A DNA stretch of 64,000 nt from Arabidopsis thaliana (lineage: Eukaryota; Streptophyta; Magnoliopsida; Brassicales; Brassicaceae), in contig NC_003076.8 of the NCBI RefSeq assembly GCF_000001735.4, forward strand, positions 17,921,835-17,985,834, read 5' to 3'. The position numbers and the translations under genes were made by a program. Positions within the stretch are counted from its first letter, which is position 1; every line of letters starts with the position of its first letter. Below, in pieces: positions 1-64,000 of this stretch. The notes beneath the pieces are model-generated. The model had not been told where the DNA came from, did no database searches, and was given only the letters and a program-made list of their open reading frames with translations.

Positions 1-30
1 TTTTGGCGGTTTTGTTGCGTTTGCTTTTAG

Positions 31-1809
31 TTTTCTCAAAGAGAGGAAGGAGTGACTCATGTGTTAGTCACTGGTGGTGCTGGTTATATCGGGTCACATG
101 CGGCTTTAAGACTTCTTAGAGATTCATACCGCGTAACCATTGTGGTAACTTAGACTACTTTCAAAATTTTCAATAACTATTTGATGAAATTTGAATACAT
201 TAATTAACTTTTGTATCGCAACAGGACAATCTTTCGCGTGGAAATCTTGGTGCGGTTAAGACTTTACAGCAATTATTCCCGCAGACAGGAAGACTTCAGT
301 TCATTTATGCTGACTTAGGAGATCCCTTAGCGGTATCTTTTTATAACCTTTTGATATTTTTTATCCTTTGAAGGTTAAAAGTTTTGGTTTCTGTTTTTTT
401 ACTTATCCGTTGAATATATTTTCAGGTCGAGAAAATCTTCTCGGAGAATGCTTTTGACGCTGTAATGCATTTTGCTGCGGTAGCTTATGTCGGAGAAAGC
501 ACTCTTTATCCTCTAAAGTAGAGTTCTTATATATTCGTGCTATATATCTAAACATAGCTGCAAGAGTTTAGTTTTTTGGGTCTCATTGTTTACATATTTG
601 TTTATTGCAGATATTACCATAACATTACATCAAACACGTTAGGAGTTCTTGAAGCTATGGCTAGACATAAAGTAAAGAAACTGATATATTCTAGCACTTG
701 TGCTACATATGGAGAGCCTGAAAAAATGCCGATTACTGAAGACACTCCACAGGTAAATAACCTTAGAATTTGCGAGTGATGAAACCCCTTTCTCCGTGTC
801 TTTTTAATGGAAAATAATGTATCTAGGTACCGATTAATCCATACGGAAAAGCTAAAAAGATGGCAGAGGATATGATCTTGGATTTCTCAAAGAACTCTGA
901 CATGGCGGTTATGATCTTAAGGTTTGGTTTGGTTCTGTTCATTGAGTACTTTTTGTTCTTACTCTATGATCAATGAAACAATTATGCAAATATTGCTGAT
1001 GAACCTTATAAACTTTTGTAGATACTTCAATGTGATTGGTTCAGATCCAGGAGGTAGATTAGGAGAAGCGCCAAGACCCGAACTTCGTGAGCAAGGAAGG
1101 ATTTCTGGTGCTTGTTTCGATGCAGCTCGTGGTTTCATTCCCGGACTACAAGTAAAAACCATTATTAAAAAAAAACTATAACCTATAATCATATATTGCA
1201 ACATCCTTTATATGATATGGTTTGTGTAGGTGAAAGGAACGGATTACAAAACATCGGACGGTACTTGCATTAGAGACTATATAGATGTTACTGACCTCGT
1301 GGATGCTCACGTGAAGGCTCTCGAGAAAGCTCAGCCTCGAAAAGTCGGTATCTACAATGTTGGAACCGGAAAAGGTCTTGACTTTTAACATTTTCACTAC
1401 ACAATAACTCTGTTTTACTTCTTCTTATAACCGAAAGATTCTTAAGTCCAAACTAATCTCCAAAACATCCAGCTTCCATGTAGTCATCAAGAAGCTGATT
1501 TGTCTACTTCCATAATTTGAATTCATTGCACAAGATTTGAGTTACAATCTGACATTAACCGTTTTGTGGTTTGGTTAAACAGGGAGATCGGTTAAAGAAT
1601 TCGTTGAGGCATGTAAGAAGGCGACAGGAGTTGAGATCAAAGTAGATTTCTTGCCTCGACGACCGGGAGATTACGCAGAGGTTTACAGTGATCCAACAAA
1701 GATTTTGAAAGATTTGAATTGGACTGCTCGATTCACTAATCTTCAAGATAGTCTTCAAGTTGCTTGGAGATGGCAAAAAATTCATCCTCATGGATATAAT
1801 TCTTATTAA
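31..1809 (+). CDS. DUR: UDP-arabinose 4-epimerase (DUR/MUR4 type), 3' part of the gene
   Basis: This is a sugar-nucleotide epimerase of the extended short-chain dehydrogenase family. The family converts UDP-xylose to UDP-arabinose in the Golgi for cell-wall synthesis. Eight in-phase exons are readable: 31-144, 225-332, 426-517, 611-752, 827-921, 1022-1151, 1230-1374 and 1583-1809 (350 residues). The first begins just before the NAD-binding Rossmann motif [11 protein letters not shown]. Later exons carry YSSTCATYG and the catalytic YGKAK (Tyr-x-x-x-Lys). The C-terminal exon ends HGYNSY. The N-terminal exon or exons, expected to encode a type II membrane anchor, lie outside the window, so the gene is cut by the window edge and is not broken. 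The locus name (At5g44480) is inferred from gene order; the enzyme class is secure. Confidence 0.9.
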
Positions 1810-1959
1810 ACTAAAAAACAGAGCAAAACACATCACCTTAAAGAGCTTTTATTGTTTTCAATTTCGTTTTATAAATTGGCATAATGTTTTGTGGGCTATA
1901 TATAAAGAGTATATTTTACCAAACGATTAAACGCAGCGTTCCAAACTCTTATGAAGTTA

Positions 1960-1977
1960 TTGGGCCCTTCGGCCCAA
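1960..1977. promoter_or_regulatory. GGGCC palindrome between two tandem genes
   Basis: A perfect 7-bp inverted repeat, TTGGGCC-CTTC-GGCCCAA, lies 150 bp after the epimerase stop and about 220 bp before the F-box ATG. GGCCCA elements (site II) are common in promoters of housekeeping plant genes. This pair probably belongs to the F-box promoter, but a transcript hairpin in the epimerase 3' UTR is an alternative. Confidence 0.4.
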
Positions 1978-2200
1978 ATAAACAGAAATTAAGACTACTT
2001 TGAGAATCACAAAGCTTGAGGAGGGAGATAACCAATTGGCCACATGAACCTAAAACACTCTTTCTTTGCTTCTTCTCTGCCGTCTCATCTTCTAACACAC
2101 AATACCCTTTACGTGATTTCACTCGAGAGCTACTAATTTAAGGTTCTTTGATAATCTGTTTCTTAAATTTCTTGTGAGATTTTCGGTTCCATTTTGCGTG

Positions 2201-3754
2201 ATGGAGGAATCCGTGAAACGGTGTAGAGGTTTCTCAGATGCGAGAGAAGATTTGATGAGTAAATTAACTGACGCTTTGATATCTCAGGTACTCTTTTATC
2301 TTCCGACAAAGGAAGCTGTTAGTACTAGTGTTTTGTCCAGTAGGTGGAAAAGTGTCTGGCTTTTGATTCCTGACTTGGATTTGAACTCTAGTGCATTCCC
2401 AAGTAACAATGCATTTGTGGGTTTTATAGATAAGTTTATAGATTTCTCTAAGATAGAGAATTCATGTTTGCACAAGCTTAAGCTAAGTATTCGGAAGGAG
2501 CATGAGAATGATAACAAGTCTTGTGTCACGCGATGGATTGGTTTTGTGGCTACCCATAAACTTAAGCATCTTGATGTTGAGTGTCTTCTTTGGAAGAAAA
2601 AGTGTTTGGAAGTGATGCCATTAACCCTCTATATTACTCAGACGCTTTTTTACTTAAGACTCCATCGGGTATTGTTGGGTAATGTTGAGTCTATTTCATT
2701 ACCTTGTCTCAAGACTATGCATTTAGAACAAAATGTTTATGCCAATGAGACGTGTCTAGAGTTCTTTATCTCATCTTGCCCTGTTCTTGAAGATCTGAGT
2801 ATTGTTAGAAAGGTAGATGATAATGTAAAGGTTTTACGAGTGCTTTCCCAAACACTAACCAGTCTTTTTGTAGCTTTTGATTATGGTGAGCACCGTAGAG
2901 GCTTTCATGGGTATTATAGCTTAGACTTTGGAGTTTTGATTGATGCACCTAGACTAAAATATTTGAAGATCGGAGATGATATATCGCGGAGTAAAATCGT
3001 AAGCAATATGGATTCCTTAGCCAAGATTGAAATTGTTGGCCTCTTTTATATTGAACGTGCTTTTCATAACAAGGTGGCCCGTAACTTTTTCATCGGTATC
3101 TCCAGAGTTAGAGATATGATCATCTCTGACCGTGCTATGTGGGTATGTCAATGATAATCATATATATACATGTGATCACTAAATTTTACTTACCCATATT
3201 CTTATCTTTTTTTTTTTAATGTAAGCAGTTCATGTCTTTCTACTTCTTGAGAGAAGAATCAACACCCCAGTTTTGCAACCTGTCCAGTTTGGAAGTAAAA
3301 ATCTCATGGTCCCGAGGGATAAACCTGTCGATGTTTCTTGATAACTCTCCGAATCTAAAATCCATGGTCTTGGTGATTTATTGCAAAAACCTAGAGGTTA
3401 AACTTAATTAATCTTCGTTTAAAATGTTTTTGTTATATAATAAATCTACATATATTTTCATTAATCTTATGTATTTTGCAGAAGTCAGTAAGTTTCTCGT
3501 CCGTGCCTCAGTGTTTGTTATCATCCCTGGAGTTTGTAGAGATAAAAATCAGCAGATTCGGCATAATCTCTCTTGGAATTGGAATAGCAAGGTTCTTTGT
3601 AGAGAACTCAGTAGTTCTCAAGAAACTTGTTGTGCATTCGAGCCGTCCCATGCGTAAGAAAAGTTTGGTTGCCTTCGAGAATCTCCTTGCATTACCGAGG
3701 CGATCTAGCATGTGTCAAATCATATCTGTTGTTGACGGTTATAAAGACTTTTAG
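2201..3754 (+). CDS. F-box/LRR/FBD-domain protein
   Basis: Three exons (2201-3142, 3229-3396, 3482-3754) give a 460-residue protein. Residues about 18-60 form an F-box (LTDALISQVLFYLPTKEAV followed by TSVLSSRWKSVW). The middle contains degenerate leucine-rich repeats (KLKHLDVECLLW, LPCLKTMHLEQN, PVLEDLSI). The last exon is an FBD-type end (SSLEFVEIKI, KKLVVHSS). Such proteins act as substrate adaptors of SCF ubiquitin ligases; the substrate is unknown. The family is very large and fast evolving in Arabidopsis. I use the ATG at 2201: the same frame is open upstream but only to a GTG. The gene lies about 390 bp after the epimerase stop, on the same strand (probably At5g44490). Confidence 0.85.
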
Positions 3755-4516
3755 GCAGCTCTTTGATAAGACCAAAACTAGCATTTTTAGATATTTGGAC
3801 TTGGATTTTGATTTTTGTTGGAACTACATTTTGATGTTATGAGTGAAATTTTTATTTAAAGTAAAAGGTGACTAATAATTTGGAAGATTCAAAGATTGTG
3901 ATTCTGCCTCAAGTGGTTTGGTTCTCCAGCCGGGTCTTGCGGTGGGGAAAATGAGAGGTGTAGTTTGGCAGCGGATGACGCCTATCTGTTAGAACCATCT
4001 GGGAGGTAATCTATGAGTAGGGCTGTCATTTGGTCATGACCATGTCCATATGGCCGTCCGAGCGGACACTCTCTTTCTGTTGGCTTTGATGTTGCTATTG
4101 CAGCCATCTAGGTGTAACAAGCCAATGCATTCTTTTGTGAGCGCATTGGCCGATTAGATTAGCATCGATCAACATAGGTTTTTTCATAATATTTAGTATT
4201 GAATTTTTTATATGAGAGGTCACTGGTTAGTGCATAGCTCCTTCGTAAATCATTTATAGGAATCAAAAACAACCAAGATATGAGATGTGAAAAACATACT
4301 AATCCAAATGTGCAATTTAGTTAAAAATGTTATAGACAACTGTTAAGTAAAAATGAGGAAAAAGTGACCAGTTATTAATGATGTTATTATATCGTTGAAA
4401 AATTTTGATACAAATCGGAAACCTAATCGTATTTTCCAACTTAAACAAAGTAAAAGAAAAAAAAAAGAAAAAAAAGAAAGCAAAGGTTAACATTATTGGT
4501 TTCTAAGTTCTAATTT
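3755..4516. other. Spacer between convergent genes
   Basis: This holds the likely 3' UTR of the F-box gene and, at its right end, that of the minus-strand ECA1 gene. Positions about 3895-4140 are less AT-rich than the surroundings, but I found no coding frame or terminal repeats there. Confidence 0.5.
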
Positions 4517-4876
4517 TTAGTAGGAGGCTCCGCCAACAGTTTTTGAACATTGTTCCTTTAGCATAGGAGGAAAAAACGGATTGAACGGAAGTTGCGGAAT
4601 ACAATTGGTTTCGGCTTCCAAAATTGCTTTGCAACAAGCTGAACCTATCTTGCCGAACTTTTCTAAGAGTATGGATTGCGAAAACTCTACGATGCACCCT
4701 GGAATATTTATCACAGATGATAAACATTTTGTTATATCAGGTAATCCTGGTACACCGGGACTCGGTAGAAATGGAAATGGAAAAGGAAAAAGTGCCGGAA
4801 ATTGTGGTAATTGGGCATTTACAGACAATGCAATGCATAAAACCGCTAGAAATAAGATCACGTTTTTTATAGCCAT
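4517..4876 (-). CDS. ECA1-type prolamin-like small secreted protein (DUF1278)
   Basis: An intronless 119-residue protein. It starts MAIKNVILFLAVLCIALSVNA, a classic signal peptide, followed by a Pro/Phe-rich stretch (FPFPFPFLPSP). The mature part has six cysteines in the contexts TKC, PGC, ACC, NC and QC. This spacing fits the prolamin-like/ECA1 gametogenesis family, whose members are usually expressed in egg cells, synergids or pollen; EC1 proteins of this family act in gamete fusion. A specific role for this gene cannot be read from sequence. A frameshifted copy with its promoter lies at 22731-23335 in the opposite orientation. Confidence 0.8.
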   Translation of the reverse strand: MAIKNVILFLAVLCIALSVNAQLPQFPALFPFPFPFLPSPGVPGLPDITKCLSSVINIPGCIVEFSQSILLEKFGKIGSACCKAILEAETNCIPQLPFNPFFPPMLKEQCSKTVGGASY

Positions 4877-5115
4877 AATAAAAAAAAAAAATGTTTGAAA
4901 TATTCCAATATATAATTCTTTCTCGTGTTTGTTGTTGAGTGATAAACAATACTAAGATCAAATTTATTTATAGGGGAAGAAATGAACTATGGTGGTACTA
5001 ATTGAATTTGTCTTTATGAAACGTTTTTCAAATCTTTATTAGGTAATTTAATAACAGGCAGTTTCTTATTTTGATTGAGTGAGCAGTTTCTAAAATTAAA
5101 AGATAGTCCACAGCC
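4877..5115 (-). promoter_or_regulatory. Promoter of the ECA1-type gene, duplicated elsewhere
   Basis: Read on the minus strand this contains CCCCTATAAATAAA about 90 bp before the ATG. The same block, including 'taccaccat' and 'cttcccctataaataa', recurs upstream of the pseudogene at 22975. The near match extends over about 230 bp, so the duplication carried the whole proximal promoter. Confidence 0.6.
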
Positions 5116-5520
5116 ACACACCTCTATGAGAAATATTTATTACTTTACTATCGATGAGAGGAGATGATATATGTATAACCGAAATAATTCAGAGTTTAAT
5201 CCAATAAATCCAGTTAATATTAATCCTTCGGTGTTGGTAGATCTTTTGTTCGTTTCTCCCTTTTTTTTTATTCTACAGCAAAAATGGTCTCTTGAATCTA
5301 AAGACAATACTCTATGTACAATATCTCGGAGATTCAACGATTTAATAAAAGTTTAAAGAGAATAATAATAATTTTTTCGCTCTTAGACAAAAAGAAATCA
5401 TTAAAGTTTTTTCAATGAATAATAATAAATTTACAAAACTATACTATATAAATTAATTTGACAAATGGTGAAAAAAAAAAAAAGGCAATACACCTATGTT
5501 ATGTATAGCCTAACCCATTC

Positions 5521-5560
5521 TAACTAGGCCCAAATTGAAACAAAGCCCAACAAGAAGGAA
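5521..5560 (+). promoter_or_regulatory. Site II-like GGCCCA/GCCCA motifs upstream of SmB
   Basis: The stretch contains 'aggcccaaa' and 'aaagcccaac', 110-150 bp before the SmB ATG. GGCCCA site II motifs are typical of plant genes for translation and splicing factors, which fits the gene downstream. The assignment rests on the motif only. Confidence 0.4.
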
Positions 5561-5670
5561 AGTGTCATTCATTCTTTCTCGAATAAAACCGTAGAAATTC
5601 CCCCTCTTCCCCAATTCCACTGCCAAAACTCTTCGCTTAATTCTCCGGCGTATACAAGTCGCCGGCAAAA

Positions 5671-6435
5671 ATGTCGATGTCGAAGAGCTCCAAGATGCTT
5701 CAGTTCATAAACTACAGGATGCGAGTAACAATCCAAGACGGAAGACAGCTAATCGGAAAATTCATGGCGTTCGATCGCCACATGAATCTTGTTCTTGGCG
5801 ACTGCGAAGAGTTTCGAAAACTTCCTCCGGCGAAAGGTAATAAGAAGACGAACGAAGAAAGAGAAGAGCGTCGTACGCTTGGTTTGGTTTTACTTAGAGG
5901 AGAAGAAGTGATTTCGATGACTGTCGAAGGTCCACCGCCACCTGAAGAATCTCGCGCCAAATCTGGATCTGTAACCGCTGTGGCTGGTCCCGGAATCGGT
6001 CGTGCTGCTGGACGTGGAGTACCTACTGGTCCATTGGTTCAAGCTCAGCCTGGTTTATCTGGTCCTGTTCGTGGAATTGGTGGACCTGCTCCTGGAATGA
6101 TGCAGCCTCAGATCTCTAGACCACCACAGATTATTCGTCCTCCGGGACAAATGCCACCACAGCCTCCTTTTGCTGGTCAAGGAGGTCCTCCTCCACCTTA
6201 TGGTATGAGACCACCGTATCCTGGTCCACCACCGCCTCAGTATGGTGGACAGCAAAGGCCAATGATGATTCCTCCACCTGGTGGTATGATGAGAGGACCT
6301 CCTCCACCTCATGGTATGCAAGGACCGCCTCCTTCTCGCCCTGGAATGCCTCCCCCCGGTGGTGCTCCGATGTTTGCTCCGCCTCATCCTGGCATGCCAC
6401 CTGCTCCGCCAAATCACCATAATCAGCAACATTGA
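5671..6435 (+). CDS. SmB: Small nuclear ribonucleoprotein SmB
   Basis: A single-exon 254-residue protein. Residues about 7-85 form the Sm fold: Sm1 is [19 protein letters not shown] through [20 protein letters not shown], and Sm2 is [25 protein letters not shown]. SmB is one of seven proteins of the ring that binds the Sm site of U1, U2, U4 and U5 snRNA in the nucleus. The second half is the expected Pro/Gly/Met-rich tail with repeated PPPHGM and PPPG blocks. The ATG at 5671 starts [11 protein letters not shown], the usual plant SmB start. Arabidopsis has two close SmB genes; this is probably At5g44500. A shadow frame on the other strand across the proline-rich tail is not real. Confidence 0.95.
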
Positions 6436-7450
6436 TTAGGTAGCTGTTTATCAAGTTTTGGAACACTACTTGATTATCCTTTATTATCTGCTGATGGTTG
6501 CTTGTAAGTGTAGCTTGGCTATGATGTGAGATTTGGTTGAAATTGAACTTATTTTGATTTAGCTTGGACTTGTGTAGTGACTGAAGTTTATAAATCATAA
6601 GTTAGCTGCAGTCTCTACTAGTCTGCTGATAGTTTATTTGTGAAACCTTTAACTTACACAAAAACTTTCTTGTAACTTGAACTGATAACTTACACAGAAA
6701 TTCTACTTAATTAGCCTTTATAATTTATCAGCAATTTCTAGTCTGCTTGGCCATGTGTGATTTGTGTGGAATTGAACTTGTCTTGATTAGCTTGGGCATG
6801 TGTTGTGAGTAGTAGTCTGCTCATGACTGTCTTAGCTTGCACAGTTTCTAGGTTGTTGATGAGTGCTTTGTTGTCAGTTGCTTTTCTTCTTATGTTTCCT
6901 TAAGAGTATGATCACTTTAAAAGGTTTGTTACTATAAAGCATTCTAGAATCATCACATTGTGAATCCTGTAACTTACACTCAGAAACTCTCTTGCCTGTT
7001 GTTCTAATGAGTTTGAAAAACCCTTATTACACTTTTAGAAGCATGAATAACTCATGATGAACTTCTCAGTTCACTTTTAAACGTGTTTAATATCTTCCCA
7101 ACTAGTAGAACCTTTATGATCCTTGTTTAAGGTTTGTTCGTGAATTTTGTTTTGGAAAGCTGTAGATGTTGTAGGGTTCATTAGCTATATTGGAAGAACT
7201 TGTGGATACATCTTTTTGCCCTTGCTCTCTGTTGGCATATGATATTGGATGATTTTTTTTTTTTAATATCTCTGTTAGAAAGATCTGCTAAGTACAATTT
7301 TCTCGATCTGGATTGTAGGAGTCACTTCATCTACAACGAAAGCAACATCCACATGATTGAGTTACCCCTCGGCTAGTCGTAGCGTTTTTCTCCGTGAAGC
7401 TCAGAGAATTGATGAGTTCATATTGGTGATTTCTCGTGGAAAAAGCAACT
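6436..7450. other. SmB 3' region with a diverged direct duplication
   Basis: No coding frame is recognisable. Two blocks, about 6511-6580 and 6745-6815, resemble each other (both contain 'attgaactt' followed by 'ttgattagcttgg' or a close variant). This suggests an old local duplication, perhaps in a long 3' UTR or a UTR intron of SmB. Confidence 0.4.
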
Positions 7451-7454
7451 GATT

Positions 7455-8135
7455 TTAGAAATAGTGAACTTGTAGGAGTTACAACCTTGCTCCATGAACT
7501 TGAATGTATTACTTGTAAAAGAGGCTCTCAATGGTTTTGACTGGCAATTCGGTTCTCAACATATATTAGGCTATGTTGCTGGTTATGTACGTAACAAATA
7601 TCTTACGGTAGTCTTACACTGGATCAGACACCCACCCTCCTAAACATGCAACTAAACATGCAAATCCCGATCGCTTGATCTAAAACTTCCGTAGAAGCTA
7701 ACCGTTTTTTTTTAATAATGAGTCCTTGTTCAACAACCCCACCGATCGTATCCAGGCCTTTGACCACATTATCTACGTAATTTTAAATAATCAAACATCG
7801 AGCGATGTGCGAGTTTACTATGCTGAAGGGAAAAGCTTTTACTGATTGATGCTTGGCATTGGAGTTTTGAGTATAGCATCAAGAATGTTCTGACCATTGC
7901 TAATGACTATAGGAAAATCCCTCCAAAAGGGCTTGCAACTCCTACAAACGAAACGAGTCTTCACACAATCAATAGAACCAAAACCCCGATAAATAATTTG
8001 TGAAAGAACCAGTTTCTCTTCCCTGCATTGCTTGAGTACAAATCATCTGTCTTCCCAGTCACGATAAACTAAATAAGAGTGCAAGTGAAAATGAAGAAGT
8101 CACTTACGGGGATTTTGACTCGTACTGGTCCTGCA
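7455..8135 (-). pseudogene. Degraded partial copy of the RPI-like gene
   Basis: Blocks in this stretch match the minus-strand RPI-like gene at 12.7-14.6 kb, in the same order and orientation. For example 'gaccattgctaatgactat' here corresponds to 'gaccatcactggtaactat' at about 13150. 'cacaatcaatagaaccaaaa' corresponds to 'cacaatcgatagaaccaaaa' at about 13265. 'caaccccaccgatcgtatcc' corresponds to 'caaccccatcaatcttatca' at about 12995. The copy covers only the last exons and downstream flank and has no usable reading frame. TAO1 lies exactly between parent and copy, which suggests the copying event also placed or rearranged TAO1. Confidence 0.75.
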
Positions 8136-8641
8136 ATTTAGATTTACAAGATCCTTTATTTCGATATGGTTCTGCAGACAATATCATTGTTAATAGAGGT
8201 TTAATTGTAAGATATGCTAATAGAGAGACCAAGGATTAAAGAAGATAAAGAAGACCAGAGGTTGGCAACAAGATCAAAATGCACTCGAGGAATGAAGTAA
8301 TATGCGTATACAAACATATACAAATACTTTTCATACAATGTTAGCTTCGCTGTAATATCTACATATAAACACATAGATGTATACTGTGACTTAATTGATA
8401 AATTATACATATTACCAACATCACATATATAGTAATGATAATCATACTAAGTGACACCACACAACATGCACACCAAACTTGTCAAATCGACCCAACTTTA
8501 AAAGAAAATGTTTCATCATATAGCATTAATGTATTTCAGCTCTTGTCATGCCCTAACTTCAGTCTAGTGTTTGTCTCAAATCTCAAAGACTGCAAAATAA
8601 CAGCCTCCACTGACCTCTGAAGCTCATGGACATAAAGGGAT
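8136..8641. other. 3' flank of TAO1
   Basis: AT-rich sequence with no recognisable gene. It should contain the 3' UTR and poly(A) site of the minus-strand receptor gene. Short open frames here show no conserved features. Confidence 0.5.
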
Positions 8642-11600
8642 TTAAAAGAGTTGGATTAGGCCGCATTCGCTTACCGCACACTTGTAACGATCAGCTCTGA
8701 ACTCCAAAACGAACTCACTGGAAGTCACCACTAGTTCAAATTCGAATGTATACAGATTCTCCATTAAAAGTGGACCTTGAAGATGGCTGCTTGGTGTGTA
8801 CAGAACAATGTGTCCATCTGGTTCTCGAGAAGTTACTAGATTCATCCCCCAATTTGGCCATTTGTTTTGACCCTCAACTAGCAAAAGGCAAGCTTTAAAT
8901 CTCAAAGATTGAAGAAGATACTTCTGGTTCAACTTCACTGTTAAAGAATCACCAGTAGCGCGGTACGTGAAGTATGCAGGCACTTTTTCACCTGGTAATA
9001 TCGCATTTCTACAAGCCGATGTCTGGATGATGAGATCTCTTGCTTCTTGATTCAGTTTGAAGCAGTTAGCGAAGTTGAGAACAATCTTTGGATTTTGAAA
9101 GAAGCAATCTAGTCTCTGCACCAGAGACTCACAATCTCCTGCATCTAGGATTAGGGAATCTGGAACCACGGGGTGCGAGACAAGATTGAGCTCTAGCAAA
9201 CTAGAGCAGTTACTGACATCTAAGTATGAGAGATTACTGATTCTCCAGATGGAGGAAGGGAGCTCTACCAAACTTGAACATTTCATAAGAGACAAACTTT
9301 GAAGATTAATGGCATTCTCAACCAAGGAAGGGAGCTCCTTTAGACTTGAGCATCCGTTTAGATACAATGATTGGAGATTAGTGATATTCCAAATAGATGA
9401 GGGAAGCTCCAGTAGATTCGAGCATCCATCAAGATACAATGTATCGAGATTAGTGGCATTCTCAATAGTGAAGGGGAGTTCCATTAGACTTGAGCAATCA
9501 CTGAGATACAATGATTGGAGATTAATAACATTCCCAATAGAGGGGAGCTTCACCAGACTTAAGCATCCACTGAGATTCAAATCTTCGAGACGAGTTAAAT
9601 TTAACATAGAAGAAGGGCATTCCATCAAACTCGAGCAATTCAGTAGATGCAATTCCTTGAGATTAGTGTTATTTCCAATAGAGGAAGGGAGTTGCACCAG
9701 ACTTGAACATCCATCAGCATATACTTTCTTGAGGTTAACAATATTCCCGATGGAAGAGGGGATCTCCAGAAGACTTGAACAACCACTGAGATTTAACTCC
9801 TTGAGACTAGTGACATTCCCAAAAGAGGAAGGGAGTTTCACCAAACTCGAACATCTATTGAGAAACAACTTTTTTAGATTTGTGAGATTCCCAATAGAGG
9901 AGGGGAGTTTCACCAGACTTGAGCAATCAATAAGATCCAATTCCAGTAAATTAGTGGCATTCCCAATGGAAGAGGGAAGCTCCACCAAGCTTAAACAATT
10001 TATGAGTCTCAATTCTTGGAGATTAGTGGCAGTAGAGAAATCAGGAAGCTCCTTCAGGTTTACACAAAAACTCAAATCCATCCATTTGAGGTTTCTAATG
10101 GGCTGTCCAGAAAAATAAAGGCAGCATGAATATATTGTGAACATAGAGTAAAGATCATATGGCTTCAAACACACACATATACACTTTTAAACAATTGGAT
10201 AATAATAGCAATGACTTACTTCATTTCCGTCCCACAGCTTCTCGAGCATGCTGTCTCGCATGTTTATTTTGACAAGGAACTCCGGATTAAACTTGGGAGG
10301 CAAACATGTCAGTGGATAACGTTCCCAATGAAGTAGTCTAAGTTTTCGAGATATATGGCTCAAACCTTGCGGTAAGTACAATATGTCGTGACAACGATCA
10401 CCATATGGATGGTGGAATCTTAAGAACTGGAGATTGCACATTCTTTCAAAGGCTCTTTCACTAATATTTATTACGCCCTCGATTACACCAGATAACTCAA
10501 GATCTATGCCTATAAGAGTTCTGGTACCCTGAAATGGATCAAAAGAAATAAGTATACTATTTGTACAGGCCAAAGACAATGAAGGACAAATATTAAAACT
10601 TACCGTATCATCAGTGAGTACTTCACAAATATCTTCAGTATCAACCAAGAACTGACGTTTCCCAGGCTTATGAATAGATTGCTTACGAACAATGTCTAGG
10701 CCTAGTTGTACTAGCAAATTATGCATCTCTATATTTCCCAAGTTCAAAGATAAGAGAGATTTATCTGCCAAGATTTGGAGCCCTTGCCTCATATCTACAG
10801 ACTTCTTTGCAAGAAATACTTCCAATGTCTCAATCCTTTCCCTTCTGAAAAAACAGGTTATGTGAAGAAATAAATCTTTCTCTTGTTCAGCTAAGGAGTT
10901 GTAACTGAACTTCAAAACGCTCTCAATATCATCGTCAAGGCTGGTCCTTAGCCTTGGTATTGATTTCGCCCACTCCTGCTTCGACATTCGCCGTAAATAT
11001 GATCCCATAACCCTTAGTCCTAACGGGAGTTTACCAGCAAGTGTTGTAACCGTCCGAGCAATCTGCTCAAAACCAACTTTAGGGGACTTCTCACCAAAAG
11101 CATACATGCAGAAGATTTCAAGAGCCTCATCAGAAGTTGGAAAATCAACTTTGTAAATATACTTGATCCCATGAGCTTTTAAAAGTTTTAGATCTTGAGT
11201 TACGACAATAATGCGACTTCCAAGGCCAAACCATTGTACATCTTTCGCCATGGCATCAAGTTGTACTAACCCATCGACGTCATCAAGAACTAGAAGAACT
11301 TTCTTGTCCTTCAACCTCTCTTGGGCAACACCTAAATGAGGAACCACCATATCTTTCTGGTTAATCATCTGAGACAACAATTCTTTCTGTAACTGCAGCT
11401 TTGCACTGTACTCATCGTGACAAGGTCTTGGATAACGTACTTTGATGTTGTCAATGATTGCGCCCAGTTGGAACTGATGAAAGAGTTTGTTATATAGAAC
11501 TCTGGAGATGGTCGTCTTGCCAATACCAGCAGGACCCCAAATCCCTATCATTCTCACTTCTTCCAGATCAAGTTGTAACAACGAAGTTATCTCCGTCGTA

Positions 11601-12354
11601 TGAGCTTCAATGCCAACAAACTCATCAAAATCCTTTGATGGCGTAAAACTCAACACATCGGAGACATCTTTTGAGATTTTAATGATCATATCCGCTTCGT
11701 TTTCCCTGAAAGTAACAATATATATCATATTTGGAGTTCATATAATCATACATATATACAAGAAAAGTATGACACAAATTATGCATTAGAGAGGAAAAAC
11801 TACCAGTTGCGAGAATCCTCCCCGAGTATATTTGCAGCGCTGGTCAAAGCTTGCTTCCATCTCTGTACCATCTCCTCTGGTCTTCCAACACAAGTTTTTT
11901 TAAAAACCTTCCCAAAATCTCCCTTCTGCTTCCTCACATCAGATGGATCCACATCATAAAAAACGGTCATCACTGTTTGACCCAACTCTTCTCTGCATTT
12001 CATAATCTCCACCAATTCATCAAGACACCACTTCGAAGAACCATAGTTCCTCGAAAGCAAGATGATCGCGATCTTAGATCCTCTAATAGCCTGTAAGAGC
12101 TCAGGACCAATGGATCCTCCTCTCTTCATCTCATTATCAATGAACGGTGTGATTCCGTTTCTTTGAAACTCCTTCTGAATGTGACTGAGCAAGCCTTTGC
12201 GGACATCTTCCCCACGGAAGCTCAAGAAAACAGGGTGCAACCAATTTTGAGACAAAGAAGAAGGGGGAGATGAAGAAGATAGAGAAGAAGAAATATTCTT
12301 ATTTCTTTTACGAAATCTGAATATTCTATAAACCAAGAAACATGAAGAATCCAT
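8642..12354 (-). CDS. TAO1: TIR-NBS-LRR disease resistance protein TAO1
   Basis: Four exons in gene order (12354-11804, 11705-10604, 10528-10220, 10102-8642) give about 1140 residues. Exon 1 is the TIR domain (HPVFLSFRGEDVRKGLLSHI, with RGSKIAIILLSRNYGSS and catalytic-type SKWCLDELVEIM). Exon 2 is the NB-ARC: P-loop GPAGIGKTTISRVL, kinase-2 KKVLLVLDDVDG, RNBS-B GSRIIVVTQD, GLPL as GKLPLGLRV, and an MHD-like MHNLL. Exon 3 carries the linker and first LRRs. Exon 4 holds more than ten regular LRRs of about 24 residues (LPSSIGN.TNLKEL.L..CSSL) and a C-terminal jelly-roll-like tail. TIR domains hydrolyse NAD+ in immune signalling. TAO1 is known to add to recognition of the Pseudomonas effector AvrB. 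The exact N-terminus is inferred. Confidence 0.92.
9230..10060 (-). repeat. Tandem LRR-coding repeats of TAO1, period about 72 bp
   Basis: On the minus strand a unit of about 72 bp (24 codons) encoding SLVxLPSSIGNxTNLxxLxLxxC recurs more than ten times with high similarity. One unit (KLPSIGNVINLQ) lacks one residue. The regularity favours unequal crossing-over and makes repeat number a likely polymorphism between accessions. Confidence 0.8.
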
Positions 12355-12640
12355 TAGTATGATTGAAAGACGATCAAGATCACAACGGTTTTTTCAGAGC
12401 TATTAACAAAGAAGCTTTGCACATGTTGACACTTGACTTTATTGACAGAGAATATTGACATTAGCAAAAGAGGAGGGTTCATGGATGTTTCCTACCACCA
12501 AATATAATTATTTAATGATATTTTCATGGAAAATTTGTGGTATACTACATCACTGACCCTGTAACGTAGGCTATAATATAATCTTAAGAATTTTTCCAAC
12601 ATATAAGATGACGACAGAATTATATAATGAGTACAATCAA
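12355..12640 (-). promoter_or_regulatory. TAO1 upstream region
   Basis: This is AT-rich sequence between the TAO1 start and the tail of the next minus-strand gene. It contains 'gttgacacttgactttattgacag' in pieces at 12424-12448, giving several TTGAC W-box cores on the plus strand. That fits WRKY control of an immune receptor but is not proof of it. Confidence 0.4.
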
Positions 12641-12775
12641 TTTATACCTTGATTGTTGTTTGGAATGAACTGATTATAGAAAAAGAACTTGTAGAAGTTA
12701 CGGCATTGCTCTATGAACTGACTTATAAATTGACTGGCAAAATGGATCACCGTTTTCGGTAATGTGTGAGACGAA

Positions 12776-14607
12776 CTACTTTTGCAAAGTCTGTCCATAG
12801 GTTCGTACACCACCCTCCAATGCACTGGTCTGCAAGGTAACACTTCTTACAACAGTTTCTTCTGCAATCACCACCGTGCATCTGTAATGCCAAAAGTAGA
12901 AAACAGATTCTTACTACTGACCAATGACATACTAAACCTGACTGCTTAATTTGGAGAAACTAACCGAGTTTTGATAATTAGTCCATGGTCCACAACCCCA
13001 TCAATCTTATCAAGGCTTGTAGCCAAGTCAGCTGCAGGATTTTGCATCCATCAACAATAGAGACCATTGCACAAGTTTCAATGGTTACAGTATAAGCTTT
13101 TACCGAGGCTTCGAATCGGAGTTGTAAATATAACATCAAGAATGTTGTGACCATCACTGGTAACTATAGGAAAGTCTCCTCCAAGAGGGCCTTCATTTTC
13201 AACAGAAGCTCTTCTCCACACCTTTTCCACCAAGTAAAATACAATGACTCAAACAAGGCTTGACACAATCGATAGAACCAAAAGCCCGAGAAAGCATTTA
13301 TGAAAGAAGCAGATTCACACCTCTGCATCGCCTAGATACAAGTCATCTATCTCCTCAGCTATGGCCAACCAATTAAGCTGCAATCAAAGTTCAAGGAATA
13401 AAAGTTTTGAATCATATCACCAAGGGATTAAAACGAAGTTCATCAGTAGAAATTTACTTACAGATTGAACTAAAACAGGGATAGAACCTTCAAGACCGGC
13501 TTTGTATTGTTCTTCCTTTATCATGAAGACTGCCTCATCAGCTACTTTTACAATAGACTGTATTGTAAAATCTCTCTTTTGTCAGCCCAAAGCTAAGCAA
13601 TGAGTATTCAAAGACTGCAAAAAGTACACGAAACTGCATACACCTTTTGTTTCAGAATATAGTCATCTTCCTGTGAACTTCTCCGCCGTCCAATAACTGC
13701 AATAAGCGTATTCTCTTCTACAGCATCAGCATCATGAAATGCAAAATCAATCTACAAAAGTGTCACACTGCAAACATTACCCCTAGATGCAGAAATAGAT
13801 CAAACCGCTTTAGAAAACACAGAGAAGCAGCTACCTGAACACCATCCCGGTAATATTCCAAGGGGATTCCATACTTTGCTGCTTCACTCGCACTTCGAGC
13901 AGACCTGAAAAAGGGTCAGGACAAATCATCATGAAGCCTATCAAAACTCAACTCGTAACATAAAAGATTGAATATAGAGAGATCAACAACTGAACAAACA
14001 AAAAGATTGATACTTTATTTGGAGTCATAGAAGATAACCAGCAGCAGAATCAGAATCAAAAGACTCACATTGGTACACCAACAACAAAATCATTATCGAA
14101 GAACTAATGAATAGGGAAATTCAACAACTGAACAAACAAAAGATTGATTTTTTATTGGATTCATAGTAGATAAACATCAGAGAGAGAAGCAAAAGACTTA
14201 CATTGGTACACCAACAACATTATGTAAAGAACCAGAACCAAGTTGTTGACCCAAATAACGTATAGCAAAATCTGAAGCTTCTCCAGATCCTAAACCAATA
14301 ATCATCCCACTCTTTACATAATTATCCACCTGAAAACATTACCAGACAAAAGTTTTGTAATCAAGTATCAATCTTTCTTCAATTTTATGAATTTTCAACA
14401 CAATTTCAAACAATACCCATTTGAAATTGAGTTTCAAGGATTCAATTTTCCCGATTTAACCCTTACAGTGTGATGAGCTGCTCTGAGAAGAGGAGAAACC
14501 TCCGGAGAAAGACTGGCGCAAACTGGAAAACGTTTGAAATTACGACGGCGCGTGAAAACCACGGACGACGAGAGTGAAAATGGAGTTGATGCTGTCGCAG
14601 TAACCAT
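12776..14607 (-). CDS. RPI4: Ribose-5-phosphate-isomerase-like protein, plastid-targeted, active site not conserved
   Basis: Nine exons in gene order (14607-14467, 14329-14202, 13904-13835, 13751-13644, 13557-13462, 13377-13321, 13221-13104, 13031-12965, 12881-12776) keep phase and give 296 residues. The N-terminus [23 protein letters not shown] is Ser/Thr/Arg-rich like a chloroplast transit peptide. The RpiA fold shows in [50 protein letters not shown] and [12 protein letters not shown]. The substrate-binding DGADEVD of true isomerases is replaced by DFAFHDADA, and the KGGGG loop by VIGRRRSS. Isomerase activity is therefore doubtful. The name RPI4 and locus At5g44520 come from my recognition of the region. 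The upstream in-frame ATG at 14697 is less likely because the transit peptide starts at 14607. Confidence 0.85.
13985..14235 (-). repeat. Intronic duplication of an exon end with its 5' splice site
   Basis: Two copies of about 110 bp, roughly 13985-14097 and 14118-14230, share 'ctgaacaaacaaa', 'gattgat' and 'attggtacaccaacaaca'. The right copy contains the true 3' end of exon 2 with its donor. The left copy lies in intron 2 and carries a second plausible donor (read on the minus strand, CCAAT|GTGAGT). It could act as a decoy splice site. Confidence 0.65.
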
Positions 14608-16096
14608 TTTTTTTGTGTGGGAAGAACGATTTGAGTCACTGAGTCGTGACTCGGTGGTTTTTACCGCTCTTATCTCCCGATCAGTTTTGTGGTGCATGTG
14701 GAGTACGAACTACGACGATATTACACGACCATTTTCTTTTTGGAGAATTACGAAAATAGGCTAAATTATATATATTTTGTTCCAAAAAAAATGATAAAAT
14801 ATATATTAAATATTTATTTTCATATAATTTTATAATTTTAAAGCAACACATAAATTACTAAGTTCCAAATATTATTTTTGAATTTTTAAACCTAAATTTT
14901 AAATTCTAACTATATCCTTAAATTTTATTTTATGGTCTTTGAGCTAATCCGTTTTTTTTTAATCTAATGTTAAATTATATTAGAAAAAAAACATCGGTTT
15001 TTACAACAAGTACGACAAAATTTGAATTTGAGAAAAAACTGAAATTTGAAAAATTAAATAAATTTTTAACTTCTAGAGGCAAACCACATTTAGAGTCCTC
15101 TATGATATCTCCTATCTCCTAAAGTCTGATAAAGGAAAGAGTGTTTCAGGTTTGCTTATCAATCCAACGAATTAGTCGAGCTGTCTGTCGTATTAGAATT
15201 CTCCCCATGTCTTCTACCATTTTGTTCTCGCCAAATGGTGTAGACTGACACTACATATCACATTTGTGACGTATTAAAACTATATATCACATTTATGATT
15301 ACGATAAACAGTACCTATCAATTTTACGATACAGTTCTCTGCAACATTAAAATCCACAATGGACGGTTATGCATATACGATATATTTTGATGAAAATGTT
15401 TTTCTCAAACGGTTCTACAAATACGACATTCTCTAGATGAACATGTTCTCCATGAAAACGAATAACTCTACGTGCCACATTCTACAACCTTTCATTAAGT
15501 ATACATCCACTAATTGGCAAGAATCTACACTTTTTGGGAATCAAAACCCTATCTTGTATCATTTTGGATATCTTATTAGTATTGACGATCCAACGAGGAA
15601 AAAAATAAATAATTGAAAGAAAACAAAAAGGAGAGTCATTTAAGTTTGATCGCACTTATGAGTGTTCCTTGCTTCCTTTCTCCTCTACTTTAAGCACATG
15701 TGGGAACCAAATTCTTCGTAACCACTCAATTTGGCTCACAATTTTTCAATATCCAATAAAAAACAGTTTCATATATTTTCTCGTGAGATTATTCAGTTCT
15801 TCCTAATATCTATCTATCTCTATATTACATATATACAATATTATATAAATACGCACTCTTCTTTCACCGACCTCCTTACACCAAAAAGGTGTCAATTCCA
15901 CTTGTTCACCATGAATATGATTTAATGGGTTCTTCTTCTTTTGCAGCTTTCTTTCTTTTCCTTAAATTATCATTGTTTTAGGTGGGGTTTTAAGTGCTTT
16001 CATGACTCATTCATTCTCTGTATAAAACCTAGTGGAAAGTGTTAAATCAAAAACCCTTTTTTCCCACTTTCTTAATTTAGAAGGGAGACGAAAAAA
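14608..16096. other. Divergent intergenic region (RPI-like / subtilase promoters)
   Basis: No gene is seen. Positions 14765-15060 are extremely AT-rich. Around 16018-16026 'ctgtataaaacc' is a good TATA box, 70-80 bp before the subtilase ATG. A pyrimidine-rich stretch lies at 15930-15965. Confidence 0.5.
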
Positions 16097-19000
16097 ATGG
16101 TTAGAGTAATGTTGGTGAGGTTTGGGTTTTTATTACTTATGATCTCTTTTGTGTTTTTGTCTAATAACACTTTGGGACAACAACAAGACGATGATGATGA
16201 TTCTGCTGTGTACATTGTCACACTTAAACAACCTCCTATTGTCCATCTCTTTGAAGAACAAGAGCTTAAACACAAAAAGTCAAAGTTTACACCAAAATTG
16301 CGACCAAGGTACTGATAAAATTCTATTCTTTTTGTTGTCATTAGATTCTCTGTGAAGCTTTAGTTAAACCCTTTTTGTATTCTGCGTTTTTATTATAGGA
16401 ACAATTCAAGGAAACGTCATGGGAAGTCAAAGATACCATCTGTTGTTCAATCTCATGACTCTTTCTTGAGAAAGACTCTAAAAGGAGAGAAGTATATAAA
16501 GCTTTATAGTTACCATTATCTTATCAATGGATTTGCTCTGTTTATTAACTCACAACAGGTAAAAATCTTGAGTTATTGATAATTGTAGAAATAATCTTGA
16601 GTTCTTGATCTTGATTTTTTTGTGTTATGGTTTTTCTTTTTTTAAGGCTGAGAAGCTTTCAATGAGAAAAGAAGTAGCAAACATAGTGTTGGATTACTCT
16701 GTTAGGACAGCAACAACTTATACTCCACAGTTTATGGGTTTACCACAAGGAGCATGGGTCAAAGAAGGTGGATTTGAGATTGCTGGAGAAGGAGTTATAA
16801 TCGGTTTTATCGATACTGGGATCGATCCGAATCATCCTAGTTTCAATGACAATGACTCTAAGCGTTCATATCCAATCCCTAAGCATTTCTCAGGTGTTTG
16901 TGAAGTTACACCGGATTTTCCATCAGGATCTTGCAATAAGAAGCTTATTGGAGCACGGCATTTCGCGCAATCCGCTGTAACCAGAGGAATCTTTAACTCA
17001 TCTGAAGATTACGCTTCTCCTTTCGATGGAGATGGACATGGAACGTAAGTGTAACTGTTGAATGTATCATATAAAAACAGAGTTTGAAGCTTATAGATTG
17101 TTGCTTTGGATATATATGCAGACACACAGCTTCGGTTGCAGCGGGTAACCACGGAGTTCCAGTGATAGTTTCTAACCATAACTTTGGATACGCTAGTGGA
17201 ATCGCTCCTCGTGCATTGTAAGTAAAATAATAAGACTTAGATCAATGTCGAAATCTATACAAAACTAACTTAAACTTTTATGTTTTTGAACTTTGTTTTC
17301 AGTATTTCTGTTTACAAGGCATTGTATAAGAGTTTTGGAGGTTTTGCTGCAGATGTTGTAGCAGCTATAGATCAGGTTTACAAATCAAGAAACTAAATGT
17401 GAATAAACATTTTAGCTTTTCTTTCAAATATGAAGACTTTAATATAATGGTTGTGATTTTTTTTCAGGCAGCTCAAGATGGAGTAGATATATTAAGCCTA
17501 TCAATTACACCGAATCGGAAACCTCCCGGTGTTGCCACTTTCTTTAATCCTATCGACATGGCATTACTTTCCGCTGTAAAAGCCGGAATCTTCGTAGTCC
17601 AAGCTGCGGGAAATACCGGTCCAGCGCCTAAAACCATGTCTTCTTTTAGTCCTTGGATATTCACCGTTGGTGCTTCTTCTCATGATAGAGTTTACTCTAA
17701 TTCTTTAACCTTAGGAAACAATGTAACTATTCCAGGCATGGGATTCGCAAGTAAGTCATTACCATCTCAAACTATAACTTTCAACGATTCAAGTCGAAGA
17801 TTATGGATTTATAACTTGTGTACTTTGTTTCTTTATAGTTCCTACAGATAGTGGAAAAATGTACAAGATGATATCTGCTTTTCATGCCTTGAACAATAGT
17901 ACTTCTGTAGATAAAGATATGTATGTAGGTGAATGTCAAGATTATGAAAACTTCGATCAAGATCGTGTCTCAGGGAAACTTTTGATATGTAGCTACTCTG
18001 CTCGTTTTGTTCTCGGGCTTTCGACTATAAAACAAGCTTTAGATGTTGCCAAGAATCTATCCGCGACTGGTGTGATATTCTATATAGACCCGTATGTTCT
18101 TGGTTTTGAGATCAATCCAACACCGATGGATATGCCCGGGATCATAATTCCATCTGTAGAAGATTCCAAGGTGAGAAAACTAAAGCATTTGTTTAAAGGT
18201 TTATACAAAGTTTCTAATGATCTAACGATATGGTTTTCTTGCAGACTTTACTCAAGTACTATAACTCTTCTATTCAAAGAGATGTAACCACTAAAGAAAT
18301 TGTTAGTTTTGGAGCGGTTGCAGCCATAGAAGGCGGTTTAAATGCTAACTTTAGTAACAGAGCTCCTAAGGTAATGTATTACTCAGCAAGAGGACCTGAT
18401 CCTGAAGACAACTCTTTTAACGACGCAGACGTATTAAAACCGAACCTCGTAGCACCTGGAAACTCTATTTGGGGTGCTTGGAGTTCTGCTTCAACGGATT
18501 CTACCGAGTTTGAAGGTAAACTATATACAAGTGATCAAAACAGAGGATTTTCCTATTGACGTTTTCTTCTGTTTTGCTCTGTTTAGGTGAGAAATTTGCG
18601 ATGATGTCCGGTACAAGTATGGCTGCTCCTCATGTAGCTGGTGTGGCTGCATTAATCAAACAAAGTTATCCACAGTTTACTCCTTCAACAATCTCATCCG
18701 CGCTTTCAACAACGGCTCTCCTAAATGATAATAAAGGCAGTCCGATAATGGCTCAGCGAACTTATTCCAATCCCGATCAAAGCCTCTATACCGCAACACC
18801 GTCTGATATGGGGAGCGGTTTTGTTAACGCAACGGCAGCTTTAGACCCTGGTCTAGTTTTTGATACAAGTAAGTATGTATTAATATTAGGTCACACAACT
18901 AAAAATTTTATTTTTCAACCCAAAATATCTCTTTCCTATGTAGGTTTTGAAGATTATATATCATTTCTTTGTGGGATCAACGGCTCGGATACGGTGGTAT

Positions 19001-19359
19001 TCAACTACACCGGATTCCGCTGTCCCGCTAACAACACACCAGTCAGTGGTTTTGACCTCAATTTGCCATCAATTACAGTATCGACACTTAGTGGCACACA
19101 AACTTTCCAAAGATCGATGAGAAACATAGCCGGCAATGAGACATACAATGTTGGTTGGAGTCCTCCTTATGGTGTTTCAATGAAAGTATCACCTACTCAA
19201 TTTTCTATTGCTATGGGAGAAAATCAAGTACTTAGCGTAACCCTCACGGTGACAAAGAACAGTTCCAGTTCTAGTTTTGGCAGAATCGGATTGTTTGGAA
19301 ATACAGGACACATTGTTAATATTCCTGTAACTGTCATAGCGAAAATCGCTTCGAGCTGA
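16097..19359 (+). CDS. SBT2.3: Subtilisin-like serine protease (subtilase, SBT2 type)
   Basis: Ten exons (16097-16308, 16399-16558, 16647-17044, 17122-17217, 17303-17375, 17468-17750, 17839-18170, 18245-18515, 18587-18868, 18944-19359) give about 840 residues. Order: signal peptide (LLMISFVFLSNNTLG), I9 propeptide (VYIVTLKQPPIVHLF), peptidase S8 domain with a PA insert, and a fibronectin-III-like C-terminus. The catalytic residues are visible: Asp in GFIDTGIDPNHPSF, His in GDGHGTHTAS, Asn in QAAGNTGP and Ser in SGTSMAAPHVAG. The protease should act in the apoplast. The last intron (18869-18943) is 75 nt with no stop, so retention would keep the frame. The subfamily symbol is from memory of At5g44530 and less certain than the enzyme class. 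Confidence 0.9.
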
Positions 19360-19452
19360 TGATAGATAATTTTTCTTTTACCATTCAATTGTTAAAGGTA
19401 CATTTTTTATTTGATGCAATGTAAAACCATATAATTAAGTAAACTCTAATCT

Positions 19453-19812
19453 TCAAGCGTTTCGTCCATCTTTGTTGTCTTTGCTTGGAGAAGAAGGTAA
19501 CTTTGCGGATTCCTCTTGCGCTCCAGATGGGTTTGTTGCAATATTAGGGTTAACCATAGTGAAAGGTGGGTACTTAGGGAAAGGCCATCCCTTTAATGGA
19601 AACTTGTGACTGAAGAAACCAGCAATCATGGATTTTGCATTTCCAGAGTTGATCTTGTTCATTGAAGACGAATTATTCATTAGGGTTTGAGCTGATTTTG
19701 GTTCTGATGATTGAAGTTTTGGGCCACGGAGTGAGAGTGCGGGTTGGGAACTGAAGAGGAAGAAGACGAGAAGGAGTAAACAGAGAGAAGAAGCTTTTGA
19801 GATTTTCGACAT
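19453..19812 (-). CDS. Tapetum-type small secreted protein (TAP35/TAP44-like)
   Basis: An intronless 119-residue protein with a clear signal peptide (SSLCLLLLVFFLFSSQPALS). The mature part is Ser/Asn/Lys-rich (SEPKSAQTLMNNSSSMNK) with a central FFSHKFPLKGWPFPKYPPF block and an acidic-basic tail (SSPSKDNKDGRNA). I recognise this as resembling the tapetum-specific TAP35/TAP44 proteins annotated near At5g44540. The molecular role is unknown. It is convergent with the subtilase, whose stop is only about 90 bp away, so the 3' UTRs probably overlap. Confidence 0.7.
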   Translation of the reverse strand: MSKISKASSLCLLLLVFFLFSSQPALSLRGPKLQSSEPKSAQTLMNNSSSMNKINSGNAKSMIAGFFSHKFPLKGWPFPKYPPFTMVNPNIATNPSGAQEESAKLPSSPSKDNKDGRNA

Positions 19813-20265
19813 TGTTTGCTTTGGTGTTTTTGAGCTCTTGTTTGTGATTGTGTTTTATGGGGTTTCTTGGTAATCTTATATAGAAGTGGTGATTTTTTGA
19901 GTTTGTAGAAGAGATGTGTTTTTAACGTTGGGATTCTACTTCTTACCTAAACCAGTATTCGAATTAAAAAGGTTCATGATTTGAGCATGACCATGAGAGA
20001 TGATTTATGGTTGATAACGAGTATGGGTATTGATAACGATTAACGAGTATAGGTAATGGATATTTTAGTAACCTAACCCTAGTCGTGAGAATTGTTTTAA
20101 GAATAAACCATAAGAAGAAGGTTTTACAAAGAAGAGACGAGCCAAATGCTTACACAATCTGATCAATCACATTCACTCGAGATACACACCACACACTCAA
20201 GAAGAAACAAAGAAGTAAGAAAAGAAAAAGAAAACAACAGGGGAACGAGACACGTGTGTATGTTT

Positions 20266-21340
20266 TCAGGGGACGACCGAGGGAGATGCGGTGGTGGAGC
20301 AGCATTTATTAGGTTGGACGAGACGAGAGATTGACGCGGCGGAGATGATGAGCATAAGGATTACGCCGGCGAATGCGGCGATTAATGCTCCGGCGCCGTG
20401 ATCACAGTAAGTGGCGAATCTATCACAGATTTTGTCCCATCTCGCGTGTTTGTTCCCGTTCTTTCCTACCTCCGCCATGAACGCCGCCGCGTTTGCTGCC
20501 GCCGAAATTAGAGTCACATTTAGCTGTTTTTTCCGACAAGAAGAAGCCAATGTAAGCACAAATATGAGTCTACTCATAAGTTTAACACTAAAACTAATAT
20601 AAACCATACCAAAACATGCATTAAACAGAATCGAATCTAAACATGAACCGGATTATCCATCTCTACATTAGTTTAATTTAGCAATTAATCGATTAGAAAA
20701 CAATCAACCAAAAAAATCCTAAACATCATGTAATCAAATGAAATACTTCTTTTAAAAAGTGTGAATAATACTAAACTAAAATGATTAAAAAAGTATATGA
20801 ACGTAACATCTCCAACTAGTTGGTCTATATTCGTGAACAACTAAAATTAAGACTTTTAGAAGAAAAATAGTAATTTATACAAAATAATACATATGTGTGT
20901 ATATTTATATATTTACCATGTCAAGAATGGCGACTGAGAGAAGCCGAAAACCAGTGAACTCCATTTTCCCTCCAAATATCTGAAGAGCAATCATCAACAA
21001 GTTGTGGAAGCTCACCATTGCATTAGCTACTACGAAAAACCTTTTATACACCAAAATCATCAAAAAGATTAGTCTCAAAATCAACATTTAGAATACAGAT
21101 TGTTAATTAAAGTGTTGTTAAGGCTTACACAAAAGCTGGTGTGTGGTCGAACTTAGCAGTAAAAGTAGCTTGAATTGGAGTATTTCCAACTTTGCCCACA
21201 ATAAAAGTCTTTGTCTCTTTGTTGAGTCCCATTACAATAGCTGCAGATAACGTGGCTGAGAAGGCAAGTAATCTCAGCCCTAAGAGTATTTTGCAGCTCT
21301 TACCGCTCGTAGCAGCCAATGTAAGCTTTGAAACCGCCAT
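20266..21340 (-). CDS. CASPL1B1: CASP-like membrane protein (CASPL1B type)
   Basis: Three exons in gene order (21340-21129, 21040-20917, 20523-20266) give 197 residues with four predicted membrane spans: LLGLRLLAFSATLSAAIVMG, FFVVANAMVSFHNLLMIAL, LNVTLISAAANAAAFMAEVG and GALIAAFAGVILMLIISAAS. This is the MARVEL-related CASP/CASPL layout with short cytosolic ends. The conserved Arg of TM1 (LGLRLL) and the extracellular HARWDKICDRFATYC segment with its Cys pair are present. CASPs scaffold the Casparian strip; CASPLs are plasma-membrane relatives with mostly unknown roles. Symbol and locus (At5g44550) come from recognition and order. Confidence 0.88.
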
Positions 21341-22219
21341 TGTTTGAAGATGAAAATGGTCAAATTGTTTTTGTTTTGCAATGTGTAGAGTGTTTGTGTC
21401 TTTATATATATTGAGTATTTGAGTGTTAGTGATTGGTCTTTTGTCTGACCATCTAACTTTTGGAGGGTTAATTTTAGGTTTTGGTGGTTGTGAAGATTCA
21501 GTGAAAACGTTAGATTTGAACCTTTTTTTTTTTTTTTTAAAATGTTTTGTGGCAAGTTAACTTGCTCTTGGGACAGTCTCATCTACCCAAAACTTAAACC
21601 AGTTTGACTTTTTGACATTTTGTGGAAATATAAACTCAATTAGCTGATTGCGTTTACTGTATATCTTTTTAATGAACCTACTACCACTTTCTATATTTTA
21701 AGAAAAAACATGTTACTTAAATGCTAAAAAAAGCAATATTATTTTTTGAAAAAACTTCATTTAAATAAAATATGATGTGAATTTTCAATTTTTTTTTTTC
21801 AAATAAATGCAAACTTAAAGGCTAAAATTGCAGTTGAAACCATGTGAATCTTATGTGATTTTAATGAACTAGTTGGAACTTTTTGCTTGCCAACTCGGAT
21901 AAGTTCTTTTTTGTCTTGTTTTATTATTATTTTTAAAAATTTTAATCCCAAAAAGTGTAAATCTTCTGTAAATCTTCTGTAAACACACAAACACAAAACC
22001 GGAAATTGAAAGTGAAAGCAGTCTATATAGAAGAAAAGTTTCTGCATTGAGTTGATTTGTAAAGTTTAGAGATTTAAATGAAAACCAGAGTTCTAAACTG
22101 AGACCGGTTAAAGTCAACACAGATGAATAACATGTTGGATATGATAAAACATTATATCAAATGTGAAAAGTGCTGTGTAAGCTCAAGAGTCTAAATTCAA
22201 TAAAAGAGATAAAATCCAT
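21341..22219. other. CASPL promoter and spacer
   Basis: A TATA-like 'tatatatattg' lies about 60 bp before the CASPL ATG on the minus strand. The rest is AT-rich with poly-T runs, and no gene is recognised. Confidence 0.45.
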
Positions 22220-22273
22220 ATGTTTATAAACACATTTTTTTTTTTTTTTGTGCGAAATGTTTATAAACACATT
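22220..22273 (-). repeat. Tail-only micro-insertion with 17-bp target duplication
   Basis: The 17-mer ATGTTTATAAACACATT occurs at 22220-22236 and 22257-22273. It flanks a 20-nt insert that reads TTCGCACAAAAAAA... on the minus strand. A poly(A)-ending insert between perfect direct repeats is the signature of target-primed retroposition, here almost completely 5'-truncated. Confidence 0.6.
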
Positions 22274-22974
22274 AAAACAAAGATTTTTAAGAAATACCAA
22301 TATTTGTGGTTCTGAAAAAGGAACCCTGAGGTTTTGAGACTTAATTATGAACAGATGCTTTGTAGGTGTTACGTAAACATGAGAAGAATACAAACACAAC
22401 AAAATAGGAAGAAATCAATCATTTTTCACACATATATCCGATAAGTTCTTTCGATTAGTTTTTAGTTTTTATCGGTTGTTACTACCACGACATTGCTCAC
22501 CTTAAGTGTTCTATATCACTCCCCACAGTTCTTATTCGAATGAATAATACTTTAGTACAAGATATGCTAAGCAATACACTCAATACATACCAGTTTCTCA
22601 CTCTCGTCCACGGACAAGGGATTCTCTACAACGACTGTTTTGGTTTGAGAAAATAATGAATAGAGTCTAATAATGAATAGAGTCTAAGTAGTCAATATTT
22701 TCTTACTAATGTTACTCGTCTCATGAAGGTGGTTGTGGACTCTCTTTTAATTTTAGTAACTGCTCATTCGATCAAAACATAAGAAACTGCAAGTTTATTG
22801 AATACTTAATAAAAATTTGAAAGACGTTTGTATAAAGACAAATACTATTAGTACCACCATAACTCATTTCTTCCCCTATAAATAACAACTGATCTTTGTA
22901 TTGTTAATCACTCAACAACAAACACAAGAAAGAATCATAAATTGGAATACTTCAAACATCTTTTTTCTTTTATC

Positions 22975-23333
22975 ATGGCAATCAAAAACGTGATTTTTCT
23001 TCTATCGATTGTATGCGTTGCAATGTCTGCAAATGCTCAATTACCTCAATTTCCGGCACCGTTTCCTTTTCCATTTCCATTCCTACCCATTCCCGGTGTA
23101 CTGGTATAACAAAATGTTTATCATCCTTTATGAATATTGCAGGGTGTATCGCAGAGTTTTCACAATCTATACTCACTGGAAAGTTTGGCAACATAGGCCC
23201 TGTTTGTTGCAAAGCAATTTTGGAAGCTGAAACCAACTGTATTCCGCAACTTCCATTCAATCCATTTTTTCCTCCTCTGCTAAAGGAACAATGTTCAAAA
23301 ACCGTTGGCGCAATTTCTCATACGAGAAAGTAG
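22975..23333 (+). pseudogene. Frameshifted inverted copy of the ECA1-type gene
   Basis: The start MAIKNVIFLLSIVCVAMSANA matches the intact paralogue at 4517-4876, and promoter similarity extends upstream to about 22731. After PIPGV a 10-bp deletion relative to the paralogue shifts the frame and brings a TAA at 23107, leaving 44 residues. Beyond it the original frame stays open to 23333 and still encodes the cysteine module (TKCLSS, GPVCCKAILEAETNC, KEQCSKTVG). The good preservation implies a young loss. If transcribed, it could make a short secreted peptide. Confidence 0.8.
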
Positions 23334-24246
23334 AATTCAAAAACCAATAATGTAATCGTTGCTCTTTTTTCAAAATTAGAAAAATAAGGTTAGGTTTACG
23401 ATTTGTATTCAAAATTTTCAAACATCTAATAATAGCATTATAAAAAAATAGGCACATTTTTGTGAACAGTCATGAAATAGTTCAAAGTGCTAGCCATCTA
23501 CATATTGAAAAAAGAAGCAATTCTTATGCAAATTCTAACAATATTGCTATTTTGATACTCACTAAGTGGATATTCACATTAAAAATAGTTGAGCATCGTT
23601 CTGTAATATTCGTGGTATGATTACAAGATCTATCTATGTAATTAAACTGAAAACGGAGCAGATATCCGCTTTTAAAAAATTGTAGTGTGTGATTATTTTT
23701 TATTTTTTTACGAATAATAATTTTTAATATTTGTTTTGCATCATAGAATTACATATATCCAGACTTTTAAAATCAAAATGAAACAGATAACAAATTGAAG
23801 CGAATTTAACAGATAATTTGTCTCATCCCTAATGTAATCTACATTTCCATCTTCTATTTACACAATGAGATTTTAGATGATAAAAAAAATAAAACTAACC
23901 AGAGTTTTTGTAGGTTCATACAATATACAAAAACAAAAACAAATCTGAAAACAATTAAAATTAAGAAATAGGTTTTTTTTTTTGTTGGACACAAAAATTA
24001 AGAAATGGATAAAAAGAAGGAATATTAGGAAGATGTGGACTTCTGTAACGGCTAGTTCCAAAGTACCGTTCTTTTTTTGGTTTTAATTATTGTATTAAGG
24101 CACGCTCTGACACATTCACACTCACACATAGCGAGAAGAAAAGAAAAAAAAAAACTCAAAACTTTTGCTTCTACTCAATTCTCTGATTTAGGGTTTTTTC
24201 TTGACTTTACACTATCTCGATTTGAGAAGTGAGAAGAGAAATCGCC
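23334..24246. other. Spacer and VPS2.2 5' region
   Basis: AT-rich, no gene. It contains a tail-only micro-insertion (reported separately). The 5' UTR of the ESCRT gene, with purine-rich 'gagaagaaaagaaaaaaaaa', probably starts near 24130. Confidence 0.5.
23957..24006 (-). repeat. Tail-only micro-insertion with 13-bp target duplication
   Basis: AAAATTAAGAAAT at 23957-23969 and 23994-24006 flanks a 24-nt insert that reads TGTGTCCAACAAAAAA... on the minus strand. It has the same architecture as the scar at 22220. Confidence 0.55.
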
Positions 24247-26388
24247 ATGAACATTTTCAAGAAGAAGACCACTCCCAAAGGTATAAAAAAGCTTAAAACT
24301 TTATCACATTGTTTCTCTGAGATTTTGTTTTCTGGGGTTTTTTTTTCTTCATCTCTGGAGAAATCGCGAGGATTAGTTTTAATATCTGTTGGGTAACAAA
24401 AAAGATGGGAGCTTTAAGTGTTCTTTGTGTTCAAAATTGAATCTTGTAGTGTGTGTTAGTGTGAATTTTTCTGGGTTCTTAGTTTCTATTAAAAGGCTAG
24501 ATAGATAGATTCCTTAATTAGATGTGTAATTAAAGTATGTGGAAGCTCACAATTGGAAAATAGTAAGTTGCCCAGATTTAGATAACTTGTGAATTTTGCA
24601 ATTTTGCATTTGATTCTATTGAAAAAGTTGTGATTTTTTTTTTCTAATTCTGCAGATGCTCTTCGTACTAGTAAGAGAGAAATGGCTGTTGCTACTCGAG
24701 GTATGTATAGGTTTCAATCTCTTCAGGCCTTTGATTTAAGCAGATTGTGTGTTTGTGGGAGTAATGATTGAATTTGTTGGTGTTTCGATCTGTATCACTC
24801 CAATTGCTACTTAAGTAAAAGGATTGGATTGAGATTTCTCTTTACCTCAATCGATATCACATTATTTTCTGCTAGTACAAGAATTGAATGGTCTTTGAGA
24901 GTTTGTTGATGAAAGCTTTCTTACTACCATTTCATTGAGATGTTGTGTTTGTCTCTGATCAGTCTAGCTTTTTGGTAGTTTCTTATGCTTTTGCTTGTTT
25001 TTACTGAATCATTATGTCACTTTTAAACTCTATTAACCTCTGTTCTGTATTCTACCTATACCAAAAATTTAACAATCAGAGCTAAGCTTTGATTCTGTTG
25101 TGACTGACTTTATATCTAATGTCATTGTAGGTATCGAACGGGAGATTACATCTCTTCAACTAGAGGTAAGTTTAATCAAAATGTGAGCTTCTCTCTTAGT
25201 TATATTCTTTACTAACGTCATGTCACACTTAGGAGAAGAGACTAGTTGCAGAAATCAAGAAAACAGCTAAGACTGGAAATGAGGCAAGTCTTTCATTTCA
25301 ATCCCTTTCTTACGAAAAAAACATTTTTCAAATTCTGTGAACTTCACTAACTGATCTTTTGGACTGTTGATTATTCATAGGCTGCCACAAAGATTTTAGC
25401 TCGTCAACTTGTTCGATTGAGGCAACAGATTACCAACTTACAAGGAAGCCGTGCTCAGATTAGGGGTGTAACAACTCATACACAGGTTTGCTTCTTCTAG
25501 CTCAACATCAGCTAAACTAATAGTTTGACTAGAAGAATCTGATGTTAATACTTAATTACTGTTTTCTTCCTTTGGATAGGCTCTGTATGCCAGCACTTCG
25601 ATTTCATCTGGTATGAAAGGTGCTACCAAAGCTATGGTTGCAATGAACAAGGTAATGCTATTTTGTTTCGATACTCAGTTTCATCGATAAGTCGATGAAT
25701 CTATAGAACCACATTAGTCTCTGAATAAGATAATGCTCAACTTCATTCCTACTTCATATTTTCAGCAAATGGCACCAACGAAACAAGCCAAGGTGATTAA
25801 AGATTTCCAAAAGCAGTCGGCACAGCTAGACATGACGGTAAGCGAAACATCTCATAATCTTAAGAGCTTACTTTATCCAACAAGTACAGATTAGTTTGCA
25901 GGATTTGACATTGAACAATTGATGTGTTGTTGGATTTGCAGATAGAGATGATGTCAGAGGCAATTGATGAAACACTTGACAAAGATGAGGCTGAAGAAGA
26001 AACAGAAGATCTCACTAACCAGGTTCTTGATGAGATTGGTGTTGGTGTTGCATCTCAGGTCCGGTTTCTCTGCATAAAAGCAAAGTAATTTCTTCTTTTT
26101 TGGTTTCTCGGGTCAGTCGAACACTAAAACATGTCTTCTCTTTCATTTTGTTTTAAACAGTTATCTTCAGCTCCAAAAGGTCGGATTGCTACGAAAACCG
26201 CAGCTCCTCCCGCTTCCACTGCAGCTACTAACAAGAAGTAAGCTCATGTCATATATACAACTTTGGTCAAATCAAATCCAAATCACAGTGAAGAAAGAAA
26301 GAATTCTAACCTTAGTTTAACTTGCAGCTCTGAATCAAGTGAAGTGGATGAGCTTGAGAAGAGGTTGGCTTCGCTACGACGAATCTGA
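24247..26388 (+). CDS. VPS2.2: ESCRT-III subunit VPS2.2 (CHMP2B-like)
   Basis: Ten exons (24247-24280, 24656-24700, 25131-25165, 25233-25283, 25381-25485, 25580-25651, 25766-25837, 25942-26058, 26161-26237, 26328-26388) encode about 222 residues. The N-terminal half is basic and helical (MNIFKKKTTPK; LVAEIKKTAKTGNEAATKIL; ARQLVRLRQQITNLQGSRAQ). The C-terminal half is acidic (SEAIDETLDKDEAEEETEDL). The protein ends VDELEKRLASLRRI, a MIT-interacting motif that binds VPS4. This is the classic Snf7-family layout. The protein polymerises on endosomes to form intraluminal vesicles. Intron 4 begins GAG|GCAAGT, a GC-AG intron with otherwise perfect donor consensus. The locus is probably At5g44560. 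Confidence 0.92.
25284..25380 (+). other. GC-AG intron in VPS2.2
   Basis: The donor is AG|GCAAGT and the acceptor ...TTCATAG. Splicing here gives TGNE|AATKIL in frame; no GT donor nearby keeps the helix intact. GC-AG introns are a known minor class with strong flanking consensus, as here. Confidence 0.8.
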
Positions 26389-27553
26389 GATTTATGAAAA
26401 ACAAAGAAAGAAGAGAGCAGCTTCCTTTTTTTTGTTATCTCTGTATAAATCTGCTGAAACTTAAGCTGTTTGATATTAAGATTGGCCATCAGAAAACTAT
26501 TAAGGCTTTTTAAGAAATGAAGAAGACATGTATACACATATTTTATTATAGATAGTTCCTCTACGTAGCCACTTCATATTCAATTTAATAAGCATGTTTC
26601 TTATAAATAAATATTTTCGTAAGGAATAGTGCTTGCTTTATTAGTCATAGGTTTGAGTGTTTGACAATCCATATCAGTTATGTTCACAAGTTGTATAAGA
26701 ATATCTTTGGTCCATAGATGCTAGAGAATAAATACTCTAATTTTCACGCAAATAATGTTGTCATGCAAACACAATACGTGAAAAAAGATATAAGATATAT
26801 TCGAAGTTTATATCTTATTTTTTTAGTGACTTAACAAAACAATGAGCTGTTAATGAAAAATCATGAATCACGTCCACATGAGCTGTTATCATCTTTGTTA
26901 GAGAATATGCGTTCTGCAAATGAAAATCCTCGACCATATTCATATTCACATCATTTTCGTTACCACTTCGATAGCTACTTCTTTGGCCAATGATATTGGT
27001 GTGGTTCTTTCTTCTCAGTATAAGATGTTACACTCACTTTAGATATTGGAGTATTATCATGTGGACATGATTCATGATTTTAAATTCTACTACAAAATTA
27101 TTATAACCCTAAAATCTACAGTAACAACCAAAACATATGCATCCTAAAGTTTACAGTCAAATTTTTTAAAACCACAGTCGGAACCAATCACACTCATATC
27201 TTTTTCATTTATGATTAAAGAAATAAAAAATTAGCAATTCATGATTTTGAATTTATAGCTGGAGTTCGAGTCTACTAATCATATTACCCCATATAATAAA
27301 GATTGTTGAACCAAATATGTTAGGGAAAAAAATATATTCGTCGTGGACTATTCATTAAATTTTGGTTTTCTGTAGACTATATCAAATTCTACACTGACAT
27401 CATAAGCAATAAATGTTTCACCCGAAAATGCGAAACTACTTGATAATGCAATAAAAGTTTTGCTGAACTTGTCTTCGTTGGAGCTTAAATCATCCACGCA
27501 GGTACATAAATATGAGTATTGAATCAAAAGGTTTAGAAAATTAAGAAAAAGAT
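26389..27553. other. Spacer before the peptide cluster
   Basis: No gene seen. It contains the foldback repeat at 26857-27081 and AT-rich sequence. The first peptide gene's promoter should lie in the last few hundred bases. Confidence 0.5.
26857..27081. repeat. Foldback with 25-bp inverted arms
   Basis: The arm at 26857-26881 (AAAATCATGAATCACGTCCA...) is repeated inverted at 27057-27081 with one mismatch. The spacer is about 175 bp. It could be a small MITE or a transcribed hairpin. No coding content. Confidence 0.6.
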
Positions 27554-27872
27554 ATGGCAAAGAATTTAGGATTTGTGTTCTTGGTTCTTGTGGTTCTTTT
27601 GGTGCCATGCTCCATCAACTATGGTCTTGTTTCTGCACAACCACAAGAGTTACTCCCACAAATCGGTTAGAGCTGGTTCTAATTATATATATTTATCTAA
27701 ATTTCTCATTTCGCATTTTTCTATAGTTTATACATATGTTATTTAATTAAAAATAGTTTGATCTTAGCTTGAAATATCCAAAACATAAATTCCAGAAAAA
27801 TGTTAAAAATAAAACCCAGGGTGCTGAATCTAACTTTTGGCTCAGTTTTGGTTTGATTCTTGTTTTTTTTGG

Positions 27873-27904
<32 letters not shown>

Positions 27905-28199
27905 AAATAAAACCAATTTGATTCTTTTTTCCTCTCTGTTTAGTCTTTAGAATTTGGTTTGGTTTATTTAAACCAGATTAGACACCCTTTTATTGACTAG
28001 ATATAATAAGTTTTAGGTTGTCAAGCTAATTTCAATTAATACATGATTCTTAATTTATTTAATTACGATTTAAAAATCAGAATGGAGAAGAATGATGATC
28101 ACGGTACGATCATCAAGAAGCCAAATAGGTAGGCAGAAAAGAGCGTCGCCTTCTCCATCATCACCACCTTCGTTGTTGTCGCAAGCACCGGGGCTTTGA
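27554..28199 (+). CDS. PROSCOOP-like precursor with proline/serine tail
   Basis: Two exons (27554-27665 and 28081-28199, phase-1 intron) encode 76 residues. Exon 1 is a signal peptide (MAKNLGFVFLVLVVLLVPCS) plus a short linker ending QELLPQI. Exon 2 begins EWRRMM and continues ITVRSSRSQIGRQKR, which carries the SxS core of SCOOP peptides (S-R-S, preceded by VRS as in SCOOP12). A tail SPSPSSPPSLLSQAPGL follows. It is the first gene of the cluster. Family knowledge suggests a secreted precursor cleaved to a short peptide sensed by MIK2, but activity of this variant is inference. Confidence 0.75.
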
Positions 28200-28377
28200 G
28201 GAACACCATTTCTTGATGAAAAGTTGAAAACGAATAGAATTTACTTAAATATCGGTTTTTGGAATCATTGATAAGCTATGCATACAATTTACTTAAATAT
28301 CTATTTTGTTCAATATATATATATGATGAAGTTGTTTATTTGACAAAAAAAAATAATGATTGTCAAGGTTGGTTGGG

Positions 28378-28410
<33 letters not shown>

Positions 28411-29585
28411 AGTATAGACCTACAGTCAAATTTAAATATTAATTAGATTGATTTTTCCATCTTTTATTAATGATCTAACGATATTATATATTTATTTCTA
28501 GCATGTATGATATATTACTATGGATGGTCTATGTTGGACAACTCTTCCGCCAACACACAAATCATTACGTACCTTGCACCACAGTGAAATTCATTACACA
28601 TGACATAAGTACATAACATACATAGCCACAATGGATGAATTACCTACAACAAGCTTAACCTCCAATAAATTTTGCATCTATCATCTAAAAATTGCATTCT
28701 CTCAATAAACCCTTGAGACCAATGGGCTTCTTCTGTACTTGCCGTTTAGCTTGACGTTAACTTTTTCGTTAACTTTGGAAGTCCCTTTGCCATTAAGCCA
28801 AAGCTTTAAAATTTCTACACTAGATCTTAGGTTTGAGTTTTTGATAATGCACCTTATCGAAAGAACTATCCGTCGTGGTATCATGTATTAAAGTAAAGAT
28901 GTCCATCGTCGATATAATGTAGATAAGAATCATTAGTTGGAGATCCAATAGCTGAGAGGAGAGTTGCACGTTGTGGAAGTTGTTCATAGAATCGTTCATC
29001 ACAATCGTATGTGTAACGTTTACATGTAGTTAGATTCGATCAGTTGAGCAAATATCTCTGATGATTATGTAACAAATGGTAAAAACATAAAAGAAGCATC
29101 ATTGAACTATACAGACAGATTAAAAGTAAATATAATATCTAAATACAGGAATACCATATATTAAAAAAAAACGTTGCATCTAAATTGTTTTGAATTTTAC
29201 ATGTAATTCTTTAAGACACATTTTGAAAATACAACAAGCATAAAAATCTTCATAAGTTAACTCAAATTCTGGTCAAATACATATAGAAAATAATATAAAC
29301 CTGAATAAAAGAAAAATATTGTAAACTATAAAATAATTGCTTGTAGCTCACTGGTACTCGATTAGTTTAAATAACACATGATTTTGACTTCTAAAAGCCG
29401 TGTGTAAATTTTCGTCGTTGAATTTTCAACAATTTTTTGTCGAATGCCATCACCCGGTTTTGGGATATTCGAAATCACCATGAGGGTTAAAAATTTAGTG
29501 GGCTTGGGATGTCGGCTGCTTGTAAACTTTCTTTCATTTTTTGTTTTTTTTTCAATAAAATCCTTCAGAACTAAAATACAAAGAA
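28200..29585. other. Spacer with no recognised gene
   Basis: A poly-T run lies at 28381-28402. On the minus strand an open frame of 60 codons (28702-28884) contains KVNEKVNVKLNGKYRRSP, but there is no signal peptide or known family, so I do not call it. Confidence 0.4.
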
Positions 29586-29634
29586 AGATCACTATAAAGT
29601 CGTTGATCAAAAAAAAAAAAAGATCACTATAAAG
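29586..29634 (+). repeat. Tail-only micro-insertion with 14-bp target duplication
   Basis: AGATCACTATAAAG at 29586-29599 and 29621-29634 flanks the 21-nt insert TCGTTGATC plus A12. The insert ends TTGATC-poly(A), close to the TTGACC-poly(A) insert at 47617, which suggests the same source family. Confidence 0.65.
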
Positions 29635-29760
29635 CAAGAGGGTAAAGTATTAAAAATGATTGGCAGAGATTTCATCAGTTTGCTTTTTGGCTTTTTACGT
29701 GTCTTCATAGCTTATTGGAATTTAAAAGATTAAAAGGAAAGAAAAAATTCTGAGAGAGAG

Positions 29761-31028
29761 ATGGGAATGAGTGGTTCTTCAGGTTTAGTTCATGTGCTCA
29801 TGCTTCTTCTTCTTCTCAGCATCCTCTTTCACCATACCGAATCTACTTTGCCCTCTGATAGTGAACAACTCTCAATAACTGGTTAGTGTTTCATCAGTTT
29901 CAACAAACACACACATACATACATGAATACTGAACATAGAATAGCTGAGGATACACACATATACAGATCCATGTATGTTATGTAAATAATTAATTTCTAT
30001 GTTTTAATTGTTTGATAGATGTACTCTACACATTTGAATTTCAAAAACTATATTCATGAGTTCCAGATAAAGGAAATTGACAGAGTTCATGAAATATTCT
30101 AAATTACAAAAAGAGAAGTCTCATGAATGACATAATAGACTTCTTCAATTGTACAAATACATTGGGTTTGTCGATATTATTTCATCTTTATATAATTTGA
30201 TCATTATCTTAAAGTCCATAAAACACTTTCTACTAGATGACCAAAACGACCTATTCTGTTAATCTATAAAAAAGCCGAGACATATTTTAATTACATAGAA
30301 AAATAATTTATTATTATTATAAAATAACTTATAATTTTTCAAATATAAAATTTAATTAACATTAATTTTATTATTAATATCCATGAATGTATATCTGGCC
30401 ATTTGAAATTGAAGTCAGTAAACGTTTTTGTGTCAACAATTAGGTAAAAGAAAATGTAAAAGTTTAGATCTTACAAAACATATACTTAGCTTATAGTATT
30501 TATCTAGATTTTGATAAATGAACTCGGGTTAAAAAAAGACATATATTTTGTTGATCCATAAAATATAATTACAACCAATCAATATTATTGTGACTTTTTG
30601 TTTTTGTTCTTTTGACAGCTATAATGTGTGATCTATAAAACCATCCGGTCTATAAAACCATCCGGTCTATAAAATTTGACTGTATATCAATAATGTTATA
30701 TCTGTCTACCTAAATAAAGAATAAATATCTTTGTTAGTTTCACAAAAAGAAAGAATAAATATCTTTAAGACTAAAATGAAGGGAGGAGAATGATGGCGAA
30801 TTATAAGCCCAATACAGCAGTAGAAACACCACCATCAAGAAGTAGACGAGGTGGTGGTGGTCAGAATACGGTACTCACAATTCATTACTTTAAAATAAAT
30901 CAATAATTGATCACCTCCTTAATTTAATAATTATGCACTTTGCTTCTAATATATATTAAATTTGTCTAGTTTACGTATTCGTTATCAAATATTAATGAAT
31001 TTATATCATCTTGTAGGGAGCAGATTGA
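29761..31028 (+). CDS. PROSCOOP precursor, second SCOOP exon decayed
   Basis: Exon 1 (29761-29881) encodes a signal peptide (LVHVLMLLLLLSILFHHTES). Exon 2 (30782-30870) encodes GRRMMANYKPNTAVETPP then SRSRRGGGGQN, a good SCOOP core. Exon 2 is 89 nt instead of a multiple of three (two extra bases before the donor), so splicing to the exon at 31017 puts that exon out of frame and ends at 31026-31028 after about 73 residues. The third exon still looks like a SCOOP exon (RLMS, YKPNGD, SSGHGGGH) but also has an in-frame TGA before its core. So one SCOOP is intact and one is lost. Confidence 0.65.
30632..30678 (+). repeat. Short tandem repeat, 18-bp unit
   Basis: The unit CTATAAAACCATCCGGT is repeated twice, with a partial third copy (CTATAAAA). 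It lies inside the first intron of the gene starting at 29761. It is possibly polymorphic. Confidence 0.6.
30716..30766 (+). repeat. Micro-insertion with 17-bp target duplication
   Basis: AAAGAATAAATATCTTT occurs at 30716-30732 and 30750-30766 around the 17-nt insert GTTAGTTTCACAAAAAG. It lies only 15 bp upstream of SCOOP exon 2, within the intron. Confidence 0.6.
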
Positions 31029-31155
31029 TGAGTATAATATATAAGCCAAACGGAGACATATATAATATCGGAAGCAGAGTATATATATCACCTTGAAGCA
31101 GTGGACATGGTGGTGGTCACATTCATCAACATTACCTTCCTTAGGTTTTGGCCAG
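31017..31155 (+). pseudogene. Vestigial SCOOP exon
   Basis: After a TTGTAG acceptor, the codons in the ancestral frame read SRLMSIIYKPNGDIY, and further on, past a TGA, SSGHGGGHIHQH. This matches the exon 3 pattern of PROSCOOP10 (GRKLMSIYRPNGDIF...SGHGGGR). It is a host gene relic and part of the gene starting at 29761. Confidence 0.65.
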
Positions 31156-31252
31156 TATACAAAGTTGTGTAATAATTCACCAAGCATAATTTAAATGTGA
31201 ATGTATAATTTGCAATTTATGTGATTCCATGTAAGGATTTTAAAATTTTCAA

Positions 31253-31347
31253 AATTTGTTAACAAATGTTTGTGCAATATAGTGTTTTTCTTTCCTTACA
31301 AAAGATATTTTAATAAATTTGTTAACAAATGTTTGTGCAATATAGTC
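31253..31347 (+). repeat. Direct repeat of 32 bp
   Basis: A 32-bp sequence that begins AAATTTGTTAACAAATG and ends GTGCAATATAGT occurs at about 31253-31285 and again at 31315-31347. The 30-bp spacer is unrelated. It lies about 250 bp upstream of the next peptide gene. Confidence 0.65.
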
Positions 31348-31590
31348 ACGAGAAAAGTCATGTTTTGCTTAGTTTGTCTTCGTTTCATTGTGTCATTGCT
31401 GAAACTTTATCCATACGCGTTTGTTAATGTCTTTTTTTTTGACTAAATGAACAACCGAATAGCCGAGAAAAGTCACATTTTGTAAATGCATGTTTTTTTT
31501 CCTTTTCGGCTTTAAATGTGATTTCGTGAATTTAAAACCATTCACATGGATTAAGAGGATTTAGCAAAATTAACAACGAGAGGAAGAGAG

Positions 31591-32553
31591 ATGGCAAATA
31601 ATTTAGGACTTGTGATTTTGCTTCTAGTAATTGTGCTGGTCTCATGCTCTAAGTCTAGCGACTGTGCTCTTGCGTCTCCACAAAAGTCACGTCCATCATC
31701 AGGTTAGTCTTGACACATATGCGAAGGATTTTCATAAATGGAACATAATCGATGTTTTCTTCTCTTGGTTTCAGTAAAATTTTTGGAAGATCGAAAAAAA
31801 CTAATTAGTTGTTTTCATCTTACTTTTCGGATTGCTTTAGTCAATCAAAATGTTTAAACTGGTTACTTACTTGTTCTTTGAAACATATGATAAGTGTTTT
31901 TTTTGTTTTGTTAAAGTAACATATGATAAGTATTTATGCTAATTTTCAAAAATATAAAGAAACAATTACACTTTATATAATAATTGCCTCTAAAACATCT
32001 TGTAAGAACACGATGCAAAATATTTTTGTTAGCTCGATCATGAACTTATTTTAAAGTCCTCTCTCTAGATTATTAAATAATATATATCGTGGATTTTGTT
32101 AATCGAGATAAAATTTAAATCATCTTTGGTTTTGGATTTGATTTCTTAATTTTGATAATTCAAATGAAGCTTTACAATTTTTGCAAAAATCATTATTTGA
32201 TAATGTATTCGTAAGAAAATATGATTGATCGTCCCACAGAGAGCCAATACTAGATATGTGTATTAATAAAAATTTAACTTATTTAATACTTCCAACTTTT
32301 TATTTTGACACCAGTGTTTTGACATTTAACCACTATAATACCTATTAGTTTTGTTAATAGTTTTAAAAATTTAATTCATGGAAAAAAAAAACTGAATTTA
32401 AGTTATTTTTTATTACTATATGTAGAGTGGAGAAGGAAGTTAATACCAGTACGGTCATCAAGAAGTCCACGAAGTCCTTCATTTGCGCCAAAAAAACCGC
32501 CGCCACCGCCACCTTCACCGCCTCTGTCACCATCATCACCACCATCAAATTAA
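31591..32553 (+). CDS. PROSCOOP-like precursor with long polyproline tail
   Basis: Two exons (31591-31702, 32426-32553) encode 79 residues. The signal peptide is MANNLGLVILLLVIVLVSCS. Exon 2 reads EWRRKLIPVRSSRSPRSPSF, then APKKPPPPPPSPPLSPSSPPSN. PVRSSRS is strikingly close to the SCOOP12 core PVRSSQS. The Ser-Pro and polyproline tail would be a target for prolyl hydroxylation and arabinosylation, as in extensins. Its signal peptide and gene structure match the neighbour at 27554. Confidence 0.75.
31882..31931 (-). repeat. Tail-only micro-insertion with 14-bp target duplication
   Basis: AACATATGATAAGT at 31882-31895 and 31918-31931 flanks a 22-nt T-rich insert (minus-strand reading ACTTTAACAAAAC then A-rich). 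It lies in the intron of the gene starting at 31591. Confidence 0.6.
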
Positions 32554-33722
32554 TAATTGCCATATTGATACTTTCATATAGACCGAATATGGATTCTTAG
32601 GTTCGTACATGATAATAACAAAATTAATCGTTCTTATTAAGAAAATGAATTGATACAATAAAACTATTGTAAAATGATTTGTGAAGAATGCCATATTGCC
32701 ACTCTATATAACTGTTTTGTAAAAAAAATAAAAATAATAACTGTTTTGCATTATTATTGTGAATAAAGTTCATTAGAAATAAAACAATTATTTTGAAAGC
32801 TTCATAATATTGTGTTTCTTATAATGTCCTTTTTTATATATATAAATCAATCACGTTTAATCTTTTTTGATAATATGAATAAAGTTTATTAAAAAAGGAT
32901 TAGTTACCTCATTTCAAAACCAATTCTTAAATATTCGGTAGTTTATCTTAGGATCTGAATGGTTGCATCGGAGAAATCTGTTTGTAGACTGTACTGCTTT
33001 TTATTTTTGATTCACAAATTATATTTATAGTAATACAGACTTAAAATAAAATAAAATAAAATTAATATAGACCAATCACAAACTGTTTTTATACACAAAT
33101 AAAAATTATCGGCGTTGTTGTCTATCCTAAAAATAGAAAAGATTAAACAGTTGACAGATTTGTCTATCCTAGTTACTGTAATCATTCAAACTTTCAATGT
33201 TTTTCTTCTTAGGTAGTTTGTTTAACTCACCCATAATAAATTCATCGCTTTAGCTAACTTATTTTTGTCAACAAATATACGTTTTCTTTATTTGCACCGT
33301 CAACAAGTATACTTTAACTAAAATAATTTAGAAAGTTAAAATAGAAGTACAAATCTGACATCAAAATATCTAACATATATTGTCTACCACTCTATGCTAG
33401 ATTATCCGTTTAAAATTTTAAATAGTAGAGGAAACAATGAGTTTTGTGCATTAAAACTTTTAAAATCGTTAATTTTTTGTAGTTTTATTTTTCATTTCAA
33501 TAAAATAAAGAATAATTTTATAAACCTAAAAGCAATATGTAATATAACATTTTTGTTGAGAGATGTTAACATTGGGTCTATGCAACCCAGGTAAATATAC
33601 ATATAATAGTTTTTCTTATTAATATATCACCGGAAACATTTATTTCCCCGTCATTTACAAAAAATAAATTCTAATAGAACGTAAAAAATTTCATGCATCA
33701 CCGAGTTTCCAAACTAGGATAT
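32554..33722. other. Spacer with a micro-insertion at 32708-32748
   Basis: AT-rich, no gene. ATAACTGTTTTG at 32708-32719 and 32737-32748 flanks the insert TAAAAAAAATAAAAATA. A further near-perfect 14-bp pair (GTCAACAA[A/G]TATAC) lies at about 33267 and 33299. Confidence 0.5.
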
Positions 33723-35340
33723 TCTACTATATTATTTGGGAAGTATATTTTAAATGTAACCTTATTTTTTGTAAGTAATTACATAGGTATGCCATTAGAA
33801 ATAAAATTTTAAAGAGTAAATTAATTCATCTCTTTAAGAATTAAAAAGTCAAATACTAATTTAATTAATTAAATTTAATTCAAAACAAAATACATTATTA
33901 ATTTCTAAAAAAGTAACCAATTAAAATCAACAAATTAGATTTGATATCTAAATTATCATATTAATTTTTTATTAATTATTATAGTTTACCTTTACATGAT
34001 TCTATTAAAAAAACCATTATTTTGTTAATGTTAATCTTATTTATGATATGTTTATGAATCATTGTCTAAATATTTTAGTCGATGTGGGACGTAGAACTCA
34101 CACATTTTTCGCCAATTAGTTAATATATGTTCATTTTTAAAATTTTGAGTCACAAAATATGACGGAAAGAATTAAGATTTTTTTAAACTCTATATATTAT
34201 ATAATAAATTTAAAAAATTATGATATATTAAACTTTTTATAAGTTTAAATATTAATAATGTTTTATAAAGTTTAGATATATAAATAATAATATTTAATTT
34301 TTTTATATTTTGAGCTTTTTAAGTAATGACATAATAATTCTAAAAGCAAGGATTGAAAAGATTTAATATTTTCATTCCTAAATAATTAATGTCAGTGTCA
34401 TGACATTGTAAATAAGTTCAAATACATTATTTATTTATTTAAACAAAAAACGTTTAGTAAGAATAATATTTGTTTTAACAAAAAACTTTGTTTTAAAATA
34501 TTGTTGACAAATATGTTTATGCTAATTTTAAGGGATTGATTTGAAGTTTGTTTGGATTAAATTTGATTGATAACGTGATTGACAATTTAAATTAAGAATT
34601 TAAAGTAAAATTAATTATTTTGGAGAAAGATTTAATGCTAATGGCATTAAGTTGTAAATAAGTCTAAATCCAGGATTTATTTGTTAAAATGGCTGCAAAA
34701 ATGTATGTATAGATATTTAGATTTATAATTATAATCTTAGATAATTAGATTATATTACGATTAAATATAATTAATATTTTGGATATTAAATTAATGTTTG
34801 GGTTTTTGAATACCCTTTTTGGGTAACCGGTAATTTCCGGACCAATCGGATATCCACGGGTTTACTAAAACTCTACCCAATAAGAAAATTTCCTAAAATT
34901 TTAACCCGCCCTAACCCGGTTTTTTGGTTCTGGTATTGGGTTGGTTATCGGATCCGTTTTTCGTCAGCCTTATCAAAAATAATCTAATATAGGGCCCAAT
35001 TAGGTCCACAAATATAACCAAAATACTATACAAAAACTAATTCTAAGTTAGACAAAAAATTAGATCCTCTAATACAAAGGAAACTTGTTTCTTACCAAAA
35101 CAACTTGTATACAAATTTTACACATTTACTTAAAACTACATATGTTGTATTTATTATAAAAGTAACATTTTTAAACAAAGTCAATCCAATGCATCATTAT
35201 ATCCAAATAGTAAAAACATTGAAAAATATCATGGCATCACTTTTATACTATACTATTTCGTATGTAATTCAAACAAAGTATACAATTTAATTTATACAAA
35301 ATATTAATACCCGTACTGTATAGCACGGGTTATGATCTAG
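33723..35340 (+). mobile_element. Non-autonomous Helitron-type element (ATREP-like)
   Basis: The left end TCTACTATATTATTTGGGAAG is of the 5'-TC type seen in Arabidopsis Helitrons. The right end has the diagnostic hairpin CCCGTACTGTATAGCACGGG, 10 bp of spacer and CTAG, followed by T. There are no terminal inverted repeats, no target duplication and no Rep/helicase frame, so it is non-autonomous. The 5' limit may be off by a base or two. A less AT-rich block with repeated 'acccgg'-type words at 34810-34960 lies inside. Confidence 0.7.
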
Positions 35341-36337
35341 TCCTTATATAATAAATCACAAGTCACTTTAAAAACAACTGAAACCTTTTCCATCTGCCAT
35401 CTGGCTTAAATCTCAATTGTTGTTCTTTTAGTTTTCTAAATAATATTACTTGACAAATTAAAAATAAAAAACTTGACAAATTAAAAATAAAATCAATTTA
35501 ACTGTTTTTCTCCCACGTTCACAGGATTATCCATTTCCCTTCTCATATTCAACAATGAAACAACATTATTATTTTCTGATTGCCGTTTCCTGCGATTCTG
35601 TCGAGTAAAAGAAATTGGAATTCCCATGTTCACCCAATTTTCTATTTCACAATTTCTTCTTAGTTTTCAAAATTATGAATTTTAAATTTGGATTTGCATG
35701 TTAATTTCTCTAGTACTTTTATAGTCTTCTACCTAGGATCTGCATCTCTCCTCCCACAATTTCTCCTTCGTACAACCATAAAATACAGTTTTGTTATTCA
35801 AATCTATATGTGATTTGTAGCTTTTACAAATGTCTTTCGTTTCTAACTAAAAGTTTAAAACAAGTCATGGACATAGCCTACAACATCTTCAAAGGTAAGT
35901 TTAGAGATAACAATCAATCTCTCAATCTTAAATTTTCTAAATAATTTTATTATCCATCAATAACAAAAATAAAACACACAAGTGCCACTAACTTGTTTGT
36001 ACCTAATTCCTTTTAATTTCTGTTAACCTGTTTGTATCTAATTCTCTTTTCTTTGTGTTAGGTACACTGATTGCTATTTGTCATTCAATAAGATCAGCAT
36101 TCTCTTTTCGTTGCATGTGTGACAACTAAAGAGATCCCACCCTCAAGAATTTGTTCAGTGCTTCCTCTAACAACATGAGAAACTTTCTCAGAGAAAGAGA
36201 ATCGATATATGTTTCTCTATTTTCCCTTTCCCAAACTGTTTCTTTATTAAAGATAAAACTAATTAACTTTAAAATTGATCAAAAAAAAATTATCAACTTT
36301 AAATTTTGCATGTGCAACGCACAGGCCTTAACACTAG
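35341..36337 (+). mobile_element. Second Helitron-type element abutting the first
   Basis: It starts TCCTTATATAATAAATCAC directly at the 3' end of the first element. It ends with a hairpin TGTGCAACGCACA, a short spacer GGCCTTAACA and CTAG|T. Both ends fit Helitron rules. It has no coding capacity. Head-to-tail adjacency suggests insertion at, or rolling-circle read-through of, the first element's end. Confidence 0.65.
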
Positions 36338-36569
36338 TAACAAGATAAATGTTAGTTTCTTGTTTTGGTCGCCTTTGATTAATATTATTGTTTTGGTCGC
36401 CTTTGATTGATATTAATTAAAGAGTGACCAAAAAGTCATCTTTTGTTACGCGTTTTTCTCTGTCCTTATATGGAACTTAAACTATTCGCATAGAGAGACA
36501 ATATATATAAATAACTATAGAGTAATTTGCATCTAGAGGTTTAGCAACCTAACAAAGTGAGTAAGAGAG

Positions 36570-37595
36570 ATGACAAAGAAGGGTCCTTTGAATTTGAGAC
36601 TTTTGCTCTTGCTTCTAGTGGTTCTTTTGCCCTCATGCTCTAATTGTGCTCTTACGTCTTCACAAGAATTACGCCCATCATCAGGTTAGTCTTGACTCTT
36701 GAGACCTATCCTAATATTCTTAAATCGAGTGCTAGCAAAAAGTTTTTTTTAAAAAAGGTGCAAATATGATCCTTCCGGAGTACCAATATAGGGTGACTAT
36801 TTTGCTAGTTTTAGGATATTAATTATTTTGTCCATTTTCATAATTTGAGTTTTCGTTAGGTTCATTTTTTTTTGTTTTTGGTTTACTGAAATTAAAAATC
36901 AATGAGATACCAAAACTCATTTGATTAGTCTAGTTGGACATCGTTTCGATTTTGGTTTTGGTAGTTTTAATAATATTTTTACATTTTTTTTTTTTTTTTA
37001 CATTTGTTTTTAGAAAGTTTATTTCTATTGTTTTAGTTTAATTTCATTTTGCATTAGTTAGTAACTGGAAAAAATATTATTCAGTGGGATCTAGCTTTCG
37101 CTATGTGTTTCCGAAATATACTTATAAATAAGATATTTAGAATTTATATATTTAACTTGATTATTTTGTTTTCTGTGTTTTTTTTTTTCTTTTTTTGAAA
37201 GCAAGATATAAATAAATTCATTAGTTTTGATGAAAAAAATAAAATGTTAAAATCTTTTTATTTTATTATGGATTTGTCTTATTATATGGTTTTTGTTTGG
37301 CTCAGTTCAGGTAATATATATTGGACTATGCTCATCCCATTGTGAATTAGATTCAGTAACATTATGCCATATAAATGTTTAATAAGTTAGCCATATATTT
37401 CTCTGAAATTAAAGTAATGATATCTATGAAAAGTGAAAATAATTTTTTTTTTAGTCATTAATTTAACTATAAATTAAATAGAATGGAGAAGAAAGATGAT
37501 AACAGTATGGTCGAAGAGCTCGTATTAGGAGTGCTCCTCCATTGCCGTCCTTTTACCCACCACCGTCAGCAGTTTACATGAAACGACACATATAG
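36570..37595 (+). pseudogene. Frameshifted PROSCOOP-like gene
   Basis: Exon 1 (36570-36684) is an intact signal-peptide exon (LRLLLLLLVVLLPSCSNCAL) ending SSQELRPSS, like its neighbour at 31591. Exon 2 begins at 37482 with EWRRKMITV but then reads WSKSSY and stops at 37526-37528. In another frame the sequence continues RARIRSAPPLPSFYPPPSAV to a stop at 37593-37595, the expected proline-rich tail. A small indel at the SCOOP core therefore destroyed both the SxS motif and the frame. A truncated 53-residue product is possible. Confidence 0.7.
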
Positions 37596-38392
37596 ATACC
37601 AAAAAAGAATGTCAAGAATATGCTTAAGTGTTACAGATACTCGTTGTAAGAAGGAAAAAAGTGTTACAGATATTCTGAAGCATTTAGGAGGTCTGAAAAA
37701 AATGCAGCTGGCTTAACTTAGCGTACCAAGAACTCCGTTTGATTCCAGTTAAGGTACAAGATCCTCTAGGAAGCTAACAAGTATCCCTCTCTCACTTGTT
37801 ACATGTGTACTGCCTCACGTGTGTGATTGTTAGAGGATAAGCCATTTGTAGATCCTTGAAAAGCTCCATCGCTTCTCCTTTCATTTGTACGTACGCATCT
37901 TTTAAATAAAAAGGAAAGTTTAGTTTATTGATTCAAGTTTCTCCTTTTTTCTCTTGGAATAACTTAGTGTTGTACAGATTCCCTTCACTAGTATTCTGTT
38001 AAATCCCTTCACTAATATTCTGTTAAATCTATTTTTTTGTGCTGATCTCCTGAGGCAAAGTTTGTGAACTTATCATAAAGGTTTTCACACCCTTGAATGT
38101 TATTCCTTGATTAACCTACTACCTTTCATCCGCTACCTAAGGAACTTAACCTGTGAACTTGTGACAAAAAGTCGAGTATCTTCTTTGGAGCTTACATCAC
38201 ACACCATAGACTTATCATATGATACTTCATCGATCAATGGCTTCACAACTATATTCGCGAATCTCCATTATATTGGAACAATTAGTGAGCATCAACGATG
38301 ATTGAACGCATATGAAAAGATAGAAAAATCTAGCTTTTATTTATAGATCGAGGTATGTGAAAAAAAACAAAAAATTATTTGAATGAAGTAAC

Positions 38393-38478
38393 AAAACAAC
38401 AATTAGTGAGCATCAATTATTTCTTTTTCAATAGTTCATTACTTCATTCACATAGTTGATCCTCACTAATTGTTGGTT
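38393..38478. repeat. Foldback with arms of about 27 bp
   Basis: AACAACAATTAGTGAG.ATCAA at 38393-38417 is repeated inverted at 38454-38478 with few mismatches. A third, direct copy of ATTAGTGAGCATCAA sits at about 38280. ACTTCATTCACATAGTT also occurs twice (about 38441 and 38496). This is possibly a small MITE. Confidence 0.5.
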
Positions 38479-38940
38479 TGTCGTATGGAAACCTTACTTC
38501 ATTCACATAGTTACCCAAAATCTATATTGGTTCCTTTTTTTTACCAAATATACACTAAAATATTCAGAAAAAAGCTAAAACATTGGTTATTTTTACTCAA
38601 ATATACGCAAATATTTCTGAATTACTCGAAAATATCTATATATTCGGATTTATAATTGTTATGTTAGGTATTTGGTGTATTATAAGCATAAATTTAACTA
38701 ATATTTTTAGGTGTATACTTGTATGTCAGATACATACGGATAGCCAAAAGTATTAGATTCGGGTTAGATTGTTTTGGATAGAGAGACTTAGGACCCATTC
38801 ATGTATTTTTAAACAACGGTTCGGTTCGATTTTGGTATTTTCAGGTCTTTGGTTCCTATTTGTTTGCCCAAAGCTACTAATCAAAATCATGCCTTTTAAT
38901 ATATAAGCATATGTAAAATATTGATGTATTTGCAATAATT

Positions 38941-38990
38941 AATAAGGTGTATAATTTGAACACACCAAAAAAATAAGGTGTACAATTTGA
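38941..38990 (+). repeat. Tail-only micro-insertion with 19-bp near-perfect duplication
   Basis: AATAAGGTGTATAATTTGA (38941-38959) and the same with one change (38972-38990) flank ACACACCAAAAA. The mismatch suggests an older event than the perfect scars. Confidence 0.55.
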
Positions 38991-39544
38991 TATATGTAAT
39001 TTAGAGGTGATGTTTTAACTTTTTTTATTTCCCTCTTACTCAGAAGAAATTAGAGGCATTTATTCAACAAAACACAATAAAAACATATATATTTTACTTT
39101 GCCTTTCTCATTTCACCTTTGGAACATTGTAGTCCTTCATATATATTAGTAAATAATACATATGTAAATCATAAGATTCATAACCTCAAACATATGTTTA
39201 AAACAATTAAACAAAAAAATTAGTAGATTTCAGGAGTATAGTCTTGAACTCTTGATAATTGAACGTTCAAAAATATCAAAAATTTATTTTTAAAAACCGA
39301 AAAATAAAGGACTAGAGGCTTGTTATTTTGTTAAAGGATATCATGACTAGAAGTTGTAGTCCCGTAGTGATATAGCTTTTTTATTTTATTCTAGATATAC
39401 GTCTGATTGTGTGTGTACATGTGTTGTAGACACGAAAAAAAAACCTTAACTATAAATAAAAAATATGATACAACATGGTTTTGTATAACAAAATACTTAT
39501 AAAACTCTCTTGACCTCTTATCCTGCACTATGATGACTTATGGC

Positions 39545-40312
39545 TTATGGGCCTTTATCTTTAGGCGATGCAGAGTGAAACGAAGCGATAGGAGGTTTGA
39601 CGATGCCACGGAGAGGTGGAGGGGGAGGAGGAAGAGGAACGCAATCCAAACGCAATTTGTTCCTTTCTAACAATATGTATGTACCACAAATTGTATGATT
39701 AATTTCTTCAAACAATAAATATGATTAAAACTACAACAGAAAACTATGTATAGAGAGTATAAACAAGGTAATTACTTTTAAAAAATACGTAATTAGGGAA
39801 ATGATAATTGCTAGAGCTGCTATTAGAAAGGAAAAAGGACAAAAATAAATGTAACAAATTAACAATGTAATACATTATTATTTAAAAAATAATAAAATAA
39901 ATATTCGGTTGGTAGTCTAGTACATTGATATAATACTATTTAACACTATCAATACTAATACAATAAATCAAACTTAGATAAAAGATAAATAATTATATTC
40001 GATAAAATAGATGTCCACATAAAAATAACGTGATACCATGGAAAAACATTATGTGTTCTGCAACCTTAGATGTTGAGAATAAAACCAAACTAAAACTCCA
40101 AACCAAATTATAACAGTATTACTATATGTGGATGTGGAATGTAGCTCGTTTTTAATAGACACACAAACTCAATACAAAAGTAAGAGAGGTAGTGTTAAAT
40201 AGTTACGTTGGAGACGTTTGGCCTGGGCGACTCCAACTTGAGATAAGATAAACAAGAGCAGAATAAACAAAGACAGAAGAAGATGACCTAAATTTGATGT
40301 CTTTGTAGCCAT
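39545..40312 (-). CDS. Small secreted proline-rich peptide precursor
   Basis: Two minus-strand exons (40312-40207, 39666-39545; phase-1 intron) encode 75 residues. Exon 1, MATKTSNLGHLLLSLFILLL then FILSQVGVAQAKRLQ, is a signal peptide nearly identical to that of the gene at 42605. Exon 2 reads RNKLRLDCVPLPPPPPPLRG then IVKPPIASFHSASPKDKGP. The SxS element is only SAS near the end, so SCOOP identity is uncertain; a sister proline-rich peptide family is the alternative. Its promoter shares 'TGGAAATGT' and 'TAGGCCCAG' with the paralogue. Confidence 0.65.
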
Positions 40313-41457
40313 TACTTAAGTGCTCGACTCTCTCAAAACTCCATTACAAGACACATATATAAGATAATGAAGCATAGGTAGTAGATATGGCTACTATAAA
40401 TGTAGTACTGGGCCTAGTAGCCGACGAACATTTCCATTCAACGCGCTTTGACTTTATGAAGCTGCGAAAAGTCTTTGCAAACCAAAATTATATGTATAAA
40501 TACAATTGACGTAGATAATAATTTAATTTTTTTAATTAAATATAAAACGGTTTTTTTATATATGTAAATTGTAAAGTGATGATGTTGTAACCCTTTTTAT
40601 TTCTTTCTAATGTTTAAAAAACGCTTTCTGAAAAAAAAAATTACTTTGGTTTGTCATTTCATTTTGAAGCATTGTAGTCTTTCAAATTTATAAAGAATAT
40701 GTAAATTATAACCTGAAACATATAATATGAGAATAATAAATGTTGTTGAGATTGGTGGGAGTCATGGTTGTGAGATTAGCTACCATCCATGGCATGGGAT
40801 TATATATGGGAGGATATGTTGCATTAGTAAGAGATATTCATTGCTTGCAGGTTGTGATGTCATGGACTAAAGTTGGTAACAAAGTTTGCGCTGAATGTTC
40901 TTGAACACCACATAACAATAATCGACCAATGTAAGGTCTGGTAGTGCGAAAATCAGATCCTCTTGGGGAATTATGTTGCATCAAAGAATGTTGCTGATTT
41001 TGATCTGCTTTTAGCAGAGAGCGGTTGCAGTTGATGACGTATTTGCTATGATAAAAATGATGACGGAGGCATATGAGTGTGGCTGCTAAAAAACCTTGCA
41101 AGTGTTTCATTTAAAATATTCAGCAATCAAATCCGATATTATGTGCTTTCTTAATAAAAATAAGCAAACACATCTTTACACAGAAATAATCGTAGGGACG
41201 CTATGGCCTATAGCAAACAGAGGAATGCGTTTGGCCTTTTTCTAAACACCAAAAATATATTAGTCAAGTCTTTTCGATTTTGTATACATTCACAAAAAAG
41301 ATAAAACTACAATTCCTACATATATATAAATAAAAAAAATACTACAAAATAATAATTTCTATCGTCTCGTCTAACTGAAGTCTTCAGCCCACTTGCAAAT
41401 AAGGTACGTAGATATTAAATATAGAGATAATTCATTTAGGTGGAAATAGTATTTTTC
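40313..41457. other. Head-to-head promoter side of two paralogues
   Basis: It lies between the divergent genes at 40312 (minus) and 42605 (plus). Positions 40750-41110 are less AT-rich and may be a transposon or gene remnant, but I recognise no domain. Confidence 0.4.
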
Positions 41458-42036
41458 TTAAGATTAGTTTTTTTTTTTTTTTTCTTAAGATTATAATATA
41501 ATTCTTCTCAAATGGGCTTGGGCCAAAGCCTACAACAAAAAACAGTCCAGTTACAAAAGTGGTTAATCGACAACATTGCCGGAAAAAAAGAAAAGCTCTC
41601 TGCTCGTTGATAGATGCCAGCAGAGGACCGGAGCCTTAAATCCGGCGGGCTCAAGAGCTACCGTTTCGTGGTCACCAACGAAGATCGGGAATCTCCAACG
41701 AAAGAGACCGGTTTTCATCATCAAAACCATCCCTCCGATGCACCAACCCACAACAGATCTCCCGGAAAGCTAGTTGCTCCGACTAGGCACATCGACGAAA
41801 TCGGATCCTGAAAAAGCAACCCAATCCACTGGGCGGTAACCCTTCTCTTCCAAACCGAAAGTAGCCAAAAAACCTGAGTTTCGACGATTCAATCCGGCTC
41901 GATGGATGCTAAATTGAGGCAGATCTAAAGGATGGTGGCTCAAATCCATTGCCTTTAAACCCGAACTCCTCAACCGCCCTCTAAGACCCTATGGATCTGC
42001 AGCTAACCACCGTGCAAACCAATTTTTTAAGATTAG
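41458..42036 (-). mobile_element. Poly(A)-tailed non-LTR retroposon (Sadhu- or LINE-like)
   Basis: TTAAGATTAG occurs at 41458-41467 and 42027-42036 as a target duplication. Between them lies an insert of about 560 bp, notably richer in G+C than its surroundings, ending on the minus strand in a long poly(A) (41468-41483). It has two short open frames, RSSGLKAMDLSHHPLDLPQF and GMVLMMKTGLFRWRFPIFVG, with no reverse transcriptase. Size, tail and base composition fit the Arabidopsis Sadhu retroposons, but a 5'-truncated LINE is possible. 'cttaagatta' appears a third time just inside the tail. Confidence 0.65.
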
Positions 42037-42416
42037 TTTTCTTTTATAACAATTTTAGTTTTAATTAGAAAAACTTGACAAGATTTTGAAGGTTTAATAA
42101 GATAATTTAGACTTCTTTTTAAATATTCATGATCAAATTTACAGCTCCAAATTTTTTTATGTTTGACATCAAACCACAAACGCATTATTAATTTTTACAT
42201 TTCCTAACTACACAAAATTTTAAAACTCAGCCTAAAACTGTTCTACCATTTTTAAGTGTTTGATATTTCTCCACTGGTGACGCTGAAGTTAAAAAAGACT
42301 AAGACAAAATATATGAATGGAGACCGAACTGTACAGTGCAGTGTGATTCCAATAGTAACAAACATGATTATGGAGTATGACATAATCACAAAATATTAAA
42401 TGTCACAAAGTTTGGT

Positions 42417-42520
42417 AGACTTTGCGGCAAAATGGAAATGTCCGGGCATTGGACGGTAGGCCCAGACTAGACTTTGTGGCAAAATGGAAATGTCCAGGCG
42501 TTGGACCGTAGGCCCAGACG
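42417..42520 (+). repeat. Tandem duplication of 52 bp in a peptide gene promoter
   Basis: Two copies of a unit beginning AGACTTTG[C/T]GGCAAAATGG and ending TAGGCCCAGAC lie 85-190 bp upstream of the ATG at 42605. Each holds a GGCCCA site II motif, so the duplication doubles a probable activator site. Confidence 0.7.
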
Positions 42521-42604
42521 GTCAGACTCATAGTACCACATTTTACATGTAGTATATAAATAGGTCTTATAATGGAGTTTTGAGAAAGTGGAAAACCTAG
42601 CTTA

Positions 42605-43367
42605 ATGGCTACAAAGACATCAAATTTCGTTTCTCTTCGCGTATCTTTGTTTATTCTTCTCTTATTTATCTCATCTCAAGTTGCTATCGCTGACGCCAAA
42701 CATCTCCAACGTAAGTGTTTACACACTAACACACATAAGGCCTCTTGGCTTTTTCTAACACTCGCATGAACATAAGCTTGGTTACTGTTTAGCGATTTAA
42801 CAATATACATAAGTTTGGCTTTGTATTCAATGTTCATTGATGAAATTTTTATTATTGTATGAAACATAAAATGAAAGTTTATATCTTATTATGTCTCAAC
42901 GTCAATTTGTTTTTTGAAATATCAAATTGTTCTCTCTCTCTCTATATATATATATATAGATAATAAATAGTCTGCGCTCTATCATGAATTAAATATTGTT
43001 TAGAATATCCAACATTAATTTTGAATCTAAAATATTAATATTCATAATTTTTAATTTTTACCTATGTCAAACAAAGCATATTTAAAAACTAAAATTTATA
43101 ATTGTAATTTGTAAATCAATAGAATTAAGAAGGAAGTTGCAGATAGTACGACGATCAAGAAGTCAAAGAGGTCGTCAATACAATCCACCGACGCTGCGTG
43201 TGCCGCCGCCACCACCACCGCCCCTGCCCCAGATGCCGAGTGCAGCCACACCTCCCCCAATGCCGCAGTTGTCACCACTGCAGCCGAAAATGCATGTATC
43301 ATCACTGCAGCCACAAATGCTCTATCCACCTCCTTCGTTGCCGTATGCTTCATCGCCGACGGTATGA
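42605..43367 (+). CDS. Long PROSCOOP-like precursor, proline/methionine-rich
   Basis: Two exons (42605-42710, 43123-43367) encode 116 residues, long for the family. The signal peptide is MATKTSNFVSLRVSLFILLL FISSQVAIADAKH. Exon 2 begins LRRKLQIVRRSRSQRGRQ, giving the SxS core S-R-S in the usual place after an (E/L)(W/R)RRK-type start. A long tail rich in Pro, Met and Gln follows (VPPPPPPPLPQMPS, LSPLQPKM, LQPQMLYPPPSLPY). It is the divergent partner of the gene at 40312. The tail is too long for a simple SCOOP; it may be spacer or a second cell-wall-type product. Confidence 0.7.
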
Positions 43368-43689
43368 AAACAATAATTCCATTATTAAAAAAATAGTTTT
43401 CAAATTATAAGATCGATTTTAACTATGTATATACGATGATAACTAGCTATAAAATCAATAAAAATTATAATTTATTATTATCGACACTAAACATTTTCCG
43501 GAAATTACACATTCAAATTCTAATTTTGAAGAATATTTTATAAACCTAAACTTTTATGATATTTTCAGAGTTTTGTGTAGTTTTAGAAAACAAAAGCACA
43601 TAAAATGTGGTACTCTTCGAACTGAATTTTTTTGGTAAATTTATCTTCTTCTAAGAATCATAATTATAAGTTTATCAATATATGCTATA

Positions 43690-43790
43690 TTGTCATCATG
43701 CAGTCTACATAACGAAGGAGAAAGATGACGCTGGTGGTAGTCGCATAACGAAGAAGGAAGCTGATGCTAGTATGAGATAGCTTCAGTCCT
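43690..43790 (+). pseudogene. Possible vestigial SCOOP-type exon
   Basis: 'gaaggaagctgatgctagta' through 'cagtccttcattta' resembles exon 2 of the gene at 31591 ('gaaggaagttaataccagta' ... 'aagtccttcatttg'). About 20 bp, including the SxS core, are missing. There is no open frame. Weak but ordered similarity. Confidence 0.35.
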
Positions 43791-44030
43791 TCATTTATCA
43801 AGGAAAGAATAAATCTTTTTACAATATATGTTTTTTTTTTTAACGTATGTTGATATGAATCTTGCACTATTAATAACCATATCTTAGTCAATGTGATATT
43901 TAATTTGTAATAATTGCTAAGATATATCATAATCCCAATATCTTTTTATTTTTTTGTTCCATGGATGATGGGAGTAATGACTATCTAGTATACAAGGTGT
44001 TATGTTGTTATTGTGATTTCTTTGTTAGCT

Positions 44031-44079
44031 AGATTTCTACTGCTTTTTTGTTTTTCTTTTGTCAAAAGATTTCTACTGC
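44031..44079 (-). repeat. Tail-only micro-insertion with 13-bp target duplication
   Basis: AGATTTCTACTGC at 44031-44043 and 44067-44079 flanks 23 nt reading TTTGACAAAAGAAAAAC... on the minus strand. The TTGAC-poly(A) end resembles the inserts at 29600 and 47617. Confidence 0.6.
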
Positions 44080-44219
44080 CTTTATTAAAGAAGTTGAATT
44101 ATATATAGAGGACATCGACCAAAATATATATTCATTTAAGTTTTATATTATCTTGGATTGTTGATTTATGATTATATATAATTTTACTCAATATTAGATA
44201 ATACTTTAAAATTTTGATC

Positions 44220-44539
44220 TAGTTAATATATATATTTTTGATCTGAGAGATGGAGAAGAGCTTTTCACTGGTAGAAGTAGAAGATGAACTAGTCATGATG
44301 ACACATAGATGAAGGGAAAATATAGAGCAGAGAAAGATGAACGAAGAAGAAAGAGAGAGGAGAGGATCGATTGCTTTTAGCTTGGAGGCTAGGTTAAGCG
44401 TATGATACCATGTAGAAAGGTAAACTCCGTGACCTTTATTATATAATCTCATGAGTATATAAGGTTACAAGAAAATGTTCTAGATCGTATCTAGGGTAAA
44501 TCTAAAAGAAAATTTACATTTTTGATATATACTCTAACA
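44220..44539 (-). mobile_element. Fossil Ty1/copia piece: LTR, primer-binding site, start of gag
   Basis: Read on the minus strand, 44539-44411 is a short LTR of about 129 bp beginning TGTTAGAG and ending TTTCTACA. It is followed at once by a TGGTATCA primer-binding site (initiator tRNA-Met type) and a short gag beginning (MTSSSSTSTSEKLFSIS). The rest of the element is absent, so this is a broken fragment of a Copia element. With only one LTR present, age cannot be estimated from LTR divergence. Confidence 0.7.
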
Positions 44540-45509
44540 ATCATAAACAGTTGATCATAATCATGTGCATGACTATGAGTTTGATGTATGATGATGATGA
44601 GATGTGATGAGTATATGATAATATATTCAGGTTGTGATGATGAATGTAAGAAGATTAAATGATGCCAGGATGATCGATAGTTTGGATGTATATATGCATG
44701 TTGCATCTATACTATATGATATGGTATAAGTTTGGTTGTATGTTGTTAATCATTGTGGACGGATTTTGATTCATGTGTGTACAAGTAAGTAAAGATTGTT
44801 GGTGTGATTTATGGATATGGGGTCAGGGTAAGCTAGATATGAACAATTGTGATATGTTGTAACACCATGAGTTTATAAATGGTCCCCAAAGAAGAATGCA
44901 CTGATAAAGATTTGAGAGCTGATTCTCTAAATATATAGTGAATTTGTGTGCTAAAGCTGAGAGTAGAGTTCCTGGCATTGTCAAAGCATCTCACATAGCA
45001 TTAGGATAACGTCTGCAAATAAGCAATGATTGATGGCCCGATAGTACGTGCTACATTGTCCTTTTCTTGGTGTCAGATATACTAGATAAGATATTGGGTT
45101 TGTTGTCCAAGTCCCCGGAGAATAAAAAGTAATTAAAGCGTACCATTCATTAGCGTGTTGGTCGAACCAAAACCGAGAATAATTTCTAATCATATCAAAT
45201 ATCTAACCAAATATCTTTAATAATATAAAATAGAAAAGTTTAAGAATATTTTGGAAAGCTTACACCTCTGAAAAGTCAACTTGTAATTCGTCGTTAAACT
45301 TTAAACTATAAGAATAAGAGGAAAATGTCAATATTTCACATAGGTGATGGAGAAAATAATAATATGTTTTTATTGGGAAAATTTCATAAAACAATCTTCA
45401 AGCTAGCAACCACTTACACTATAAATTTTTAAAGTTTTAAACTTTCACAATAAACCATCAAAGTAATAATTTGATTTTTATGTGATTTTCCCTTTATTTG
45501 TGTGTACTA
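44540..45509. other. Spacer with no recognised gene
   Basis: Contains TG/ATG-rich simple sequence at 44560-44650 (runs of GATGATGATGAG). No conserved frame. Confidence 0.4.
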
Positions 45510-46219
45510 GGGGTGGGTAAAATAACCAAAACCCGAAAACCGAACCACAAAGAAAGAAATGATTTGGTTTAGTTATGGACTTATAATTAAGCATGAAATT
45601 TGGTTGTAAATTTTATTTAACTATTGGTTTAGATTTGGTCTGGTTAAAAACGGTAAAATTGAATGATTGTTTTGGTTTTTGATTAAAACTAAAAATAATT
45701 ATATATAATTATATTGTCCAATTTATATTAAGATTAATATAATTAAAATTTATCTTTGTTGGGCTTATAATTATTGATTTTGTTTACTAGAAATTAAATG
45801 AATTTTATTCTTTAAACTATATTTAACTTATTAGTAGACATTATATTTATTTTAATCCTACGATTCCTTTTATTTCTGTATCAAATTGATATTTTCTGTA
45901 AAAAGTGGAATTAAATTATATTTAACTTATTAGTAGATATTATATTTATTTTAATCTTACGATTCCTTTTATTTCTGTATCAAATTGATATTTTTAGTAA
46001 AAAGTGGAATAACCGAAAAAAATCTGAACCAAACCGAATCCGCATATGGTTTTATATGGTTTCAATTTTAATAAAACCAAAAACCGTAACACGTCAAAAA
46101 CTGAACTGTAACCAAACCAAATTATATACGATTTTTACCTGGTTTGAATTTAATTAAAACCGAAAACCCGAAAAAAACTAAACCGAAAAAAACTTAACCG
46201 AAAAACTGTATGCCCAACT
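45510..46219. mobile_element. Possible hAT-type non-autonomous element
   Basis: The left end AGGGGTGGGTAAAATAACC and right end ...ACTGTATGCCCAAC are imperfect inverted counterparts of the hAT terminal type (GGGTGGGC). They are bordered by TGTGTACT and TGTGTATC, a possible diverged 8-bp duplication. Inside are AACCGAAAA-type repeats in both orientations and a 99-bp tandem duplication. No transposase. Confidence 0.4.
45813..46009 (+). repeat. Tandem duplication of about 99 bp
   Basis: The copies at 45813-45911 and 45912-46009 differ at only a few positions. Both contain 'atttaacttattagtaga' and 'tacgattccttttatttctg'. It lies inside the possible hAT element. Confidence 0.75.
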
Positions 46220-46350
46220 GTGTATCCTTATCTATTGGTTTGACTTATCGGTACCTTAGTTTTTCTCTCGACTTGGATATATAAATATATGTCTCTACGA
46301 ACCAAAAGAAAGAGAGCAAAGTAAGAAATAGAAGAGAAAGAGCGAGACAT

Positions 46351-46440
46351 ATGTTGGAAGATGGGAACAAAGTGTTATTCAAAATTACGTTATGTTGTCG
46401 TTCTGGTTTTGCTGCTTTTCGTCTTCCCTTGCAGCCTTAG
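46351..46440 (+). promoter_or_regulatory. Overlapping upstream ATG in a PROSCOOP transcript
   Basis: ATGTTGGAAG starts 10 nt before the main ATG (46361) in another frame and stays open for 29 codons to a TAG inside the signal-peptide exon. If the transcript starts upstream, scanning ribosomes would meet it first and main-frame translation would be reduced. Confidence 0.5.
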
Positions 46441-47517
46441 CCAATCGGCTCCTTCCTCAGTTACCGGTTAGTGTTTCAACACACTATGTCATATAAATAC
46501 ATACGTTTTTTTGTTCAAACAATATTGTATAAATGAATTAAAGGATCTGTTTATCAAACAGAACATACAAACGAAAACTGATCGCCTGAAAGAATTAATT
46601 ATCAACTGGCCAAACGAAACGGAAGAATTCACTAAATATCAAAAAGCATCAAGAGAACTGAAGAATGTATATAATTATAGTATGCATGTAATTCATTAAT
46701 ATTTGTTGTTTAGATTTACATTTTTATATTATAACAGTATGTTTTCGTTAACCACATTTTGTGGATTTTTCATGTTTGTGTTTATAGTAAAATATATTTG
46801 ATAAAAACGAAATTTTGTATATTCCAACCAAATGGAAAAAAATAGTTTGACGTATAAATGCAAATACATATTCAATAGATTGACTTTTGAAAACCAAAAA
46901 TCATATGTACGTGCTACTTTTTTTTTACGTTATAACACTATATACAATAGACAAAGTTAATCAAACTGGTATGAGCAGAAGTTCACTAAAATTTATAATA
47001 AATCGCATATGGATTAAACCTTAATGCAATTTATATACTTTTTGAAACAAATTATAGTTATAAAGTTAAAATCGTTGCAGCAGATGAATATGTTGCTACG
47101 TACCTTGTCCATTAATTGTATTCAATCACACATATATATCCTCAATTAAAAAGCAATAATATATATGACATTGTAGGCAGGAGATTGATGGGAATATATA
47201 TGCCGAATGGGGGAATAATAGCAGGATCTTCACCTAGTGGACAAGCACCAAACATAAATAATAATTACCACGGTAAAAGTCTATTTATTTTCTATACAAA
47301 ATTTCCACTTTTTCGAAATTTTCAAAACATTTCTAACCCTATTACATATGCTCTTATATAAAGTGTTGCAAACTTTGTTGATCAATTTGATATATTTTTA
47401 TATTCATAGTCAGATATAATATAATTATGAGATGTAGGGAGGAGATTGATGATCAGTGAAGCAAGACCTTCAAAAAGCAAAAAAGGTGGTGGTCGCGAGC
47501 CTGAAAGTCCGGGCTGA
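46361..47517 (+). CDS. PROSCOOP precursor with two SCOOP exons
   Basis: Three exons (46361-46466, 47177-47272, 47438-47517), both introns phase 1, encode about 93 residues. The signal peptide is SKLRYVVVLVLLLFVFPCSL. Exon 2 is GRRLMGIYMPNGG then IIAGSSPSGQAPNINNNYH. Exon 3 is GRRLMISEARPSKSKKGGGR then EPESPG. The SxS cores are S-P-S and S-K-S. Exon 2 is symmetric (96 nt, phase 1-1), so it could be skipped without frame loss. The promoter (46230-46330) is nearly the same as that of the next gene at 48875. Confidence 0.8.
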
Positions 47518-47601
47518 AATCGAAACTAATTCTTGAAATCAAGAAAAGTCGGGTATTATTGCTAGTGTGAATCCTTCGACCATGCCATAAATCAGTTAGG
47601 T

Positions 47602-47702
47602 AAACTATATGCTAGTGCGATTGACCAAAAAAAAAAAAAAACTATATGCTAGTGCAATAATGTATCTTTGAACAAAATAAAAACAAAATAATGTATCTTT
47701 GA
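47602..47702 (+). repeat. Two adjacent tail-only micro-insertions
   Basis: AAACTATATGCTAGTGC flanks GATTGACC plus a poly(A) run (about 47617-47637). Just downstream AATAATGTATCTTTGA (47656-47671 and 47687-47702) flanks the 15-nt insert ACAAAATAAAAACAA. Two independent events of the same kind lie within 100 bp, after the stop of the preceding peptide gene. Confidence 0.65.
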
Positions 47703-47859
47703 TTTTAATAAGATTTTCTATTCATAATGTATCTCAATTGTCCAATCGAAAACATTCTTATTTAATCGTCATCTTAAATGTGTGTAATATCAATGCCAAT
47801 TGATTGCGGCCACCCGTCTTTCATTTTCATATCCTTCCGGTGTAATTGAGTGGGTCAAA

Positions 47860-48090
47860 AACAAAAGTAACGTCGCTATGTTATTTGGTCAATATTTTAT
47901 TTGGGTGTTGATGAATAATATTTATTATAGAAATATGTGAATATGGTTGTCCATATATATGCACTGACTCATAATTAACAGTCGTCGGCACTAGACTACA
48001 TTTGGTTTTCTTTGTTTTTATGCACTAAAATTCAATGATTGCTGCCTAAAAAGTCCAACAAGTTTGAACTCTACTGAATAAGATCGTTCG
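47860..48090 (+). repeat. Orphan copy of a PROSCOOP upstream region
   Basis: This resembles 51400-51650, upstream of the gene at 52041. Both contain GTCGTCGGCACTAGACTACA (47981-48000; 51517-51536) and AAAATTCAA[T/A]GATT[G/T]CTGCC. No signal-peptide exon follows this copy, so a gene unit was lost or never copied. Confidence 0.65.
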
Positions 48091-48303
48091 ACGTAGACAA
48101 CTCTAAAATTTAATATTGCAAAATAGTATGCATATGTAAATACGCGATTGTAAAACTCAGATATTATTATTTGCAAATGTTCAGTTACTATAAGACTGTT
48201 TTCACCATTTTCTTTATTTTTTAATTTGATGATAAGCTTGCCAGTTCATCAGACGACTCACGTTCTTTGACCTCTTATCCGTCACTTCTGGAGACTAGTT
48301 TGC

Positions 48304-48422
48304 TTACGGGCCTTTTCCTTTAAACGATTTAGAAGGAGGCATATAGGATTTGGGAGGTCGAGGGCGAGGTGGAGGAGGAGGAGGAGGAGGAAGAGGAACG
48401 TAATCCAAGCGCAATTTGTTCC
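48304..48422 (-). pseudogene. Orphan second exon of the proline-rich peptide family
   Basis: After a GTTAACAG acceptor (minus strand), 39 codons are open: NKLRLDYVPLPPPPPPPPRP, then RPPKSYMPPSKSFKGKGP. It is clearly homologous to exon 2 of the gene at 39545-40312 (NKLRLDCVPLPPPPPPLRG). The 3' flank also matches. No signal-peptide exon lies within reach upstream, because the next plus-strand gene's promoter starts there. It is probably a remnant. SKS gives a possible SxS core. Confidence 0.65.
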
Positions 48423-48527
48423 CTGTTAACAATAAATGTGATTACAAGTTCAATGTATCAATATGTATGCATGAAATCGCCAGTTATATTGGTGAAAAGT
48501 CCAATAACCACATGGTCCGTCTCTGGA

Positions 48528-48617
48528 AATTTAAAATACCACCAAGTCGTTAGCTCAATTGGTAAAGACTCTATGCGAAGCTTAGAGGTCGCCGGTTCGA
48601 GCGAATTTAAAATACCA
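48528..48617 (+). mobile_element. tRNA-like head of a SINE with 14-bp target duplication
   Basis: AATTTAAAATACCA at 48528-48541 and 48604-48617 flanks a 62-bp insert containing a pol III A box (TTAGCTCAATTGG) and B box (GGTTCGAGC). The insert stops right after the B box, with no body or tail, so this is a 3'-lacking SINE insertion, or a tRNA-fragment retrocopy. It is not an intact tRNA: the acceptor stem is missing. Confidence 0.65.
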
Positions 48618-48874
48618 GTATGAACAAAAGGAGTTAAACTTGGAATCGGTACTAACCTTTTTAAATAGAAGATATGCACTAAGATACAAGAGGAGAAGGT
48701 CTATAATTCAAATATGTGACGGCAGAAAATAATAATTGTGTGTGTGTCTGTTATCTCTATAGTTTGGCTTCTTGGCAACTCAGTTTTTCTCTCTGCTTGG
48801 ATATATACATAAATGTCTCTACGAACCAAAAGAAAGAGAGAAAAACAACAAGTAAAAGAAAGATAGAGAAAAAG

Positions 48875-49420
48875 ATGGGGAAGAAGTGTTCTTCAAAATT
48901 TCGTCAAATGCTTGTTTTGGTTCTGCTGCTTATCGTCTTCACTTGCCTTAGCGTAACGGCTCCATTATCAGTTACCGGTTTGTTTTACTTTTACAATACA
49001 CATAACATAAAATTACGTAGATATACTTAATTACATTTTTTCAACAATATTTTACAAATGAAATTAAAAGTTTGGTTCATACAAACTAAAACTCACCTGG
49101 ACGAATTCAATATCAACCAGCAAAACCTACTAGTTTTAAAGTAAAAGCACGCGGAATAGAAGACGAGGGACAAGAACGAACACACTCCCTAAATAGCAAA
49201 AAATCTTCAAGAAGCGTGGAGAAAACTCACCATTCAGAAGGTATAGACATATTATATGCACGTAAATAGATTGCTGTCTTTTTATTGATTAAATGTTTAT
49301 ATAATATAATTATTAAATGTAGGGAGGAGATTGAGCAATGTTTTTCCAAATGCGGGCATAAGAGCAGGACCTTCAAAAAGTGGACAGGGTGGTGGTCGCA
49401 TTCCCGTAGCCGCCTCCTAG
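48875..49420 (+). CDS. PROSCOOP precursor with a possible cassette exon
   Basis: Main form: exons 48875-48977 and 49323-49420, 66 residues. The signal peptide is SKFRQMLVLVLLLIVFTCLS. The peptide exon is GRRLSNVFPNAGIRAGPSKSthen GQGGGRIPVAAS, a canonical SCOOP with S-K-S and the GQGGGR tail. Between them, 49160-49240 is an 81-nt open stretch bounded by TAG| and |GTATAG. It is phase-1 symmetric and encodes EDEGQERTHSLNSKKSSRSV then EKTHHSE. KSSRS is itself SCOOP-like, so an alternative two-peptide form is possible. Confidence 0.78.
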
Positions 49421-50913
49421 TACTTCAATTCTAATACTATCGCCGCTTTTAGTTATGCTTAGACCGCGTAAAATACAATGTAACTTTTATTTTCTGCAGT
49501 CATACGTATGGCTTTTTAAGAAGTTTCAGTTATGCATAATTTTATGTTAATGTAATGTTTTGGTGTTTTTAATAGAATGGTTCAAAAAAATAATATATAA
49601 TTGATCATCTGTTTGAGATTTTTGGTAATTGAATGCATCAAAGGTTATGTCTAAATGTTTGAAATAATTTTCAATTTTGGATGAACAAAACTTTCTTGGA
49701 AAATAAAAATTAATGTTAGCTGTAGATAAAAAAAAGTCAATTACACATTTTTTTGGTATTTTTCTATTTTTTTAATCAACCACACATTAATTAATAACTA
49801 ATAATTTAAAGAAAAAATGTTCACAAAAATGACTTCAAAAGATTAAAAAAGTAATTTCAAAAAATAATAATCTAAAGTAACAAGATAAATAATCCGCTTA
49901 TAGAGTTACATAAATAATAGATAGAAAAAATAGAAAAATAAGAAAATAAAATACAGAGCATTCCAAACTAGTTCTGTATATGTTGAACTTGAACCATCAT
50001 CTTGAACTCATGCAGGAGACTGCATCATCGAAACTACTTCTGTATATTTTTTCATTTTAAAAATTATTATATAAAATATTATTGTAGTTTTGGTAGTGGT
50101 TAATTTTTTTTTGGAAAGGAAAATAAAATAGTTTTTTTAAGAACATACTCATTATCTCGCAATTATTTTAGCCGCAGAGATTTCGTGGTCGGCAGTTGAC
50201 TTCATAGTTGATCATTGACGGGAACTTTAAAGACAAAACATTCTGAACCTTTCTTTACTGACTAAAATCCAAAGACGCTTGCCAAGACTAATCGGCAAGA
50301 TTAAGTTTGTAACTTTAGGATATTAATTTCTAACCAAATATCTTTGAATGTAAATTGAAGAAGCAATAAATTCCTTTGAGCAATAAACAACCTAGATTTT
50401 TTTTTTTTTCTCATTTTCTAAACCTAGATTTTGAAAATTTATGTAGTTCTTCATCTCCACCACAAAAATTCACATATGCCATATCAAAACAAAGGAGCAC
50501 TAAGACTGACGGTTCAAATTCAACATATATCACATGCGTTCAAGATGACGGTTCAAGTTCCTCCGCAACACATGAATCTATAGCAGATGATTCTATTTAC
50601 ACCTCCCACAATTAATATATAGCTTCACGCATAATTCACACAAAATTACAACTGACAATTTTTACTTAAAACAAACTGAAATCTCGGATAAAATTATATC
50701 CATAGTCTGAAAAAAAGTCTTAGCTCTTTAAATTTTGGAATAAAATATTTTACGTGATCGATGTAAAAGCATTAGACGGTTGATCAACCTCTAAACCAAA
50801 GCGTTTTCACCTATTTGGAAATCTAGAGTTGGATAGGTTGGCAATTTGCTTATCTTTTAGTGTTGATTGTAATGGTATTTAGGTCTATATAACCAAAACA
50901 TTTGAAAGCATAT

Positions 50914-50954
<41 letters not shown>

Positions 50955-51390
50955 AGTTTTAGTTTGATATGTTAAGTATCTTAAGTGGCATAAACAGCGT
51001 ACCTTTAATCCTGAATATCCAAAAAAATTTAATGGAGAAAAGAAACAATTGAAATGGTGACAAAATGCATAATACATGCCTATCCTTATTTTAAGCCTTT
51101 TCTAAATCATCCAATATCAAAATCTATGGATTATGGCTGATACCATCCGTTTAGTCGAGTGGATCATATATTACGTCTATATTTTATTTAGATGTTGATA
51201 TATATATATATATATTTTGATAACTAGGGGTATTCTAAGGCAAATTTTAGACTAATCTTTGAAATCTATGGAAATTTGGTGTTACTTGTAATTGAAAGCG
51301 TTTACGGATAATCATATTGCTACGTATAAAAACATTTCTGAGACATTTGCATGGGAATCAATTTTCTGACTTATATCCATATAGAAATTC
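49421..51390. other. Spacer with no recognised gene
   Basis: AT-rich; a (TA)n microsatellite at about 50917-50951. An open frame at 50376-50615 lacks a signal peptide and is not called. Confidence 0.45.
50917..50951. repeat. (TA)n microsatellite
   Basis: About 17 uninterrupted TA units. Similar shorter tracts lie at about 27876-27899, 42945-42957 and 57977-57997. Confidence 0.85.
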
Positions 51391-51939
51391 ACACTTCAAA
51401 CATGAGCCACTAATTCATTTGGTTGGATGATGATATCTGAATGTTAGATATTGATATGAAATATGTGAATATGTTTGTTGTCCCTATATATTTGCAGAGT
51501 GTGATATATATTGGAAGTCGTCGGCACTAGACTACATAGTTAAATGGTCCAAACAAAATTCAAAGTCAATTTAATAAACATTCAACGCCACTTGTTTTTC
51601 TTGTTTTATGTAACTAAAATTCAAAGATTTCTGCCAAAAAAGCCCAAAAGTCTTCTAACTATCATTGAATCATCCGCTTTAATCAAATTATTTTTTCTCT
51701 TACCGTTAGTTTTTACTATCTCTAATAACTTTCTCTTTAACATCGACAAAACTCACAACTGTCATATTTTAACAATGGTTCCAAATTTTGTTTTTGTTAG
51801 CGGGTTTGATTATTCCAAATTTTAGTGAACTGGAATGGAACAAATTCTCCTGTGAATAGTTAGAAGACAAGGCAAAACAAAATTCTTCAATTTTTCTTGT
51901 GCTTTTTGTTTTTTCCTGTGAAGATGTTAGTGTATTATT

Positions 51940-51985
51940 AGGGATATAAATAGGTACTTACCAAAAAAAAGGGATATAAATAGGT
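51940..51985 (+). promoter_or_regulatory. TATA box duplicated by a micro-insertion
   Basis: AGGGATATAAATAGGT occurs at 51940-51955 and 51970-51985, around the insert ACTTACCAAAAAAA. Each copy holds TATAAATA (51945 and 51975), 96 and 66 bp before the ATG at 52041. The insertion target duplication has therefore created a second core promoter element. Confidence 0.7.
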
Positions 51986-52040
51986 GATTCGATAAACAAA
52001 TATAACATATTATCAAAGAGAGAGAGAGATAGAGTGAAAA

Positions 52041-52948
52041 ATGGAAGAGAAGAGTGCTTCACAATTGGGACTTGTGGTGTTTCTTCTATTGTTTCTTTTG
52101 GTCCCAACCCATACGGAGTCTTCCCTGCCTTCTCAACAAGAATCACTCCCAGTGATCGGTTAGTGTTTCTCTCACATATTCATATATACATAAACAAACC
52201 AATATCCGAAAAAATGATTATCTAATCTAGAACTAGAAAGGAAAAAAAAAACTATTGAAGTAGGTCTTTTTGGTTAACTATCCATGTTTTCTAGAAGAAA
52301 AATCCAAACTAATTTCAGGAGTACATACAATTACCAATTGAATTCGAAGTGGTGAAATTAATATGGCTTCTATTAAAATTACTAAATGGGTTTTTACTTT
52401 TTACGATTAAAAAAATACTATTCGTAAATTGAAAGCTATGGAAGAGTTATGCCAATTTTAAAGCCTTTTTAACAATTAATTATATTATAAAAATTATATA
52501 AGTTTGAAAATACAGAAACTGAAATTTTGATGCTAAAATATTCGTAAACTTTTAAAGCCAGACCAAAGTATTTGTACATTTCTTTAAAAAAGAAACTGCA
52601 GCCACATATATAGGATGTATTTTCTTTCCTTTGCTTGCATATTAGCATTTTTTGAGTCTTATGAAGCTTAGAACATAAAAAAAGTATTTAGATTTTTGTG
52701 AAGTTATAGTTTTATACCATTTTAAAATATAATGTTTTTTATCAAGAGTCATCACTGTATTTTATAAACTAATTTATTTTTTTGACTGCAACACTTATTT
52801 TCATTGATTAGACACATAAATATATAACTTTATTTTTATTTTTGCAGGATCGTCAAGGAGGTTGATGAGTACCTATAAGACCAACAGTAACATAGATTTT
52901 GAGGGATCAATCAGTGGACAAGCCGGTGGTGGTCAACAAAATCCCTAG
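52041..52948 (+). CDS. PROSCOOP precursor
   Basis: Two exons (52041-52158, 52848-52948, phase-1 intron) encode 72 residues. The signal peptide is [20 protein letters not shown], with linker [13 protein letters not shown]. The peptide exon is [18 protein letters not shown] then [15 protein letters not shown]. The core S-I-S is followed by GQAGGG, typical of the family. The exon begins GSSRRLM, a variant of the usual GRRLM. Confidence 0.8.
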
Positions 52949-53069
52949 TTTACCTTTCTCCATCGTCGTTCCCGATTACTATGGAGGCTACTAGACTTCA
53001 AATATATGTATTAATTATCATATATGAATAAAAAAAATATATTACGCAATTATAAGTCATGGTTTTTAG

Positions 53070-53215
53070 CAGATACGCCTTTAGTCTAGTGATACCCTTG
53101 TGAAAATCATTTGGAAACTGCTGGACTCAAATCTTCTCTATAGCAAAAATATTTTCTTGTCTAGTGGTGGTGGCCGAATGATTTGATGACGATTTAGGTC
53201 TCGTAACTGAAATTC
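53070..53215 (+). mobile_element. Possible old SINE remnants
   Basis: 'tttagtctagtgata' with 'ggactcaaatc', and then 'tgtctagtggtggtgg', look like degenerate pol III A and B boxes in tandem. No clear target duplication. Weak. Confidence 0.3.
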
Positions 53216-53231
53216 ATGATTACTTATTTTC

Positions 53232-53335
53232 ATTACGTACCATTTATTCTACACTATAACAGAAAATATAAAATTACGTACCATCTATATTAATACACTT
53301 AACATTCTTACCAAAAAACAAATCTATATTAATAC
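53232..53335 (+). repeat. Two overlapping insertion scars
   Basis: ATTACGTACCAT (53232-53243, 53273-53284) flanks 29 nt. Overlapping it, ATCTATATTAATAC (53283-53296, 53322-53335) flanks a 25-nt insert that ends CTTACCAAAAAACAA. The CTTACCAAAAAA end is shared with the insert in the TATA duplication at 51956. Confidence 0.6.
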
Positions 53336-53707
53336 CAAAAATGGTCTCGTTGGGTATCAAAAAGACCAATACACTAGGTATCAGTCTATTTAAAGCATTT
53401 CACGATTTCGAAAACATAACATCAGGATCCGGTACTGTGTACCTTTGCTATTTTGTGAGTCGGCCAGACACCGACAAATATACAGACTTGACTTAGCTTG
53501 TTAACTTTTTTGTCTTTGTTTTTTGTCGTCAACTGATAAGTTGACTTATATGTGAATTTATGAAAGAAAAAAATCTTTGAGACTGAATGGCAATTGAAAA
53601 ACAAAGGAAAAGGGTCATCGCTATCTCAAAAACACATCGAAACACAAAGGAAAAGGGTCGTCGCTATCTTAAAAACACATCGCACTTGGTCACCGTTGTT
53701 GATAATA

Positions 53708-53876
53708 TGTGTGATTAACTAGGTTTTTTTTTTTTTTTATTCTGAATATTTATAGGTTATAGGCCCAAAGCCACATGTAATATTAAATTTTTTCAAGTGT
53801 CATTCGAACCAGTGACTTTTAAGTTTCGTCTAGGGTTTTACCAATTGAGCTAACGACATTTAGTGTGTGATTAACT
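53708..53876 (-). mobile_element. SINE with 13-bp target duplication
   Basis: TGTGTGATTAACT at 53708-53720 and 53864-53876 bounds an element of 143 bp. On the minus strand it has an A box (GTTAGCTCAATTGGTA), a B box (GGTTCGAATGACA), a body and a 3' poly(A). It is a tRNA-derived SINE, probably of the RathE type. The perfect duplication implies a fairly recent insertion. The A-box region is almost the same as that at 48550. Confidence 0.85.
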
Positions 53877-54509
53877 TGTTATAGTTGTTATTTTTAATTT
53901 AGTTTTATTTTATTTTAACGTCGTTTATCAAAATACCAAACGCATTGATGTGTTTTATTTTTTCCCCTACTTTCTTTTGTTAAACGCGTCTGTCTCTTTT
54001 CTTTTAAAATTAATAAATAAAAAGATAAAAAATTCAAAACTATAAAGTTTATTTTCACTAATGAAAGCGCTTATAACGAAATAAAATAGTTATTTGAGGC
54101 AGTAGAAACAAGATTTGAGTATTTTTAATTATTATACATCTTATTTTTTAATACAGAAAGGTTATGGTCCTTATGGATCAGGGCTTGACTGGATCTCCCG
54201 CTACCATACATAAACGCATCGTTTGTGGATAGTTGCAATTATGAACATTTAAAATCAATCATAAAAGAATTTTTAAATCGATCAGGACTGCTTTAGACTG
54301 CTCGAAATCGTCGAATTTCAAAAACTCATTCTTGCAAGCGTTTGCGATTGCGGGCATGAACGGTTGACAATTATTTTTATTTATTATTATCAAAACTATG
54401 ATACATTAAAATACATAAATACAAATAATTATAAATATATACTATCAAATCCAATATATTAACATTAATTCTCGAAACCCTAATTTCTTTTGTATATCAA
54501 AATTATGAC

Positions 54510-54775
54510 ATCAATTCAAAGTCAAGAATGGTAAGATACAACAGGCTCCGATTGGTAACACAAAGCTATATAAAATTTTCAGCTGTAAACTTTTTCCGAA
54601 TAGTGCAAAGCTGTATAAAAACGAGGTGTATGAAAAAGTTGTACAATAAAGCTGAAAGTAAAGTTTTTGGTAACGTTTTTGATAAAGTTTTTATGAATGA
54701 TAACCATCAAAGCTGTACAAATTGTACCGTTTTGATAATTGGTTACCATCAAAAACCACAAACTAAGTATTGTAA
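54510..54775. repeat. Possible foldback element
   Basis: 'gattggtaacacaaagct' on the left and 'aaagctgtacaaattgtacc' through 'attggttaccatc' on the right look like imperfect inverted ends, with repeated AAAGCT(G/A)TA words inside. No gene. It resembles short DNA-transposon derivatives, but the limits are unclear. Confidence 0.35.
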
Positions 54776-55149
54776 TACGGAATATTTAAGAATTGAAATC
54801 ATTTTTTGAGTTTGTCTTATTATGTTTTTAATTTACGTGATGTTGCTTTCGGTATGAACCAAATGCATGAAGTAATATATAAGCATTTAACTATGAAATT
54901 TATTTATTTTGAATACTTATGTAGAAAATTTTATATGTTAATTATTAATTTTATCTAAGATATTTGTTGTTATTATTTGTTAATTATTAATTATATGTTA
55001 TTTATAGTTTATCATAATAATCTAATATTTGTTGTTTTATATTATTCAGAATACTTTATAATGTTTGAAACTACAACCCGCCTGTTTCTGCTATCTCCAG
55101 CAGTAGCATATGTATCCGATGTGTTTGAATCAATGAGATCCTAATTCAC

Positions 55150-55262
55150 CAAAATATTTAATATGATTTCTTTCCGAGTGTTATTCGAACCAAAAATCTT
55201 TACATTTTGCCAAACATTACTTTACTGTTAAACTATCAACACTAAATTTTATTATTATTATT
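55150..55262 (-). mobile_element. Diverged SINE remnant
   Basis: On the minus strand 'gttgatagtttaacagtaaa' resembles an A-box region. 'ggttcgaataacactcgg' is a good B-box region, and its GGTTCGAATxACACT matches the SINE at 53708. No target duplication is visible. Confidence 0.45.
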
Positions 55263-55388
55263 ACTATTATTGTGCTTTTAAAAGATATATATTATCCTTA
55301 AAATATTTTGAGCCTATAAAACTCCAAAGGCTTCAGTCAATACGGAGATAGAGAAAGCAAAACTAGTAGTAAACCAAGAGAGAGAGAA

Positions 55389-56645
55389 ATGGAAAATATT
55401 TTTTTTTCAAAATTGACTCAAGTGTTCATTGTGGCTCTTCTCTGTATCTTCATATATCGTACCGAATCAGCTATGTCTTCTCATCGTGAACAACTTTCAC
55501 TTACCGGTTAGTATGATATCACAAATATATAATTATCATTAACTTGATCAGTTGTTTTGACATATTTAATCTGGTTCGTGTGGACTATTACAAGGAAAAC
55601 AAGTCCCCATGTTCAAATGGGTCAATTATCTATATCCTGAATAGGAAAAAAAAAAGAAAAAAAAGAAGTGCTTATCGTATTCAATTTTCTATATTTTGCT
55701 TAATAAACTTTCTCGCTAGTTTTGCTATTCCAAAATCTACAATTTTATAGTATATGTTAGTTGTGTAGTAAAAAATATTTGACTAAAGGAGTCAACACCA
55801 CATCGAATCTCATGAAAATGTTTCGAATAGAAAATTTGTCTTATTAACATTTCAATTTATGCCATTGCAGAAAATATATAATATATATAAAGAAAAAAAA
55901 TCATGTTTTTTCGTCGCTGTTTTTATTCTTACAATATATGTCTATCGTATATATTATAAATACGATTTAAATACTGCTAATTTGGTTTTTAGGAAATAAC
56001 AAAATTTAATATTGAAAATATTTAATATAAATTAACACCGTGTTTATGGCCTTAATGAGAAAGAAAGAGAAGGATATCCGCATATATCGTATTCACGTTT
56101 CTATGTTTTTTTTTGTTCAAATAAATATTTCCTCTAGATATTTTTTTCCTTAAAATCTACAATATTTTATTTTCAAAATATAAATACAGGGAGGAGAATG
56201 ATGGCGAACATTCCGTATCCGTATGGTGGCATATATGTGAAACCACCACCCTTAAAAAGTAAAGATAGTAATCAGAAAGGTACTCATATAGTAGTATAGT
56301 ATTCATATCTTCTTAATATATTCAGCTATCGATCTCGTTTTATATTTGCAAATTATCCACAGTTTTCTTGTCAAATAATTATTCACTTCTTCTCATCAAG
56401 ATTTGATGTAGAAATATTTACAGGTTAGGACACTTTATTTAAGATTTTAATCATTTATAATACTTTCTAAAATTGGCACATACCTGATTATTCGTCTATT
56501 ATAAATCGCTAACTTCGATGTATTTTAAATATTATTTATAGGGAAGAGAGGGGAGACTTATTATAAGCCAAATAGTGAAATAGGCACTGGACCATCACAT
56601 AGTGGACATGGTGGTAGCAGCATTGAACATGTTTCCTCTCCTTAG
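55389..56645 (+). CDS. PROSCOOP precursor with one good and one altered SCOOP
   Basis: Three exons (55389-55506, 56190-56279, 56542-56645), phase-1 introns, encode 103 residues. The signal peptide is LTQVFIVALLCIFIYRTESA. Exon 2 is GRRMMANIPYPYGGIYVKPP then PLKSKDSNQK; the expected SxS is changed to LKS, so this first peptide is probably inactive. Exon 3 is GKRGETYYKPNSEIGTGPSH then SGHGGSSIEHVSSP, with an S-H-S core. The second intron starts GGTACTCA, like that of the gene at 29761. Confidence 0.8.
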
Positions 56646-57344
56646 TTTGAGCAATTATTATCTTTCAAATAATTCGAGGCCATTAGGCTTTGAAAAATAA
56701 AAACTATATAGCTATGAATGTAACTCTAAGTTTATGTGTTCTTAAGTCCTATATATGTACTTTTGTAATATAATATGGTATATTTTAAGTGTTTTAAGCA
56801 ATAATTTTCATTTCAAAACATTAAATAATGCTCGAAAGCAATGAGATTCATAAAATATTATTCGTTAACACAAGAGAAAGCAACAAAGTCCAAACGTATA
56901 TGGAGACCACCCGATGCAGAGTTATAATAAAAGCAATTCTTACATATATTTTAACGAAAAAAAAGAAAAGTCTTACCTATGTATTTATCATCATGTCAAA
57001 AATTAGCCAAAATGGAAAAAAAAAAAATATCAAAACAAAACAGCTTGACTCAGACAACACATGTGGTGTCAAGTATGGCTTGCAACAAGTAACAAACTAG
57101 AGACCTTGAAACTAGTCTCAGAAAAATGCAAGACATATTATGTAGAAATATTTTAACATGGAAACTATCTCTATATGTTGATATACTGAGAATAAAACAC
57201 CAGTTCAAAAGCTTATAATTAGTAATGAAAAAAAGAAACAAGAGAAAGAACAAGGTCATTTTGGCTATTAGTCTTCATTCATTGTACTTTCTAATAAAAT
57301 AAAATTCAATGAGAAAAAAGAGTGTCAATTATCTTTCCACAAGA

Positions 57345-57455
57345 GGTCAAATTAATCAATAAAAACTGAGTGGTGGAGAAAATTAATATTTTTGGGGTTT
57401 TCTTATCTTTTCAACACTTCTTGGAATGTTCACTTTTCATTGGGATTTATAAATA
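57345..57455 (+). promoter_or_regulatory. PROSCOOP10 promoter elements
   Basis: A W-box core (GGTCAA on this strand = TTGACC) at 57345-57350, a palindrome-like TGGAATGTTCA at 57422-57432 and TATAAATA at 57448-57455, 45 bp before the ATG. The same set occurs before PROSCOOP11 and 12. Confidence 0.5.
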
Positions 57456-57492
57456 ATAGTCTACAATCAAGAAAACAAAGAGAGAAAAAGAG

Positions 57493-57975
57493 ATGGAAAG
57501 AAAAAAGTTTTCTTCAAAATTTATTCATTTGCTCATTGTGTTTTTGCTTCTTTGTACGTTTCTTTCTCGTACCGAATCTGCTCTTCCTTATCACCATGAA
57601 CTGTTCTTGGGTTAGTATTGTTTTAACAATCATATAACATCCACATATACATCAGATTGTCTAAGTGTTAATTGATGCGAAATAGTCTATTCATGGAACT
57701 TTCAATAGATAGATCATTGACCGGGAAGTGCTTAACTACGATCAGTTGCAACTTCATTTCAAGCTTACCTTTCACTTGTAATAAATACGTATAGGGAGGA
57801 AGCGGATGAATTATTATAAGCCCAACAGTGCCATAGGAACACCATCATCAACTAGTGACCACGCTCCAGGCAGTAATGGTATGTCCCTCCTCTTTACTTA
57901 TTTTCTTATCAACTTTTACCGAAAAAATTATAAAGTACAGATTCTTAAAATTAAAGTATAAAAGAGTGTTTATAA

Positions 57976-58006
<31 letters not shown>

Positions 58007-58347
58007 GTTATGTTTTTTTCTTACATAATTAATTCTCCTAAATTATAATGGTTTAATGGGTGTATGTATGTGTACTAAAGAAAATAGGCTGATAATGGTT
58101 TTCTACTATTAACACTATCTCCTTTTTTTCTTATAAAGCTTCAACGTTTCTTTCCGGCTATTTTCAAATTTTAGACTCCGATTTCATTGCATAATTCGTT
58201 TATAATATTTTGCTGCCTTTTCTCTTTAAAAATTCATAAATATGAATTGTAGGGAGGAAGTTGATGAGTATATATAGACCCAATGGAGACATATTTACAG
58301 GACCATCAGGCAGTGGGCATGGTGGGGGTCGCACTCCAGCCCCCTAG
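57493..58347 (+). CDS. PROSCOOP10: PROSCOOP10 phytocytokine precursor
   Basis: Three exons (57493-57610, 57795-57878, 58253-58347) encode 98 residues. The signal peptide is HLLIVFLLLCTFLSRTESA. Exon 2 is GRKRMNYYKPN then SAIGTPSSTSDHAPGSNG, the SCOOP10#1 peptide. Exon 3 is GRKLMSIYRPN then GDIFTGPSGSGHGGGRTPAP, the SCOOP10#2 peptide. Both match my memory of the published peptides exactly. SCOOP10 is found in the leaf apoplast, and the family signals through the LRR receptor kinase MIK2 with a SERK co-receptor. It is At5g44580 by order. The 84-nt middle exon is phase-1 symmetric. Confidence 0.93.
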
Positions 58348-58820
58348 TATATATATATTAATGTGTAATCAAGGACTCACAAGCGAAGCTTTTAATTCTC
58401 GATCACGTATAACGTATGCGTTGGTGTAGTATATGTTTAATTTCTGTTTTCACAAGCCAAGTTTTTCATTTCTCGAATATGTAATGTATAATATGTGTGT
58501 TGGTCCAGTATTTCTAGTGTTCTTAAATAATATCCAAAATGTGTGTTTAAAATATAATATGTATTTTGTTGTTAAAGTTTACATATACGTTTTAGTCTGT
58601 AAAGCTCTAAAGCATGTACTAGACACCTTACCTTATACGTTTTAGACTTTTAGTATACCACGAATAATATATTTAAGTTATTAAAATCAAAATTAAGATT
58701 TGGAATTTCAGATAATATTTGGAAAATATCAAACTGGTTCCTAGATCAGATCATATCAAGTTCCTGATACTTTATTCATGGCTACGTTCTAAGAAATTAT
58801 AAGTCAATGAGAAACAAGAG

Positions 58821-58996
58821 GGTCAATTGTTTTTCATAAGATTATCAAATTAATTTTAAAAGAGTTGAGTACTGGAGAAAATTAATACATTTGCATTTAA
58901 AATTATACTTTTTGTTTGGGTTTTACTTCTTGGAACGTTCCTCTCCATGATTCCATCCGAATTTATAATTCCCTCCCATTCGTGTATATATAAATA
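58821..58996 (+). promoter_or_regulatory. PROSCOOP11 promoter elements
   Basis: W-box core GGTCAA at 58821-58826, a perfect 10-bp palindrome in TGGAACGTTCC (58931-58941) and TATAAATA at 58989-58996, 37 bp before the ATG. 'caatgagaaacaagagggtc' is shared with the other promoters of this half. Confidence 0.5.
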
Positions 58997-59032
58997 ATAG
59001 TCGCAGTAAAGGAAAGAAAGAAAGAAAAAGAG

Positions 59033-59886
59033 ATGGAAAATAATACTTTTTCTTCAAAATCTATTAATTTGCTCATATTGCTTTTGCTGCTTTGTACCTT
59101 TCTCTGCCAAACCGAATCTGCCCTTCCCTCTCACCAAGAACTTGTAATCACTGGTTAGTGTTTTGACAATTATATAACATCAACATATGTGTATATATAA
59201 GGTTGTCAAGGTGTTAATTGATGGGAAAATTCATGAAATAGTATATTCACATGTATATATATAGGAAGGAGGATGATGAGTTATTATAAGCCTAATACTG
59301 ACATAGGAACACCATCATCAACCAGTGACCGTGGTGGCGGTGGTAATGGTATGTCCCTCCTCTTTTCTTATTTTACAATTTTTATCAACTTTCTTTTTAA
59401 CACTTTTCTACAAAGTACTTATTCATCTAAATAATATGTCGCCGTGTTGAAATTAGATGTTACTCTCTATTAATGTTTGCTGCTTTTTTTATTAGGTAGG
59501 CGATTGATTAATTTACTTTTAAGTCATCATATCGTTCAAATATTTTTGAATCTATTCGTTTTATTTATTTTGCCGACCCTAGATGGTTATGCTTTTTAAA
59601 GCCTCAAATATGTACTAAGGGTGTTTAAGATCCATGATCTCACATTGGTAGATGATTCTCATGCTGTGTAGGGTTTGGTCTTTGGTGTTTGTCTTGGATG
59701 GAGCAAATATTTAGCTGGAAAATAGAAACTATGAATAAAAAAATTGTTCGTTTATATTTTTATTAATTAAAAAAATGAATTACAGATAACTTCAACTTAG
59801 TATAATTTGTAGGGAGAAGACTGATGAGTCAAATGGATGTTGGAGCATCAAGCAGTGGACAAGGTGGTGGTCGCAACCGCCACTAG
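59033..59886 (+). CDS. PROSCOOP11: PROSCOOP11 precursor
   Basis: Three exons (59033-59153, 59265-59348, 59813-59886) encode 92 residues. The signal peptide is NLLILLLLLCTFLCQTESA. Exon 2 is GRRMMSYYKPNTDIGTPSST then SDRGGGGNG. Exon 3 is GRRLMSQMDVGASSSGQGGG then RNRH. The SxS cores are S-T-S (SST-S) and S-S-S. It is very close to PROSCOOP10, with the same intron layout and promoter, and is a recent tandem duplicate about 1.5 kb downstream. Numbering is by position between 10 and 12. Confidence 0.88.
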
Positions 59887-60630
59887 AATAGGTTTCGAGT
59901 ACTGTATTGATGTTTAACTGTATTGTATATGTATTTAATTTTCTATTCCCTGCCATCATAAATCAAGCTTTGGAAAAGTCTCAAACATGTATAATGTCTT
60001 TCGTACACAATGTTTTACGTTCTTTTTTTTTTGTTTTCATTTCAATATAATGATAGAAGTTTTTTTTTTGTGTAGCAGAGATATGTAAAGATAATCAGAT
60101 TGAAACTAGCTAGAGAACCAAAAATATTTAAATGCAAACAAAATTAAAGATTTTATATATGAATTACGTAAGAGGAAACAAAACTAAACTAAAGTAGGAA
60201 GAACATGTTCACTATAGAGTAACTCTTTACAAACTATTTCTTATTGATAACAAACTTGATTTATTCTCACACCACCGCATAAAAAACGAGTATTTTTAAC
60301 ACCGAAAACCATTATCTAACGATATGATAATGTTCAAAAAAACCTTTTGACATCGCTAAATGCTCGTAAAGTAGTCGTTAAATATTCTGTTACGATTATT
60401 TGACAACTAAATATCGTAAACGAAAATCGAGAGTCGCTAAACTTATTAGACTTATTATTAATCGTCTTGTAACGACTAATAATAAATCAGCCACTTTAGA
60501 TAAAGTTTTTTTCATACTGCTATCGTGTCACCAATATAATAGCCTTTTTCTATCTGAAATTATATATTCTACATTAGCTATGTTACGTAATACATATTTG
60601 GAAACTATCGAAATATCTTGTTCTTATTAA
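59887..60630. other. Spacer with no recognised gene
   Basis: AT-rich, with CGTAAA/CGATT words around 60380-60480; an open frame at 60400-60630 has no signal peptide or family. Not called. Confidence 0.4.
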
Positions 60631-60639
60631 AACCTCATC

Positions 60640-61250
60640 CACGATTATCTTAACCGGAGCACTAGCCATAACCATATTCATTTCCTCATCTTTACTCCAT
60701 AATCTAAGTCACTTTAGCAGTAACATAATAGAAATGCCTTCTATCTAGTGATCGGTTTTGACTATCTCAAAAATATTTATATGCAAGAGTTATTTAATAT
60801 TATATATTCACATTTAACCAGAAACAATCTGGGATTCAGATATATGACTTTAAATATATGGGTTTAAATAAGATCAGGAATTATGGATTCAAATATTTGA
60901 CAGCTGTTACACCATGAATGATAAGATTGGATCAGAGCTAGTATCTAAAATCTAGAACTATTTTTCATTAATTACTACTTTGTAGAGAAGAATAGTCAAT
61001 GAGAAACAAAAGGGTTAATATTTTCATACGTTTATCATCTGTTTTAATAAGAACAAGAGCGTCAACTTAGTTCCGGACTCTTGATCCTAGCTTAAAGAGT
61101 TTATTATTATTATAGTTCCACATTCAACCAAAAACACTCTCGGATTCAGATAGGAACAAGAGGGTCAACTTCTTAAAGATTAATGACTAGTGGAGAAATT
61201 ACGAAGTTTGCCTTGTATTTTTCTTTAGTATTTGTTTACTCTCTACCGCC
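60640..61250 (+). repeat. Orphan duplicate of the PROSCOOP12 promoter
   Basis: Blocks match 62157-62745 in order: 'attatcttaaccgga' / 'aactatcttaaccgga', 'taacataatagaa' / 'taacataacagcg', 'tatatgcaagagttatttaa' / 'tatatgcaaggacttattta', 'aagagggtcaactt' and 'tgactagtg(g/a)aga'. A TATA-like TACATAAAT follows at 61277, but no signal peptide. Confidence 0.7.
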
Positions 61251-62150
61251 CTACCGGCGATGCCTCACCATTCGGGTACATAAATGAAATTCTGATATCA
61301 AGAAAAATTGGAATCTATTTTCGAAAAGTCATACTAGCGTTTTCTACCTTTTTAGTTACTTACATTTTTTTTTTTCGTACCTTTTTAGTTACTTACATAA
61401 AATTCCGTTTTAGATGTCTTTTCTTTTTTAATAAAGAAATTTCTTGTATCGTCTCTTTTCTGTGTTTCAGTAATTTATGTACATATACACATGTGCCAAG
61501 TATATCTTATCCAGATAAGCTTCAGATTTTGTAAGACTGGTGACTTTAAATTTTAAAAGAAAACAAAAAAGTCTGTTGACTTCCTTATTGTAATAGAGGT
61601 CAAAGTCTCAAGTTTGACCATTAATGTAAATAATTATCCATTTGGAAATATCTATTTTAGTCCAATAGAAAATTGATTCAGTAAATGATTCTGATAAAAT
61701 GCCCGTATTTCCATGAGGCACTTAATGATTAAATTCTCATAGTGTTTGAACTCCAACTTCAACATAAACAAAGAGAAATCTTCAATGGATTTTGCAGCTG
61801 CATGATTAAGAAATTTTGAATAAGCATTTTGCAAGAAGTAGTCCCTCTTGAAATTTATGAAATGCTATGTACAACCGCATTTCTAATCTATAGCAAAGCC
61901 GGCCAAAACTATATACCATCAACCACATCTCTCTGTTTCTCGATCCATTCGTTTGGCAAAAGCTGCTGGATTCCTTTTGTTTTCGCTCTATTACAGTTAT
62001 TCCTCTAGTCTTTTGTTACATCAAACTCTAAGCTTTCACCCAAATGAATTTGGTCTTGATTTTCCTCTGGATTGGTATTTGTTTGGCAATAAAGTTTCAA
62101 CTCAAACCAAAATACTTATCAAAATATCTTGCAATGTCAAAGATATTTGA
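61251..62150. other. Spacer with no recognised gene
   Basis: Contains a short tandem TACCTTTTTAGTTACTTACAT (twice, about 61347 and 61379). No gene. It separates the orphan promoter from the functional one. Confidence 0.4.
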
Positions 62151-62612
62151 TAAGCTTCATAACTATCTTAACCGGATCACGTGGCATAACCATCTTCGGT
62201 TCCTCAACTTTACCCTTTCATAATCTTTGTCACTTAAGTAGTAACATAACAGCGTTCTTTTGAATGCTTTCTATATAGTGATGTTGTTCATTATTCCCTA
62301 TCCCAAAAAAAAACTTATATGCAAGGACTTATTTAATGTTATATTTACATTTGTTTAGCTATAGTATATTTTTACATTCAACCAAAATAAAAATTCGGAT
62401 CCTGATATATGAACTTCAAAGATAGTGGCTTAAGATCACGAACCTCAGATTCAAATTTGTAAGGAGCTATGAAAATATTAACCTTAGATCGGATCTGAAA
62501 ATCCTGAACTATTTTATGTCACCATACTTAGTAAGAAACTAATGGTCAATTAACAACAAACTAAAAGGATTAATATTTGTATACGTAATTCTTTGTTTTT
62601 ATAAGACAAGAG

Positions 62613-62750
62613 GGTCAACTTGTTAAAGGGTAATGATCAGTGAGTATTATTGACTAGTGAAGAAAACTAAAAAGTCAACTTGGTATTATTAGGTTTTGGT
62701 TTGTTTCATTTTTTCGTGGAACGTTCCCTCCACCTGCATGTACATAAATA
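62613..62750 (+). promoter_or_regulatory. PROSCOOP12 promoter with three W-boxes
   Basis: W-box cores lie at 62613-62618 (GGTCAA), 62650-62655 (TTGACT) and 62673-62678 (AGTCAA). TGGAACGTTCC is at 62716-62726 and the TATA-like ACATAAATAT at 62741-62750. Clustered W-boxes fit induction by WRKY factors in immunity. Confidence 0.55.
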
Positions 62751-62786
62751 TGAGTCTAAACTCGAGAAAAAAATAAAGATCGAGAA

Positions 62787-63471
62787 ATGAGAAATACAAT
62801 TTCCTCAAAAATGGGTCAAGTTCTAATTGTGCTTCTTCTCCTCTGCACCGTCCTTTGCCGTACCGAGTCAGCTCTTCCTTCGGGTCAACATTCAGTCCTA
62901 CTAACCGGTTTGTGATTCCATATATTCATAATATTCATGCACACGTTTGTATATTTATTAGTTGATTGATAAGATCCATGAATCATATGGTCTAATTACA
63001 TGGAATATATATATAGGATGTATTTAGGACTTGTTAAAACATTTTAAAGCTGTATTTGTGCTTATGATAATTAGGTTCTCACATATATAGAAAGTTAGAG
63101 AAAACCTAAACTGATACATGAGTACATGTACCAATCCATTCATTGTTAATTGCGTATCAATTAAAAACCTATGAACTGTATAATAGTTACTTTCATAATA
63201 CTTTTTGTTTGGTATGAAACATATACATATATAAAAATTCGATTTATATGTTTTGTTAATTTCTCAATAGTGTAATGTATATGTGTTAATAAATACGACA
63301 AGTAATCTTATTAATTTACAACGTCTAACTATCTTAAATATAATAAAAAACGAAGGAAGGAGATTGATGGGTTCGGGCGCTTCGGGACCAGTAAGATCAT
63401 CGCAGAGTAGCCAAGCTGGTGGACGTTTTAATGATGCTGATCCTATCGCCATAGATTACGGAAAATATTAA
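62787..63471 (+). CDS. PROSCOOP12: PROSCOOP12 phytocytokine precursor
   Basis: Two exons (62787-62907, 63356-63471) encode 78 residues. The signal peptide is QVLIVLLLLCTVLCRTESA, with linker LPSGQHSVLLT. The peptide exon is GRRLMGSGASG followed by the SCOOP12 peptide PVRSSQSSQAGGR, then FNDADPIAIDYGKY. The match to SCOOP12 (At5g44585) is exact. The peptide triggers calcium influx, ROS and defence gene expression through MIK2 and restrains root growth. The two serines of the S-x-S core are required in published work. The acceptor AACGAAG| lacks a pyrimidine tract but is the only one that keeps the frame. Confidence 0.96.
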
Positions 63472-63718
63472 ATTTCTTTTTGATTTCAGTTTTTCCAAAT
63501 TTAATGATGTTTTAATCGTTTTCTGCTGCTTTTTCATCAGTTTACAGTCAACTGTTACGTGATATTTCCCTTGTTTGAAGTCATGAAATTTCTTGTATCG
63601 TGATCTATATTATATATTTTGTGTTTTTGTTTGTTTTCATTGTTAGAACATATTTATTTCCTTAAAACATGGAAACGTAATCTATATTTGGAAAAACTAA
63701 TGTCATACGATTTTTTAG

Positions 63719-63772
63719 CCAAGGGAACAGAACCATCGATATATGGACAAATTAATGGTGCTCCTCTCTAAT
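63719..63772 (+). pseudogene. Vestigial third SCOOP exon after PROSCOOP12
   Basis: After TTTTTTAG the codons GGAACA GAACCATCG... read GTEPSIYGQINGAPL and stop at a TAA (63770-63772). This aligns with the exon 3 cores of the neighbours (GTGPSHSGHGG; GASSSGQGGG), but the second Ser of SxS is Tyr. It suggests PROSCOOP12 once had two peptide exons. Confidence 0.5.
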
Positions 63773-64000
63773 TTCGCCATCATCTCTTCCTAATTTCCAA
63801 TTTTTGGTTTAAGAAATGTATTTTTTTGTATTTTAGCTATCGGCCATTACAAGTCCAGTTTTTTTTTACATTTTGATAAAAAGAAAAAACAAATCCAGTT
63901 TTTAAAGTCTCAGTGATGTACGTGTTTTCAGATATATATATATATATCACATATGGGATTGTTGAGATGGTGGGGTTTTTAATGGAGGATCGAGAAGGAC
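63773..64000. other. Right edge of the window
   Basis: AT-rich 3' flank with a short (TA)n. No gene start is visible before the edge. Confidence 0.5.

Follow-up and report, generated by a model that had tools for sequence, protein, structure and literature searches.

The stretch of DNA analysed here (the window; 64,000 nt, chr5:17,921,835-17,985,834 of Arabidopsis) is very probably best explained, as a whole, by a tandem array of SCOOP precursor genes with cassette exons, an old A/B duplication of the peptide exon followed by decay, and an exon swap in gene 42605. The array is the already-known PROSCOOP cluster of chromosome 5, which encodes SCOOP immune-peptide precursors: the window lies inside the published cluster, and the SCOOP12 and SCOOP10 peptides encoded in it are identical to the published sequences. 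The PROSCOOP/SCOOP family of Brassicales and its chromosome 5 cluster have been described (Gully 2019 PMC6382344; Hou 2021 PMC8448819; Rhodes 2021 PMC7846792), and SCOOPs are placed among the largest families of plant signalling peptides (PMC11331138). The three-exon genes and the 'local duplication of an exon' are also in print: the two peptides of PROSCOOP10 probably come from a local exon duplication, and a third exon is common to PROSCOOP6, 7, 11 and 15 (Guillou 2022 PMC9784617). The additions made here are the older A/B duplication with loss or breakage, the relics, and the exon mix in gene 42605. In the available portions of the PROSCOOP literature, we found no description of intron phases, relic exons or an orphan exon, and nothing on the symmetric exon of gene 55389, the truncated gene 36570 or the mixed ancestry of gene 42605.

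Twelve signal-peptide exons were found on the plus strand (starts 27554 to 62787), each followed by its peptide exon or exons, in agreement with the dozen tandem SCOOP-type precursors proposed in an earlier, sequence-only reading. That reading missed a full minus-strand gene (40312-39545) of a type named MATKTSN-type in this analysis, an orphan peptide exon on the same strand (48422-48304), as well as a relic exon (31017-31144); it also extended the array to 63772, whereas the final stop codon is complete at 63471. Thirteen genes were modelled in the window and four elsewhere in the genome, compared with 50 published members. In the best models of the 13 genes, there are two or three coding exons, with the signal peptide in the first. 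The predicted exons are listed below; names other than PROSCOOP10 and PROSCOOP12 were assigned from gene order and published lengths.

27554..27665, +: signal exon, gene 27554, EWRR type, probably PROSCOOP1 by order; donor TCG|GTTAGA, phase 1
28081..28199, +: peptide exon, gene 27554, EWRRMMITVRSSRSQ...
29761..29881, +: signal exon, gene 29761, probably PROSCOOP2 by order
30782..30906, +: A-type peptide exon, gene 29761, GRRMMANYKPN...SRSRRGGGG, running into the former intron to a stop
31017..31144, +: putative relic B exon, gene 29761, found by nhmmer; acceptor TTGTAG|GG retained, in-frame TGA
31591..31702, +: signal exon, gene 31591, EWRR type, probably PROSCOOP3 by order
32426..32553, +: peptide exon, gene 31591, EWRRKLIPVRSSRSP...
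36570..36684, +: signal exon, gene 36570, EWRR type
37482..37528, +: truncated peptide exon, gene 36570, EWRRKMITVWSKSSY and stop; 53 aa in total
39545..39666, -: peptide exon, MATKTSN-type gene, ...SFHSASPKDKGP
40207..40312, -: signal exon, MATKTSN-type gene, probably PROSCOOP4; donor AAC|GTAACT, phase 1
42605..42710, +: signal exon, apparently chimeric gene 42605, MATKTSN type, probably PROSCOOP5
43123..43367, +: peptide exon, apparently chimeric gene 42605, EWRR-like, QLRRKLQIVRRSRSQ... with a proline-rich tail
46361..46466, +: signal exon, gene 46361, probably PROSCOOP6
47177..47272, +: peptide exon A, gene 46361, 96 nt, phase 1-1
47438..47517, +: peptide exon B, gene 46361
48304..48422, -: orphan MATKTSN-type peptide exon with acceptor, open frame and SKS
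48875..48977, +: signal exon, gene 48875, probably PROSCOOP7
49121..49240, +: probable internal exon, gene 48875, 120 nt, phase 1-1, with SRS
49323..49420, +: peptide exon, gene 48875
52041..52158, +: signal exon, gene 52041, probably PROSCOOP8
52848..52948, +: peptide exon, gene 52041, GSSRRLM...SIS
55389..55506, +: signal exon, gene 55389, probably PROSCOOP9
56190..56279, +: symmetric 90-nt A exon or relic of one, gene 55389, found by nhmmer, GRRMMANIPYPYGG...LKSKDSNQK(G), SxS apparently lost
56542..56645, +: peptide exon B, gene 55389, GKRGETYYKPN...SHS
57493..57610, +: signal exon, PROSCOOP10, named by its published peptides
57795..57878, +: peptide exon A, PROSCOOP10, 84 nt, phase 1-1, SCOOP10#1
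58253..58347, +: peptide exon B, PROSCOOP10, SCOOP10#2
59033..59153, +: signal exon, gene 59033, probably PROSCOOP11
59265..59348, +: peptide exon A, gene 59033, 84 nt, phase 1-1
59813..59886, +: peptide exon B, gene 59033
62787..62907, +: signal exon, PROSCOOP12, named by the SCOOP12 peptide
63356..63471, +: peptide exon, PROSCOOP12, GRRLMGSGASGPVRSSQSSQAGGR...

The acceptor of the minus-strand gene lies at 39666 or at 39705, which scored slightly higher; both give phase 1. A search for a signal exon upstream of the orphan exon found none. The minus-strand translation of a stretch with G-rich skew at 44.2-45.0 kb, inspected by eye, contained no PROSCOOP, and scans of the window for tRNAs (ARAGORN, bacterial code) and Rfam families (gathering threshold) gave no matches. 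The genome searches used single-protein queries, with scores for the best candidates only. The weak matches at chr3:910056 and chr5:4636373 were discarded after a follow-up scan showed no PROSCOOP gene there. At chr1 24.35 Mb, all three signal exons had phase-1 donors by eye; they were left out of the counts because no peptide exon was modelled for them.

For the intron phases, all frame-keeping GT-AG pairs were enumerated phase-free, requiring 69 nt or more from the ATG to the donor and an intron of at least 60 nt, and scored with approximate splice-site weights. The top-scoring pair was of phase 1 in 13/13 genes (12 plus-strand and one minus-strand), as the sequence-only reading had claimed for the signal-exon donor of every member, and ten of the 13 had no frame-keeping pair of another phase. 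At the A-to-B junction, 18/18 frame-keeping pairs were of phase 1 (five genes, including the relic of 29761). The introns modelled here, once tabulated, were all of phase 1. Hydrophobic cores, judged without a signal-peptide predictor, were present in the 12 plus-strand genes and the minus-strand gene, and the last coding exon contained the SxS motif in all 13. Twelve of the 13 models can fall within 72-117 aa, the range published for the first 14 members (48875 only if its 120-nt exon is included); the longest has 116 aa against the published maximum of 117, and gene 36570, with a stop two residues after SKS, has 53 aa. The published SBT3.5 cut of PROSCOOP12 (TGRRLM|GSGASG, Met45-Gly46) agrees with the numbering of our model. 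The two native PROSCOOP10 peptides are spaced ten residues apart; the last residue of the first is a Gly with an intron-split codon, which fits the modelled junction. The exons are presumably spliced as modelled.

The first peptide exons of genes 46361, 57493 and 59033 measured 96, 84 and 84 nt and were all symmetric, matching the 84-96 nt and phase 1-1 noted earlier. Further internal symmetric exons are likely in 55389 (90 nt, without SxS) and 48875 (120 nt, start not GRR). Phase 1-1 and a multiple-of-three length were thus found in the 96-, 84-, 84- and 90-nt exons and the probable 120-nt one, and by arithmetic alone the skipping of a symmetric peptide exon would keep the frame. For the 120-nt exon, 1 in 2000 shuffles was equally good with SxS, and 26% contained some open 1-1 exon; a second motif in gene 48875 (probably PROSCOOP7) has been published. 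The earlier statement of one SxS peptide per short exon held for the 15 main peptide exons but not for the 90-nt A exon of 55389. The starts GRR(L/M)M or (E)WRRK, taken as general, opened only nine of these 15 (as GRR(L/M)M or EWRR; eight with WRRK strict), the other six being QLRRK, GRRLS, GSSRRLM, GKRGE, GRKRM and GRKLM. Fourteen of the 15 open with two basic residues followed by L or M directly or one position on. Subtilase processing has been published for PROSCOOP12 and 20, with the motif RxLx/RxxL; in its strict form, this was seen by eye at the start of 9/15 peptide exons, and none of the four A-group exons (RRMM, RRMM, RKRM, RRMM) fits it. As the basic-residue start is followed by an SxS peptide, the peptide exon is probably a frame-compatible cassette of a likely protease site and a ligand. 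The suggested three-peptide genes were not found by a motif scan in all three phases or by HMM and nhmmer scans of the window, and nhmmer scans revealed no A exon in PROSCOOP12 or 52041.

A phase-1 intron is ordinary behind signal peptides and is the commonest kind for secreted proteins (PMC1626468), and the uniform phase was most simply inherited from one ancestral intron. Since one inherited intron of the commonest kind is the simplest explanation, the uniform phase by itself is weak evidence for modularity. Plain gene-by-gene tandem duplication, with the symmetric phase as a by-product of that intron and exons that were never independent, would agree with phase 1 being usual behind plant signal peptides (PMC1626468) and with the signal-exon tree, in which 29761 lies near 55389 and PROSCOOP10 beside 59033, matching the A exons in the tree with flanks. 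Nevertheless, we regard it as unlikely: the A/B duplication is an exon event in itself, gene 42605 combines exons from two gene types, and the relics point to exon-by-exon decay. The idea of the exon as the evolutionary unit finds partial support in exons with their own histories (the A group of four genes and the 42605 mix).

Gene 42605 looks like a chimera of a MATKTSN-type signal exon and an EWRR-type peptide exon. Its signal exon showed 81% identity with 40312(-) over 174 nt (HMM E 6e-17) and matched 4/4 MATKTSN genes and none of the eight SCOOP-type signal exons tested (12 at hand). Its peptide exon matched all three EWRR genes (p 0, 0 and 0.002; 1000 shuffles each), gave nothing below p 0.04 against five MATKTSN exons, and weakly resembled PROSCOOP10 B (p 0.016). 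HMMs made without gene 42605 agreed with the mixed ancestry. The change of ancestry falls within the intron, the two exons having different closest relatives, and one frame-keeping GT-AG pair exists for joining them. It is improbable that no swap took place, the combination being ancestral with a later change of signal exon in the EWRR genes, or the short basic SRS motif having converged. A single genome does not allow the direction to be polarised, the match of the peptide exon covers only a short stretch (82 nt, 71% with 27554; 54 nt, 72% with 31591), and of the EWRR profiles the full-length one missed it (E 47, rank 55), the core profile alone finding it (E 9.9e-5). However, the match with 27554 starts 30 nt inside the intron, ahead of the coding sequence, though that with 31591 starts only 3 nt before it; in their signal exons, the EWRR genes are like 52041 and other genes of SCOOP type and unlike the MATKTSN ones; and a change of signal exon in the EWRR genes would itself be an exon exchange. 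A swap in 42605 presumably occurred through intronic recombination.

The alignments of the peptide exons fit one older A/B exon duplication followed by decay, in which an A/B gene would have existed before 29761, 55389, PROSCOOP10 and 59033 split, with 46361 as a possible second event. The trees were built from short alignments (112 and 90 columns) that exclude EWRR-type exons, gene 42605 and the 120-nt exon of 48875. The expected exon-level phylogeny emerged in part: the A exons of the four genes grouped together in the tree with flanks (A/B branch SH-aLRT 84, UFBoot 69), but most nodes were weak, 46361 A was placed among the B exons, and in the 90-column tree 55389 A joined 46361 B on a long branch. 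Repeated addition of peptides, as implied by the earlier reading, found no support in that form: separate duplications in three lineages (29761, 55389 and the PROSCOOP10/59033 ancestor) were rejected (AU p 0.0072 with flanks, 0.0131 on codons only), as were five separate ones (AU p = 2e-11 and 1e-4 in two tests), and one old duplication with later losses fits. A-with-B pairing inside 29761, 55389 or 46361 alone was not rejected (p 0.06 to 0.17). Independent duplications in each multi-peptide gene are very improbable, although the 48875 peptide exon may group separately with 46361 A and 46361 B (AU 0.64 with flanks, 0.30 on codons), which would allow at least one additional duplication. For the 46361/48875 ancestor, a third exon is not claimed, as in BLAST the first introns matched only as far as about 46615/49126, apart from a short, weak match further on, and the corresponding acceptor is missing from 46361.

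After the old duplication, B would have decayed in 29761 and A would have lost SxS in 55389. The B relic of 29761 was detected by nhmmer (E 1.7e-15 with exB, 3.5e-16 with exAll; protein profile just E 0.034 and 0.096), and the A exon of 55389 likewise (exAll E 2.6e-6, exB 8.9e-4, exA 0.056; protein profile only E 1.9). Loss without frame damage, as once proposed, applies only partly to 29761: the donor that aligns with its relatives' donor falls out of phase and the relic carries a stop, the frame being able to continue into the intron, but alternative frame-preserving donors exist.

Taken together, the secreted precursor array would have expanded mainly through whole-gene duplication, each gene joining a signal-peptide exon to one or two peptide exons via phase-1 introns from one ancestral intron. 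An old peptide-exon duplication would then have produced the A/B gene, with the later loss of B in 29761 and of the A ligand in 55389, and a MATKTSN-type signal exon would have been joined to an EWRR-type peptide exon in 42605. The secreted precursors would be cleaved by subtilases and the peptides perceived by MIK2 with BAK1, which is published; by analogy, the peptide of each gene probably acts as published for its relatives. A bolder and doubtful extension is that the phase-1 peptide exon is a truly exchangeable cassette of protease site and SxS ligand, that 42605 was made by joining such an exon to the signal exon of another type, and that the copies drifted to different roles after the A/B duplication, RRMM/RKRM replacing the strict subtilase site in A-group exons. 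As A lost the ligand and B the RRLM-like start in 55389, the two may depend on each other.

One receptor has come to have dozens of divergent ligands. If the exon encoding a ligand can be copied, dropped and joined to other signal exons in frame, this would be a concrete route to make and retune immune peptides, and such exchange is testable in other Brassicaceae. Gene-level PROSCOOP trees may mislead; PROSCOOP5 (probably gene 42605) did not cluster with other sequences in a published analysis.

As far as the available text of the cited papers goes, the array matches the PROSCOOP chromosome 5 cluster in location, signal peptide, SxS peptides, two to three exons and twelve chromosome 5 genes, and the published SCOOP12 peptide PVRSSQSSQAGGR is also encoded here. 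A duplicated peptide exon was already proposed for PROSCOOP10 in the consulted part of Guillou 2022 (PMC9784617); the duplication suggested here differs in predating the gene splits and in leaving traces in two more genes (29761 and 55389). Both exons of 40312(-) are of the kind found in STMP/MATKTSN-type SCOOP precursors (chr1 8.10 Mb, chr5 14.55 Mb), with a phase-1 C|GT donor, whereas gene 42605 appears to pair their signal exon with an EWRR-type peptide exon. Finally, the phase-1 intron after the signal peptide and the symmetric 1-1 exons recall the extracellular modules of exon shuffling, bounded by phase-1 introns (PMC1626468, in the portion available); unlike these, the PROSCOOP module, about 28 to 40 residues long, would be a cassette that pairs a ligand with a likely protease site and is not a folded domain.

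The signal-peptide scan of the window found 12 plus-strand signal-peptide exons with peptide exons after each, in agreement with the array of about a dozen SCOOP-type genes proposed in the sequence-only reading. The window, at chr5 17,921,835-17,985,834, encodes the SCOOP12 peptide PVRSSQSSQAGGR, known from published excerpts, at 63356-63471 and both native SCOOP10 peptides at 57795-58347. The array is the PROSCOOP cluster of chromosome 5 already in print; a 2019 paper gave it a length of 37 kb and described two or three exons per gene for the family (PMC6382344). Genes are named here by the start of the signal exon (57493 is PROSCOOP10 and 62787 is PROSCOOP12), A and B denote the first and second peptide exons of two-peptide genes, and SxS denotes the SCOOP peptide motif.

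Exons and genes beyond those of the sequence-only reading (window coordinates unless a chromosome is named)
40312-40207 (signal exon) and 39666-39545 (peptide exon), minus strand: complete gene carrying SAS
48422-48304, minus strand: orphan MATKTSN-type peptide exon with an open frame and an acceptor
31017-31144, plus strand: relic B exon of gene 29761, 3' of the A exon, acceptor kept, in-frame TGA
56190-56279, plus strand: likely 90-nt phase 1-1 exon in the intron of gene 55389, GRRMMANIPYPYGG...LKSKDSNQK, without SxS
49121-49240, plus strand: probable internal 120-nt 1-1 exon of gene 48875, carrying SRS
Chromosome 4 (one gene), chromosome 1 at 8.10 Mb (two) and chromosome 5 at 14.55 Mb (one): genes outside the window, modelled by eye

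Since a reader can impose a phase, frame-keeping GT-AG pairs were enumerated across phases and ranked by approximate splice weights; a pair had to have its donor 69 nt or more past the ATG and an intron no shorter than 60 nt. The top-scoring pair was in phase 1 in 13/13 genes (the 12 plus-strand genes and one minus-strand gene), and phase 1 was the sole possibility in ten of these. The A-to-B joins of five genes were in phase 1 in all 18 frame-keeping pairs. This tabulation upholds the phase-1 donor claimed for the signal-peptide exons, and the first of two peptide exons, said to be 84-96 nt long and in phase 1-1, measured 96, 84 and 84 nt in genes 46361, 57493 and 59033. By arithmetic, transcripts without exon A would stay in frame and encode 61 aa in 46361, 70 aa in PROSCOOP10 and 64 aa in 59033. 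Phase 1 was also found in 4/4 of the genes modelled by eye outside the window. Among them, the PROSCOOP-like gene of chromosome 4 lies at 10.992 Mb (L035 2156-1800, minus strand) and carries GRRMRSYQTNGEIDAGPSFSGRGGGRIP.

The shuffling and HMM comparisons indicate that the modelled gene 42605 combines, on the two sides of a phase-1 intron, exons that belong to different gene types; the comparison is within one genome, and the exchange may have gone either way. The types are MATKTSN (40312 on the minus strand and the STMP-like genes of chromosomes 1 and 5) and EWRR (27554, 31591 and 36570). With pairwise E-values calculated for a set of 12 loci, the 5' part of 42605, which starts 50 nt upstream of the ATG and reaches 18 nt into the intron, has 81% identity to 40312 (E 5e-41), and the match of its peptide exon starts 30 nt before the acceptor with 27554 (E 4e-4) and 3 nt before it with 31591 (E 0.018). 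Every pair was tested against 1000 shuffles: the signal exon matched 4/4 MATKTSN-type exons (p 0) and 0/8 SCOOP-type exons (8 tested of 12 at hand; p at least 0.17). The peptide exon matched all three EWRR exons (p 0, 0 and 0.002), and the lowest values among the other 13 exons (8 GRR-type, 5 MATKTSN-type) were 0.016 (PROSCOOP10 B) and 0.043 (chromosome 5, 14.55 Mb). The HMMs were built excluding 42605; the signal exon gave E 6e-17 with the MATKTSN profile versus E 30 with the SCOOP-type profile, while the peptide core gave E 9.9e-5 with the EWRR-core profile and no match with the MATKTSN profile. The full-length EWRR profile failed on the peptide exon (E 47). Between 42605 and 46361, the stretch 44250-45000 shows a strong G-over-C skew (0.35-0.47); no PROSCOOP exon was seen in it and Rfam gave no match.

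The relic B exon of 29761 was matched by nhmmer at E 1.7e-15 with a profile built without it, and by the protein profile at just 0.034. Gene 29761 is probably PROSCOOP2, for which ESTs are known (PMC6382344). For the 90-nt exon of 55389, the DNA profile excluding this exon gave E 2.6e-6 and the protein profile only E 1.9; because 9% of random draws yield such an open frame, its openness is weak evidence of use. PROSCOOP9, probably this gene, is absent from the third-exon gene list in the excerpts of PMC9784617. Among 2000 shuffles of the 48875 intron, 26% gave some open 1-1 exon and 0.05% gave one with SxS and an equal score, and the 120-nt exon with SRS is a probable one. PROSCOOP7/SCOOP7, probably gene 48875, is listed with the two-motif members in excerpts of two papers; a figure legend in one of them names only SCOOP6, 10 and 11 as two-motif, and the 2019 paper counted three two-motif proteins (PMC6382344). 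A signal exon matching the orphan exon at 48422-48304 was sought and none was found. The orphan exon lies head-to-head with gene 48875, with a tRNA-like, SINE-like stretch between them by eye, in which ARAGORN gave no tRNA.

The history of the peptide exons was examined in a tree of 14 exons, to each of which the 20 nt of intron before it had been added. This exon-level phylogeny, of the kind called for in the earlier reading, sets the A exons of four genes (29761, 55389, PROSCOOP10 and 59033) apart from B (SH-aLRT 84, UFBoot 69), and 46361 A is placed, unsupported, among the B exons. The position of 55389 A is unstable in the codon-only alignment. Most simply, a single ancient A/B duplication would have preceded the split of 29761, 55389, PROSCOOP10 and 59033; B would later have been lost from 29761, and SxS from the A exon of 55389. 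Gene 46361 may have duplicated independently, together with 48875 (p 0.64 and 0.30); these two are sisters in the signal-exon tree (UFBoot 98). A-B pairing within 29761, 55389 or 46361 singly is not rejected (p 0.06-0.17). A single duplication in the PROSCOOP10/59033 common ancestor alone gave AU p = 0.0465, and separate duplications in 29761, 55389 and that ancestor gave p = 0.0072 with flanks and 0.0131 with codons only. The proposal that peptides can be added has one possible case in 46361; separate additions in these three lineages are rejected. Separate duplications in PROSCOOP10 and in 59033 (AU p = 0.00045) and five separate duplications (AU p = 2e-11) are rejected. The signal-exon tree reads ((29761,55389),((PROSCOOP10,59033),PROSCOOP12)) and is weak except for PROSCOOP10 with 59033 (UFBoot 98); an A exon was sought in PROSCOOP12 and none was found in the nhmmer scans.

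The exon starts had been described as GRR(L/M)M or (E)WRRK. By eye, 14/15 main peptide exons do have two basic residues near the split codon, followed by L/M at once or one position on, but 55389 B begins with KRGE, which fits neither this pattern nor RxLx/RxxL. The strict RxLx/RxxL site is present in 9/15. These residues suggest that most peptide exons bear their own likely protease site beside the ligand. The A-group sites are RRMM, RRMM, RKRM and RRMM (strict fit 0/4). That the A copies would be freer to decay is in line with the published assays as excerpted, in which only C-terminal copies were active (PMC9784617).

A subtilase-like gene lies at 16572-19359 (plus strand), ~8 kb upstream of the array, as judged by eye from ORF translations; it presumably belongs to another subgroup than the PROSCOOP-processing subtilases. 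Also by eye, 8642-12393 (minus strand) holds a resistance-type gene, TIR-NBS-LRR, in which a 72-nt LRR repeat recurs about ten times. A small secreted-protein ORF at 19453-19854 (minus strand) starts with a signal-like sequence, contains the proline-rich segment KFPLKGWPFPKYPPF and is possibly a further peptide precursor.

The models were compared with the published protein data available in excerpt. SBT3.5 cuts PROSCOOP12 between TGRRLM and GSGASG, at Met45-Gly46 (review table, PMC13082318), and the phase-1 model reproduces this numbering. The native PROSCOOP10 peptides SAIGTPSSTSDHAPGSNG (three times) and GDIFTGPSGSGHGGGRTPAP (38 times) are ten residues apart (PMC9784617); in our model RKLMSIYRPN separates them, and the terminal Gly of the first is the intron-split codon. 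The first 14 members span 72-117 aa (PMC6382344). Gene 52041 (72 aa) lies inside this range, our largest model has 116 aa against the published maximum of 117, and 48875 fits with the 120-nt exon (106 aa) and misses without it (66 aa). By inference from the same range, the 14 first members probably do not include 36570 (53 aa), and PROSCOOP4 is probably 40312, the minus-strand gene of 75 aa. Gene 36570 (36570-37528, plus strand, EWRR-type) has an intact signal exon and a peptide exon ending two residues past SKS.

The apparent chimera, the relic exons and the phase argument are undescribed in the excerpted PROSCOOP literature, outside which lies a 2023 paper that reportedly lists 50 PROSCOOPs. 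Earlier publications already cover the PROSCOOP family and its cluster, as well as exon duplication and genes with three exons. Published excerpts describe the SCOOP precursors as secreted and cleaved by subtilases at RxLx/RxxL, with the peptide perceived by MIK2 and BAK1. Phase-1 introns near signal peptides are a general feature, with a plant excess between residues 20 and 40 in the excerpted source (PMC1626468).
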